Origin: Cloeon dipterum
Lineage: Eukaryota; Arthropoda; Insecta; Ephemeroptera; Baetidae
Assembly: GCF_949628265.1 (NCBI RefSeq)
Contig: NC_088789.1
Span: 1,178,001 to 1,242,000 of the forward strand
Direction of reading: 5' to 3'
Length of the DNA stretch: 64,000 bases
A model generated the notes under the pieces. It saw only the letters and a list, made by a program, of their open reading frames with translations. It was not told the origin of the DNA and ran no database searches. The translations under genes were made by a program, and so were the position numbers. This document shows positions 1 to 64,000 of the stretch, one piece after another. The first letter of the stretch is position 1. Each line of letters opens with the position of its first letter.

Positions 1-51
1 TATATTAAAACCCAATATTTCTTCTCAAATACTATTTAAAATTGGACAACT

Positions 52-400
52 CTATAATGGGCAAGCGGGGCTCATTGGGGGAAGCCCAGTCCGAAAAGGG
101 ACCAGCCCGTGTTCCAGCATCCCAATAACACCAACGAGCGGAAAAAATGGTGCCTGAGTGGCCCAAGTGGCCGCAAAGGAGCTTGGCCCGATGTGGCCAT
201 CTTTTCGCCTACCCGCACCGAGGTCTTTAATTGAAACGCCAGACATTTGTCTCTCAAGCTGCTAAAAAGGTGCGAAAACCAGCAAGTGGCGCCTCCTACT
301 AGCCCGTTGAGCTATTTGAGCATTTCGGGTCACTAAACTAACCACTTTTTGTCATCTCTGACATTGGGTAGGCAGCGTTAGATCTCCCGAACTGCTTTAA
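52..400 (-). repeat. Dispersed repeat, copy 1 (SINE or LINE 3' fragment)
   Basis: This stretch matches 2112-2488 over most of its length, for example the shared GACATTTGTC block, the CACTAAACTAACCACTTTTT block and the CTCTGACATTGGGTA block. Both copies have the same orientation. The other copy ends in an A-rich tail on the minus strand, which suggests a retroposed element reading leftwards. Neither copy holds a convincing protein. The family is unidentified: it could be a SINE or a 5'-truncated LINE 3' end. Confidence 0.6.
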
Positions 401-540
401 TAATGTCTCCCATTGCTTTGAAACTCCTCTGAGAATGCTTTAACGATGCGAGCCAACGGACTGGTTTTATTGAAACGCGAGTATACCCGGCAGGAAATTG
501 GATATCAAAAGTATATAATCCGGATTTTGATCCATTGGAT

Positions 541-792
541 ATAACGTAGAATCACCAAGTAAATTAGCTTGACACTATGTTTGGGGTCTAGTACAGGCTG
601 ATTTGGGAATACATTTTATTGTCTTGCATTGCAATGACGATTCCTTTGGATATCCTGAAGGGGATTCAGAAAGCATCCGCAAATCCAAAAGAACTCGTCA
701 TTGTAATACAAGACAATGAAATTTGTGCCCAAATCAGCCCTTACAGACCCAAACATCGTGTCAAGCTAATTTACTTGGTGATTCTACGTTAT
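541..792. repeat. Foldback (palindromic) MITE-like element
   Basis: The left arm (about 541-640) is the imperfect reverse complement of the right arm (about 695-792). The outer ends read ATAACGTAGAATCACC and GGTGATTCTACGTTAT. A spacer of about 55 bases contains GGATATCC. No protein is encoded. The class of its transposase source is unknown. Confidence 0.75.
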
Positions 793-1503
793 ACACAATA
801 AAGAGAGCCTTTTACCTGCAGCCCCAAAAGGATACGTCTTTGAAGTCCACTCATTATGTGTGCTCTGTTGAAAGTGCCAGCGCACAAACTCACAGGAGTT
901 TATAAAGGCTGTTCGCATCCTGTTCCACGTTGGAAAACGAAGAAATCGCAGCACAATCTACGTTGTGATTTAGACGTCCGGTTCTCTTCCAGAAACAGGT
1001 TGGCGACTGACGTCAAGGCTGCTGTTCGCAGTACAAAATAAAGTGGCACAAGTGTAATTAAAATGATACCGCACTTCTGGTGCATGTTCGTAGCTATCAC
1101 TTTTTCACTCATTAATTTAAAAATAGAACCTCTTATCTGAAAAATACTGTCAACTTGGGCTGCTCGCAAACTCACACGCACTCTCATTTTCAAAAAATAA
1201 AATATTAAATATAAATGCGACGTTTGAAAAAAGGGTTGTCATGGATTATGTCGATTATTGCTCTTGGGTAATTATATTTTAGAATTAAATGGCGCGGTGT
1301 GAAAAATTATAGGAGCGAGAGGCCACAGCTTTTTAGAAAGTAATAAAGATTTCCTAGCAAATCGTAAATTTTCTACATATTTTACGATTTATTTAATTAT
1401 TTAACAAATTTTAGTCTCGTTCTGATCAATTTACATTTTATTAATTTCGCTTAGGGACTTTCACATGAAACTAGGGATATTATCAGGGTCACTTGAGAGT
1501 TTT

Positions 1504-2640
1504 AGAATAGAATAGAATATTTATTAAACGCCAACGGCGTACAACTATTTCCAGCATTTATATGAGGCAGCTTTGGTTAAAGTCAAAGGTTTTAAAGGAC
1601 AATCAAGAATGTGGTACATACTATACAGATCAGCATTACAATAACTACATTTACATTTGTCGGTAACATCCAGGTGAAAACAAGAATTTGTGCAAATAAG
1701 AAAATGATACCCATGAAATGAATATCTGGTTAACATGGAACGATCCTTACAATTCGTTTTCTTCCAATCGGTATTTAACATTGCGGGAGTATAATAGAAT
1801 TTTGGATCAATATTTTGCTTTTTAATATTCATATTACTTACAAACTTGACAAAAGCTTCGGAACAAGTGAGAGAGAATTTTGATTTTAGCTCATTAACGA
1901 ATAGGTCGGTCTGTACAAGTTCATAAACCAATCTCGAACGCATTCGTTTATCAACGCCCAGTGCCTTTTTAAAGAATCTAGATTTAGCACTTTCTAATTT
2001 ATTGAAATCATTTAAATTTAAATGAGACCAAATAGCTTCAATACCGTAGGATGCAACAGGCGAGATTGCTAAATTAAATAGCTTCGTAGCCGTATCAATA
2101 GAGGACTTACATAGATTTTTTATTTTTTTTTATTTTTATTTTTTTTTTTTTTTGCTCTTTTTATCCTTGTCCGTCCGAGGACCGGGAAGGGCGCGCACTG
2201 CACTAGCACGAATGCTGAAACCCGGGTCCCAATAACACCGCGAACGGATAACATGGGCGCACCAGGCCGCACAGGGACCCAGCCCACTCAAGGGCCACTT
2301 GCCTCCGCACCGAGGACTGCATTGAAACGCTAGACATTTGTCCCGTGAAGCCAAATCACGCATGCTGGAAAGGTGCAAACCAGCAAGTAGCGAGTCGGCG
2401 CCGGTGCGCCTCCCAGCCCGTCGAGCAATTTGAGCAATTCGAGTCACTAAACTAACCACTTTTTGCCATCTCTGACATTGGGTAGCCAGTAATTTTAATG
2501 TTGCGAAAATAGAGGCCTTAACCCTTCGATCAATGTGTTGACTAAAACAAGTGAGAGTTTTAAGAGGTCTAAAATAAATCAGGCTTGTTTGCTTCGGCAC
2601 CTCACGTTCCCCATATACACTCAACAAACAGCGCACGTGT
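1504..2640 (-). mobile_element. Non-LTR retrotransposon (LINE) 3' remnant, interrupted
   Basis: The minus-strand reading from about 2110 to 1545 looks like the C-terminal end of a LINE reverse transcriptase protein. It includes 'SPVASYGIEAIW' followed by a Cys/His ending 'CKCSYCN...HILDCP', typical of clades such as Jockey or CR1. The 3' end is a short TATTC-like tail near 1504-1520. Upstream coding similarity, including 'HIDRRVKASIFATLKLL', resumes at about 2490-2640 on the far side of the repeat at 2112-2488. The LINE therefore appears to have been split by that repeat. It is 5'-truncated and not functional. The clade is not determined. Confidence 0.6.
2112..2488 (-). repeat. Dispersed repeat, copy 2, inserted in a LINE
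   Basis: This is the second copy of the repeat at 52-400. On the minus strand it ends in an A-rich tail (about 2112-2153), as expected for a retroposed element. It lies between two pieces of one LINE, so it is younger than the LINE. No target-site duplication was clear by eye. Confidence 0.6.
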
Positions 2641-4560
2641 GGCAGTCGCGGCTTTCTATATGTCCAGCCGGCCATATCAATCCATTCAACCGAGCACATT
2701 TCGCACCAATCAGGCTGGCAAATTGAAATCTAACGACTCCTCGATTGGCATATCGCCATTGCATGCGCCAGCGTCCAATAATTATTGTTTGATTTATCTG
2801 CCATTCCTGCTATTTGTCCGTGGCCTTCATTTCTCAAGTTCATTATCATAAACGTGTGCGTTTTTTCCCTATTGCTTTGTTACATTATGTATATTCTACC
2901 AACGGAAATGGAATTGTTTCACAACACCTTCCAGAGGCTTTACGATTATTGATGCCCGACTGAAAAGGCTCCATATTTTGCAATCTCGCATTTAACAGCG
3001 CTCTCTTCAAAAAAGCGCCGCGGAAAAACAGAACTGCGCGTATTTCACTCTCCTGGCGCGGCGCGGCTATGGCTGCCATCTCTAGAACTTTATTGTTCGG
3101 ATTTAATTTTTACATAATTATTTTTATTCCACTTTTAGTTCAGTATTCTATTTAATTCAAAAGAATATATTTCTGATTAATCGAAAATTTTACTGCTTAT
3201 TTATTTATTAACTTATTCCTCTAACACCAATTATTAATTACAATAAATGGTGTATAAAAATAAAATATATCTTTTTTAACTCCACATATATTCCGCTTTA
3301 AACAAGCAATGTTTTGCAACACACTCCTGAATCGGATCCCGCCGTAACCTGATAAAAATTACTGAATTTTTTTAGCGTTTCGTGTTTACTGCAAGTGGCG
3401 AGTTGGCATTTTGATCGCTTAATTAACCTCCTTAACACCACAAAAATGTCTGAAAAACGTAATTGGTTCAGAAATATCTGAAAAATGCGACAAAATGATT
3501 ATATAGTGTGCTATATTATGCGAGGAATTTGCTGGTATCAATTTGATTGCGTGGAATTTTGATTGAAGTGGATATTGCTTTATTATAATTAATTGAAACA
3601 CACACGTTTCCTTTTCGTTTAGCAACATCCTCTGCGTGTACTAATAATTACATAAAACTGATTCAAATGAATGAATGCATATTACGATTTTAGAGAGGGA
3701 GAGAAATGACAAATCGACTTGCTCGCAGTGGTCTCCTGATGAGCCAAATTGTCAGTTGACTATCGTCTCGAGCAAGATTACCAGCAAATTTATTTTCGAT
3801 TGTCCAACATAATTCAGGTCAGTAAATCTAGGCAATGCCTGTAGTTATTCTATTACTCATTGTCAAGCTATTTTTTTAAATTTTGAGCTTTTTGTACATT
3901 TGCTGGTCAAAAATATATTCACAAAAGCACAATAAACAAAACATGTGCTATTAATTTCCAGCAAAAAATTAGTATTATTTTTACGTCATTCTCCTATCTT
4001 TTTTAGATTTTATTATGTGCGTCCACCTCGCTATTTATTGCACGTTATCAATTCAACTGAATTTTTTTACTGCGCGCATGTTGAAAACGGATTACATTGG
4101 AATATGTCGAATTTTGTATATAAAGCCAAAGACACGAGCTGAATTTTTCTAGAGTTTAGATTTTTCAAAAAATATGGACATTAGACCCTATATTTATCCT
4201 AAAAGAATTTATTAATTCTTTTTTGTTGCTAATTTATATTTGGTTATTTTAAACTGATAAAAATAATTTTCAACGAAGCACAAGTACAAATAAAAAGAAC
4301 TGCAGTATTTATTTCATTTTTTATTCTATTGATTCCTTAAGTGGAGTGTTTTGTCACCTAAAGTAACTAATTATATTAATTTACAAATAATGTGGTTGCA
4401 TAGTGCGCTGCTCCAACAGTTTTATTACTAAATTCTTGTTGCTAAACAACACAATACGCACTTCCCGTCCTGTCTATAAACGAACTGTGGCCTAAATTAT
4501 TTTTTAATAGTTTGCACAACCTGAAAAATATTAAAAAAAATAACTAAATTAATATGTTCA
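2640..4560. other. Intergenic, no gene recognised
   Basis: AT-rich sequence with only short chance reading frames. I see no repeat that recurs elsewhere in the window. The right end should hold the promoter and non-coding first exon of the ankyrin gene at 4694. Confidence 0.5.
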
Positions 4561-4693
4561 CATGCAGACCATCGCTGCGTATCGGAATTGGTTAAGACGA
4601 AGCGGAATAGCGGAAACACGCGAGAGTAAGTTTTAAAGTCATTTTTTGTACACAATCTCATAATATTTCATTCCAGAGTTTCCAGATTACAAA

Positions 4694-7600
4694 ATGCCGA
4701 ACAATATTACGAGTATCTTTGATCTGCTCGATAAACGGAACAAAAATGGCAGCCTTCCTATGCTGCACAGAGTAGCAACGTGGGGAGCTATTCCAGATGT
4801 CCGCTCCCTCATCGGGAAAACACATGGCATCAATGCCAGAGGTGGCGTAGACAACGCAACTGCACTGCACCACGCCGCGAAGAACCGCAAGTGCGACAAG
4901 GAGATGATCGAACTGTTCCTCGCGCACGGAGCGACAGTCGAGGAGAAGGACTCGGAGGGCATGGAGCCGGTTGACTACGCCGTGCAGGGGAAAAACTTCG
5001 AGACGGCCGAGGAACTGCTCAAGCACCGAACCGACGGGTTCGATTGCAGCCTGCTCCACTACTACATCAAGAAGAACGACCTGGAGTCGGCCAGTGCGGT
5101 GTACGAAAATGACAAAACCTCGGCAAATGTTGTGGGAAAGTGTGGAAGGACGGCTCTGCAGGTCGCAGCCCAGTACGGAAGCCTGGAAATGTGCTTCTGG
5201 ATCCATAATTGCTCCGACGTGACGCAAAGCGCTTCCACAATCCTGCACTATGCTGTTCTCAACGAAATCAATCCGAGCAAAGTCGTCAAGTTTTTTTATT
5301 CACTCTACCCAGACATCGACGTGAGGAACCCCAGCAACGAGACTCCGCTTCATAGCGCGCTGAGGGCGGAAAACCTGGTGGCGGTGGAGGAGCTTCTTAA
5401 GCGCGGTGCGAGTCTCAAAGACGGTTGGAACGCTTTCCTCTTCTGCGTTAAGGAGAATAAATTAAAGAGCGCCAAGTTTGTGCACGAAAAAGACCCAAGT
5501 TTGATCAATCAACCCGATTATGACGGGAAGAAAGCGCTTCAACTCGCAGCCCTGCACGCTGATCTGGAAATGTGCAGGTGGCTGGTCAGCCTGAAGGTTG
5601 TCGTCGACGCTACGGACGGCGACGAACGCACCGTCCTGCACCTCGTCGCGCTGAGGAAGTCTCCGGACGTGGAGTTGGTTCGTTATTTCGCACCTCTCGT
5701 CGCGAACATCGACCAAGCAGACGCTTCCGATTTTAGTCCTCTGCACTGCGCCATCCAGAATGGAAGCTACGCCACCGCCAAGGAGCTGATCGACCAAGGC
5801 GCTAACCTGCGGGCGAAACTCTTACTCCGTATTCCTCTGCACTACTTTATTTCCCAAAAGATGCACGACGCTGCCAAGTTCGTGTACGAGAATGATCACC
5901 AGCAACTCGACATGACTGATGGGCCGATTAGCATGACTTCCTTGCACTACGCGGCCAAGATGGCTGACGTGAGGATGTGCAAGTGGTTAGTTGAATTGGG
6001 CTGCGACGTGGATTTCCGGACGCCAAACAAAGTTACAGTCCTGCACTGCGCCACGTTCAACAAGAATCATGGCAAGGAGATCATCGAGTACTTCCTGCAG
6101 TCCTCCGACCTCAACGTGGACGTTCCTGCCCACAACAACCAGACCCCTCTGCACTTCGCTCTCAGGAATGAACACTTGGAGGTCGCGGAGTTGCTGCTGA
6201 GTCACGGGGCGAACATCAAGGTGACAATAGGAAAGCAGAATCTGCTGCACTACTGCGTCATGCACGACAAGCTGAATAGCGCAAAGTTCGTGCACAAAAA
6301 GGACAGAGAGCTGATCAGAGCGCTGGAATCCGACGATAAGACCGCGCTGCACTTGGCAGCCCAATACGCTGGAGTCGACGTGTGTAAGTGGCTGGTGGAC
6401 GAAGGTGTCAAGGTCAGCGAGGTCGACGCGCATTACAACCGCACTGCACTGCACTTTGTTTCTCAGAGAGAGAAGGAATGCAAGGACATCATCAAGTTTT
6501 TCGGCACGACTGGAATGGACTTTGCAGCCAAGGACACGCGTGGCTATAGCGCGTTAGCTCTCGCCCTGTCCTCCGGGAAATTCGACATGGTCGAGGAGCT
6601 GTTGTCGTTGGACGTAAATCTGCGTTCCAAGGTCGATGAATACGACAACGTGCTACAGTTCTGCGTGGCGATAAAAAATATGGCGGCTGTCAAGTTGCTG
6701 TACAACAAGGACGAGAAGCTGATCAATGAAAGCGGTGCCAACAGGAGGACACCGCTGCACATTGCCGCTTGGAATGCTGATGTCTCTATGTGCAGGTGGC
6801 TGGTCAACCACGGCGCCGACGTGCACGCCTTGGACCGAATGCACAACAACGTTTTTCACTACTTCGCTCAAGACCAAGAAAATTCTATCGCTGACCATCA
6901 AAGGCGCGACCTCGTCACTTTCTTCAAATCAAAACATGTGAACGTGGACCAATTCAATCACGAAGGAAATACCCCACTCCACGTCGCCCTGCAGCTGAAA
7001 AACACTTCTGTCGCCAAATATCTGATCGAAAGCGGTGCCAGCCTGCTCCTTAAGCGTGAAGGGAAAAATTACCTCCTCTACTGCGTCCAAATGGAGTACC
7101 TAGAGAGCAGCAAACTGTTGCATCAAATGGCCCCTGACCTGATCAAAGGCTGCAACGAAAAAGGCCAAAATGCACTCCACATTGCTGCCCAAGGGGGAAG
7201 CCTGGAGATGGTCACGTGGCTCGTCGGGGAGGGAATGAAGGTTGACCAAGTGAACGAGGTTGACCACTACAACGTGCTGCACTACGCCACCCTGAACAAG
7301 AAGGAAGCAGAGCGTCTCGTGCGCTACTTCGTCGCTCAAAGAGGTCCGCTGAACGGAAAAACCAACCTCGAAGAGACTCCCCTGCACCTGGCCCTGCGAA
7401 GTAAAAACTACGCCATTGCCCAGATGATGGTGGACCTTGGCGCCGACGTCGACGCCATAATCGGAACTGAGCAGACTAACATGATCCACATTTGCGTGAT
7501 GGAAAACGATCTGGAAGGCGCCAAGATCGTGCACAGGGCCAATCCGCAGCTCATCAACCAATTAGCGACGGGAAAACGGAATGCACTTCACCTCGCGGCG

Positions 7601-7804
7601 TTCTACGGCAGCTTGGAAATGTGCCACTGGCTGTACGAAATGGGGGTCGACCCTCACGCCAAGGCTAGCGAAAACAGGTCGATTTTTTACTTTTGCGGCG
7701 ACCAAATTGAAAAGAAGAAATTTTTCTTGTCCGTGGGCTTGAAAAAAGAGAAAAGCTTGGCTAGTTTCTTGAGAAAAAGCTTCCGGATTAAAAAGAAAAA
7801 ATAA
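4694..7804 (+). CDS. Ankyrin-repeat protein, 1036 aa, single coding exon
   Basis: The protein is almost entirely ankyrin repeats, about 32, with cores such as TPLHFALRNEHLEVAELLL. They are ordered in a higher-order unit of about 130 residues made of four repeat types: an 'ALHxAAxxADxxMCxWLV' repeat, a 'TxLHxAxxxxxxGKEIIEYF' repeat, a 'TPLHxALRxxNLxVAEELL' repeat and an atypical 'NLLHYCVxxxxLxSAKFVHxKDxxLI' repeat. About eight units are present. The C-terminus is a basic, Lys-rich tail. There is no signal peptide or membrane segment, so the protein is probably cytosolic or nuclear and acts as a protein-binding scaffold; the partner is unknown. The start is the first ATG after a 51-base leader intron (GTAAG at 4626, acceptor AG at 4675-4676). 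First of three plus-strand subfamily A genes. The repeat class is certain; the function is not. Confidence 0.93.
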   Translation: MPNNITSIFDLLDKRNKNGSLPMLHRVATWGAIPDVRSLIGKTHGINARGGVDNATALHHAAKNRKCDKEMIELFLAHGATVEEKDSEGMEPVDYAVQGKNFETAEELLKHRTDGFDCSLLHYYIKKNDLESASAVYENDKTSANVVGKCGRTALQVAAQYGSLEMCFWIHNCSDVTQSASTILHYAVLNEINPSKVVKFFYSLYPDIDVRNPSNETPLHSALRAENLVAVEELLKRGASLKDGWNAFLFCVKENKLKSAKFVHEKDPSLINQPDYDGKKALQLAALHADLEMCRWLVSLKVVVDATDGDERTVLHLVALRKSPDVELVRYFAPLVANIDQADASDFSPLHCAIQNGSYATAKELIDQGANLRAKLLLRIPLHYFISQKMHDAAKFVYENDHQQLDMTDGPISMTSLHYAAKMADVRMCKWLVELGCDVDFRTPNKVTVLHCATFNKNHGKEIIEYFLQSSDLNVDVPAHNNQTPLHFALRNEHLEVAELLLSHGANIKVTIGKQNLLHYCVMHDKLNSAKFVHKKDRELIRALESDDKTALHLAAQYAGVDVCKWLVDEGVKVSEVDAHYNRTALHFVSQREKECKDIIKFFGTTGMDFAAKDTRGYSALALALSSGKFDMVEELLSLDVNLRSKVDEYDNVLQFCVAIKNMAAVKLLYNKDEKLINESGANRRTPLHIAAWNADVSMCRWLVNHGADVHALDRMHNNVFHYFAQDQENSIADHQRRDLVTFFKSKHVNVDQFNHEGNTPLHVALQLKNTSVAKYLIESGASLLLKREGKNYLLYCVQMEYLESSKLLHQMAPDLIKGCNEKGQNALHIAAQGGSLEMVTWLVGEGMKVDQVNEVDHYNVLHYATLNKKEAERLVRYFVAQRGPLNGKTNLEETPLHLALRSKNYAIAQMMVDLGADVDAIIGTEQTNMIHICVMENDLEGAKIVHRANPQLINQLATGKRNALHLAAFYGSLEMCHWLYEMGVDPHAKASENRSIFYFCGDQIEKKKFFLSVGLKKEKSLASFLRKSFRIKKKK

Positions 7805-7891
7805 AATATGCTCGCCTACCAACAGTTGAAAATCATTCGTGATGATTGTATTTTATATTTATATTTTTTTAATGTAACATTTTTTTTAGGA

Positions 7892-7897
7892 AATAAA
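7892..7897 (+). terminator. Polyadenylation signal AATAAA
   Basis: An AATAAA hexamer lies about 90 bases after the stop of the 1036-aa ankyrin gene, the expected place for its 3' end signal. Confidence 0.6.
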
Positions 7898-8880
7898 ACA
7901 CCGTATTTTTAAATCGTGTTTACGTGTCAAATAACATTGCTTTGATGTAATTTACCATTTTGATGATAGAAAGCAACAAATTGATGAACAAATGGTCTTA
8001 TCAAGGTGCTCAATTAACTGTAAGAAATAAAAGAAACACTAAGTCATTTTCGTTTTACCAAATTCATTCATTGTGTCAAAAATTAAATGTAAGCTTCCAT
8101 TTGTCTAAAATGTTATTTAAAAATTTATGACGTAAACCAAATGAACATCACCAATAGCCAATAGGTTTGTTAATGTCCTGATATATATAAAATATTGAGT
8201 AGCATCCCTTAGTATAGTACGAGTATCTTTTTTAATTAAGATAAACTGACAAGGGAGTGATAATTATTTTGAGATATTATCGATTTTATTGTTGATTATT
8301 AGCCAAAAGTATATAAAAGATGTTTGCGACAAACATGAGCTGACTCGGTTCCTCTCCTTGCGATCTATCATGGATTAGCAAACTTTTCAGCCGATTTTTC
8401 AAAAATTGTAACTCAATTTCCAGAGAGTAATCAGGTAAAGATAAAAAGCTTTATTTAAGTTGTGACATTTTGAACCATTTTCTTAGATAATATGTCAAGA
8501 AATTGCTTTGAGTAAATAAGACAAATGTTAACATAAGCCGAAAATTCAAAATAATTAAACAACCCAAAGTTTATTCTACATTGTCTGCTGCGAACGCATA
8601 ATGAGCCATAATGAATCAGATTATACGTCAAAATTTAATTTCTTAATGCGCTTGGTCATATAATGAGAGTTCTCTGAACAAGAATTACAATAATTGCCTT
8701 ATGAATACCAAAAATCTAGTGGGGGCGTTGACGAAATAATACATTTTATAACAGTAATAGTCTGCTGGTACAAAAATAGAAATAAAATTGTAAACAAAAT
8801 CACAGCAGTCGCGTGCTGCCATTGCTGTAGCTGATAATTAACTGCGGGCGAGTGACAGCAAAGCCATTTTTCTCTTTTAA
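7898..8880. other. Intergenic, no gene recognised
   Basis: AT-rich spacer without a credible reading frame. The right end carries the leader of the next ankyrin gene: donor GTGAGT at 8884 and acceptor at 8949-8950 bound a 67-base intron before the start codon at 9059. Confidence 0.5.
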
Positions 8881-9058
8881 AATGTGAGTGAATTTATTAG
8901 AAATATTTGTGTTGACATTCTTCCGTTTTCACCTTTCTCATCTATTTTAGGATCTCAATTAAATTCATCCTTTTCATTTAAACAAATTTTGTTATTAGCA
9001 TTTAAAAGCGTCTGCAATTTGGAAAAACGAGCGTTGGGCGGCGCAGCACAGAGTTAGT

Positions 9059-12000
9059 ATGACTTTTACCAAGATTTCGCCTTGGACTAATTCTGGACTG
9101 GAGGCGAATTCCGAGTCTTTTCCGGCTTTCATCAAACTACAAAATCTGGGCCTACCCCTGATGTGCTCGGCTGCGAAAATTACCGACGCCGACGTGTGTC
9201 GTCGCCTGCTGGACGAGGGCGCCGACCTGGACGCCACCGACTCAGGGATCACGGCGCTGCACTACGCGGCAATGAATAAAAGGCACGGCGAGGCCCTGGT
9301 CGAGCTGTTCGTCTCCTGGGGCTTGAGAGTGAACCAAAAAGACGATCTCGACGAAGAACCCATTCATTTCGCTCTCAGGGCCAAGAATTTTCAGGTAGCA
9401 AAGCTGCTTCTTGAGTTGAAATACACTGCAAATGGCGAGCAGAAAAGGAATAACCTCCTGCACTTCTGCATCAAGGAACATAATCTCAGCGCTGCTAAAC
9501 ACGTCCTGGAGTTTGACAAGACGATGCTTCAGGAGAGAGGAGAACACGGCAAAACCGCCTTCCACCTCGCTGCAGAAGTAGGATTTTCATTTCAAAAATT
9601 GAATAATATGTTGTGTTAGCTAGATAGAGGACAACACAATGAAATACATGACATAAATCGTGTTTAACTGTTAGCCCTTTGAAAATATTTTTGAAGTCCA
9701 AGCAAACAATACATTCAAAGTTTTGGTTTTATTTTTTAAATATTCAATACAATTCATTTATTTGACTTTCAACATGGTAATACATTCAAGTGATAATTTT
9801 TTTCGTGTGTGTGAATTCACCTTTCTTAACCCTTATTATGGAATGACTTTTCACGCCAAACCTTACTTGCAGACTGCAGACATTTGCAGATTATCGTCCG
9901 TCTATCAATCAATATATATGGAGAAAATTTTGACCATTAAAAGTTCTTTACGATGTTTGAAATTATCGCTTTCCTCTCATTCATATTAAAACATTTAAAG
10001 TAAGTGGTAATTTGCTAAGAAATAATTTCAGAAAGTTGGAATGATAGTGGCTGTTAGATTATTATTGAATATTGAAAGCAATTCTCATTTACATAAATAC
10101 TTTCCAAAATCCCTCTCCCTCTTAATTTAAAGACTATCTTTGACGAAGCATCTGAGCACACGAATCAATTCTCGACAGGGGTCGAATTAGGTAATATGGA
10201 TATTTTTCCGAGTAAAAAGTGCAGCGTGACGTGCGAACTTTTTTCCCCGCCAAAACAATATGAAGCAAAGCTGGCTGGATCTGACAAAGAAATATTCGTA
10301 CAAGTGGTCTTCCTGCAAGTGCTCTAACCAGCTCTGACTCATGCGCACTTCTCGTATTCACATTGTTTTGGCAGGAAAAAAAGGTTCGCACGTCGCGCTG
10401 GACTTAATGGTAGGGAAAAAATATCCACTTTACCTAATTCGACCCTCAAGAATCGATTGGTGTGCTCCGAAACTTCGTCAAAGACGGTCTTCAATCAAAT
10501 CTTATAATTATAACTTCGTCGTAATTTACATTAAAACCACTCAGTTCTCGGACCTGCAAATGTGCAAGTGGCTGGTGGGCCAGGGCGCCAGCCCAAAGGA
10601 GCTTGACGCCAAAAACAAGGCTTCAGCAATGCACTTCGCGGCGTTCAACATGGCTCACGGCGCCGACCTGACGCTCTACCTGATCTCCTTCCGGCTGAAC
10701 GTGAACCAAAGGGACAGGTTCGACGAGACGCCGCTGCACTACGCGCTCAAAACGGGCAACCTGGCCGCCGCCGAGCAGCTGCTGATGTTCGGCGCCAGCC
10801 TCGACGTGCTCAGGTCCAACGAGAACCTGCTGCTCTACAGTGTCGTCGCCAACCGACTGCCCAGCGCCAGTTTCGTGTACCTAAAGAAGCCGCATCTGCT
10901 GCACGGCACGGACGACACGGCGAGGAATGCGCTCCATTTCGCGGCAGAGTTTTCAGACCTCGAGACCTGCCGCTGGCTGCTTGACCAGGGCGTTGACCTT
11001 CACGCCGTGGAAAATGTGAGATATCTTACTATGTGATTCAAAATAGTATTTAAAAAAATTAAATCTTAGCTGAATCGTGCTGGAAACAAAAACCAATCCA
11101 GCCATTCGTCATACAAACGTCGGAAAATATTTTTTGGAATTCAAACATGGTGGTTTTCACGATGATACGGCGATTGGCTTCACCGATTTTGGTTTTCAGC
11201 ATGTCAAAAGAAAAGATAATAAGTGGAGAATGCATAGTGGCAGAATTGAGTCTGAAATCGCAGCGGAAGTGCCTTAAAATCGAAAGTATACGGTGGCGCC
11301 ATCTATTGCCGGCTTCGAACACTAAGGGGTGAATTTTGTCTTGGCCACATCTCGAGTTCTAAAAGTCAGAATTGCAAAAACGGCACACCGTTCGACTTGT
11401 CTTGACCTCCCCTAATGATTCGCAGGGTTTTAGAGGTGCTCAACCCTCAACCCCCACCCCTGAAGGACCATATTTCAACTCTGATGATGAAAAAGTTTTA
11501 ATATTACATTTTTTCCTTCAAATATAAAACCTAAATATTTAAATTAAAAAAAAATAAAATTCTCTAAACATCCCTGCGAAAAATCTTCATTAGCCAATAA
11601 TACCAATGATAATTTAATCATAAGCATTATTGGAATAATGTTAATAAATGATGAATAAAAAATGATTGCAACACAATGTTGCGCTAATATTAAAAAAATA
11701 ATGAAAAACAAATGTAAATAAGTTATTATCTTAAGCTTGTTTTAATATTACACCAATGTTAATTCAATGATATCAGTGCGCATGCGTGAATGCGTGCGCA
11801 TCCATGAGTCGCACACTCTGCTACTCCGTCCGCCATCACCGCATCAAGAAACAAACACTGAACGGCTAACGGCTACGCTTCATGCAATTTTCGTTTTGTT
11901 CTTCGTTCTGCGAGTCGTTTGTCTGCTCTTAAGAGTTTAAAATACACCCATGTAAGGATCCTTGATGTTATCAACACACGCACCGTTCAGCAAATATTAC

Positions 12001-14553
12001 AGGTAATGAGAATTATTCGTTTTTTACTTTGTTTTCATTCCAATTCGCGGTTACAAATTTTTACTGCTGCACGCAGTGAGAAAACGAGCCGTAACTTTGA
12101 TACAACATCGAATTTTGATGCAATTTTTCGTTGACAGGCCGGGCGAGGATGGCTTCGACCCTGTGGAGCAGACGATGAACGAGCTGGAAGAGGGACAAGG
12201 ACAATGCGCGGCTGGACAAGAAGATGGCGAAGTTCGTCGGCTTTGAGCCGGGCCACTTTTCACGTCGCCACCTAGTGCCCAAGGACATCCACGACCCGCA
12301 CCCGTTTACCTTGTGGACTTTCTCCTCATGTTGCTGCCCTAATCGTCTTTTCTGATCGAGAACTACCCTAGCTCCATGAACATCCACCTTCCACGAAAGT
12401 GGCCCCACGTACCGCCACACCAAACTACTTTGGAACTCAAAATAATTAATTTTATGTCCTTGCGTCATGCGTTCGTGCAGAATTGCATTTGTATTCACCC
12501 GGTATTTTTCTCCACTGGTTTTTAATTGCTGTTTGAGCAACTCAATTTTTACCAATTTATTGCGCATTAAATTGACTTTTGTCATTTCCTCCTAGGTATT
12601 AATATTATATAAAATTAGAGGTCGGAGTGGTCAAAATTTACAAGTAGATATTTCCTTTTAAATTTTCATTTGCCTCAATTTCTCAATAAATTTATCTCAG
12701 ACAATTTTTCTAGTCGCATGAGCAATTTAGAAAAATATTGAAAACTTAAGTGAAAACATGGCCTGCAAGAAACTGGTGAAAATTGATAAAAAAAAAACCT
12801 TATTGCTACCACTTCACTGCATTTTTTTTTAATTTGGGCGTTTTGGAACCTTTGGTCCTTGACTTAAAAAATATTAATGACTTTTATGAGCACTGGCACC
12901 AAAAAGGGCGGTCAGAAATTGATGAGGTACTTGTCATGTGTGCTAATGGCCTGAACTTTATATTATACAGAGCCGCCATTATTGTTTCCCATTTTTGTCA
13001 CTGTCAATGCGGCCCGTCGGGCCGAACGATTTGAGAAAATCAAAAGTGGCACTCTAATTAAAATTAATTTTGCATTTAAATTTTTCAAAATTCGTTAATA
13101 ACAATGCTAGAACTGACAGTTATTATTAAATGCCAAATTAATTTTAATTAGTGTGTCACTTTTGATTTTGTCGAATCGTTCGGCCCGACGGGCCGCATTG
13201 ACAGTGACAAAAATGGGAAACAATAATAGCCGCTCTGTATAATATAAAGTTCAGGCCATCAGCACACATGACAAGTCCCTCATCAATTTCTGACCACCCC
13301 TTATTCATGCCAGTGTCGACGTCGCTCTGTGTCCCGACAGGACGACGATTTGACTAAGTGGCCAACATGTATTATGTAGTGCTGATTTTAAGTATTTCCC
13401 TCTTTAAACCCAACGACTTTGTCTCAATCCCTGCTGTGCACTTCAATGTACATTGTAAAACTAGAATGCTGTGACTAGAGAGAAACTGTTTTATGTGAAA
13501 TGACGTATAAATAATTTTTTATAAGTTATATAACTCTTGTGTGACTTACAAGTGTTACAATAATTTGTCTAGATATAATAAAAATATAAAATAATTAAAT
13601 AAAACTATGTATCTCATTCAGAAAACCCCTAATTACCAATATTCTACGGAAATTAGGACATCATTTAATTTCCATTTGAAATTAATAATAACGCAATGAT
13701 AGCGGCCAATATTGGTGCCAATATTAGAACAATATTGAAAAAAGTCACATTTTCACATTGATATAACATTAGACGCCAATATTAAAACAATAATGGTTAT
13801 TGGGAAATAATGTTACCCTAATATTAAAACAATGAAGATTTTTCGCAGGGATGGCCAATCAGACCTTCGACCTTAGCCAATGACCTTAATTTTGGTGCTC
13901 ATTTAACGAGATATGAATCTAATGCGCACTGTATCTTTTAAAATGGATCTCCAGGAGATATATGATATTTGATTTGTTTTGAAAATTTAAATTATTTTTT
14001 AACTGTAAAATGACAAAGGAAAAAAGAGGAAAAATAAATTAAAATTAAACTAAATCTTTTGTTCCAGAATGGTTTGTCAGTTCTGCACTTCACAGGCTAC
14101 AACTTTCCATTCGGCAGCGAACTGGTCGAGTTTTTGGTGTCCCGTGGGCTGGACGTGAACGGTCGAAAGTCGGAGGCGCACCGGACGCCTCTGCACTGCG
14201 CCCTCGAGTACGGCAACACGGGCGTCGCCGCCGAGCTGGTGCGTCTCGGCGCCAGGCTGGACGTGCGTTTCTCCGAGATGGACTTGCTGCACTTCTGCGT
14301 CGACAATGGTAACATGGCCGGCGCCAGGTTCGTGCACCAGCACTGCCCTGAGCTCGTCAGGGCCGGCAAGGACGCGTTGCACTGCGCGGCGCGGAAGGCA
14401 AACCTCGACATGTGTCGCTGGCTTATAGAAAGCGGCGCCGATCCGCACATTTTGGCTGACAACGGCGCCTCTCTTTTGGATTATTTCGACCCTGGCGTCC
14501 TGCAGAACGAATGCAAAAGCTACCTCAGCTCCTTGGGCGTTCGCAGAAGTTAA
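9059..14553 (+). CDS. Ankyrin-repeat protein, three coding exons, 491 aa
   Basis: Read as exons 9059-9577, 10545-11015 and 14068-14553. All joins are phase 0: donor GTAGG at 9578 to acceptor at 10543-10544, and donor GTGAG at 11016 to acceptor at 14066-14067. Joined, the ankyrin register continues exactly (LAAE|FSDLQMCKWL and AVEN|NGLSVLHF), which supports the model. The protein carries about three of the four-repeat units seen in the 4694 gene and ends 'SSLGVRRS'. No signal peptide or membrane segment. Introns fall at ankyrin boundaries, unlike the uninterrupted neighbour. Intron 1 carries a TTAA-type MITE; the 3-kb intron 2 carries two further foldback elements and a coding-like GC-rich patch. 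Likely an intracellular binding scaffold; partner unknown. Confidence 0.85.
10129..10491. mobile_element. TTAA-type palindromic MITE, copy 1
   Basis: The ends read AAGACTATCTTTGACGAAG and CTTCGTCAAAGACGGTCTT, and the arms are complementary almost to the centre, giving a foldback of about 360 bases. It lies in intron 1 of the ankyrin gene at 9059. Same family as the elements at 18211, 45657, 58313, 61398 and 62064. It has no coding capacity, so it must have been moved by a transposase encoded elsewhere. Confidence 0.85.
11078..11331. repeat. Second foldback family (GGTGGCGCCATCT), partial copy
   Basis: Shares the block from 'GAATGCAYAGTGGC' through 'CGCAGCGGAAGTGCCTTAAAA' to GGTGGCGCCATCT and TTCGAACACT with 16530-16875 and 21949-22316. 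The left arm present in the 21949 copy is missing or unrecognisable here. It lies in intron 2 of the ankyrin gene. Confidence 0.75.
12137..12330 (+). other. GC-rich coding-like patch in intron 2
   Basis: A GC-rich island in AT-rich intron sequence, directly preceded by a splice-acceptor-like TTGACAG. One frame reads 'LDKKMAKFVGFEPGHFSRR', but it is not open back to a plausible start. A donor-like ACAG|GTAATG also lies near 12000. This may be the remnant of a duplicated host gene or of a processed copy. I do not recognise the protein. Confidence 0.3.
12888..13320. repeat. Foldback MITE-like element, about 430 bases
   Basis: The left arm (about 12888-13060) and right arm (about 13130-13320) are near-perfect reverse complements. 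Matching landmarks are GGTCAGAAATTGATGAGG against CCTCATCAATTTCTGACC and CGGCCCGTCGGGCCGAACG against CGTTCGGCCCGACGGGCCG. Such close arm identity suggests a fairly recent insertion. It lies in intron 2 of the ankyrin gene at 9059 and has no coding capacity. Confidence 0.8.
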
Positions 14554-14725
14554 TTTAAAATTTTAGACGGTTGATTTTTTTCCGCGGGAAAAAACGGCAT
14601 GCAAAATTTAATTTAAAAGCCATTTCAACCAGAATAAAAATCTTATCATTCAGCTGCCAAACCTAATAAGCGTCTAAAAAACATCTAATGGAGATGAAAA
14701 TTCTAATATTTATGTTTATATTTAT

Positions 14726-15095
14726 CACCGGGGTCCGGATTCCGGATTCACGCGACGCGCAGACATATTGCGTCTGGTTTTGTCCGGCGGGAATTTTTCA
14801 AACGTAAAATGAAATTTGCTTCGAAAATTTAGCAGCAGAATGAATTTTTTTGTTGTTATATTTCTTTGCTAACAGCTGATTAGCCCGGTAATTAGCGAAT
14901 CGACCGTTGGATGGCACATCAGGCTAATGGGAAATGTATCACAAATTGCGGGAATGAAATTATGAGGTCGGCACGCCTTTTTCGACGCTTCTGATTGGCC
15001 GCTGGACTGTCTCCTGATTGGCCTCCATTATTTCGACGCCATATTCACTTCTGACCTGCGGGAAACCAACACAGATCGCAATCCGGACCCTGGTG
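14726..15095. mobile_element. Non-autonomous DNA transposon with 18-bp terminal inverted repeats
   Basis: The ends read CACCGGGGTCCGGATTCC and, on the other strand, CACCAGGGTCCGGATTGC, which match at 16 of 18 positions. The interior is about 330 bases and non-coding. I could not define a target-site duplication, so the superfamily is open. It lies between the ankyrin genes at 9059 and 15869. Confidence 0.55.
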
Positions 15096-15868
15096 GAGTG
15101 GATTTTATACTATGATCTCAAAAATTTTTAATAAAAACATATTTTTTGATATGCTTGATCTCTAAATGCACTTAAAACACGTCGTTTCATTTATTTTCCA
15201 GTAATTTCCCTTGTCGACTTTTAAAAATTTAATCTACAATATGATCTATTCTATTTATTCTTATTTAAATCATCATTTGAATTATTTAATGAATTTTAAT
15301 AATTTTATGGATACATTTTATCAATTTAAAAAACGATATAAAATTAGAGAAAATATAATTTCTAATAATGTTGAAAGAACATGCAGCAAAGAGAAAATTT
15401 TAATGATTATATTGTTTTTCAAAGCGATAATGATTAGAAGCTTAAAATTTCGTTATAATTTCATTGAAACAAATTATTTCCTCTTCCGTTGAGTAAGTGC
15501 GTTGTTCTTTCTTTCGATGACCTTTATGCAACTCGCTCGACTCTCTTGCACCACCGGTTGCGTAATTTGGTAACTATTATACTTATTTCAATATGTTATC
15601 GCATTAATTTCACGTTAATTTCTTGATCAACTGATTTTATTGTGAAAATTTTAGCTTTCGAAAATTAAGAAACCATTTTGTTGCGTAGCTGCGAGATTCG
15701 AGCAAGAAAAACACGTCAGTACATATCCGATATTCGTCCTATTCATGTTAGTGTCGTTCCAGTCTGCTCAACTTTTTTAAAAAATGTGAGTTTTGTCACG
15801 GTTTATTATAGAGAAGAAAACCTTTTCATAAATTATTTATATTATAGATTCAGGTTATCTAAAAAAAT

Positions 15869-18195
15869 ATGGACAAAATTGACATTTTGTCCTCTGTCGA
15901 GACGGAATTACAAAAAGTCGACGTCTTGAAAAAGGCCTTCGAACAACACCAGGATGCCTTCTTCACGGACCCGCACCGACTGGCCATGGCGGCGACGATC
16001 GCTGATGCCGACCAGTGTCGCCGACTGATCGACGACGGCGCCGCCAGCATCGACAAAGATGCGCTGCATTACGCGGCACTCAACAAAAAGCACGGCAAAG
16101 AATTAGCTAAGCTGCTCGTGAAGCGCGGCCTCAGCGTCGATGGACTCGACTCCGAGGGCGACACACCGATCCACCGCGCCATCAGGGCGGGAAACCTCGA
16201 GGTCGCGGACACACTGCTACAGATGGACAATGAAGCTAAGGTATGTTATATTTTATTTTTTAATTTGGATACCGTTTTCATTAGATTTATAAAATGTTGA
16301 ATTTTAAGTTTTGGTTAAATTTCGCATCTTCCTGGTTTTATTTTTTTTAACTCAACGATTTTGTTGACCAAATTAATTGGAAAACTGTTGAAACTATTGA
16401 ATTTAAAAAAAATGTTTAAGCCTGCCTATTTTTTCATTTAATTTTGTGAGTACAATAGGGTAATTCAATAGTTGCGTAAGTTCTTTGTGTTTAAATCTAC
16501 CAATAGATATGGTGCCAGTGTTTCTTTCGATTTTAATTTCAGATTAAAGCCTGCTGCTGTGCATTCTTCACTTAATATCGTTTTTTTGTGTTCTGAAAAC
16601 CAAAATCGGTTCAGCTAATCGCCGTTAGAATTGTGAAACCCACTATTTTTTTAACTAAAAAATATTTTCCGACGGTTCCACGGCGAATGGCTGGACTGAT
16701 TTTGATTTTCAGAACGTCAAGAGGAAACATATTAAGTGGAGAATGCACAGTGGCAGGATTGAGTCTGGAATCGCAGCGGAAGTGCCTTAAAAATAAATTT
16801 ATTACGAAAGTATACGGTGGCGCCATCTTTTGGCAGCTTCAAACACTAATCGGCTTACATTAGCTGGTGAATTTGGAAATTTAATAAGACTCCTGATAAT
16901 GAGCTCTGTATTGGTTCGATTTGCAAGACCCGCACACAGATGAAATGGCCAAGTCAAGAGCTTTCAGGAAATGTGCAACTTGACCCTTTGGAAGCTATCA
17001 GGGTGCTCAGGTAAAGCCCTGAAGAGCCCGAAATCTCGTTCCTGAGCCTTTGGGCTACCAAAGGGTCAAAATGCACATTCTCTGACCATTCAAACCTGCA
17101 GATCGAATCAATACATAGCCGATCAGGCGTCGTTTCAGTTAAGTGGCACAAATGAGAACTGAATGCCCTGCAAGAAATTGGATATCCGAGGATATCCGCC
17201 TATGAACATAGGCTGTCAAAAGTATATCTTTTGGATTTACCTCAGGGCTACCCCTGACGCTAGGATTCGATATTTATAGCTATTTATGATAGTCTCACGC
17301 ATATCTGACCTCAGGAGTGACCTAATGCTCCTATATTTCTAAATTCCAGTAAAAAATATCTATATAGATGAATATAAAAAATATCTTGGATAAAAGTGGT
17401 GTAAATCCGCAGTCTTTCTCATTTTTTAAAATTTCAAAATAAACACCAATAACCTGGACATTTTTTTCAAACCCCCAGAAAGGACAGGAGATAAACCTGC
17501 TGCAAATATGCGTGCAAGAGAACAACCTGGAGTGGATACAAAAGGTCTGCGAGTACGACGAAGAGCTGATCCTGAAGGAAGACAGTAAAGGCCGGAGCAT
17601 TCTGCACCTGGCAGCCGTCAATTGCAGCCGGGACACGTTCCAGTGGCTGACGGAGGCCGGCGCCGACCCGTACGCCGTGAGCGGCGACACCGGAGCGACG
17701 GTTCTGCACGAGGCCTGCCGCAATTTGCTGCACGGACGCAAGCTGGTCGTTTACCTGGACGCCCTGCGCGTCAACATCCACGCCACGGACAGAATGGGCC
17801 TGACGCCGCTGCACTACGCGCTCAGGGAGGAAAACCTGGACGCCGCCTCAGAGCTGATCGACTCCGGCGCCAATTTGCGGGTTCGATATAATGGGTCGAA
17901 CCTGCTTCTCTTCTGCGTGCGGGAAAACAACCTGAGAAGCGCCAGATTGGTGCACCAACACGACCCCAACCAGATCGATGGCGTGGACGAGAGCGGGCAA
18001 AACGCCCTCCAAATCGCGGCGCAGTTCGCCGAAGTCAGAATGTGCCAGTGGCTCATAAATAACGGCGTGCGGTACTCCTATTCAGACACTGTGAGACAAA
18101 ACATCGAATTGAACAAAGCGCATGGGCGTAAGCTCGAGCTGTTCTTTCACGAGTTGGAACTGGGATCGTCTGGCGAATCAAATTGCAGTCGTTGA
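15869..18195 (+). CDS. Ankyrin-repeat protein, two coding exons, 362 aa
   Basis: Exons 15869-16240 and 17479-18195 join in phase 0 (AAG|GTATGT donor, CCCCCAG acceptor), giving 'NEAK|KGQEINLLQICV', which continues the ankyrin register of its neighbours. A leader intron (15786-15847) precedes the ATG. The N-terminal 40 residues are not ankyrin. About two of the four-repeat units follow, with cores such as TPLHYALREENLDAASELI. The last ankyrin is cut short: after the 'ELNKAHGRKLELFF' stretch the protein drifts into a short unrelated tail and stops about 20 bases before recognisable MITE sequence. The 3' end of this gene may therefore have been reshaped by that insertion. No signal or membrane segment. 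Likely an intracellular scaffold; partner unknown. Confidence 0.85.
16530..16875. repeat. Second foldback family, copy 2
   Basis: Related to 21949-22316 and 11078-11331 through the shared CGCAGCGGAAGTGCCTTAAA and ACGGTGGCGCCATCT blocks and the central 'AAAATCGGTTCAGC' inverted segment. It is more diverged than the 21949 copy. It lies in the intron of the ankyrin gene at 15869. Confidence 0.7.
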
Positions 18196-18210
18196 AGAAA
18201 ACTTGCATGC

Positions 18211-18596
18211 TTAATGAAGTTTCTGAGCACACCAATCGATTCCTGAGGCTCGAATCAGGTATATTGGATATTTTTCCAAGCAAAAAGTCGAGCGCGATGA
18301 GCGTATAGCACATGTAGAGCTTTTCCCGCCAAAACAATATGAATGCGAGAATTTAAGTGCGCATGCGTCAGAGCTGGCTGGATCTGACAATAAATCCATT
18401 CGTACAGGCAGTCTCTCTGCAAGTGCTCAAACCAGCTCTGACGCATGCGCACTTAAATTCTCGCATTCATATTGTTTTGGCGGGAAAAAAGTTCGCACAT
18501 CGCGCTGGACTTTTTGGACGGAAAAAATATCCACTTTATCTAATTCGACCCTCAGGAATCGATCGGTGCGCTCAGAAACTTCACCAAAGACGGTCT
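18211..18596. mobile_element. TTAA-type palindromic MITE, copy 2
   Basis: The right end reads CCAAAGACGGTCT followed by TTAA (18597-18600). The left end is eroded but is recognisable from GAAGTTTCTGAGCACACC. It begins about 20 bases after the stop codon of the ankyrin gene at 15869, so it probably lies in that gene's 3' untranslated region. Confidence 0.8.
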
Positions 18597-18600
18597 TTAA

Positions 18601-19416
18601 CCAATTTTACACGGCTAGTAAATTATTCTTTGCTATCAACGTGAAATGCTTTTTATTTTTTTTAAAATCCTTGATATCTTGATGAAGCTCGAGGCAATAT
18701 TCAATGGATTAAAAAAGGGTAAATGTTAATGAAATAAAATAAATGTCCAATGAAGAGTAATAATATATTCAATTTTATTGTTGGAAAAATAAATAATAGA
18801 AATAATCAATGATTTATGTCTATTTATTAATTAATTAACTTGGTAAGCGCAAAAAATAAAATTAAAAAATTTATAGAACGGCAAATTAAATAAGTCTTCC
18901 AATAGCAAACGTGAGAAACGCAGTATAAATATCACGCGTATGAACACTAGTAGGTGTAACCAGCGATACAGCTGCTGCCGCTGTGCCCTCTGGCGAGCGT
19001 AGCAGCTGTTAGCGATAAATATATTAAATAATTCCTCCCAGTACTAATTTTCTGATTTAAGAGCTTCATAATACCTACCGAGTGTATAGTTGCAAAATCA
19101 AAAAAGTGCGGATTCTCACCAGAAGATAAAGACGGGAGACCAGGCCAAGGATGAAAGGTCACGGATTTGACCTAGCTCTCTCTCTCTCTCCTCTCGAATG
19201 TGGATTATAGGCACAAAGCAGAGTCGGCTAAAATAATTTCGTTTTTGCGGGTTTAATATTTAAAGTCGAGCAATCAAAACTTTTATAACAATTATTTATT
19301 ATAAAATCAACAAAAGCTAAAATATTTTGACACGTGATTATGCTGACCACTTACATTTTTCTACTGAATATATATAACCATCAATCCTCTTGCCAAACTT
19401 TTTTCAAAACATGTAT
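18601..19416. other. Intergenic, no gene recognised
   Basis: AT-rich spacer between two convergent genes, with AATAAA-like hexamers near 18730-18790 and a short TC microsatellite near 19176. No credible gene. Confidence 0.5.
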
Positions 19417-22400
19417 TTAATTTCGGAATGAAACGTCCGGCGTGTTTTCCACGATCCAGTCCATGTGACTTGCGACGTCAGCGAACAAGGAAAACTGATC
19501 AGGGTGACACAACGATGTATTTTTGCCCTCAAACATCACTTTTTTCTCCTTTCCAAATCCGACAAGGCCCCTGATGAACCAGCGGCCGTCTTTTTCCACG
19601 GAAAGGCTTCCTCCGCTGTCCCCGTTGCAGGGGGTCGTTCCTGAATTAATAAATAAATTTGAGAAAAAGAGTAATTACTAAATTAGGAGATTCTAACCAT
19701 TCGTGTATCCGGCGCACAAGTTGTCTCCCGGCCTCAAATATTTCCCGAAAAATCCCCTTTTCGACAAGTAGCACTCTTTGTGAGCTCTAATCGGCAGTCG
19801 AACCCCTTGCAGTACGTCTGTCTGCGTGTGGTTGTCGACAAGCCCGAACCCAACCGCCTTCAGGAGAAAAAAAACAATATAAAATTATTTTTAATTCTCG
19901 TACATCCTATACCATAGCGTCAGTGCCAGCCACGTGATCCAAGTTAGGGTCAGAGTCGTCGTTCCACAAGCAAATCGGTCGTACATTGTCAGTTATTTCC
20001 ATTGTTTCGTTCAAAATCATGAGTCCGACGTCACTAATTAATTCCGCAGCGTCGTATTTCGGGTGCGTGATCAGCCTGCTGGGCTAAAAATGTTTCAAAA
20101 TTATTATGGATGAGAATCATTAAAAGGTGGATGGTGAGAAATAAACCTTTCTTCTCTGAACGCTAGGAGCTTTTCTTTGTCTTTTATCATAAATCCCAAC
20201 AACAACTGTGAGGTCCTCTGCTTTCGATCCATGAAGGCAATGTGCAGCTAAAAAGCACATATTTAAATCGGAGTCATATGAAACGCATCATTCCCTCTAC
20301 CAGTCAAAACTACTGTCGGCGAAATCAATGTTCCGCCATAGGCTTCTCCAGTCACCTCATTCTCAATGTAAGCATGCCACGGATGGTCGCCTCCGGAAGA
20401 ATCGTCATTTTCTCGTTTCCTTCCGCAGTTTGGGAAACTTAGGTTGTTTGGTGCGGTGAATCCTTTTTTAAAGATATTTTATTTATAATTTCTGTGAGCT
20501 ATAGATCTGCGTTAAATTACCTCTCGATTGTTTTATTTCCGGGATCGGGCGTAGAGCAGAAATGTCATTTGCGTTCCTTGCGATCACGTCAATGTATGCC
20601 AATATATCAATGTAAACTCGTCGCCAAGAATATTTTACACCTCTCAAGAAATACCGGCCTTTGTAGAGATTGATCAGATAATCAGAGTCTGTGCAAGTGG
20701 CATTAATTACCGCATCATTGTAATTGGATTGATTTGGAAAATATCTTACTGAAATCGGTTTTCTGTACACACAGCATATTCTGGATGGGAATTTTATAAA
20801 ATTCCAAACTTCTCAAATCAGTACTGCTTAGATGCCTGCTACAGTTGCTTTGGCCCGTCACCTTTGCTGAATAATTTGTCAAATATGAATAAAATTGAAG
20901 TCAGTGGCATTAGTAATAAATTTTAAAGCGGCTAAAAAAATCTCACAGATGAAAATATTTAATTTGTGAGTGACTAAAACCGTAAAAACTTAGTTCATAA
21001 CAGCCTTATATATTTATATAAGAAGATATTGATCAAAATGGAGTTTATATGGTCAAAATAATTTTAAATCAACAGCTAAGATACTGAGCATAAATCGGTT
21101 TTAATTAGATTAAAATTAATTTTTATAGCTTTTTTGATAAAAGCTATTAAAATAAGATATTCTCTAAAAGTCCTAAAAGTAAATCTTACAAACTTACCAG
21201 GGTCAGATGAAATAGTCTATAAAATTGAATAAAATGGAAAATAATTATCTGCATAAATTAGTTTGATAATACGAACGCCTAGTATTGACCATTCGAAGTA
21301 GGGTGATTCTCTTTGCAGTTGCAAGTCCATGACGTTGTCACGGTTGAACAAACAAATGGGAGTAACCTCACTCGGCATTTCCTCAGTTATCCAAATCTTG
21401 AATTTAAATCGATCTGTTGGATTTATGGCAATTTCAATGACACCCAGTACCTTAAAAAATTAAAAAAAGACAAGGTGAATGTAACGCTTTTGCTGGAAAT
21501 GGCAAAATAATTACTTTGACGGACAATCTGATGCATTCCTCTTCTGTTTCGCGTTCACGACATTTTTTCGGAAATACCCGTAGATCAGTTAATTCACTTT
21601 CAGCGAACGGGCAATAACCTACATAGACAGTAAGAAATACGGGTTGTTGAGATATTCTTAACGATCGAGACATTCACGTTATTACCTGGTCCAAAAATAG
21701 TCCTTTGAGAAATAGCCACAAATTCATAGCAATAGTCTTCAGTAAGTATGTTTTTAAGGAAAACACCCCATTGGTCCAGAGTTGTTTTATCTCCACAGTT
21801 CTGGCAACTCAAGTTTTCTCCTCCGTCAAAAACTGTGAGGGGGAAAATGTGAGATCGATAAATAGCAAAGCTAAAAGATTATAGGTCTATTAAAACCTGC
21901 GGTGGTGGTCAATTAATTGGAGGTTTTTTTATTATTATTTATTAATTGACCAGTTGCATAAACCCTTAGTTACTGAAGCCGCCAACAGATGGCACAACCA
22001 CAGACTTTGTTAAAAATTTGGTTTTAAGCGGATTTAAGGCATTTCCGCTGCGATTCAAGACTCAATCTAGCTATATTGGTTTTTTTAATTAATTTGCTTC
22101 TTTTTGAGGTGCTGAAAACAAAAATCGGTTCAGCCATTCGCCGTAGAAACGTTGAACCGATTTTGGTTTTCAGCACGTCATAAAATAGCAAATTAATTAA
22201 AGAATGCACGGTAGCTAGATTGAGTCGGAAATCGCAGCGGAAGTGCCTTAAAATCGAAAGTCTACGGTGGCGCCATCTGTTGGTGGCTTCGAACACTTAG
22301 GGTTTATGCAACTGGTGAATTCAGTTTGGTTTTACTAAGATATCCATCAAATTATGTTAGAATGCAAAATAATAATCGAGAAGTGCTTACACGGAGGTGG

Positions 22401-22481
22401 AATGTAGACCTCGCTCTCATTGCCAGACGTGTCTGCGGCGCAAACCGCGAGGCTGAGGAGGACGACAAGTCCTAGCCTCAT
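19417..22481 (-). CDS. Secreted tandem S1 serine protease: pseudoprotease plus active protease domain
   Basis: Eleven exons on the minus strand, about 537 aa: 22391-22481, 21686-21832, 21515-21618, about 21277-21450, 20750-20861, 20521-20688, 20301-20462, 20147-20247, 19913-20083, 19698-19857 and 19417-19640. Phases agree throughout. The weak points are the donor near 21277 and the possible 19-base exon 21198-21216. Exon 1 encodes a signal peptide (MRLGLVVLLSLAVCA). The second, C-terminal protease domain has the triad: TAAHC (His), DVGLMIL (Asp) and CNGDSGGS (Ser). The first domain aligns with it (SCQNCG start, PICLFN, a 'YIDILAYIDVI' C-terminal helix), but its His motif reads GPGYC, the Asp is absent, and NSDYL stands in for GDSGG. 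Position 189 of the active domain appears to be Thr, so cleavage after Lys or Arg is not expected. It probably acts in an extracellular cascade. The foldback element 21949-22316 lies in intron 1. Confidence 0.8.
21949..22316. repeat. Second foldback family, full-length copy
   Basis: The ends read ACCAGTTGCATAAACCCTTAG and its complement CTAAGGGTTTATGCAACTGGT. The arms stay complementary through the GCCACC/GCGCCATCT block and the CGCAGCGGAA block to a central palindrome around AAAATCGGTTCA. Total about 368 bases, no coding capacity. It lies in intron 1 of the serine protease gene, between the signal-peptide exon and the first protease exon. Confidence 0.8.
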
Positions 22482-22736
22482 CGTGATTTCTTCTCTGCGC
22501 AGGATGGACCACGGCTGCTGCTTCGACCGTGGCGCACAGCACTTCGAGTCAGAATAAATTATCAAGTGTTGGCACTAAGAACGATACTTTCGGCTATTTG
22601 CCCCCAGTTGGCGATTGACCTCTAAAAATTATCACATCATTCCGTTTATTGCCAAAAATTGCGAAACAAACTGAGCAAAACATTTTATATTGTTTGCTAA
22701 CTTAATTTAAATTTTATAGTTAAATTAGATTTTAGG

Positions 22737-22740
<4 letters not shown>

Positions 22741-22794
<54 letters not shown>
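22741..22794. repeat. (AT)n microsatellite
   Basis: An almost uninterrupted AT dinucleotide run of about 27 units, upstream of the protease gene. Confidence 0.95.
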
Positions 22795-22797
<3 letters not shown>

Positions 22798-23769
22798 GGG
22801 TTAGGAGGTGGAAATTAAACCTTGCGGGATTTTCAACAAATTCTTCACTTTATGAAACAGCTAGTCACTTGGCGACTTAGTCTAACAGTTTACAAGGACC
22901 TTTAAACAGAAATGATATTTGACTTTAGGATTAACAATTTAAGAGAATCAACTTGAAGAACAATTAAAATTAGAAAAGAATTTACCCGATTGAGCCGGGT
23001 CCTTCACAATTAAACGCTCGGATCAATTATAAGATGCGACTTGTTGGCTTCAGTGTCCGGCGAAAACTAATTTAAATTCAAAATCTCTCTGTTGCATTAA
23101 CGAATTTCTAACAATCTCATGAATAACAATACCCTAGACTAAAAATGAAAAAGGAGTCGGAGCTCGGCTCCGCAACCACTACATATACATATATATAGTA
23201 TTAAGTATTTTTCAATACTTGTTTCCTGACGGAACGTACGTACTTTTGATTACAAAAAGAAATATGGAACATATGATAAAATTCATCACTTATGAAAATC
23301 TTATGAAACACACTTAAAAAATACCTCTTTTTCAAGTAATTTTGATCAATTTCATTTTGTTATTTTGTGGTTGTGTAGGTTTGGTTTCGATTATCTGCCG
23401 CTGCGCTTTGCGTGGAGGTCGAAAGGGCGAAGTTCAATATCAAGCCAGACTCGCATCTCGATAGCTGAGGCCTTTGACACTTCGTTTTCATTTTGAGTGC
23501 ACGTGATTCTCATTGCCAAATTAACAAACATTGCGGCTTTTAAAGGGTTTTTTTCTTGCTTTTTTTGTTTATTTGACAGAAATACCGGAAAATAAATAAA
23601 AAATATAAATTCAGTGCTGGCAAAAAGCCCTGATAACTCTTCTCTTTATCACGGAAATATGGTGTTTATTTAAAGTCCTTAGATATAGAGTGTAGCCAAA
23701 TTTTTAACTTAATAATTTTTTAATTTTAAAATCTGCCAAAAGTAATACGCAAAAGTATAGTGCGCCATA

Positions 23770-24045
23770 TCCCAGCAAAAGATATTGGACATCCTTCAGG
23801 ATATCCAGATGATATACTTTTGAACAGCCTGATGTTCGACACTATCAAAAAAACACGAATTAAGTAAAAATTAAGCGATCTGCTGAGACAATGTATACCG
23901 CGATTTTTTCGACGAAATTTGATCGTCAACATTGAATCAACAACACCGCAGTGACCATTCTCAACTTTGATTCAATGTTGACGTCAACGTTGATCCTGCG
24001 TTGACGTCGTTGACGTTCAACGTTGATTCAACGTTGCGTGGTTAC
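23770..24045. repeat. Short repeats: GGATATCC motif and CAACGTTGA palindrome
   Basis: At 23770-23835 there is a GCAAAAGATATTGGACATCC block, related to those at about 489, 17170 and 60098. At about 23935-24045 the CAACGTTGA motif recurs in both orientations with GACGTC in the centre, and the ends GCAGTGACC and GGTTACTAGG are roughly complementary. This looks like a small palindromic element just upstream of the Gypsy fossil. Confidence 0.45.
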
Positions 24046-24129
24046 TAGGTTATCAGCAGAATCAACCCCAAATCAGCAGCAGCAACAACAACAAAATTTG
24101 CAGTGAGGCAAGGCAGCGTTGCATCTGCC

Positions 24130-27100
24130 ATTATCAATTGAGCCGCTTATTTATTCATGATCCTGCGACCAATCACTTCTTCCTTATTGATACTGGAGCT
24201 GATTTCTGCATAATGCCTCGCAAAATGGTCCCAGGGCGAAGAAATCAAACAAATTTTCAACTCACCGCAGCAGACGACAAAACCATCCCCTTGCTACGGA
24301 TTCGTTACCTTAAAATTATCGCTCTCACTGAGAAGACATTTCGAGTGGCCTTTTCTTGTTGCGGATGTTAACATGCCAATCATAGGAGCAGACTTCCTCG
24401 CTCATTTCCATCTCGCAGTCCATTTAGATAATGCAACGCTAGTCGACAAAATTACTGGCGTAAGCGTCAAAGGAGACTGCCGGCCGGACAATAGTCCAAG
24501 CTTGAAAGTTGTTAAAACTGATAATAGCAAGTATATCTGCGCATTCTGATGGAGTTTCCTGAAGTTTTCCGCCCTCCAAGCGCAAAGCACCCTTTGAAAC
24601 ATACAATGGTTCATCATATAACCACGACGGACGGACCACCTGTGCACACTCGTTTCCGCCATCTTCCACCTGAAAAATTAAGGGTGGCAAACAGCATTTT
24701 TAAGAAAATGGAGGACCGTGGGAAAGTCAGGCGTTCTAAGAGCCTGTAGTGTACCGCGCCCCTTCGCGCGTGTTCTAGGCGCATGCGTGTGACACTGCCT
24801 ATCTTTTGTTTTTGTGCCGTGTGCATCAGTAATGGTCGACTCTTTATTGCATGAATCGACGCTAATCGCTCGCTTGAATTTCTTTGTAAAACCCACCATT
24901 GGGGTAAGTTGATTTACGTGCCTAATGTAGTAATTTAAATCAAGTAATTAACCAAGAAACTGTTAACGTGATTAAAGCTCAATGTCAATGCAAGATCATG
25001 GTATTCCGCCTTACATCTTGTTCCCAAGAGAGACGGTACGATGAGACCGTGTGGGGACTACAGACAACTTAACTCTAGAACGGTCGTCGATCGCTATCCC
25101 ATGCGCCATTTATACGATTGTTCCGCAGACATGAGCGGTTGCAAATTTTTTTCCACGCTAGATCTTTCGAAAGCATAACTGCAAGTGCCAGTTGCCCCAG
25201 AAGATGTCCCAAAGACAGCTGTAACCACGCCATTTGGCTTGTTTGAGTTGCCTATGATGCCTTTTGGACTAAAAAATGCAAGCGCTACCTTTCAGAGGCT
25301 CATGGATGAAATTTTCGCAGAAATTCCCTCTGTGTTTTGTTTTATTGATGATATTATTATCGCGACTGCAACGGAAGAGCAGCATGAAGAGCAGCTGCGC
25401 GCTGTGCTGAAAAAGTTGCAAGAGTATGGCTTAATACTGAAGCAAGAGAAGTGTGTCGTCGCCGCCACAGAAGTTAAGTTCCTGGGCTATCAAGTGGACG
25501 CCAACGGTCTTCGCCCGTTACCTGAGCGAGTAACTGCCCTGGCGCAGTTCCCGAGACCTGTAATTAAGGAAGAATTATCTAGATTCCTGGGCACAATTAA
25601 TTATTACCGTCACTTTGTGCCGCATTTAGCGCGAATTTTGGCACCACTGCATGCGATGCTGAGTGGCAGAAAAATTTACAAGAAAACTGTCCTGCATTTG
25701 GAGCGAAGAAGCTGACCAGGCATTTATCAAGTGCAAAGAGGCGCTGAGCAAAGCAGCGTATTTGGCCCATCCACTGGAAGGTGCTCCTCTCGCGCTATTT
25801 ACTGACGCGTCCGACATTTCTTTGGGCACAGTGGTTCGGCAGAAATACGACGAAACCAATTGGCAACCGTTGGGTTTTTACAGCAGAAAATTGTCCCCAG
25901 CGGAAAGAAACTATTCTACAACGGACAGAGAGCTTCTTGCGATTTACGATTCTATTAAAAAATTTCGCTATCTACTCGAGGGTCAAATTTTACGGTGTTT
26001 ACCGATCATTTTCCGCTGACTCACGCCTTCCAGAATAACCGCACAGACCATTCGCCACGCCAGGAACGACAACTACAGTTTATTAGCGAATTCACTACTA
26101 ATATCCAATATGTATGTATGTCAAAGGGAATGCAAACGTGGTCGCTGACTCGTTTTCCCGTATTGAATCCATCTCTGCAGCGCCTAGTTTCTATGAAGAT
26201 ATCGCTTTAGTCCAGCAGGATTAAGATTAAGAAATACGCCGTTTTCAGACACCGTTTAGCTCGCTTACCTTAGAAGAAGTCCCTGTTAATGGCACAGAGA
26301 TGAAGTTATGGTGCGACACATCGACCAAAACACCAAGGCCCTTTTTACCTGAAAAATTTAGGAGATTGGCTTACGAGAAACTACACAACCTATCACATCC
26401 TGGAGTCAGAAGCACAGAAGTCAGCGTTAGCGTGCCACGACACCACCTGGACAGCCGCACTTGCGCCCGTCCTGCTTGGTTTACGCTCCGCGCTGAAGCC
26501 CGATCTTAAAGCCTCTGCTGCACAGCTACTCTACGGTGAAACCTTGCGATTGCCAGGTGAATTCTTTGTCCCATTGCAGTTCCCATATTCATATTCAAAC
26601 TTTATTTATTTTATGGCATTGACGCCGACTCAAATGCTTTTGCGTCTACAAAGTCATTTGGCAGAGTTTGTTCCTATACCAGCTTCAGACCATTCTAAGA
26701 AGACGTTTTACGTTCACCCTGATTTGTCTACAGCAACACACGGGATGATGCGAGTGGGCGCCCATCGTCCGCCGCTATACAGGCCCTCAAATTGATGTCA
26801 AGGGTCGTCGTAAGACAGTCACGATCGACCGCTTGAAGCCAGCTTTCATCGAATCGGACAAGCCGCCAGAGCCTCGTCCGAAACCAGTAACAGAAGTTAT
26901 ACCACCAGCACTACAGCAAAATCACCCTGGTACACCACCACCGCCGCCTCCGCCGAACAACCCGCCAACGGCGCCTTCGCGCGCCCGGCGCCAGCAATTC
27001 ATTCAATCCGGCCAGCCTGCAGTTCAACGAACCCGGTTTGGGCGCGAGGTGCGTCCCCCGCAACGCTTTGGGGCACCTGTGGCCTCCAGCCTTAAAGAAG

Positions 27101-27480
27101 GAGCCCCTATGGGGACCGCCGTGCAGAGTATGCAACCTGCACGGCGGGTTACTTTTGCTTCCCACTCGTCGCTGCAGCGGCTAACGTATTCACAAGCCCT
27201 GCAGCAGCCGATGCGACGTGAGTGTGTAGGCTAGATAGCAAAGCGATCTCACGTCTGAGCTATCGCACCACTCGTGATTGTAAAGCTGTTGGCCGAGGGC
27301 ACGTTAAGCGTGTGTTGATATTTAAATGATGATTTGAACCCGTATGGGTTCAAATTCCTCTTCGATACTACATCGACAATAAAGCACGCATTAATATAAG
27401 GAATAGTTGAGGTGTTTGACTATCTTACGCAGCCCGCTTATTCGAGCACCCACATTATCAATTTTTGGCCCTCGCAAAGA
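24130..27480 (+). mobile_element. Ty3/Gypsy-type LTR retroelement fossil, broken
   Basis: Parts seen in order on the plus strand: an aspartic protease patch with an LIDTGAD core (about 24138-24371), reverse transcriptase with an FIDD box and RNase H with an FTDAS core (about 24985-26020), integrase remnants (about 26260-26790) and a Pro-rich C-terminal part (about 26800-27235). Domain order and core motifs place it in the Ty3/Gypsy group. It is broken in several places, and a short unrelated insert appears to lie between the protease and reverse transcriptase parts. I could not find a pair of LTRs; sequence to about 27480 may be terminal non-coding sequence. No intact gag was seen. With several breaks and no clear LTRs it is probably not recent. 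Confidence 0.85.
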
Positions 27481-29363
27481 AAATATAGTTAAATCTAAAA
27501 TCTATATCCATATATTTGAACCAAACTCCTGAAACCGGTTAAATTGCTTCGAAATTGGAATTTTAATTATGAATGCTATTTTATTTTTCTACGTATATTA
27601 ATAATATGTGTTCAATCGACTAAATTTTTAAATACGCGTGGATAGAACTTCGAGACACCTCAATTTCTGTACTACTGCTCTGTAATGCAAGAGAATACAA
27701 CAAAAGAAGTTGTTTGTTTTATGGGGGTCTAAATGAGAGTATGACCTTCCATATAAAAAGGGAGTTTATTGGCGGAGTAGGATGGCTGCGTGTCGCTGAC
27801 TCGGCCCTGGCTCGTCTTCTTCAGATCTTGTCAGCCTCTGGTTGGTGAATGATTGTCGCCGAATCTTCTCTCGCCTTTTATTTTGGGTCGCGTCGGTTTA
27901 TATATGCTCGTCAAACAATGTGATTTGTCTGTTGTGTGAATTTGTGTGTTGCAGATTGGTCATTGTTTGACGGAATGTAGGTACCCTACAGTTTTATAAA
28001 AATTGGTTTTTAAACTCTTTGCTTCGTCGTGTGCAATTAAACATACACTCAGAATTTTGAAATTCAAGACTGAGCTTTAACTTTCCGTGCTCAATAAAAA
28101 ACTCCATTTTTAAGTATCAAAATTAAAATAGAAGTAATCTCGTGCATGAATTTCTTAATATTGTTAAAAAATTGAACATCGCTTGTTGAAGCATTATATA
28201 TAATCTAATTTTAGGAATCAGCTGACTTTGATGGTAACCATTCGCGCCATCTGATCAGGTGGTACCCCTATACACTCCTTTCGCGCTGCCTGAGCCCTGA
28301 GCAGCTGATCGCGTCAATACATACCCGCCACTCTGCAGCGCCTCTCTTGAAGTAAAACACTCTCAGCCGGTCTTCCTCAATTTGGAGCCGCGTGGTAAGA
28401 TATAAAACAATTCACAGTTACCAGAGGTTTTCGTTAAGTTTTAAGCACGAGACCTCTGTGTTCCACTGATTTAAGCCGCATTATTGTTTTTACTTATCTC
28501 CATAATCTATTTCGGTCCACCCCATGCTCAATCTGTAAGACAATAAATGCTATACCAATTTTTTTAGGGAAAATTATGAACTTTGAAATTACTTCAAAAC
28601 ACGGACTAAACACTAGAGTTTTCAGCCAGCAACTCAATGCCGAACCAGCCGGCAAAATTAAGGTCACGTAGGCAGCCGCTAAGCTGCCTATGAAAAATAT
28701 GTTTAAAAATTTAAGTGAAGGAGAAAATGTCCTCGAGTCCATCAGGCCGTTAAGCACTATCAAACTTCACGTTAAAAATATTGTCAGCGGCGCCAGCAGC
28801 CCGGAAAATGGCCAGCCGATGACGTCGGGCTAATAATTCGGCTTATCCGGTACCACTAGCCACCTCCTCAAATCTCGGCTGCAAGATCTCTAAAATCAAA
28901 TTATTTTTCAAGGCTACTTTAAATTTTTGGCTATGGAAAAATTGAATTTGACCATGTATGGCAGAATTTAAAATGATAGATTGAAATTCGATAAATTTCG
29001 GATTACTTTGGGAGAAATTCGACAAATACAGATAAAAATATTATTTTTTAACTCCCTAGCCTTCAAGTTAAATTTACGGAATTTGTATTCTTCGTGTACC
29101 CAGCAACATTGTTAAGATTTTTCAGCACTTACTACTATTTCAATATATATATATTAAGTTCATTAATGTAAAAGGAAAAAAGAAGTACGAACCTATAATC
29201 AGATTTTATTTTAGTTTTCAGGTCAGTTCCAAGAAATTGCAGTTTCTCCCTTTATACTTAAAGGAAGAACTCGTGTGAACAGCTTTACTAAACACACAAA
29301 ATCGTACGTTTTCAAGGACCAGACAATGTATTAAATATTAAACAAATTAATCCTTTCTTGCAG
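27480..29363. other. Spacer and leader of the next ankyrin gene
   Basis: No coding gene recognised. A GC-richer patch at about 28250-28393 ends in a good donor (CGTG|GTAAGA at 28394) and probably is the promoter and non-coding first exon of the gene at 29367. The leader intron would run to the acceptor TTTCTTGCAG ending at 29363. A 12-base inverted repeat CGTCAAACAATG/CATTGTTTGACG lies at about 27908 and 27960. Confidence 0.45.
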
Positions 29364-29366
29364 AAA

Positions 29367-31238
29367 ATGGATCCTGAAAATCAGCTAAAAAATCATAAGC
29401 TCAAGGTGGGAGCTACACCGCTGATGAAAGTAGCCTTATACGGTAACTTGGAGATGGTCAAGATCCAAGTCGAAAAGGGCGCCGATGCCGATATTGGAGA
29501 GTTAACCAAAAAATACCGCGCCTCCGTGATACACTTCGCAGCCGCGAATAAGAAGCACGGAATCGAGATTATTAAGTATTTCGCGTCTCTTGGCTGCAAC
29601 TTAAATCAAGAAGATTGTCAAGGAGAAGTGGCCCTGGACTACGCCATCAGAGAAGAAGCTTTCACGGTCGCCAAAGAAATCTACCTTCTGATGCATTCGC
29701 CTCCCAAAAATAATCTATTGCACTATTGTATAATGCGAAACAATTTGGACGCCGCCAAAAAGGTGCACAATCGATACAAGAAACTGGTCAACGAGCTAAC
29801 ATCTGATGGAGGTCAAACAATCCACTTGGCAGCAGAGTATGCTGATCAACAAATGTGCGAATGGCTCATTGACGATTTGGGCGTTGACTTTAGTTCTCTA
29901 AATGTTCATTTGAAAGTTAATGTTATGTACTATGTCTGCTTCAACCTCGAATTCGGGGATGATCTCGTTAAGTTTTTCATCGAGAAAGGGTTGAATGTAG
30001 ATGATGCTGGAGATGACTTGAGCAGGCCAATTCACCAAGCCATCGTCGAGAAAAATGTCGATGTTATCAATGCTTTAATTGACTGCAATGCAGATCTGAA
30101 ATACAGGTATAACGGTCGGAATTTGGCATTTCTTTGCATGGATTCCAACAGTTTACCGGTCGTCAAGTTGTTTTACAAGAAACAACCACATATGTTCAAA
30201 GAGACGTTTCACGGCGGGATAACCATTGCTCACTGGGCATCAAGACGCGTGAATCTCGAGGTTTTTCAGTGGCTAGTTGAAGAGGCAAAAGTCAACACTG
30301 CAAAGGCTGATGAAAAGGGACAAACTGTTCTGCACCACGCCGCAGAGAATGAGAAATTCGGAAAATCTCTCATCGGTTATATTATTTCAAAGATGGGAAT
30401 CGAGGTGAACGTAATCTGCAAGAGAGGTTGGACACCGCTGATGGTTGCTCTGGATCGCAAACACACCAACATTGCGGAAGAGTTGTTCAAACACGGAGCT
30501 CTTTCCAAAAAGATCTTGACCCAAACTTGTGAAGAGAACCATTTGTTCGCGTGTGTAAGACATAATTATTTAGAGCCTGTCAGGTATTTGCATAATCAAG
30601 ATCCAACTCTTATACACCAAGAACAAAAACACGGAATCAGCATTTTACACGTTGCAGCTAATTTCGCAAAATCTTCCGCCTGTATCTGGCTTATCAAAGG
30701 AAAGCATGTTAACGCTAAAGGACTGAACCAATTCGACAAATCGAATGCCCTTCATTTTGCAGCTTTGAACTTGCAGTATGGAGGGGAAGTCATCGTCTAT
30801 CTCCAAGATTTTCACCGTCTGGATGTCAGTCTGAAAAATCTTTTCGGAGAAACACCAGTTCTCCTTGCTGTCAAAGCAGGAAATGTCCAAGCCGTCGAGC
30901 AGTTGTGCAACTTCGATGCCGACTTGACTGTGGAATATAATGGAGTCAATCTACTACACATGAGTATCGTTGTTGACTCGCTAGAAGTCGCCAAGGTGTT
31001 GCACAAACACAATTTCAATCTGATCAACGAAAAATTCGGAGCTGATGGGAAGAACGCGCTTCACGTTGCTTCAGAGTTGGGAAATGATCGATTTTGCAAG
31101 TGGCTCGACGAGGAAGGCGTCAACGTGAAGGCAAAGACAAAAAAGGGAAAATCAGCCACCGACCTTGTTCCTTGGTTCAACCTGCACCTTCTGAAGTACC
31201 TCAAAAATATACCCAAACTACGCAGTAATTTGAAGTAA
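29367..31238 (+). CDS. Ankyrin-repeat protein, subfamily B, 623 aa
   Basis: A single coding exon starting at the first ATG (MDPENQLKNHKLKVGATPLMK), which lies three bases after a splice acceptor. The N-terminal 'HKL..GATPLMKVALYGNLEMVK' block is shared with the genes at 33148 and 39725 and defines subfamily B. Ankyrin repeats fill the rest, in the four-repeat units of subfamily A (MCEWLIDDLGVD, VIHFAAANKKHGIEIIKYF, DYAIREEAFTVAKEI, NLLHYCIMRNNLDAAKKVH). The C-terminal segment ends each subfamily B protein ('LVPWFNLHLLKYL' here). No signal or membrane segment. First of a tandem plus-strand trio. Probably a cytosolic binding scaffold; partner unknown. Confidence 0.92.
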   Translation: MDPENQLKNHKLKVGATPLMKVALYGNLEMVKIQVEKGADADIGELTKKYRASVIHFAAANKKHGIEIIKYFASLGCNLNQEDCQGEVALDYAIREEAFTVAKEIYLLMHSPPKNNLLHYCIMRNNLDAAKKVHNRYKKLVNELTSDGGQTIHLAAEYADQQMCEWLIDDLGVDFSSLNVHLKVNVMYYVCFNLEFGDDLVKFFIEKGLNVDDAGDDLSRPIHQAIVEKNVDVINALIDCNADLKYRYNGRNLAFLCMDSNSLPVVKLFYKKQPHMFKETFHGGITIAHWASRRVNLEVFQWLVEEAKVNTAKADEKGQTVLHHAAENEKFGKSLIGYIISKMGIEVNVICKRGWTPLMVALDRKHTNIAEELFKHGALSKKILTQTCEENHLFACVRHNYLEPVRYLHNQDPTLIHQEQKHGISILHVAANFAKSSACIWLIKGKHVNAKGLNQFDKSNALHFAALNLQYGGEVIVYLQDFHRLDVSLKNLFGETPVLLAVKAGNVQAVEQLCNFDADLTVEYNGVNLLHMSIVVDSLEVAKVLHKHNFNLINEKFGADGKNALHVASELGNDRFCKWLDEEGVNVKAKTKKGKSATDLVPWFNLHLLKYLKNIPKLRSNLK

Positions 31239-31486
31239 GATTTTTGTTCAAAGAAAGCGCAACATCAACTAAAGCAACATATCCTGTTTCATCCTATTTT
31301 TTATTTTGGAACACTTGCTTGAAATATCATAACGTATGGAAGAAGATTTCAACTCTCTCCGAATTCGAAATGTCCTAAAGCTATATTACTTTAAAATAGA
31401 AAACAACAGGTTTGTTCAGCTTTCGTAATTAGGAGCAGCCAATTTCTGAAATAACTAAAAACAAATGTATGGCTGAATATTTCGGA

Positions 31487-31492
31487 AATAAA
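31487..31492 (+). terminator. Polyadenylation signal AATAAA
   Basis: The hexamer lies about 250 bases after the stop of the 623-aa ankyrin gene at 29367. It is the first clear AATAAA downstream. Confidence 0.5.
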
Positions 31493-31659
31493 GAAAAGAA
31501 TGTATCAAAATATGCAAACTTTGTCTAATTATTCAAACTTATCCATTTTAGAAAATATCAGTGGTATATGCAGTTGATTTTACAATGGTTGTAATAAGAA
31601 TGTTTCGCATTCTGATTCTATTTAGATTATAATTTAAAATTCGGATCATAACAACTTCA

Positions 31660-32015
31660 AACGATTTTAAAAAGGATTTATTTGATTTTGAAATGATTAT
31701 TTACAGCCATTCTTCGTAAAAATAATTTTATTTACATCACCAGTGAAAAAGCTTGGTTTCTGCATTAAGCTCAAACCAGGTAACAAATGGGCATGTAATG
31801 AAATCGCTGAGGAAAATAATAAAAAATTATCTTATTCAAAATTTAAAAATGAAGTGAAGTAAATAAGGGATATTTTGCAATATAAAAAGGCAGCAAAAAG
31901 TACAAAATAACTAAAAAGAAGGCAGGAGGTTTCATGTGGTCATTCCTTGCGATCCACAGACGCTCTCGTCAACGCCTCAGTGCGTTAACCAACTGAGCTG
32001 TCTGGCTCCCCGCGG
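31660..32015 (-). mobile_element. tRNA-derived SINE, minus orientation
   Basis: On the minus strand the head reads GGGGAGCCAGACAGCTCAGTT, a tRNA-like 5' end with an A-box-like segment, followed by TGTGGATCGCAAGG as a B-box-like segment and then CCTCCTGCCTTC. The non-tRNA body matches 38742-39075 in opposite orientation, including 'TTGCTGCC', ACCTGGTTTGAGCTTAATGC and ACAGCCATT. It lies downstream of the ankyrin gene at 29367. Confidence 0.75.
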
Positions 32016-32061
32016 GAATTGCATATATTATATTGATATACTCGTTCTCAACCAAGATCTA

Positions 32062-32195
32062 CCCATGGGGGCGGATCGCCGCACCGTTTCTGGCGTTTCT
32101 TAAGCTCGACCTTGAAACACTGTACAGTGCTTGCCTTTTGCCCAGCGTTGCCATTTTTTCTCAAGGTTGCGTTGCCGTGATCCGCCCCATGGCAT
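32062..32195. repeat. Short element with CCATGGGG inverted ends
   Basis: The ends read CCATGGGGGCGGATC and GATCCGCCCCATGG in inverted orientation about 130 bases apart, with a central CACTGTACAGTG palindrome. It lies in the spacer between two subfamily B ankyrin genes. The class is unknown. Confidence 0.45.
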
Positions 32196-33147
32196 TGGGG
32201 GCCAGACTAGCTCGGTTAAGGTTCACCCCTCCACCCCATGTCTCGACAGGCAGGATTTTACTTAATAGCAAATATAGATATCGATATGCCATGAATGCCT
32301 TGTTTGATGCAAAGCTAACTTGCGAGACAAAGAGGCCTCTTCGCGTGACTCATTTTTCTCCTTACTAAAGGAAGTTCCTCTTTGCATTATATTTTATAAT
32401 TGTTCTTCCTTTCTCCAATAATTCGTTTGTATGTGTGGATATGGCAATATTTTAACGATACGAACAAAAGCAAATATTTTAAGCTACATGCTAAAACAAT
32501 AAATATGAATTAGGAAAGAAAATTATAGTTTTAAATAAAAAATACGATCTTCCTATATCACTGCGTTTTTATTAATAATAGCAATAAAAAATCGCACATT
32601 TAAAAATCAAGAAAAATTTAACACTCGCTTCTTTTTGCATTTCAGGCATTTTTGACATTTATTATATTACAAAATATTTTTATTATTATCTTCACCATGA
32701 GCGTACTTTCCAGATAGTTGAAATATATTTAAGAAATACTTACTTTTCTTGAGAGTTAAAAATTCCAAAGGTAACAACTAACGATGGAAGATTTGAAGGG
32801 GTAAAAGCGGTAGATGTGGTGGTTTTGAAGCGGTGATAGGGGTAGAATTCTAATGACCCAAAACACTTCAGATCACAACACGCTTGACACTCTAATGATA
32901 TAAAACAGTCACCAATAAGCAGGTATATAGCTAGAATAATTTTATTTTTTATGCCATAATACCGGCCGAACGTGAGAGCTGATTGAAAAATTAAACTTCA
33001 CAGATTTAGGCATCGGTTTCCCTGAAAACTAGCAGTAAATATAAAAAGAAGCGAGCACAAGGCACGAAAAAGTAAGCTTTTTCATAAATCAATAATCAAT
33101 GGGTTCATTCTATTAATTTTTCTTTTCATATATTTCAGAAAGTAAGT

Positions 33148-35352
33148 ATGTGCAGTCCTCTAAAGAAGCTGCGGCTGTTTAAGACTCACAAGCTACTGAC
33201 CGGAGACGCGTCTGCGTTGATGGAAGCGGCTTTGTTCGGTGACGTGGAGGCGTGCAAAAAGCTATTAAAAGAGAGTGCTGACTTAAACGAAAAGACCAAA
33301 TCGTACCGTTGCTCCGTGATGCACTTTGCAGCCGTCAACCGAAAGTACGGGAAAGAAGTCGTCAAATATTTCGCTTCCCGCGGGCTCAACATGGAAGAAT
33401 TGGACTTGGAAAGGGAGTCACCAATCGACTACGCCCTCAGGGAAGAGTTGTTCGAGGTTGCCAAGGAGTTAATCAAACTGCAATTCTCCCGCAACAATCT
33501 GCTGCATTACTGCGTCTACAAAAACAAATTGGTCTCGGCCAAAGAGGTGCACGAACACGACAGAGAATTGATCAAAGAACCCGGCCCCGACGGAACGAAC
33601 GTCCTCCACGTGGCAGCGTCGTACGCGGACCAGTCCTTGTGCGAGTGGCTGATCGACGAAGCGGGCGTTGACGTCTATTCCCTGAGCGAAACGGCGAAAA
33701 GCACAGCATTGCACTACGTTTGCTTCAACCACGCGTACGCCGAGGACCTCGTCCCTTTTTTCATATACAAGGGATTGCACGTCAACTATGCGAACGACGA
33801 TGGTTTAACACCGATTCAATGCGCCCTCGTGACCCAAAATCTCGAGGCTGTCGAGTCGCTGGTCGACTTCAATGCAAATCTAAGAGTCGAGTATATGGGC
33901 CAAAATCTGATGCACTTTTGCATAGCCAACAATTGTCTGTTGAGCGCCAAGTTGCTGCACAAAATTGATCCAGAGCTGTTTAACGAGGATGACGCCATCG
34001 GACGCAACGTCTTCCACAAAGCGGTGATGACTGCGGACGAGCGGATGTGCGTGTGGCTCCACGAGGAGCGCGTCTGCACCACGAGACCGTGGCGAGGCTA
34101 CAATTCCCTTGCTCTCGCGACATTCAACGAGAAGCATGGCGGGAGAGTCGTCCAGTTTTGCATCAGTAACATCAACTCTGACCTCAACCAGTTCGGAAAT
34201 GTTCCCATTTTTTCTGCTTTGGCAACCGGAAACATCGACGCTGCTGACGAATTGTGCAAATACGGAGCGGACCTGCGTGGAACCCTGAACGGTGACAGCC
34301 TCCTGGTTTCTTGCTTGAAGGCGAACAAATTGAAGAGCGTGCAATTTTTGCACAAAATGGATAAATCTCTTTTCAAGGAGCCTTCTGCTGCTCTCGTAGC
34401 AGCCATGAATGGAGATTTAACAACTTTTAAATGGCTCGTTGAGCAGGCAAACGTGAATCCACGTGTTTTGTGTAAAACGGCTGGTGGTTCTGTATTGCAC
34501 TTCGCAGCAATGAACGAGGCACACGGTAAATTTATCGCCGAATATGTCATTTCTAATTTTAAACTAGACGTGAATAAAAAATGCAAAAACGGCTTCACTC
34601 CTCTGGTCGCTGCTCTTCAAAATAACAACTTTGAAACCGCCGAAGAACTCTGCAAATACGAATCAGCTTTGAAAGTGAAAGTTGGCAATGAAAATATTTT
34701 GGTAATATGCGTAAGATCCAATTTGTTAAAAGCCGCTCAGTTCGTGCTCAGAAAAGACAAAAATTTAATTGAAGTAGAACTCGACGACGGAAAAACCATC
34801 CTCCAGTACGCAGCTTACTTTACAGACCTGGACTTTTGCAGATGGCTCATCGAAGAAAATGTTGACCCCATGGAGTTGAGCAAAATCGACAAATCGAGTG
34901 CTCTTCATTTAGCAACCTTGAATTTAAACCATGGAACAGAAATCATCAACTTCTTTGTTTCTACCTTAAATATGGACAAGAATCTAAAGTCACTTCTTGG
35001 AACAACGCCAATTATATTGGCCGTTCAAGCTCGAAACATCGGCGCTGTAAAGAAATTATGCGAACTCGGTGCCAACCTGACTGTGCACTATAATGGAGAA
35101 AATCTAGTGCACAGGTGCGTTATTCTCGACGATCTGGACGTTGCCAAGTTGTTGCACAGATTCAATCCACGTCTGATCCACAAGAGAGGATTCCTTAAAA
35201 AAAATTCACTTCACATCGCAGCAGAGCTTGGAAATTTTCGATTTTATAATTGGTTTCATCAAAATGGTGTTGATCAGCATGCAGTGACAATAAATGGTGA
35301 AAAAGTTAGCGATCTCGTTCCTTGGTTCTCTCAGGATTTTCAGAAATTATAG
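33148..35352 (+). CDS. Ankyrin-repeat protein, subfamily B, 734 aa
   Basis: A single coding exon. The ATG follows a 67-base leader intron (33072-33138). The N-terminus MCSPLKKLRLFKTHKLLTGD followed by 'ASALMEAALFGDVEACKKLL' matches the 39725 gene closely. Ankyrin repeats then follow in four-repeat units to near the end, closing with the 'VTINGEKVSDLVPWFSQDF' segment that recurs almost unchanged in the 42003 exon. The gene is longer than the 29367 paralogue by about one unit, which suggests gain or loss of whole units. No signal peptide or membrane segment. An AATAAA lies at 35597-35602. Intracellular scaffold by inference; partner unknown. Confidence 0.93.
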   Translation: MCSPLKKLRLFKTHKLLTGDASALMEAALFGDVEACKKLLKESADLNEKTKSYRCSVMHFAAVNRKYGKEVVKYFASRGLNMEELDLERESPIDYALREELFEVAKELIKLQFSRNNLLHYCVYKNKLVSAKEVHEHDRELIKEPGPDGTNVLHVAASYADQSLCEWLIDEAGVDVYSLSETAKSTALHYVCFNHAYAEDLVPFFIYKGLHVNYANDDGLTPIQCALVTQNLEAVESLVDFNANLRVEYMGQNLMHFCIANNCLLSAKLLHKIDPELFNEDDAIGRNVFHKAVMTADERMCVWLHEERVCTTRPWRGYNSLALATFNEKHGGRVVQFCISNINSDLNQFGNVPIFSALATGNIDAADELCKYGADLRGTLNGDSLLVSCLKANKLKSVQFLHKMDKSLFKEPSAALVAAMNGDLTTFKWLVEQANVNPRVLCKTAGGSVLHFAAMNEAHGKFIAEYVISNFKLDVNKKCKNGFTPLVAALQNNNFETAEELCKYESALKVKVGNENILVICVRSNLLKAAQFVLRKDKNLIEVELDDGKTILQYAAYFTDLDFCRWLIEENVDPMELSKIDKSSALHLATLNLNHGTEIINFFVSTLNMDKNLKSLLGTTPIILAVQARNIGAVKKLCELGANLTVHYNGENLVHRCVILDDLDVAKLLHRFNPRLIHKRGFLKKNSLHIAAELGNFRFYNWFHQNGVDQHAVTINGEKVSDLVPWFSQDFQKL

Positions 35353-36196
35353 TTGTATTCCAATACAATGCATTTTAACTGTCCATTTCTGTGTTTTTAG
35401 AAAACGGACTGCTCGAAGTGTAAGGTCGAATCATAATTTCGACCATTTTTAACATTTAAGTGCGATCATCATATTGTGGATTTGCAACATGTAAAATGAA
35501 AAACAGAAATGTTTTCTCTCAGAATGATAAATGAATAAAGGACGTATGTGTCTTTTAACGGTTTACGGCAAGGGATCAAGCTATGAACGAATAAGAAATA
35601 AACTTTACTTCCAATTAAAATTACAAATAATTTTTGCATTTAACCCTAAATCCACAAAAAAAATACATAAAATAAATAATCTTGGAAATATGATGTTTAT
35701 GAATTCCTTACAATTAAGTTTTGAAATAAGTTTTCAAACATATCATGCTATCAGGACATCAGGAGGATGGCGAAACGATCTATTTACCTAAGCAGATCAT
35801 TTAATAGCAAGGTGTCAATAAAAAATTGATTCACTCTTCATTTTTAATTAGCTCAAACTTGTTGGTGTTATTTATATTTCTTGTGTGTTACGGTGATTCT
35901 TTTTTTGGAAATCATACACAAAAAGCCATGATTTTTGGGTATTAAAACTAAATTTAATGATTGATCGCGAGAAAATTATTTACAAGAGCGAGGCATCATG
36001 TCCAGGTGCCTCTCTTAACACATTTTTGAAAGCCAATGGCTTGGTTGTGTCTTTGAGCACTAGATAATGAAGTTTGACTGCATAGTGGATTCACATATAC
36101 ATCTCTCATATCTTACAATACATTTGTATTATATTAATCACATCTTTCGATCTATTTTAAGTACATTTGAAACAAAGGAGAATTTTGCGAGCGCCT
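35353..36196. other. 3' flank and spacer
   Basis: Contains the 3' untranslated region of the 33148 gene, which resembles the 3' flank of the gene ending at 43127 (both have an ACGAATAAGAAATAAA block). No further gene seen. Confidence 0.5.
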
Positions 36197-37963
36197 TTAT
36201 ACAACATATTTGCACACGGAACCGAGCATACGCCATCCAATGAAAAAATGCATATTATGGTTGTACAGGTCAAGGACTTCATTCGCTATCAACGAATATA
36301 ACGAGTGAAAACTATCTTGCATTTCTTCCCAGTATGAAACTTGATAGAAGTCGTATGAGGGTTCCTCGTCATCGTCGGACATGTTGCTATCGAAACGGTA
36401 GCGCTCCAAGTGGCCATCGACAATTTCGAACGAGTCCTCGTCAAAATCATCAAGTTCAGCCTCCTCTTCTCCTTCTGCATCCGTGAACGTGTCGTTGACT
36501 TCGCTCTGACGGTTGTAGAGGCACAGGAGCTGGTGGAGGCTAGGATCTAGTAGCTTGAGTAGTGCACCACTACGGTCACACATCTTGACGCAACCCATGT
36601 TGCTCTGACGGTCGCGAAATGCCCTCATAAAGTCTGCGAGACCAGCCTCTACGTGCATGGTCAAGTGCACTAGCTGCCGTCCATACGCACTTGCACTTTT
36701 TGCGAAGTCACTCAGGGCCTCAAACACGTCGTGATTTTCTCTCTCGTACTCGAGGACTACGTCAAGTGAAGTCAGTTCACCGAGGACGTGAGGTTGGAGT
36801 ATTTGATTGAGCCACTCTTTGAGCTCCGCGCTCACAGCACCAGCCACTTGGATTTTGATTGTTTCCGGTCTCTTCGTTGAGAGGATGGCGGCGGGAGCTG
36901 ATAAAATGTCATCAACACCAAGTGTGATTTCGAGGTGACGATCTGTAAACAGAATTAATGACATTCGTGTAAATCTTATTGTCACATGACAATCATCAGC
37001 CTGATATCTTCAACACGCGCTTGAATACCCAAGGCCCGGCACGCAGTCGCTACCCAAGATTCGAACCGGTTTTTTTTATGGAACAAATTGGTTCTTTTTT
37101 ATTATTCCTAAATCATCAAACGAGCGCTGTTTAGCTTTGTGGATTTGGAGTCCCAAAATATATGTTTGAAATCACCGACTGGCACGTGACGCCCGCCTCT
37201 CCCAAGTGCACGACGCACAGCTTTTCAAATTTTCCTTAAAACCAAAGGTTTTTCGTTCCTACAAACGAATTACGCTGCACGAAATCCCATTTCTAACCAA
37301 AAGTGACCCCTTTTTGACTTGAAAGAAGGCTAAATCTTGTATACTGGTCGACAGTTGTGACAAATGCGCATACCGAGCCGCAAGAGTAGTGACGCACACG
37401 TGAAGAGCAGTCACGTGACTCTATCACGCCATCTCATTGGCCATGTGAGGAGAGGAGGCACGCATATATCCATGAGGCGTATGCTTCACTGCTCTTGTTG
37501 GGTACACACGAGTAGATATGTCTCTAATGCCACCAGCATACAAAGCTATAACATTCTTCCAAGGCTTAATGGGGCATTTTTTAAACGTGAATTTATCGGT
37601 TGCTTGATTTTCCGCGGTCATGGTTTCGACTTTTGTTATAGTTAAACTTTTGCACTTTCGTTTGACACCAATTTTAGGCAGGGGTGGTTACAGTAATTCC
37701 GACATAGAGCCGCTTATACGCGTTGGTCCTCTAATCTCTAGTCATTTAGACTCTCCCCAGCCACCCCCCGCGTGCGCAGAGCAAGGCACGGGAGCAGGGC
37801 ACCTCCTCCCCAACCCCCTAGCATTCGATGTGTTAAACTTACCAGAAACGCACACTGCTGTAGTTTCGCCTGCTGTTGGCAGAGGACTCTGCGCCATGCA
37901 TTCGTCGCTCCTTCGGAAAGTAGCCAGGCGATTGAAGGTCATTTCTAGCCGCTTGTCCACCAT
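36197..37963 (-). CDS. Unrecognised acidic protein, 288 aa
   Basis: Two coding exons on the minus strand, 37843-37963 and 36197-36942. The donor CTG|GTAAGT and acceptor GTTTACAG join in phase 1 to give 'VCVSDRHLEITLGV'. The start ATG (MVDKRLEMTFNRLATFRRSD) follows a splice acceptor (TTTAATTGCAG), so at least one more 5' exon exists; 38434-38719 is a candidate. The C-terminal half has a strongly acidic stretch (EGEEEAELDDFDEDSFEIVD) and then an aromatic-rich end. No signal peptide, membrane segment or known domain was recognised. It is the only gene here between ankyrin genes that is not an ankyrin protein. Codon use and clean splicing suggest a real gene, function unknown. Confidence 0.7.
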
Positions 37964-38433
37964 GATAAGACCACTTTCTGCAATTAAAGGCAAAATCGGA
38001 ATTAATAATAGAGCTAGGAGGCAGCGGTAATTTCCTTTGTTAAAATGGGTTGAACATATTATATAAAGTGTTTGAGATCTACACACGGCCGCGTTTCTAT
38101 AAAACTCACTACATACATATATTATATCAAGCGCAAAAGTTTCAAAGTTAATATTTTATTGCTTGAATAGTCATAAACACCTCTGTTATTTAATGAGGTG
38201 CGTGTATAACGAGAAAATTGTGTTCAAACAATAGTCCTATCATCTGGTTTAAGTTGAGATAAAATAAAAAGTTCGACATGAAGGTGACAGAGATGCGAGA
38301 AGCGGCCGTTATAGAGGATGACGCCAAAATGGCGCGTCAAGCATCGATGACACGCTTCAATGTTCCGAATCGATTTTTTGTGGTTTTAAGCCCCTCTAAC
38401 CGCTTAAATGACGTATTTAGATTAAGCACTTAC

Positions 38434-38719
38434 TTTGACAGTTGACTTTAGAGAAGTTTGGCTTCACTTGCAACGATTTTTGCAATGCAAATGGAATGCA
38501 AAAGAGGGTGGCCAGGAAACATGCGTGTGGCTGCAGACAAAGTTGGGACCGAAGTCTGCCGAATTGTGGGGAAGGAGCTGCAGGGAATATCATTTGATCT
38601 TTCCACCATTGAAGGTCCGCGGGAAATTTAAAAACATTTCCTCTCCTCTTGACTTCTATGTGTTGCGCGCTCTGAGAAGGGAGATAATATGGTGGTAGAT
38701 CTTGGTTGAGTATGCTCAT
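38434..38719 (-). CDS. Candidate 5' exon of the 288-aa protein gene
   Basis: On the minus strand this stretch is open from an ATG at about 38719 (MSILNQDLPPYYLPSQS) to a good donor, GTCAAA|GTAAGTGC, at 38434. Joining it to the acceptor before 37963 keeps the frame (a Lys codon is completed at the junction and leads into 'SGLIMVDKRL'). It may be coding, extending the protein by about 100 residues, or a non-coding leader that happens to be open. The bases look like weakly coding sequence. Confidence 0.35.
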
Positions 38720-38741
38720 AAAGCTTCAATATATCGCTCTG

Positions 38742-39075
38742 TATTGGGGAGCCAGACAGCTCGGTCGGTTAACGCGCTGAGCCGTTGACGAGGGCGTCTG
38801 TGGATCGCAAGGGATGACACCATGAAACCTCCTGCCTTCTTTTTAGGTTTGTAGCACTTTTTGCTGCCTTTTTTATATTTCAAAATATTCCTCATTTACT
38901 TTTAACTTTTGATTTAAATAAATTTTAATTTTTTTCCTCAGCTATTTCATTTCATGCCCATTTATTACCTGGTTTGAGCTTAATGCAGAAGCCCCGTTTT
39001 TCCACTGGTGTTGTGAATAAAATTTTTTTTGACGAATAATGGCTGTAAATAATCATCTCAATTTTTCCTTCTCGA
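38742..39075 (+). mobile_element. tRNA-derived SINE, plus orientation
   Basis: The head GGGGAGCCAGACAGCTCGG, an A-box-like segment (CAGCTCGGTCGGTTAACG) and a B-box-like segment (GTGGATCGCAAGGGATG) are followed by a body matching the inverted copy at 31660-32015. No anticodon-bearing cloverleaf is credible, so this is a SINE and not a tRNA gene. Confidence 0.75.
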
Positions 39076-39724
39076 ATTTTTATGTTTGAAGAAGCATATC
39101 ATCACAATGGAATGCATTTTTAGCTTCACGTGAATTTTTTTGTGAAGGAGAATTGCGGAGATGACAAGATTTTCCCCCTCTTTTCTGAATTCTCCGCAAC
39201 GGAATATGTGATGAGTGATCAGCTTGTGAGGCCGACACAGCCGCTATACACACAGTACGACGAGCGTAGGTGATATTTATTTTTTCCTTTTAAACAAAAC
39301 TTTCTTAGCTCGATCTGTAACATAACCCATCATCAGTTCAGTGCACAGATATTTTGACACTTTTAATTTCAAAGATACATGAAAATGTTAAATGTTGGTT
39401 CAAAAGACCCCTTTTTATTAGATTGTTTCATTATTAACTTTTTAATTGATTCAATATCAATATAGGACACCACAAATGATTTGGATCGTATACGAAATAA
39501 AATAGCTTTACGGTTGATAAATTAGTAAAATTAGAAATAAATTGTGTCAAATTTTATTTTACTATATTAACTTTTGTTAAAAAAGTTTCAGCACCAAATA
39601 GAGAAAAATATATGATTTGAATATCTACAGCAAATATTCAATTAAAAACAGGGAGAGAACAATTCAAAAGTAAGTGTATTCAGAAATAATTCTATAGTTG
39701 ACCGAATGATTCTCTTTCAAGGAT

Positions 39725-40437
39725 ATGGAGGGAAGACCCAAAAAACGGTTAATGTTGTTCAAAACGCACAAGCTGGTGACAGGCGCGACTAAACTAATGG
39801 AAGCGGCCTTGAATTATGACCTGAAAGTGTGCAAAAAATTAATGGAAGACGGTGCTGATTTGAAAGAAAAAACCAAAGAATACGGCGTCTCAGTGATGCA
39901 CTTCGCAGCCGTGAATAAGAATCACGGAATTGAGCTGGTCAAATATTTCGCGTCTCTTGGCTGTGGCAAGATTCAATTCGACTCAGAAGGAGAGCAGCCC
40001 CTGGACTACGCCATCAGAGAAGAAGCTTTCGCGGTTGCCAAGGAGCTCTGCAGGCTGATCGATCCTAACTTCAATCTGTTGCACTACTGTGTAGCGCAGA
40101 GCAACTTGGAAGCCGCCAAAAGGGTTCACGATTTATACCCACAACTTGTCGTCGTGCCCAACTTAGAGGGGAAAAACAGTCTCCACGTAGCAGCGATGAT
40201 GGCTGATCAGCAGATGTGCGAGTGGCTGATTGATGAAGTGGGCATCAACGTTCACTGCGTGAGTGCTGGGACGAATAGAACAGCCTTACACTTCGTTGGC
40301 TACAATGATGCTTACGGAGAGGTTCTGGTTGAATTTTTTATCAGCAGAGGACTGCACGTGGACCAAAGTGATGCTCCTGGCCCTCATGCCGATCGCGCCG
40401 CTCGCTGGAAAAACGGACGCGGAGGGAGGCAACTCTG
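39725..40437 (+). pseudogene. Subfamily B ankyrin gene, 5' part, broken near 40390
   Basis: The ATG follows a 52-base leader intron (39670-39721). The protein (MEGRPKKRLMLFKTHKLVTG) follows the 33148 and 29367 paralogues closely to about residue 217 ('SRGLHVDQSDA'). It then leaves the family frame: one frame over, 'LMPIAPLAGK' continues the ankyrin core for about ten residues before homology ends at about 40425. The family sequence resumes at 42003 after a GC-rich block. No good donor is visible near the break. This may be a disrupted gene, an assembly error, or a gene with an unusual join. The missing piece overlaps the start of the 42003 exon, so a simple intron does not explain it. Confidence 0.65.
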
Positions 40438-41500
40438 AAGAATCCTATACTCTATGTAGGAAAAACTACTCTGGCAGTGGTGGTCATCAATTCGTTGGCC
40501 TCAAATGGGCAAACTCGTCGGTTTGGAGAGATAGGGAATCGGCCAAAGAGCCGTACTAAAAAGCCAAAAATCCGCTATGAGCCGTCTGGCACCTTTATTT
40601 ATTCAGACAAGGATAGTGAGTTGCGTCGGAGTTTGGGTTCACGCGTCAGCAACGATGTTCTCTGCTCCTGTCGTGGTCCTCAGGTGGGAAAGGCGGTGTC
40701 CTGCTGCATGGCCGCGTGCGTGCTTCTGCAACAGTAAATTAACGGAGGTGAGCGGAGTTAAGACTTCTTCAGGTCGAGCGTCTATTTAAGACCAGCCGGG
40801 TACCGGGCTGGTCCTGAATAAAGATTCCTACCTGAGAGTAGTGCTCAGGTTTTTTCTCTCTGCTTTCCAGGTCGTAGGCTACGTCAAGGGTCGGTCCTCG
40901 AGCACTCCTGCGAACAAATAGACGCGGGTGATCAGGCCGTTCTAAATTGCCGGGGAGGTTAACACTCACAGGTAAGGACTGACGTAGGTGTGTTCCCTCC
41001 TCACTCGAAGCTAGTTTCTTCCTAGGGCTGCCTGCCACAGTCGATCGCCTTACAGGTCACTCCGGCTGCAGGGGGCTACACCGAAGGAAGTCTGTTCTCC
41101 GAGATCTCCTGTGTGGAAGAGCAGAAGGTTGAATACGAGTGAGCTCGACTCCTTTCGCCAGCCGTACCTAGGCGTAGATGAGATCGTTGCTCGGTCGGGC
41201 TCTCAGAGAAGAAGCGTCCTGGGCCAAGTCGAAAGCACAGCAATCGAGCGGTCTGGTAGTCTCTCCTCTCAAGGCAGAGTCAACAGTCGGGCAGTCTCTC
41301 CTCTCTAAGGAGAGTCTCCTCCCTAGGTAGGCGGCGAGCTCTTCTCCAGGGAAGTGGCAGCTCGCATCTGCCCGGAGTAGTAGCTTGCAGGCTCTTTTAT
41401 ACCCTCGCTGGCCTCCACCCCTCGTGCATCGTGCGGTCGCCTGGCAGGGAGGAAGTGGAGGGTGGATCCTGCCTCAGGCGTGACCTTCCCCTAACATGTG
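40425..41500. other. GC-rich block inserted in a subfamily B ankyrin gene
   Basis: About 1 kb of clearly GC-richer sequence than both flanks. It begins exactly where ankyrin homology stops. It contains an open stretch ('VVVINSLASNGQTRRFGEIG', about 40477-40737), a hairpin GACCAGCCGGGTACCGGGCTGGTC split by its central GTAC, an AATAAAG and CTCTCC-rich repeats. It may be the end of a retroelement or a captured host fragment. I recognise no diagnostic domain. Confidence 0.4.
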
Positions 41501-42002
41501 GTTAGCGTAAGAACTAAGGGGGGTTGCCTCCTCTTTCACTTCGGGCGGCAACACTTAAATGTTTTACTTGTGTCAGACGTCAAAATAATAACTACTTTAT
41601 TATTCAAGCGGAAATCTACTATTCATTCTCTTTTCTTTAGTGCCAGACTACGTGAAAACTGCTTCTGGATGGGCTGGGACATATCAATTAATATTCTAAA
41701 ATATTATAACATGTAAACTATTAATGTAAATGACTAGGGGGATCAATGATTAAAATTCTAAAAGGCACGGATTTGATTCTACACTTTAATATTAATATCC
41801 ATCCAGATCAATAAAATTCAAAAGTGGTTGTTCTTCTAATTGCCGAATCTAGACGTTCTGGAAGACGAAATAAATGCGGGAGGATGCCATGTTTCGTGGA
41901 ACTTTTTTTTTTTTTTATTGGGAGAAATCGTAATTAGTATACTCGACCCGGACCAGTGACGTAAATAATCTCACTCCAATTCACGTGGCGTTGTCCTTTC
42001 AG

Positions 42003-43127
42003 AATTTATTGGTTGCAGATGCGTTGATCGACAACAACGCAAATTTAAAAGTCAATTATTGCGATGCAAATTTAGCCTTTTTCTGCGTAACTAAGAACAA
42101 TTTATTGAGCGTCAAGTTATTGTACAAAAAAGACGAAAGACTTTTTCACGAGTTGCTTTTGGGGAACACCATAGCTCATTGGGCAGCACTGAACGCGGAT
42201 CTGGATGTTTTTAAATGGCTAATCGAAGTGGCGAAAGTCAACACTGATGCTGATGAGAAAGGAAGAACTTTGCTGCACTACGTCTCCCAAAATGAAAACT
42301 ACGGAGATAACCTGGTCGAATATATCGTTTCAACCATTAAAATCGACGTGAACGAAAAATGCAGACTAGGTTGGACGCCGCTGATGGCTGCCCTGAGTTG
42401 CACAAACCTTGTTGTGTGCGCGAAGCTGTTCAAACTTGGAGCTGACTCAAAAGTTAAATTTGGCGAACAAAATCTTTTAATCTTCTGCGTATCTAATAAT
42501 TTGTTGGAGAGTGCTAGGTTTTTGCATGAAATGGATGACAGTTTAACTGACCAAGAATTACAGGACGGAAATACCATCTTCCATATCGCGGCTGCTTTTG
42601 CAGACGTGGACATGTGCGATTGGCTAATCGAGGAAGGAGTCGACAGTTTCGCATTAAACTCGATCAACTATTCAAGTGCACTCCACGCAGCTTCCTTGAA
42701 TGTAGTACACGGCGCTGAAGTTGTCGAATATTTGGTATTGAACAAGCAATTAGATACGGATTATAAAAATAGGCTGGGTGTTACGCCTTTTATTGAGGCC
42801 GTTCACTCTAGAAACATCGGCGCTGTCGAGAAATTGTGCGAACTCGGTGCCAACCCGACTGTATACTATAATGGAGTTAATCTAGTGCACAAGTGCATTA
42901 TTCTCGACGCTCTGGACGTCGCCAAAGTGTTGCACAGACACTTTGGATATCTGATCCACATGAGAGGTATCCGCAATGAAAATTCGCTTCATATCGCAGC
43001 AGAGCTTGGAAATTCTCGATTTTACAATTGGTTTCTTAAAAACGGTGTTGATCAGCATGCAGTGACAATAAATGGCGAAAAAGTCAGCGATCTCATTCCT
43101 TGGTTCTACCGGGACTTTTATAATTAA
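42003..43127 (+). CDS. Subfamily B ankyrin gene, 3' exon, 374 aa
   Basis: Opens after a good acceptor (GTTGTCCTTTCAG, ending 42002) with 'NLLVADALIDNNANLKVNY', the third repeat type of the family unit, and runs to 'VSDLIPWFYRDFYN'. It is very close to the C-terminal half of the 33148 protein. It is probably the second half of the gene beginning at 39725. An AATAAA lies at 43389-43394. The exon itself is open and well conserved; whether it is still joined to a working 5' part is unclear. Confidence 0.75.
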   Translation, partial: NLLVADALIDNNANLKVNYCDANLAFFCVTKNNLLSVKLLYKKDERLFHELLLGNTIAHWAALNADLDVFKWLIEVAKVNTDADEKGRTLLHYVSQNENYGDNLVEYIVSTIKIDVNEKCRLGWTPLMAALSCTNLVVCAKLFKLGADSKVKFGEQNLLIFCVSNNLLESARFLHEMDDSLTDQELQDGNTIFHIAAAFADVDMCDWLIEEGVDSFALNSINYSSALHAASLNVVHGAEVVEYLVLNKQLDTDYKNRLGVTPFIEAVHSRNIGAVEKLCELGANPTVYYNGVNLVHKCIILDALDVAKVLHRHFGYLIHMRGIRNENSLHIAAELGNSRFYNWFLKNGVDQHAVTINGEKVSDLIPWFYRDFYN

Positions 43128-43661
43128 ATTTTAACTGTCCATTTTCTGTTATTTTTAGATAACGGACAGCTCGAGGTGTGATGTTAAATCATTTAGATGA
43201 ATTTCAACCATTTTTTTACTTTTAATTAGAAGAGATCAATACTTTGTGAATTTACAACAATTAAGAAGAAACGGATCGTTCAACGGAAATATAGTGTCAG
43301 AATAAGCGTATACATATGTTTCACAATTATTAACGTTTGCTAGGAAACTTAACGTTCTCACATTCTGATGATACATGTACGAATAAGAAATAAATTTAGC
43401 TTCAAGGCACAATTACGAATAATTTTTACTATCGCATAGCCCATAGAACAAATAAAACATAAAAATCTTTTGTTTAACTTGAGCAGAGCGTAGCTTAGAT
43501 CGAACTGACGATTATAAACTCCCTGATTTTACCTTCACCACCAAAGAAAAAAAAACTAATTAATCTAGAAACTATATAGACAGGACTTTTCTTTGTAAAA
43601 ATAGATAACTTTAATTTTTTAGAACAGACTTTATTAAAACTATAAGAAGAACATCATGATA
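43128..43661. other. Convergent 3' flank
   Basis: Spacer between the plus-strand exon ending at 43127 and the minus-strand gene ending at 43662. The first 270 bases resemble the 3' flank of the 33148 gene. No gene. Confidence 0.5.
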
Positions 43662-45533
43662 TCAAAGGCTGTAATGACGTTCATTCTTGGAAATCAACCG
43701 GGTGAGAATTCCTCGTTTCTTCAAACCCAACGATTCGAGGTAGTGCCTGACGTCCTTGTCGCGCCTCTTTGTAGCCAGATCAAGCGCTGTTTCTCCCTTG
43801 CCGGTTCGCTCCTGAGGGTTGACGCCCTGGCTGACGAGCCACTCGCACAGTTTTGCGTTAGCGAATTCCGCTGCGATGTGAAGGGCGTTTTTACCACCTA
43901 CCCCTCGTTCTTTAATCAGCGCTGGGTTGTTCGAGTGGACGAATTTCGCACCTTCCAGACTGTTTTTCCACGCGCAGAAGTGAAGCAGGTTTCCGACCTT
44001 GGTGGTTAGGTCAGCGCCGAGGGAGACCAACTCGTGGGCAGCGTCCGTGTTTCCGTGCTGCAGGGCGAAGTGCAGCGGCACCAGTTGGAATTTGTTTCTT
44101 CCATTCACCGGGACGTGCAAGGAAATCAGGAAGCGGACGATCTCCCCTCCGTGTTTCCTGTTTTTGGCCGCCAGGTGCAGAGCGTTGCTGCCCTTGTTCG
44201 TCAGGGCGTTGACGAGGTCCGCGTCCTCCGCCACGAGCCACTTGCAAAATTCCAGATCGGAAAATTCGGCCGCGATGTGGAGGGCGGTCCTGCCCGTGGG
44301 GTCACTGCCGGTGATCAGCCGGGGGTTGTTCTTGTGCACGAGTTTGGCGCCAAAGAGGAAGTCCTGCTGAGCGCAGTAGTGGAGGAAATTCAGGTCTTTC
44401 AGCTCCAGTTCCAAATCGGCACCGTGCTTGACCAGCTCCTCGGCGACCACCGGGTTTTTCTCTTTGATCGCAAAGTGGAGGGGCGTGCATCCGTTACCGG
44501 TGAGGCCGTTCACGTCCACTCCACCTTGTACGAAGTACTTGACGATCTGTTCCAACTCTGGTCTGCTCTGCCTGTTGAAGGCCACAAAGTGCAGCACGCT
44601 GGCCCTGTACGAGAATACGTCCCTGTCGGTGAGACTGATGTCATTTTTGTCCAGCCACTGGATCATCTGGAGGTCGGCGTGCATAGCCGCGTGGTGCATC
44701 ACGGTCCTGCCTCGCTTTCCTTTCTCGAAGATGAGGAACTCGTCCTTGGCGTGCAGCATCTTCACGGCGTCCAGGTCGTTGATTTTGACGCAGAAGTGCA
44801 TCACGTTGGTCAGGTCGATGATCATCGCCCGCAGGTCGGCGCCTCGCTCGATCAGCTCCTCGGCCATGTCCCGTCTGCCGTGCTGGAAGGCGTAGTGAAG
44901 CGGACTCATCTTCCCCTTGGACAGCGTGTACATGAGCGCGCCCGTTCCAGGGCCCGTGAAGCATCGCACGAATTCCCTGTGGTCCGACTCTCTGAGGGCT
45001 GCGTAGTGCATTGCGGTGCACTTCTCGTCATCCCTGACGTTGATGTTGACACCGTTCCCTGCGAGCCACCTGCACACCTCCAGGTCTGCGTGCTGGGCCG
45101 CCAGGTGGAAGGCCGTTTTTCCACACTCCCCTTTCTCCTTGATTAATTTCCTTTCGCTCTCGTGGACGATTTTGACGAATTCAAAGTTGTTCTCTTTCAC
45201 GAAATAGTGCAAGAGGTTGTTCTTCCCCTCCTCCGTGCCTTCTCCGCTTTTGATTTCGAGCAGTTTCTTGGCCACCTCGAAATTCCTTGCCCTGACTGCG
45301 TAGTGAATTGCTTCCTGGCCCTCTGAGTCTTTCAGGTCCGCTTTAAGTCCGAGCGAAGTGAGGTATTCGACGACTTGCTTGCCATTCAGCGTGTTCAACG
45401 CCGCGCAATGCATCGCCGTCGCATCCAAATTGCCACTCACGGCGCCGGCGTCGGCGCCCTCGTCCTCAACGAGCCGGCGGCAGTGCTCCACATCGGAGGT
45501 CTTGGCGGCCACGTGCAGCGGATTCAGTTCCAT
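43662..45533 (-). CDS. Ankyrin-repeat protein, 623 aa
   Basis: A single coding exon on the minus strand. The ATG (MELNPLHVAAKTSDVEHCRR) follows a 46-base leader intron (45555-45600). The protein is ankyrin repeats from the first residue, in the four-repeat unit of subfamily A (TALHIAAEFSDLEFCKWLV, ALHLAAKNRKHGGEIVRFL, PLHFALQHGNTDAAHELV, LLHFCAWKNSLEGAKFVH). It ends with a basic stretch after 'HYLESLGLKKRG', like the ends of the 4694 ('LSVGLKKEK') and 14553 ('LSSLGVRR') products. That end motif groups it with subfamily A although it lies next to subfamily B. The non-coding first exon is very short, and a TTAA-type MITE begins only about 55 bases upstream of its donor. Confidence 0.92.
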   Translation of the reverse strand: MELNPLHVAAKTSDVEHCRRLVEDEGADAGAVSGNLDATAMHCAALNTLNGKQVVEYLTSLGLKADLKDSEGQEAIHYAVRARNFEVAKKLLEIKSGEGTEEGKNNLLHYFVKENNFEFVKIVHESERKLIKEKGECGKTAFHLAAQHADLEVCRWLAGNGVNINVRDDEKCTAMHYAALRESDHREFVRCFTGPGTGALMYTLSKGKMSPLHYAFQHGRRDMAEELIERGADLRAMIIDLTNVMHFCVKINDLDAVKMLHAKDEFLIFEKGKRGRTVMHHAAMHADLQMIQWLDKNDISLTDRDVFSYRASVLHFVAFNRQSRPELEQIVKYFVQGGVDVNGLTGNGCTPLHFAIKEKNPVVAEELVKHGADLELELKDLNFLHYCAQQDFLFGAKLVHKNNPRLITGSDPTGRTALHIAAEFSDLEFCKWLVAEDADLVNALTNKGSNALHLAAKNRKHGGEIVRFLISLHVPVNGRNKFQLVPLHFALQHGNTDAAHELVSLGADLTTKVGNLLHFCAWKNSLEGAKFVHSNNPALIKERGVGGKNALHIAAEFANAKLCEWLVSQGVNPQERTGKGETALDLATKRRDKDVRHYLESLGLKKRGILTRLISKNERHYSL

Positions 45534-45656
45534 TTTGGGTTTTAGTTTAATTTTCTGAAAAAATATTTTTTTAGTTTCCAGCGGTTTGGATAAAATTTAC
45601 TTTTAATAATCAGTAAAATAACATAATGGGCTTGCTTCAAGATGTATATTTTTTAA

Positions 45657-46043
45657 AGACCGTCTTTGACGAAGTTTCTGAGCACACCAATCGATTCTTG
45701 AGGGTCGAATTAGTTAAAATGGATATTTTTTGCGACCAAAAAGTGCAGCGCGACCTGCAAACTTTTTTTTCCCGCCAAACCAATATGAATGCGAGAAGTG
45801 CGCCTGCGTCAGAGCTGGCTGAATCTGACAAAGAAGTTATTCGTACAAGCGGTCTTTCTGCATTTCTGCAAGTGCTCAAACCAGCTCTCACGCATGCGCA
45901 GTTCTCGCATTCATATTGTGTATTGGAGGGGAAAAAAGATCGCACGTCGCGCCAGACTTTTTTGGTCGAAAAAATATCCATTTTACCTAGTTCGACCCTC
46001 AAGAATCGATTGGTGTGCTCAGAAACTTCGTCAAAGACGGTCT
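45657..46043. mobile_element. TTAA-type palindromic MITE, copy 3, with TTAA on both sides
   Basis: The element runs AGACCGTCTTTGACGAAG to CTTCGTCAAAGACGGTCT and is flanked by TTAA at 45653-45656 and 46044-46047. The arms are complementary for about 160 bases each. TTAA duplication is the hallmark of piggyBac-type insertion (family knowledge), although a TA duplication cannot be excluded from the same bases. It lies at the 5' end of the minus-strand ankyrin gene at 43662. Confidence 0.88.
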
Positions 46044-46047
46044 TTAA

Positions 46048-47900
46048 CTTAAAAAAATCACAAAATTCTCTTATGAGCGAATACCTATAGTGGTAAATGG
46101 AAGTGCCTCTTATTTATAGCGATCCTTAATTCCAAGGTGCATTGAAGTCGATGGCAAGTCTGCAAACACAAAACTTGTAAATAGATTTTGTGATTTTAAA
46201 ATATTATGGCCGTATTTTTACTATTCAAGTGTGCGATATTAGCCCGGCGTTTAAGTGAATAAAAAATCAGAGCCTTTAAAAAGTGGCAAACGAATGGCGA
46301 ATATTAGACATAATTTAAGGTTTACTTTTTGCTAAATACGATTACAAAATTTAATTACTCCACTTGAAAAATAGGTGTTCGTTCATATCTGGAAAAATAT
46401 TTAAGCTTTTAATCCCTTACTCAACGCAGATAATTAAAATGAACTCCAATACTGCTGCAGTCTAATATTTTTATTTCTGTAATCTCTCATTATCTGCGCC
46501 TTTTGATTAAGGTTTAAAGGCTAAATAATGAACCTATAATTAATGCGATGATTTAATCTCACTATATTTTTTATCACTTAAGTAAAATCAAGTTTGCAAT
46601 GCTTTAATTAAATCTCCTAAGAACTTTTATACTAATTAAAAAGCTCTTTGTTATGCCCCATTTTATTATTTACCAAAATAAATAATTATCTTTTGGATCT
46701 ATATTTCCAATAAAAAAATAAAGAACTCTCAAATAGAATAGATTTTTTGATCTTATAATTCCGAAATAATATTGTTACAGGAATTTTAAATTATGTGTAC
46801 GTAAAATATTAGAAAACGTTCCGACTGCAGCATCACCTGTGCGTCCATGAAAATATCAAAACAATCATTTTTGACGAAAGAATAATTCACGCTTCATAAA
46901 AAATATTTAGGAACATCAAAGTAATAAAGAAACAATTAAAAATACAAAGTTAGCATGTGTGGGTGGCAAAAATTAAAATAAAAGTGCAAAACTTACAATT
47001 TATGTGTATTAGCAACTGATGGTTTGGCGAGTGAGCGTAGTATGGTCGTGCGATTTTTTGTAAATAGGCAGCAAAATCACTCGCCTTTTGATAATTGAAT
47101 ATAGATTATTTTTTCAGAGTAAGTTTTCCGAAAAGTAATAGCAGAGTCCGTTTACTTGGAAATCGATTTAGTATCGGGGCTTTTTGTTAATTAAATATGC
47201 GCGATAAGCTTTTTTGCTGCTTTGATTTCTCGGCTGCATGTCTTTCGTTATCTCGATCAAATACAGCTCTAATGTATGCATTCTGGGGTTTTTACTATCG
47301 TTATCTCTTGTAAAGGACGGAACATAATATCAATAACACTTTGATAACGATGCAGTGTTTATTTTTTTATTTATTGCGCATGATTTTCCAGATTTTTTAT
47401 AGTCATAAAAAAAATTGAGCGTCACCATTCCCACCAAATCCAGCTTTTTAGGCGACATAAAGGCAGAAATTCTTCTCGACCAGTCTAATGTAGTTAAGCT
47501 GCATGATGTTCCAATTTGTAAGAAAATTATATAGGATTCAAACTAAAATTCACCACTAATTTTTGTCGCATAAGTTTTAACTGGCAATTTTTTATTTAAT
47601 GCAGTTGCTTATACACTTGCAAACCTATAGGTTTTCTGCCAGTAAGTTCGTGATGAAAATCATAAAATGAAAAAACAATTCTTTCAAACAAAAATGGAAA
47701 ATGCAGATGCATATTTTTGTGAGACACCACGCTTCTGCTCATTTTGAATTATTATTGCTTCACTTCACACCGAACCATTTTGAAGGAGTAAAAATTAAAT
47801 CTATATGGCAAATAAAACAATTGATTTTCAATCGAATGTCTATATTTTTTTCTACAAGCAGGTATCTATGAAAATGGAGAAAGATAAAATTGGGAGTACA
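46048..47900. other. Intergenic, no gene recognised
   Basis: A long AT-rich spacer. The part near 47280-47700 resembles 52440-52990 (both contain 'ATCTCTTGTAGAGGACGGA'-like and 'TTCTGCCAGTA' blocks). These are the duplicated 3' flanks of two subfamily C ankyrin genes. No open gene. Confidence 0.5.
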
Positions 47901-47906
47901 CATTTG

Positions 47907-49482
47907 CTATTTTTTACAAGCTAAAAATTGGTGGGTCAATTTAGCTTTTGCTTCTTCCTCACTCTTCCCTGGTCCTCGATACACTTCTTTTTCAAGTTTA
48001 ACGCAATTTAATTCTTTCAGCAGCCATATTTCAATTTTCGGAGATGCAAACACGCGGGCGAGCTGCACGGTGGTTCTGCCATTTTTCCCGGTTCCATGGA
48101 TCTGGCTTCTGTCCTTGGCGTGCACAAATTGGACGCTTTCCAGTTGGTTCTGCATCACACAGAAGATTAGTAAATTATTCCCATCCAATTTTACGTTCAT
48201 GTCGGCTCCGTTCTCGATCAACGCCTCCGCAACTTCTAATTTTCCCTCGCTGAGAGCCACGTGGAGGGGAGTTTTACCAGACATGTCCGCTAGATTCACC
48301 ATTGGGCTGATTGCGGAGCCTAAGTGGCGTATGATTTCTTCTACGGCATTGGTTCGTGCCACGATAAAATGAAGGAAAGCGGACAAAAATTGATGGTCTT
48401 GTTCCTGCTCGAATAGCCACTTTGCAAATATCAGACGTTCTCTCTCCGGCAATGTATAGATCGAGAGAAAAATCGAAAACTGGCCGTCACCGTTTTTTTC
48501 TCTCAATAGAGTACCATCCTCCCTGTGAATGAAACTCGCACTCTCCAGTTTATTTGCCTCCACGCAGAATTGAAGCAGATTTTTCCCCTTCGATTTCCCT
48601 TTGATACTCGCACCATGATTTAATAGCTCCTCAGCCACGCCGACGTGTTCCTCCATTAAGGCGAAGAAAAGGTGATAATAAAAATTTGGTTGTTCGTTAA
48701 TTTCTTCTTTTCGTTCAAGGTCAAACTTGTAGTTAGTGAGCAGGAATTGAGTGATTTCTTGACCGTGCTTCTTGTTGAAAACGGCGTCGTAGAGAAACCC
48801 AAGGTCATTCCAGTGAGTGCCCTGCTTCAAATATCCGATAGAGAAACAATCGATTATGCTCTTGCACGTGGCCAAGTCTCTGTACTGCACCGCCGCGGAC
48901 AAAATCTCGTCTTTGTTCCGTTTTCCGTCACCTACACCAATCAGCGTTGAATCCTTCTTCGACACATACTCCATCAGGCTAAAATCGTATCTGACGAGGC
49001 AGTAGTAAAAAATGGATGGCGTCCACGTCGTTTTTGTATTCAAATATTTATGCAACTTGCACGCCAGTTGGAAATTATTGGCGCGCAGAGCTATTGTGAT
49101 GGCAGTTTCGTTGTTGCCGTCTTCCTCGTTGACTTTGGAACGGTACTGCCATTGGTCAAATAATGCTAGAATGTCTTCTCCGTGCGTGGCGTTCTTGGCA
49201 ATGTAGTGGAATACATTGGCACCATTCTCATCAACCATGGTGCCGATGTCGACGCCGTACATCTCTTCAAGGTCATTCTTCAGACGACCGCAAACTTCTT
49301 CATCGGCCACTTGTGCCGCAAACAGGAGAGCAGGAATTCCGCCTCTGTTCAACTTGATATATGCAAGTTTATCTTCAAGAGACGCTGAATTGTCGAATTC
49401 AGGCCGTGAATTGGTCCCGTTACCTGGTTTATAAAGCGTTATAAAAAGTCGGATGAAATTAAATTAATTTACCGTTTTGCAT
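47907..49482 (-). CDS. Ankyrin-repeat protein, subfamily C, 508 aa
   Basis: Two coding exons on the minus strand: a 10-nt first exon, 49473-49482 (ATG CAA AAC G), then 47907-49423 after a 49-base intron. The join is phase 1 and gives 'MQNGNGTNSRPEFDNSAS'. The intact paralogues at 54785 and 55606 have the same mini-exon and intron, which strongly supports this start; the long exon alone has no in-frame ATG near its 5' end. The repeats are looser than in A and B; clear ankyrin cores occur at the start (IPALLFAAQVADEEVCGRL), centre and C-terminal third (TPLHVALSEGKLEVAEALI). The C-terminus is charged and differs among paralogues. No signal or membrane segment. It shares a bidirectional promoter with the pseudogene at 50278. 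Confidence 0.88.
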
Positions 49483-49689
49483 CTGAGCGAGTTTTATTTT
49501 AATATTTGCAGCTTAGTGGTTGGCAATCACTTCGTCCAGAAACTGTAAACAAAATTAAATTGTAAGTTCTTCAAACTGAAACTTGACAAAATTTTCATTG
49601 CTTAGTCTTGCATCGAAAGTATATTTTTTAGAATGAATGAAACCAAAATTTGTGAATTAAATGTATAATTTTAGAAAAAGAATAATTAA

Positions 49690-50050
49690 TATTGCGCTCT
49701 CGTACCTTAAAACGGCTGCGCGCTGGCTTCTTCACGACATGTATAGAGAGGAAATGAGTGTAATTCTTGGCAATGCAAGAAAATTCGAGAGGGAAAAATT
49801 CTTATACGAATTGGAGGTAGCAATAATGGAAGATGCGCGAGGAATTTCCCCTATTTCGAAAAAGCAGAATTTCTCCTCCATTGCAAAGAATGGAATTTTG
49901 AGCTTGGGAATTTTTGTGAGGGAGCTGGATTAGTGGCGAGTAAAGGCGATTCCAAGAATTTCCTCTTTTTGCGTTTCTCCATACCGGCTAAACATATTTT
50001 CATATATATTCTGCTGTTCAGAAGGGGCCGTTTTAAGGTACGAGATCGCC
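49690..50050. promoter_or_regulatory. Bidirectional promoter block, copy A
   Basis: Between divergent start codons at 49482 and 50278. Both ends carry the inverted motif TCGTACCTTAAAACGGC. Read outwards, each is TTTTAAG|GTACGA, a splice donor. Acceptors (TTTACAG followed by a TTTCTGGACGA block) lie nearer to each ATG, so each end is probably the last part of a non-coding first exon. The central block matches copy B at 55001-55405 in reverse orientation, including a short open frame with the 'MEKRKKRKFLES' core. That frame may be chance or a small conserved peptide. Confidence 0.6.
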
Positions 50051-50277
50051 ACATTTTACATTCTTTTCTCTAAAATATACATGATCGAAATTTGTAAATA
50101 TTATAGTTTCATTGTTTTCTATTTCTAGTTCCTAGATAAATTTTTACTTTCTTATAAAATTTTGTTTATTTTCAGTTTGAAGAACTTAAAGAATTAAATT
50201 TTATTTACAGTTTCTGGACGAGGTGAATGCCAACCACAAAGCCAGTAGCAAATAAGAATAAACTAAAATTCACTTAG

Positions 50278-52185
50278 ATGGAAAACGGGAAATTAATTTA
50301 TATTTACCCGACTTTATAATACCGCTTTTTTATAAACCAGGGAACGGAACCCATTATACCGACCTTATCGTCTGCAGCCACCACCAGCGCGCAGTGTTTT
50401 CGGCCAGCGTGCATTTTCCTTTAGAGTGGTACAACCGTGGAACGACCTACCACCTGAGCTCAAGGACTGCACCGTTGCTGAATTTCCCTCCCTCTACAAG
50501 AAGCACCTCTGGCAAGTGTGCAGTGAACGTGATCAGTGATAAAAAATGTATTTTGCGGCTCAGTGCGGCGTGATATCCCCAGTGATGGATCGTTTTAGCA
50601 ATTTTTCGCTAGTACTGTTTGCCTTTTCTTGCTACCTATGACCTGATATTTTATTGTATCTTATTGTATTTTATTGTATATGACTAGAGCAAGAATAAAC
50701 AAGAATAAATTCGACAATTCAGCGCCTCTTGAAGATAAACTTGAATATATATTGAGGTGAACAAAGGCGGAATTCCTGCTCTCATGTTTGCGGCAGAAGT
50801 GGCCGATGAAGAAGTTTGCGGTCGCCTGAAGGATGACCTTGAGAAGGATGGCGTCGACATCGGCGCCATGGTTGATGAGAACGGCGCCAATGTTTTACAC
50901 TACATCGCCAAGAACGCCACACACGGAGAAGACATTCTAGAAATTATTTGACCGATGACAGCATATCGTTCCAAAATCAACGAAGAAGATGGCAACAACG
51001 AAACTGCCATCACAACAGCTCTGCGTGCCGATAATTTCCGGCTGGCGTGCAAGTTGGATGAGTTTATGAAACAAGTTATGAGGTATTTTCCGACCCTTTT
51101 GTACTACTGCGCTTCGTCAAATTCGATTTAAGCCTGGTGGCGTGTATGTGATGATGAAGGATCCAAGGCTGACCAGTGTAGGTGACGGAAAACGGATCAA
51201 ACACGAGATTTTTAGTGCGGCGGTGCAGTACAGAGACTTAGTCGCGTGCAGGAGCATAATAGATTGTTTCTCCATTGAATATTTGAAACAGAGCAATTAC
51301 TGGAAGGACTGTTTGGTTTCCTATGACGCCGCTTTCAACAAGAAGCACGGACCAGAAATCGCTCGTTTCCTGCTCAATAACTATACGATCAGTTTGACTT
51401 TGATGAACAAGATGAATGTTACCCTCCCCTCGCACAAGCCTTTTCGGAGGAACACTTAACAGGCGTGGCTGAGGAGTTATTAATCATGGCAACGATATTA
51501 AAATGAAAATTAAAGGCAAAAATACATATAGGCTTCAGTACTGTGTTCGGAACAATAATCTGGAGAGTGTGAATTTCATTCACAAGAAGGATGGTACTCT
51601 TTTGAGAGAAAAAAACGACGATGACGAGTTTTCGATTTTTCACTTTATCTCTACACCGCCAAGGAGGGGCATCTGAAATTTGCAAAGTGGCTCTTCGAGC
51701 AGGAACAAGATGACCAACAATTTTTGTCCCCTTTCCTTCATTTTATTGTGTTCCGTACCGAAACCAAAGTCGCAGAAGAAATCATCCGCCACTTGGGCTC
51801 TGCAATTATCCCAATCGTGAATCAAACCAACAGGAAGTGGTGGAACTCCCCACCACGTTGCTCTCAGAAGTCGCGGAAAACTAGAAGTTGCGGAGGCGTT
51901 GATCGAGAACGGAGCCGACATGAACGTAAAATTGGATGGGCATAATTTGCTGCTCTTCTGTGTGTGATGCAGAACCAACTGGAGAGCCCAATTTGTGCAC
52001 GCCAAGGACAGAAGCCAGATTAATGGAATCGGGATATATGGCAAAACCGCCGTGCAGCTTGCCCGCCAGTATATGCATCTCCGAAAATTGTAATGTGGCT
52101 GCTGGAAGAAGGCGGCGTTAACCCCGAAGAAGAGTGTGTACCGAGGACCAGGAAAGCGTGAGGAAGGTGCAAAAGCTGGAATGAT
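50278..52185 (+). pseudogene. Subfamily C ankyrin pseudogene
   Basis: A degraded paralogue of the genes at 49482, 54785 and 55606, in the divergent position to the 49482 gene. The mini-exon is present as ATG GAA AAC G, but the donor reads GG instead of GT. A LINE tail (about 50359-50700) lies just after the second-exon acceptor. After it the family sequence resumes at 'FDNSAPLEDKLEYI', soon meets a stop (AGG TGA near 50756), and has further frame changes near 51110-51140, 51450, 51640 and 51960. Recognisable ankyrin text persists to about 52185. It is almost certainly not translated as an ankyrin protein. Confidence 0.88.
50359..50700 (+). mobile_element. LINE 3' tail inserted in the ankyrin pseudogene
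   Basis: One frame reads 'VERPTT' and a neighbouring frame a typical LINE C-terminus, 'WNDLPPELKDCTVAEFPSLY' then KKHLWQVCSERDQ and a stop. A tail of repeated TTTTATTGTA and AATAAA-like units follows up to about 50700. The element is heavily 5'-truncated. About ten bases of host sequence appear to be missing at the junction compared with the 55606 paralogue. It differs from the LINE at 1504-2640 in its ending and tail. Confidence 0.7.
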
Positions 52186-52189
52186 CTAA

Positions 52190-53240
52190 ATCTAAAAACA
52201 GCTAACAATGTCAATTTTCGCACCTCTTTTTTGGAAATAAATTGGACTTCTTCAATTCTTAAGTTTTATTCAGCCTGAATTATATTTTTCTCCTAATCGT
52301 TCGAAAGAATAATAGTTACATACAGGTGGGTCTAGAACATTCAAGAACAGCCGAAATATGTTGCAAAATTGAAATATGGAGGCAAAAACTACACAAAATC
52401 AATATACCATTTGAGGTGAAAATAAATATTAATTAAAATATTTCTACTATGCCAGGTTTCTATCGCTATATCTCTTGTAGAGGACGGAATCTAATACAAA
52501 AAACTTTGATAACAATCCAGTGTGTTTTTGCTCATAATTTTCTTTGAATTTTTATGGATGAAGAAGTAGATATGAAATTTGAGCGTCGCCTTTCACATTA
52601 ATTCCAGCTTGTTAGGCAATACGCAGGCTGAAATTCTTTCCAGGTGTGTAAGCGAGTCTGCGTATAATAGAGGCTGATGTTCGTGTTCTAGTCCAATTTG
52701 TAGGATTTTAACTAAAATTCACTACCATTTTTGTCGTATAAATACAACCAGCAATTTCTGCGAGTAATAATACGTGCAAAACAGTTAAACGCTGCCTTTG
52801 GTACTTTTCCCTTTACGTTCGCAATCGCGATGTTTTTTTAAGTAATAAACAAAGAACCTTTTTTATCCTCAATGTTTGTAATAATACTTTTTTCTTAAAT
52901 AATTCCCACTTGTATCCTACACTTACAAGCTGGGAGCTAAGGTTTCTGCCAGTATATTCATGATTAAAATCATTATGATACATAATATATTATTCCTTTG
53001 AAAAAAAAAATAAACGAAATGCATATTTTTGTGGTACGTTTCTGCTCATCTTGAATTATTTCTAAACTTCACAATTAATCTCATTTAAAGGGGAAAGAAA
53101 TTAAATATAGGTTAATAAAACATTTGATTTCCGTATGAACGTCGTCCTATATATTTTTCTAAAAGCATATATAGTATAAATATATGTATAGATACGGCGA
53201 AAGTTGAGACACGTTTCCTATATCGACGCAAGTTAAAACT
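52190..53240. other. Convergent 3' flanks of subfamily C genes
   Basis: AT-rich spacer, partly similar to 47280-47880 as expected for duplicated 3' flanks. No gene recognised. Confidence 0.5.
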
Positions 53241-53246
53241 TGTGAG

Positions 53247-54785
53247 TTAATTCAGCTTTCGCTTTTTTCTCACACTTTCCTCATCCTCGGTACGCTCTTC
53301 TTCTCCTTCAGGGTTAACGCCGCCTTCTTCCAGCAGCCACTTGTAAATTTCGCTGTTTGGAGATACATGCTCGCGGGCGGTTTTGCCATTTTTCCCGATT
53401 CCATGGATCTGGCTTCCGTCCTTGGCGTGCACAAATTGGGCGCTTTCCAGTTTGTTCTTCACCACACAGAAGAGCAGCAAATTATTCCCATCCAATTTTA
53501 CGTTCATGTCGGCTCCGTTCTCGATCAACGCCTCCGCAACTTCTAATTTTCCCTCGCTGAGAGCCGCGTGGAGGGGACTTTCACCAGACATGTCCGCTAG
53601 ATTCACGATTGGGCTGATTGCGGGGCCTAAGTGGCGTATGATTTCTTCTGCGACATTGGTTCGTGCCACGATAAAATGAAGGAAAGCGGACAAAAATTGT
53701 TGGTCTTGTTCCTGCTCGAATAGCCACTTTGCAAATATCAGACGTTCTCTCTCCGGCAATGTAGAGATCGAGAGAAAAATCGAATACTGGCCGTCGCCGT
53801 TTTTTTCTCTCAATAGAGTACCATCCTTCCTGTGAAGGAAACTCGCACTCTCCAGTTTATTTTCCTCAACGCAGAACTGAAGCAGATTTTCCCCGTATAT
53901 TTTCACTTTAATATCGGCGCCGTGATTAAATAGCTCCTCAGCCACGCCGACGTGTTCCTCCGTCAAGGCGTTTACAAGGGGGGAATAAGATACATCTTCT
54001 TCTTCCTCTGGATGAGCCTCAAGGTCAAACTCGTAGTTATTAAGCAGGAAACGAGCGATTTCTTGTCCGTGCTTCTTGTTGAAAGCGGCGTCATAGAGAA
54101 ACCCATGTTCCAACCAGTAAGTGCCCTGCTTCAAATATTCAATGGAGAAACAATCTATCATGCTCCTGCACGTGACCAAGTCTCTGTACTGCACCGCCGC
54201 GGACAAAATCTCGTCTTTGCCTCGTTTACCGTAACCTACACCAATCAGCGTTGGATCCTTCATTAATACATACGCCATCAGGTACACATCGAATCTGACA
54301 AGGCAGTAGTATAAAAGGGATGGCGACCACGTCATACTTTTATTAAGAAAATCATGCAACGTGACTGCAAGATCGAAATTATCGGCGCGCAGAGCTATTG
54401 TGATAGCAGTTTCGTTGTTGCCGTCTTCCTCATTGATTTTGGAACGATACTGCGAAGGTTCAAACAATGCTAGAATTTGTTTCCCGTGTGTGTCGTTCTT
54501 GGCGATGTAGTGGAAAACATTGGCATCGTTCTCGTCAACCATGGCGCCGATGTCCACGCCATCCTTCTCAAGGTCATCCTTCAGGCGACCGCAAACTTCT
54601 TCATCGGCCACTTTTGCCGCAAATAGGAGCGCAGGAATCTCATCTTTGTAGTCCTCAATATATGAAATTTTATCTCCAAGAGGCACCGAATTGTCGAATT
54701 CAGGCAGGTAATGTATTCCATTCCCTGGTTTATAAAGCGTTATTAAAAAAGGCGGATGAAATTAAATTAATTTACCGTTTTGCAT
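53247..54785 (-). CDS. Ankyrin-repeat protein, subfamily C, 495 aa
   Basis: Two coding exons on the minus strand: 54776-54785 (10 nt, ATG CAA AAC G) and 53247-54724, joined in phase 1 to give 'MQNGNGIHYLPEFDNSVPLG'. The encoded length equals that of the 55606 paralogue, although internal insertions and deletions differ. Ankyrin cores are clear at the N-terminus (IPALLFAAKVADEEVCGRL), around the centre ('HVGVAEELFNHGADIKVK') and near the C-terminus ('SPLHAALSEGKLEVAEALI', 'KLESAQFVHAKDGSQIH'). The C-terminus is acidic and ends with KKRKLN, a possible nuclear localisation signal. The protein is intracellular by its lack of a signal peptide; partner unknown. It is divergently arranged with the 55606 gene. 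Confidence 0.9.
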
Positions 54786-55000
54786 CAGGGCGAATTTTAT
54801 ATATTATTATTTGCTGCTTTGTGGTTGGCAATCAACTCGTCCAGAAACTGTAAATAAAATATAATTCTTAAAGTTCATCAAACTGAAAATAAACAAAATT
54901 TTCATAACAAAGTAAAAATTTATCTATAGGAACTAGAAAGAAAAAAATGAAACTATGAAATTTTCGAATTTCATATAAATATTAGAAAAATAATGTAAAA

Positions 55001-55405
55001 TTTGGCGCTGTCGTACCTTAAAATGGCTGATTCGGCACCTTCTGAACAGCAGAATATGAAAATATGTTTAGCCGGTATGGAGAAACGCAAAAAGAGGAAA
55101 TTCTTAGAATCGCCTTTACCCGCCACTAATCCAGCTCCCTCACAAAAATTCCCAAGCTCAAAATTCCATTCTTTGTTATGGAGGAGAAATTCTGCTTTTT
55201 CGAAATAGGGGAAATTCCTCGGGCATCTTCCATTACTGCTACCTCCAATTCGTATAAGAATTTTTCCCTCTCGAATTTTCTTGCATTGCCAAGAATTACA
55301 CTCATTTCCTCTAATCTATATTTCCATCCATAGATATTGTGTTATTCTCTGCTGATCAGAAGAAGCGAAAGCGAGCGCATTCGTTTTAAGGTACGAGAGC
55401 GCAAT
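55001..55405. promoter_or_regulatory. Bidirectional promoter block, copy B
   Basis: Between divergent ATGs at 54785 and 55606, about 820 bases apart. The ends read TCGTACCTTAAAATGGC and CGTTTTAAGGTACGAGAGCGC, the same inverted donor-bearing motif as copy A. The middle is the reverse-orientation match of copy A. On the plus strand the open frame 55023-55208 (MADSAPSEQQNMKICLAGME...) corresponds to a minus-strand frame of copy A ending at 49851. Confidence 0.6.
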
Positions 55406-55605
55406 TTTGATTATTCTTTTTTCTAAAATTTTATATTTAATTCACACATTTTTGTTTCTTTTTCTAGTTTCTATATGGACGTACTTTTACTTTCAATGAA
55501 AGTTTTGTTTCATTTCATTTTGAGGAACTTTGATTTTGTTAACAGTTTTTGGACGAGATGATTTCCAACCACGAATTAGCAAATAATAATATAAAATTCG
55601 TTCAG

Positions 55606-57144
55606 ATGCAAAACGGTAAATTTATTTAATTTCACCCGACTTTTTTAATAACGCTTTATAAACCAGGGAATGGAATACATTACCTGCCTGAATTCGACAA
55701 TTCGGTGCCTCTTGGAGATAAAATTTCATATATTGCGGACTACAAAGATGAGATTCCTGCGCTCCTATTTGCGGCAAAAGTGGCCGATGAAGAAGTTTGC
55801 GGTCGCCTGAAGGATGACCTTGAGAGGGACGGCGTCGACATCGGCGCCATGGTTGATGAGAATGACGCCAATGTCTTCCACTACATCGCCAAGAACGCTT
55901 CACACGGAGAAGACATTCTAGCATTATTTGATCCTTCGCAGTATCATTCCAAAATCAACGAGGAAGACGGCAACAACGAAACTGCCATCACAATAGCTCT
56001 GCGTGCCAAAAATTTCGGGCTTGCGTGCAAGTTGAATGAATTTCTGAAAGAAAATATAGGTTCGTCGCCGACCCTTTTTTATTACTGCCTCGTCAGATTC
56101 GATGTAAGCCTGATGTCGTATGTGTTAATGAAGGATCCATCGCTGGCCAGAGAGGGTAACGAAAAACGAAGCAAAGACGAGATTTTGTCCGCGGCGGTGC
56201 AGTACAGAGACTTGGTCACGTGCAGGAGCCTGATAGATTGTTTCACCATTGAATATTTGAAACAGGGCACTTACTGGAAGGACTGTTTGGTTCTCTATGA
56301 CGCCGCTGTCAACAAGAAGCACGGACAAGAAATCGCTCGTTTCCTGCTCAATAACTACGAGTTCGACCTTGGGGCTCCTGAACGAGAAGAAGTTGAACCT
56401 TTAAAAGATGGATATTGTTCTCCCCTTGTAAACGCCTTATTGGAGGGACACGTCGGCGTGGCTGAGGAGCTATTAAATCATGGCGCCGATATTAAAGTAA
56501 AAACAAACGGGAAAAATCTGCTTCAGATCTGCGTTGAGGAAAATGAACTGGAGAGTGCGAGTTTCCTTCACAGGAAGGATGGTACTCTCTTGAGAGAAAA
56601 AAACGACGACGACGACGAGTATTCGATTTTTCTCTCGATCTCTTCATCGCCGGAGATATTTGCAAAGTGGCTATTCGAGCAGGAACAAGATCAACAATTT
56701 TTGTCTGCTTTCCTCCATTTCATCGTGTTCTGTATCGAAACCGATGTCGCAGTAGAAATCATCCGCGAGCACTTAGGCTCCTTAATTCGTCCAATCGTGA
56801 ATCTAGCGGACATGTCTGGTAAAACTCCCCTCCACGCGGCTCTCAGCGAGGGAAAACTAGAAGTTGCGGAAGCGTTGATCGAGAACGGAGCCGACATGAA
56901 AGTAAAATTGCATGGGGAAAATTTACTGCTCTTCTGTGTGGCGGAGAACCAACTGGAGAGCGCCCAATTTGTGCACGCCAAGGACAGAAGCCAGATCCTT
57001 GGAACCGGGAGGAAAGGCGAAACCGCCTTGCAGCTCGCCTGCTTGTATGCATCCTCGGACATTGAAACGTGGCTGCAGGAAGAAATCGGCTCTGAAGGAG
57101 AAGAAAATGCAGGTCCCGAGGATCCGAATATTGAGAGTCAGTAA
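55606..57144 (+). CDS. Ankyrin-repeat protein, subfamily C, 495 aa
   Basis: Coding exons 55606-55615 and 55667-57144. The donor ACG|GTAAAT and acceptor AAACCAG join in phase 1 to give 'MQNGNGIHYLPEFDNSVPLG'. It closely matches the 54785 gene, including the middle 'LLYYCLVRFDV'-type stretch, which is not canonical ankyrin, and the C-terminal ankyrins ('TPLHAALSEGKLEVAEALI'). Its C-terminus is acidic (EGEENAGPEDPNIESQ) and lacks the KKRK end of the 54785 protein, so localisation may differ between paralogues. No signal peptide or membrane segment. The mini-exon start is supported by the same structure in three genes. Confidence 0.9.
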
Positions 57145-57640
57145 AGTGTGTGAGGGAGAAGAAAAAGCTAAATTGACGCACCAATTTTTAGCTTGCGTTG
57201 ATAGGAAATGTGTACTCCCAATTCTTATAAACTTTAGAAAAATATATACCTTCAATTTAGAGTCAATAGTTTTATTAATCTATAGATTTAAACATTTTCT
57301 CCTTAAAAAGGTTGGATTTAAAAGTGTAGCAATAATTCATGATGAGCAGAAATGTAGCACAAAAATATGCAAAAATTAAACCTATTTGACATGGAAATGA
57401 GAAACAATTATAAATTAAAATAATCAAATACGCGCTGTTTTTTTATTATTTTGAAAAATCTTTTTCTGAACCAAATACTGCTAAAAATAATACTCTTTTA
57501 AATTTCAATTTTAAAACGTTGTAAAATTTTGGTCATTATTCGTAAATCTATTTATTTCCGCACAATATTTATTTAAATTAAATATTTTGAGCTAAAAATT
57601 AAAACCAATTCTTGTAAAAATTTAGCCATGCGTCAACCAC
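57145..57640. other. Convergent spacer, no gene
   Basis: AT-rich spacer between the ankyrin gene ending at 57144 and the minus-strand fucosyltransferase gene ending at 57651. Nothing else recognised. Confidence 0.5.
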
Positions 57641-57650
57641 GAGTTATTTA

Positions 57651-59367
57651 TTATGTTCCCCATTTTCTTTCTTTGTGAGGGTGCAGGTACAAGTGAAATG
57701 AGATGGGCGTATTCTGGTAAGTGAGGTTTCCGTGCTGGTCCATGATGTGCCAGCCGGGCAGGTTGGCGCCGAACTCCATTTCCTTGGTGACGCCGCCGTT
57801 TTGCGGGTCGAACAGCACCGTGTGGCCGCCTGGCCGGCTGGCCAGAGAGGCGGCCGTCAAACCGAAAGTGCCGTACGCGAAGATGCTGTGGTTGCATGCA
57901 GCCAGAATCGCCAAATCCTCGCCAGGCTCCTCTACATCGCTGCTCCCTGGATTATTTTTTTATAAAATTTAAACTGTATCAACACTTTATTTCATTACCT
58001 GCCATGAAAACGTCGGTTCTGTTGCCTATGACGTTTTCCTGCGTCCACTGACGGTCGTCGCTCACGGCGACGAAAATCAGGGTCTTTTTCCGCATTTTCT
58101 CTTTCAGCCAGTTTATTGCTGCGTGGAAAAATTCCGGACCGGCCGCGGTGGAGCCAGGTAAAATGTGGGGCAAGTGCTCTGTGTAGTCCGTGCGGCGCAC
58201 GTGGATCCCCACAAACTCTACGTCTGCCGCATCCGTCCCAGTTTGCTCCTAGAATATGCATTTTATTTGTTTTATATACAAATTTTTTAAATATTTACTT
58301 GAAGACCGTCTTTGGTTAAGCTTCTGAGCACACCAATCGATCCTTGAGGGTCGAACTAGGTAAATTGGATTTTTTTACGACCAAAAAGTCCAGCGCGACG
58401 TGCGAACTTTTTCCCGCCAAAAAATACGGACTGCGAGAAGTGCGCATGCGTGAGAGCTGGCTGGATCTGACAAAAAATTATTTGTACTGGTCTCTCTGCT
58501 CAAAGTGCTCAAACCAGCTCTCACGCATGCGCAGTTCTCGCAGTTCGTATTTTTTGGCGGGAAAAATTCGCACGTGGCGCTGGACTTTTTGGTCGGAAAA
58601 ATATCAACTTTACCTAATTCGACCCACAAGAATCGATTGATGTGCTCACAAACTTCGTCAAAGACGGTTTATTCAAAAATAAAAAATTAAATTGTAAAAT
58701 GAACATTAAAAATTATTTTTTTCCGCAAAAAATTTTTTTAACTTGCCTGGAACCTTTTTTGAAGAATCCTTAACTGGTTTGCAGCCTTTTTCCGATATTT
58801 TTCTTTCAAAACCAGCTCGTTCGGCAATTCGTCCCAAAATGCAGTCGTCAACTCGGAGTCGGTTGCAGAAAAATCGTATTTCAAAACAGCAAATCCGGCG
58901 TCAGGCCATTCCTCCAGGTAGCGAATCATGCGTTCCTTGGACGTCAATAATTTACTTTCAAACTGGATGGCATTTTCCAGTAATCCTCCGAGTGCGCAGG
59001 TTCGCTCCAACCAGTCGACGGAAGGCACGCGCAGGAAATTCGCATCGAAAGCCTCTTTTTCCAAAGTGTCCAGGCTTTGTTGGTCGATGACCGGCCGCAG
59101 GTTGTACCTTCGAGCCGCGGCAACCACCGAAAGGTAGGACCAAACCACGTTTCCCAACCTCCCGTAAATGTCGGCCGTGACGAAGGTGCTCTTCCTGCCC
59201 TGGCCAGGCTCAGGGCAGGACAGCCAGTGCATCGACTCAGGGTCCGTGAGGTTGAAGCCCGGCGGAGGTCGCACCAGAGCAGGGATTTGCGGCTGCTGGG
59301 CCGCCAGGTAGAGGATCAGGAATAAACTGAAGGCGGCCAAAAAGAGAACACTGCTCTTCTTACTCAT
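57651..59367 (-). CDS. GT11 alpha-1,2-fucosyltransferase, three exons, 388 aa
   Basis: Minus-strand exons 58747-59367, 57999-58248 and 57651-57946. The product would transfer fucose from GDP-fucose in alpha-1,2 linkage to galactose-type acceptors in the Golgi (family knowledge). Family motifs in order: a short cytosolic tail and membrane anchor typical of type II Golgi enzymes (MSKKSSVLFLAAFSLFLILY), GRLGNVVWSYL, GIHVRRTDY (the donor-binding HxRR segment), VSDDRQW, and a C-terminal CNHSIFAYGTFGLTAASLA. The length is normal for the family. The first intron has a GC donor (CAG|GCAAGT) where the sister gene has GT; the other donor is normal. Start chosen at the anchor Met, 19 residues inside the longest frame. 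Intron 1 carries a TTAA-type MITE. The sister gene at 60725 is head to head. Confidence 0.9.
58313..58669. mobile_element. TTAA-type palindromic MITE, copy 4
   Basis: Starts at AGACCGTCTTTGG and ends at CTTCGTCAAAGACGG, with complementary arms. The flanks are not clear TTAA here (CTTGA and TTATT). It lies in intron 1 of the minus-strand fucosyltransferase gene. Confidence 0.82.
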
Positions 59368-60724
59368 TTTGCTATCTATATGTGAGCGAAAAAAGGGAGG
59401 GAACACGGCTGCTTGTGCTTGCAATTACTTATCTGCCCCCCAGTAAATTCTCTGAAAGTGGAAGGATGTGATATATTGCTGATAAGCGCTCAATGGCTTT
59501 ATTGCACTTAATTGTCTTTTTTTTTAATTTTGCGTGATTGATGAGTCGTTGGGCGTTTTCCTCCATGTGCAGGAGAACCGATTTATATAAGTATTTATTA
59601 AAATTATTAAAAAAACTGCGGTGATGTGTGGCCATATTTGAGCAGAAATTCCTTATCTTGTTTGTATTGAGAGTACGTTCGCTATATGATCAATCAATTT
59701 AACAAAAATTCTCCCCGCATATCTCAGTTTGTTTTGCAAAAATGTACGGCAATAATTGCGATAAGATGGAATATTTTTTCGTTATTCGTGTGGTTGGACG
59801 TAGAGCAGATGTTCAATTTTCACAGGGCGCGATCGTGACATTATAGGGTGTTCCAAGAGTTTTCTATCATAAACTATAGATATATTATATCTGCAAAAAA
59901 GGTGTTGGGATCAATTTAAAAATTATTATAACTGCAGCTCTGACGTTTTTTAACTCGAAAGAAAGAAGAAAATGGAAGTTTAACTGTTTCTGTTAATTTT
60001 CGACAGATTAAAATTAGTAAAAATCATCGGATGGATTGGAAATTAATTATTTTTTTTACCCATATATAAATTAAAATTTGTTCAATAGGAAACTATGCCC
60101 AGCAAGAAATTGGATATCCTCTCCAATATCCAAATTTCTTGCTCGGTATTTTCAAGTTTGGCCGATTTGAATCATTTTAACTGGTTTTTAACAAATTTGC
60201 CAGTCATAATTCAGAATAAAATAAACAAAAAAGACTCGCAGCTGGTTCAATATCCGTGAAACTATATACCGAGAAGTAAGCGTTATCTCTGGGCGTCAAC
60301 CGTCAACGCTTAATATCACGCCAATATGCAGTATGTGCCTTTTGGAACCGACTCGTTGCATTTTTGCAACAATCAAAATTAGTTTGCTAATTGAACGTAC
60401 GCGTGCTTCAGCAAAGAAATTATTCTTGGAAATATAAAAATCAATTTTTATTTCGTACAAAATTATTCAGAGTAATTTAACTAAAAAAAATAATTATATT
60501 TTACAAACGGGAAAATTTGCAGATCAAAAATTATGTTCTGGAGAGAAACATGTTTTGAGAACGAATAATATTTGCAAACCTGTGTCATCGTGTCTGGTTT
60601 TGAGAGGAGGGTCTATCAAAAAGCTTATTTTTTATCATTATCGATCCGTGGCAGTTTTTGCCGGTGCGTCACTTATTTCTTCTCAATTACTCTTCTCTAC
60701 CGTCCCGCGAATAGTGCATGCAAC
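59368..60724. other. Divergent spacer between two fucosyltransferase genes
   Basis: Must hold both promoters. A splice-acceptor-like CACATATAG just upstream of the minus-strand ATG suggests a leader intron there. At 60098-60155 there is a short inverted repeat, GCAAGAAATTGGATATCC facing CAATATCCAAATTTCTTGC, the same motif family as at about 489, 17170 and 23770. No other gene seen. Confidence 0.5.
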
Positions 60725-63457
60725 ATGGTTGGAAAGCGAAAAACACAGATTGCGTTGCTCTCGGCCATATTTCTCGTGTGCAACCTGCTCTTGCTGCACA
60801 CCGCAATGGATTCCCTCATTTTCGCCGACCCTGAGACGAGTTTGTGGCTGTCTTGCCCTGAGCCCGGGAGCACCTTCGTGACGGCCGACGTGGGCGGCAG
60901 GCTGGGAAACATCGTCTGGACCTATCTCTCCGTGGTTGCCGCGGCTCGGAGGCACAACCTGAGGCCCGTCATCGACCAGCGGACCCTGGACGTCCTCTCC
61001 ACGGACGCTTTCGAGCGGAATTTCCTGCGCGTACCCTCCGTCGAGTGGCTGGAGCGAAGGTGCGGCCTCAAGGGCGCCCTGATGGCCGCAGTTCGCAACC
61101 AAAGCGAAAGGATCGCGTCCAGGCAAGATTTTTTCAGCCTCTTGGAGGAATTTCCGCAAGACCAAATTCGCGTTTTGAAATACAAAATTTACGTGACCGA
61201 CTCGGAACTGACCACGACCTTTTGGAACGAGTTGAAGAGGGAGCTGCAATTAAAAACGCAACTCCAAAATAAGGCGGATAGCGAGTTGAGGCGAATTGGA
61301 GAAGAATTCCAGGTCAGTTTCATGAACCAAAGGTAGAAAGTGAAGAATTTAGGGTCAAAAATTGTAAAGTGCAGCAGAAAAAAATGTTTATCTGTAAAGA
61401 CCGTCTTTGAGGAAGTTTCTGAGCAAACCAATATCGATTCCTGAGGGTCGAATTAAGGTATAGTGGATATTTTTTCTGACCAAAAAGTGCAGCGCAACGT
61501 GCGAACCTTTTTTCCCGCCAAAACAATATGAATGCGAGAAGTGCGCATGCGTCGGAGCTGGTTTGAGCCCTTGTAGAGAGTCCACCTCTGTACCAATGAC
61601 GACTTCTTTTTCAGATCCAGCAAGCTCTGACGCATGCGCACTTCTCGCATTCATATTGTTTAGGCGGGAAAGGTTCTACTGGTGCTACGCACATCGCGCC
61701 ACACTTTTTTTTACTTAATTCGACCCTCAAGAATCGATTGGTGTGCTCAGAAACTTCGTCAAAAATCTTTAAATCTTGCGGTTGAGACTAGTGCTTTGCG
61801 CGGGTACAAATTTTCAACCCAAACCCGCACCGAACCCGCTTATTTCGTACCGCACCCAAACCGCACCCATATCTTTTTCAAAATTTGAACCCGCACCCGC
61901 ACCAACCCGCACTACGCCAACCCGCACCCGCAATCCGCCATATTGGATTTGCAAAATCTGGACCCGCACCCGCGGGTTTGGTGCGGGTTTTGCGGGTTCA
62001 ACCCTCAAACCCGCGACCCGCGCAAAGCACTAGTTGAGACCTCCAATCAAAAAAGGCCATTAAAGGCCCACTTTGACGAAAATTTTGAGCACACGAATCG
62101 ATTCCTGAGGGTCGAATTAGGTAAATTTGATATTTTTTCCGACCAAAAAGTTTAGCGTGACGTGCGTAGCACTCGCGGAACTTTTTTTTGCCGCCAAATA
62201 ATATGAACCTTTTTTGCGCGAACTACGCATGCGTCAGATCTGGTGGGGCGGCCGGCCAGCAGACGCACATTATTTTCTCTCGCCACTCGCCTGCTGACAA
62301 GATGCGAAGCACATTTATTTCCCCCTCTCCATCTGCGTCGGCTGGCCGGCCGCCCCACCATGTCTGACGCATGCGTAGTTCGCGCACAAAAGGTTCATAT
62401 TATTTGGCGGCAAAAAAGGTTCCGCGAGTGCTACGCACGTCACGCTAAACTTTTTGGTCGGAAAAAAAATCAAATTTACCTAATTCGACCCTCAGGAATC
62501 GATTCGTGTGCTCAAAATTTTCGTCAAAGTGGGCCTTTAAATTAATCTAATCTAAAAGTTGTATTTAATATTGACGCTCTTAAATTATATTAATATTTTT
62601 CAGTGATTTGTTTCTTTCCAATAAATTTACAAATTTAGAAGATGGTTCTAATTTGTCTGCATTATATCAATTAAAAAAATATAGAAAAAATTGGTTTCAG
62701 GCTCGAACTGGCATTCAAGCGGCGCACGTAGAGTTTGTAGGAATCCACGTGCGCCGCACCGATTACGGCAAGCACTTGTCCTTAATTCTTCCCGGCTCCG
62801 TCGAGGCGGGTTCCGAATTTTTTCACGCGGCAATCGAATGGCTGAAGAAGCGCCTGTGGAAACCTCTGGTTTTCGTCGTGGTCAGCGACGACCCCGCGTG
62901 GACGCAGCAATACATCGTCGGAAATAGAAGCGAAATATTTTTAGCAGGTGTTAACTCCAATAATTTTTATCCTCAAGAAAATTCAGATTTATCGTTATTT
63001 TATTGACACACTTAAAAGAGATTTCAGAGCTATGTCAATTGAAAATTGTTATCTTATTGATTCACTACTGTTTGTTTATGGTTAAAAAAATTCAAGATTA
63101 CAGCGCAGTGTAAAACCCGTGAAATTTTATTTAAAAAAAATCTAACCACAGATTTTTATTTCAGGAAGCAGCAACATCGACGCGCCTGGCGAGGATTTGG
63201 CGATTCTGGCTGCATGCCAGCACAGCATCTTCGCGTACGGCACTTTCGGTTTGACGGCCGCCTTTCTGGCCAGCCGGCCAGGCGGCCACACGGTGCTGTT
63301 CGACCCGCAAAACGGCGGCGTCACCAAGGAAATGGAGTTCGGCGCCAACCTGCCCGGCTGGCACATCATGGACCAGCACGGAAACCTCACTTACCAGAAT
63401 ACGCCCATCTCATTTCACTACTTTCTGCATCCGCACAAAGCAAGAAAGTTTGATTAG
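60725..63457 (+). CDS. GT11 alpha-1,2-fucosyltransferase, three exons, 375 aa
   Basis: Exons 60725-61312, 62701-62947 and 63165-63457, with joins in the same phases and at the same residues as the minus-strand sister (FQ|ARTGIQAAHVEFVG; LAG|SSNIDAPGED). Motifs: N-terminal membrane anchor (MVGKRKTQIALLSAIFLVCN), GRLGNIVWTYLSVVAAARR, GIHVRRTDYGKHL, VSDDPAW and CQHSIFAYGTFGLTAAFLA. The open frame begins earlier, at 60572, but the Met at 60725 gives the expected type II topology. Expected in the Golgi, using GDP-fucose. Exon 3 is almost identical at the nucleotide level to the sister's exon 3, more so than exons 1 and 2, which suggests gene conversion. Intron 1 holds three transposons in a row. 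Confidence 0.92.
61398..61770. mobile_element. TTAA-type palindromic MITE, copy 5
   Basis: Left end AGACCGTCTTTGAGGAAG. The right end is eroded (CTTCGTCAAAAATCTTTAA). Foldback arms of about 160 bases. It lies in intron 1 of the plus-strand fucosyltransferase gene. Confidence 0.82.
61789..62032. mobile_element. hAT-type MITE with perfect 8-bp target duplication
   Basis: A 244-base element with terminal inverted repeats TAGTGCTTTGCGCGGGT and its complement, flanked on both sides by GTTGAGAC (61781-61788 and 62033-62040). An 8-bp duplication and TAGTG ends are the hAT signature. The interior is filled with degenerate AACCCGCACC units and a CCCGCGGGTTTGG turn. Non-coding. The perfect duplication points to a young insertion. 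Confidence 0.88.
62064..62536. mobile_element. TTAA-type palindromic MITE, copy 6 (variant subfamily)
   Basis: Ends AGGCCCACTTTGACGAAAA and TTTTCGTCAAAGTGGGCCT, flanked by TTAA at 62060-62063 and 62537-62540. It differs from the other five copies in its first ten bases and in a longer GC-rich centre with the palindrome GGCGGCCGGCC / GGCCGGCCGCC. Arms are nearly perfect, suggesting a recent insertion. Confidence 0.88.
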
Positions 63458-63693
63458 CAACTAAGTGGATAAGTGGTCAAGAAATGGACAAGTTATGTAG
63501 TTCAAGTGGAATAGACAATCTCGCAATTTAGTAATGTTTTTATATATGTTTCTTGGAAATTCAAAATGCTCAAAATGATAACAGTTATTATTGCTCTTTA
63601 ATTTATTAAGAATTAAGAAACAAAATTTATTTTAATTTGTATCAATTCTCACAGGATGAAGTACGATTTAATGTCTCTCTTGATCTTTGTTCG
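63458..63693. other. 3' flank of the fucosyltransferase gene
   Basis: AT-rich. No clear gene. Confidence 0.4.
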
Positions 63694-63817
63694 TTATTTA
63701 CCCTTTTTACCATCGATCATAAATTGAACGTAAATTCCGTGTGAAGAGTTGCTTTTAATTATTTCAAGGTTATCTTTATGCGTAGACTCAGATTTGTGAT
63801 AAGCACGCTCGCATAAA
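63694..63817 (-). CDS. Candidate terminal exon of a gene beyond the window
   Basis: On the minus strand an acceptor (CCTTTTTGCAG, ending at 63818) opens into a frame LCERAYHKSESTHKDNLEII that ends at a stop at 63694. The codon pattern looks plausible and the acceptor is strong, but no domain is recognised and the rest of the gene would lie past the right edge. Confidence 0.3.
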
Positions 63818-64000
63818 CTGCAAAAAGGAAGAAAAGTTAGTAAATGATAGCGATAAGCGGTGAATCTTTTGAAATGAGCCTTAAATTTGATTATTGATGA
63901 TAATGTGAAATTATAAAAACGAATCTTCAATATTGGGTGAAAATATTTCTTTTCAAGCTGTGGGGGTGGGCAGCCAGGGGTCACGAAATATTTTTTTACT

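What the first reader, a model, noticed from the sequence alone, without database searches (positions are those of the whole stretch)
4694..45533. Higher-order repeat: four different ankyrins form one unit of about 130 residues
In the subfamily A and B proteins the repeats do not vary at random. They cycle through four types: 'ALHxAA..MCxWL', 'HxAAxNxxHGxE', 'TPLHxALRxxNLxxAxEL' and 'NLLHxCVxxNxLxSAKxVHxxD'. The fourth type lacks the usual 'GAD' loop and has an invariant Val-His. Protein lengths differ by whole units. This implies the unit, not the single ankyrin, is what is duplicated, and perhaps what binds. I know of no description of this architecture.
Basis: partly seen in the sequence, partly recalled or inferred. 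Interest (0 to 1): 0.75.

Follow-up and report, generated by a model that had tools for sequence, protein, structure and literature searches.

The report
Ankyrin genes built in fours
A large family of animal genes, possibly from a wasp, makes long proteins whose building block is a fixed set of four different ankyrin repeats rather than one; the pattern is real and very regular, but block-wise duplication of ankyrin repeats was already known and what these proteins bind is unknown.

Summary
Without segmentation, the 1036-aa protein is most like itself at lag 136 (z 7.5; lag 34, z 4.1). Cut into repeats, similarity peaks at every fourth repeat (z 7.2) and neighbours are less alike than in shuffles. 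Among 51 ORFs picked by a one-unit query, 50 hold near-full units, 155 in all. AlphaFold models of two proteins put an extra short helix after repeat type 4 in every unit, 7 of 7 and 4 of 4. In a related gene elsewhere in the genome the unit is a DNA tandem: 432 nt, 3.7-3.9 copies, 87-88% matches, no indels.

Corrections: in the window the array is old. For 125 of 155 units the closest relative is at the same N-terminal position of another ORF, for one in the same ORF. Val-His is not invariant (13 of 35). The class is published: Bjorklund 2006 calls four the more dominant ankyrin duplication size; Galpern 2020 describes phase-keeping ankyrin super-repeats. I found no description of this family in one open-licence library. 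That the unit is a binding module is untested.

The parts
4694..7804 (+). P0001, 1036 aa, one open frame: 7 four-ankyrin units plus a two-repeat C-terminal cap (30 repeats)
   Evidence: AlphaFold mean pLDDT 83.1
4760..5149 (+). P0001 unit 1 (types 1-2-3-4)
5153..5530 (+). P0001 unit 2
5534..5932 (+). P0001 unit 3
5939..6340 (+). P0001 unit 4, used as genome query
6344..6748 (+). P0001 unit 5
6752..7168 (+). P0001 unit 6
7172..7579 (+). P0001 unit 7
7583..7720 (+). P0001 C-terminal cap (types 1-2)
9059..9619 (+). ORF with one unit, probably an exon of a spliced family gene
10341..11036 (+). ORF with one unit and the start of the next, probably an exon of a spliced family gene
14059..14553 (+). 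ORF with types 2-3-4 and the start of a next unit, probably an exon of a spliced family gene
15863..16297 (+). Stop-to-stop frame with types 1-3, probably an exon of a family gene
17512..18195 (+). ORF with one unit and the start of the next (the open frame, from 17443, begins in a type 4), probably an exon of a family gene
29358..31238 (+). P0002, 626 aa: 4 units plus cap
33148..35352 (+). P0003, 734 aa: 5 units; the cap match is weak (E 0.18)
   Evidence: unsupervised clusters recover all four types
39725..40438 (+). One unit and half of the next, probably the first part of a spliced gene
41985..43127 (+). P0006: half a unit, 2 units, weak cap (E 0.051); probably the second part of the same gene
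43662..45533 (-). P0004, 623 aa: 4 units plus two-repeat cap (18 repeats)
   Evidence: AlphaFold mean pLDDT 86.2, third helix at residues 128-132, 265-269, 404-408, 537-541
47907..49463 (-). Third subfamily (P0005 and its upstream frame), 3 units
50745..51964 (+). Broken copy of the third subfamily, pieces in several frames; described only
53247..54761 (-). Third subfamily, 3 units
55630..57144 (+). Third subfamily, 3 units, inverted partner of 53247-54761

Best explanation
These are members of a large birth-and-death family of ankyrin-only, probably intracellular, scaffold proteins. Shown: their ankyrin solenoid is built from a module of four unlike ankyrins, types 1-2-3-4, often closed by a one- or two-repeat cap. 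Shown in a relative, inferred here: the array first grew by tandem duplication of the whole four-repeat DNA segment. Shown for the ORFs compared: since then whole genes have mostly been copied, units keep place-specific sequence, and close copies are under purifying selection. Predicted by models: type 4 replaces the usual finger after its second helix with a short third helix, so the solenoid carries one fingerless junction every four repeats. Inferred: finger tips and inner helix ends bind protein or peptide partners, and the type 4 junction marks off the modules structurally (a spacer, a hinge or a self-contact), which is why the phase is kept although units of one ORF are only about 25-38% identical on average. 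Family growth then supplies scaffolds with different binding surfaces, in the manner of other lineage-specific wasp ankyrin families.
For: Period four without and with segmentation. Units from two seeds in different phase. Genome-wide: by my count of the lists, 149 of 150 scored matches of one P0001 unit (the query itself among them) and 140 of 150 of a P0003 unit start at query residue 7 or before and end at 121 or after. Of 658 adjacent typed pairs in 51 ORFs, 14 break the cycle, while six ORFs of another ankyrin class of the same genome, put through the same profile, come out disordered. 432-nt DNA tandem of the unit. Nearest units at the same position in other genes; 120 of 136 pairs of four-unit ORFs more alike position by position. 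dN/dS 0.37 over 37 unit pairs. Finger tips change fastest, pN 0.135 against 0.083. A helix of four or more residues after the second helix in 7 of 7 and 4 of 4 type 4 repeats and after no other repeat in those two models. Pfam finds only ankyrin-type families in six window proteins at E 0.001.
Against: No expression, localisation or binding data. Types 1-3 are only weakly distinct in P0001, P0002 and P0004. The type labels come from a profile that holds the order. Column groups were chosen after searches had been seen, so its shuffles are descriptive. The two models share alignment rows, so they are not independent; P0002 and P0003 were not modelled alone. P0001 units match units at mixed positions of other ORFs at only 38-46%. 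All 16 pairs without position signal are among the 78 deepest. 'Intracellular' rests on the absence of other Pfam domains; no signal-peptide predictor was run.
Confidence: 0.72

Rival explanations
1. History only. A four-repeat segment was duplicated long ago by unequal crossing-over and the period is a fossil of that; four has no structural or binding meaning.
For: Bjorklund 2006 and Galpern 2020 find such super-repeats of many sizes in ankyrins, and Galpern names no characteristic size; another class in this genome has period two; units are duplicated as DNA in a relative.
Against: The phase and type marks survive at low unit identity, the third helix is predicted in 11 of 11 units of two proteins, and type-signature columns change more slowly than average, pN 0.051 against 0.083 (columns picked post hoc).
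Confidence: 0.3
2. The four-ankyrin unit is itself a separate peptide-binding module, as an ankyrin repeat cluster is in tankyrase, so each protein offers several sites.
For: Precedent: tankyrase has five ankyrin repeat clusters, four of which bind a short peptide motif. Tankyrase 5jhq is among the Foldseek hits, rank 18-20. Fast-changing columns lie at finger tips and inner helix ends.
Against: No shared ligand pocket was identified; the two models show repeats following each other without long unstructured linkers between units; Foldseek's best hits are continuous ankyrin-B and ankyrin-1 arrays.
Confidence: 0.25
3. The genes came from a symbiont or virus, like the PRANC-type wasp ankyrins, and brought the unit with them.
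For: Nasonia ankyrin genes are proposed to have come by horizontal transfer; the only phage records matching P0004 are Wolbachia phage WO ankyrins (6 records, best places 24-34% identity).
Against: Three WO ankyrin ORFs, from 2 of those 6 records, show no period of four; no bacterial or viral contig relative was found, with exact patterns from one protein only; no PRANC in six proteins and four C-terminal stretches.
Confidence: 0.07

Closest known systems
Ankyrin super-repeats (Bjorklund et al. 2006, PMC1553488; Galpern et al. 2020, PMC7314423)
   Same: Ankyrin arrays whose similarity peaks at several repeats and keeps phase; four is called more dominant for ankyrins in 2006, and the mean autocorrelation of long arrays peaks at 2 and 4 in 2020 (passages).
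   Different: Those are surveys across many proteins. Here one four-type unit recurs in 50 ORFs of one genome, with a predicted third helix in type 4.
Tankyrase ankyrin repeat clusters
   Same: A module of several ankyrins repeated along one protein (passages of PMC6911004 and PMC9688111).
   Different: Single-cluster constructs are 159-162 residues with a known peptide ligand, and the protein has SAM and PARP domains; here units are spaced 127-139 residues in P0001, with no other Pfam domain and no known ligand.
Chalcid lineage-specific ankyrins, CLANKs (PMC6161386)
   Same: Fast-growing, lineage-specific ankyrin family in a wasp group, with variable repeat number (abstract and one section).
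   Different: CLANKs were tied together by a C-terminal, PRANC-like region of about 100-200 residues (two Nasonia members lack it); here the whole stretch from the start of the last detected repeat to the ORF end has median 40 and maximum 89 residues in 51 ORFs, and no PRANC was found.
24-repeat ankyrin membrane-binding domain (AnkB, AnkR)
   Same: Long continuous ankyrin solenoid; best Foldseek and PDB sequence hits; several binding sites along an inner groove (passages of PMC4358367).
   Different: No four-repeat unit is mentioned in the passages I saw; none of the other domains of ankyrin proteins was found here.

Membership tests
Ankyrin repeat proteins (Pfam Ank clan) | Tandem ankyrin repeats above curated cut-off | tested here: met
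   Six of six proteins, Ank_2 E 3e-21 to 2.4e-111; models are helix-turn-helix solenoids
Ankyrin super-repeats | Autocorrelation maximum at more than one repeat, phase kept | tested here: met
   Distance 4, 8 and 12 peaks in P0001, 8 window ORFs and 43 other ORFs
Ankyrin super-repeats | Unit duplicated as a block of DNA | tested here: met
   432-nt tandem in L019 and L062 (overlapping loci, one array) and in L029; not in the window
Tankyrase | SAM and PARP domains after the clusters | tested here: not met
   Only ankyrin-type families in six window proteins
Tankyrase | Cluster binds the tankyrase peptide motif | not testable with these tools
   No binding assay
CLANK | PRANC-like C-terminal region of 100-200 residues | tested here: not met
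   Six proteins and four C-terminal stretches without PRANC; at most 89 residues from the start of the last detected repeat. The paper says that two Nasonia CLANKs lack the region too, and no iterative search was run
CLANK | Chalcid wasp | tested here: inconclusive
   190 Mb, four contigs of 36-43 Mb and one of at least 29 Mb, no exact TTAGG array; species not named
Ankyrin-1/2/3 | Spectrin-binding and death domains after the repeats (recalled) | tested here: not met
   No such family in six proteins

The most novel reading that the evidence does not exclude
The four-ankyrin block is a separately evolved recognition module, tankyrase-like in logic but unrelated in origin: three fingers and one fingerless, three-helix junction form one site, genes gain or lose whole sites, and this genome has multiplied the gene into a set of many scaffolds with several sites each.
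Probability: 0.22. Interest if true: 0.62.

Novelty: new variant of a known kind. Interest (0 to 1): 0.42.

Why it matters
It gives an unusually clean natural case in which the unit of evolution of an ankyrin array is larger than the ankyrin, with both an old, diverged state and a fresh DNA-level tandem in one genome. That lets one test whether super-repeats are only a fossil of duplication or a selected structural module. The predicted three-helix type 4 repeat is a concrete, checkable mark.

Tried and rejected
Exon shuffling as the origin of the unit: rejected as a simple account, because the largest ORFs hold 4 to 7 units in one open frame and, by eye, the split genes seem to break at different places of the unit (inside type 1, between types 2 and 3, between types 3 and 4). 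Splice sites were not tested.

Symbiont or viral origin: not supported. PRANC/CLANK membership: not met. Tankyrase membership: not met.

A generic single-ankyrin profile, meant to cut repeats without using the unit, shrank to 29 positions over three rounds and was dropped; repeats were cut with the unit profile instead, hence the controls. A first ORF extraction mishandled minus-strand loci and was replaced. A second structural library was unavailable. dN/dS above one was looked for only as a total and per type, and not seen.

Literature: ten searches, all that the session allowed, in a library of open-licence PMC papers (one search was on tankyrase only). I saw no description of this family in the listings or passages; subscription papers were not searched.
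Full report
What was claimed. Four kinds of ankyrin repeat follow one another in a fixed cycle, so the real unit is about 130 residues; lengths differ by whole units; the fourth kind lacks the GAD loop and has an invariant Val-His; no such architecture has been described.

Setting. The window is C4:1178001-1242000 of a 190-Mb genome in 10 contigs. C1-C4 measure 36-43 Mb each, and C5 reaches at least 29 Mb. No exact five-copy TTAGG repeat was found, though an assembly may lack its telomeres. Size and contig number remind me of Trichogramma, an egg-parasitoid wasp with five chromosomes; that is recall and inference, not a test. One Trichogramma assembly paper gives 215 Mb (passages of PMC9960361).

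The period. Autocorrelation of the raw P0001 sequence against 100 residue shuffles peaks at lag 136 (z 7.5), 276 (7.0) and 135 (6.5); lag 34 reaches 4.1. P0003 and P0006 peak at 136 (8.7, 7.2), P0005 at 135 (4.7). P0002 and P0004 peak at 275 and 276, two units, with 139 at 3.7. A window method that allows indels shows the same in each of P0001-P0004 and in the means of 8 window ORFs and 43 ORFs from elsewhere. By contrast six long ankyrin ORFs of another class in the same genome peak at 71 and 138, that is at two repeats and its multiples. The finding's own refutation test does not refute it.

The unit. A profile grown from a single P0001 unit finds 35 near-full units in the window, with 7, 4, 5 and 4 in P0001-P0004. 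Spacing in P0001 is 130, 127, 136, 134, 137, 139, 137. A seed shifted by two repeats gives the same period and 30 near-full hits. With boundaries taken from the profile, similarity of repeats at distance four is 38.3 against a shuffled mean of 16.4 in P0001 (z 7.2), 32.7 against 13.2 in 8 window ORFs (z 12.4), and 53.3 against 17.5 in 43 others (z 34.0); distance one is below the shuffles in all three. In 51 ORFs 644 of 658 adjacent pairs follow the cycle and 44 begin with type 1. The ORFs were picked by a one-unit query and the labelling is helped by the profile's own order, so the control matters: the six period-two ORFs, put through the same profile, come out in disorder. Unsupervised clustering recovers all four types only in P0003; in P0001, P0002 and P0004 type 4 falls together while types 1-3 are mixed (adjusted Rand 0.28, 0.35, 0.27; for P0002 and P0004 no better than the best of 5000 label shuffles). 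Same-type identity in the four main window proteins averages 30-36%, different-type 25-28%. As to whole-unit lengths: P0001, P0002 and P0004 have 30, 18 and 18 typed repeats and P0003 20, with a weak further cap; over the 51 ORFs 26 end in a detected cap, 23 at type 4 and 2 at type 3.

The four types, over 82 units kept at under 60% identity out of 155: type 1 has Cys14 (83%) and Trp16 (72%); type 2 Asn42 (93%), His45 (60%), Gly46 (80%); type 3 Pro70 (90%), Asn79 (77%), Ala83 (83%) and a Gly-Ala finger where it is present; type 4 Asn101 (83%), Cys106 (74%), Asn110 (69%), Lys116 (70%), Val118 (49%, Leu 35%), His119 (60%) and Asp or Asn at 122 (77%). So the Val-His mark is a tendency: 13 of 35 window units have Val-His and 25 of 35 have His there.

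Structure. AlphaFold2 on P0004, with nine other rows cut from five other window proteins, gave mean pLDDT 86.2, pTM 0.72. A five-residue helix follows the second helix of type 4 at 128-132, 265-269, 404-408 and 537-541, once per unit. P0001 (mean pLDDT 83.1, pTM 0.52) has it at 141-145, 268-272, 402-406, 538-542, 674-678, 814-818 and 951-955: seven of seven units. No other repeat in these two models is followed by a helix of four or more residues, apart from the C-terminal tails; three-residue turns occur elsewhere. The missing GAD loop is thus, in the models, a different local structure. The two models share alignment rows, and pTM 0.52 says that the overall curvature of P0001 is uncertain. 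Foldseek's best matches to the P0004 model are ankyrin-B and ankyrin-1 arrays.

How far it extends. One P0001 unit has 150 scored matches (of 1306 candidates, the query itself among them): by my count of the list 129 on C4, 12 on C2, 7 on C1, 2 on C3, and 149 of 150 run from query residue 7 or before to 121 or after. A P0003 unit has 150 of 822, of which by my count 140 do so. These are lower bounds for the family. From the 60 loci returned, 48 distinct ORFs were drawn (5 in the window), plus three more window ORFs, making 51.

What is duplicated. At C4:31278994-31281726 a 911-aa ORF holds a tandem of 432 nt, exactly 144 codons, seen in two overlapping loci as 3.7 and 3.9 copies with 88% and 87% matches and no indels; the neighbour L029 has 2.9 copies at 86%. 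Similarity at lag 432 rises and falls near the junction of types 3 and 4. This is the unit caught in duplication. In the window it is over: TRF sees no such array. Of 155 units, the nearest relative is at the same position in another ORF of the same unit number for 99, at the same N-terminal position otherwise for 26, at the same C-terminal position for 18, elsewhere in another ORF for 11 and in the same ORF for 1. P0001 is an outlier: its seven units find their nearest relatives at mixed positions, 38-46% identical. Among 17 four-unit ORFs, 120 of 136 pairs are more alike position by position than across positions; among the 78 deepest pairs it is 62, so all 16 failures lie there. So the array is older than most of the gene copies compared, and the family now grows mainly by whole genes.

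Selection. Over 37 same-position unit pairs (27 ORF pairs, 70-97% identical, each unit used once) dN/dS is 0.37: close copies are kept. Finger-tip columns have pN 0.135 and inner-helix-end columns 0.133, against 0.083 for random columns; type-signature columns 0.051, core 0.036. The groups were chosen after seeing conservation and rates, so this is descriptive. It is what a binding surface would look like.

Known or new. Bjorklund et al. [quoted passage not shown] Galpern et al. 2020 (abstract and passages of PMC7314423) find ankyrin super-repeats that keep phase, with mean peaks at neighbours 2 and 4, but no characteristic size. Tankyrase shows that clusters of ankyrins can be the binding module (passages). 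The class is known; the fixed four-type unit across 50 ORFs, the third helix, and old and new states in one genome I did not find in the library searched. A symbiont source is not supported: Wolbachia phage WO ankyrins match P0004 at 24-34% identity, but the three ORFs tested have no period of four.

Function. I commit to an intracellular ankyrin scaffold with partner-binding finger tips; that the four-repeat block is the binding module is a live but weaker reading (0.25). The shown steps are the period, the spread over four contigs, the DNA tandem, the age order and the purifying selection; the third helix is predicted; the binding and the location in the cell are inferred.

Noticed in passing
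L001-L008 (C1 and C4): Another ankyrin class of this genome has a two-repeat super-repeat (66-71 residues), and L001 carries a non-ankyrin N-terminal region that looks NACHT-like by eye.
   Followed up: partly
L004 (C1:42185626-42188913): A period-two ankyrin array whose self-similarity is strongest at about 198 residues, a six-repeat block.
   Followed up: no
window 53247-54761 (-) and 55630-57144 (+): Head-to-head inverted pair of third-subfamily genes; arms 53999-54802 and 55589-56392 are 89% complementary.
   Followed up: partly
window 49747-50005 and 55054-55312: Inverted copies 98% alike outside the ORFs, closer than the other inverted pairs of this stretch (80-91%), so perhaps a recent duplication or conversion.
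   Followed up: no
window 50745-51964: Broken copy of a third-subfamily gene in several frames.
   Followed up: partly
window 57651-63457: Exons that look like glycosyltransferase family 11 (fucosyltransferase-like): two of four stretches tested pass Pfam's cut-off for it; arms 57664-57954 and 63157-63447 are inverted copies, 93%.
   Followed up: partly
window 25179-25715: Reverse transcriptase of a retroelement (RVT_1 E 3.1e-24).
   Followed up: no
window 19417-19674 (-): Frame with a GDSGG stretch as in trypsin-like proteases, seen by eye; no Pfam match.
   Followed up: partly
window 36197-37009 (-): 270-residue acidic frame without a Pfam match.
   Followed up: no
window 12903-13302: 177-nt inverted repeat, 94% complementary, 46 nt apart.
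   Followed up: no
window 10097-10403, 45617-46113, 58320-58690, 61189-61718: A dispersed, probably non-gene repeat, seen by eye as recurring ORF fragments with 'EHTNRF'-like peptides.
   Followed up: no
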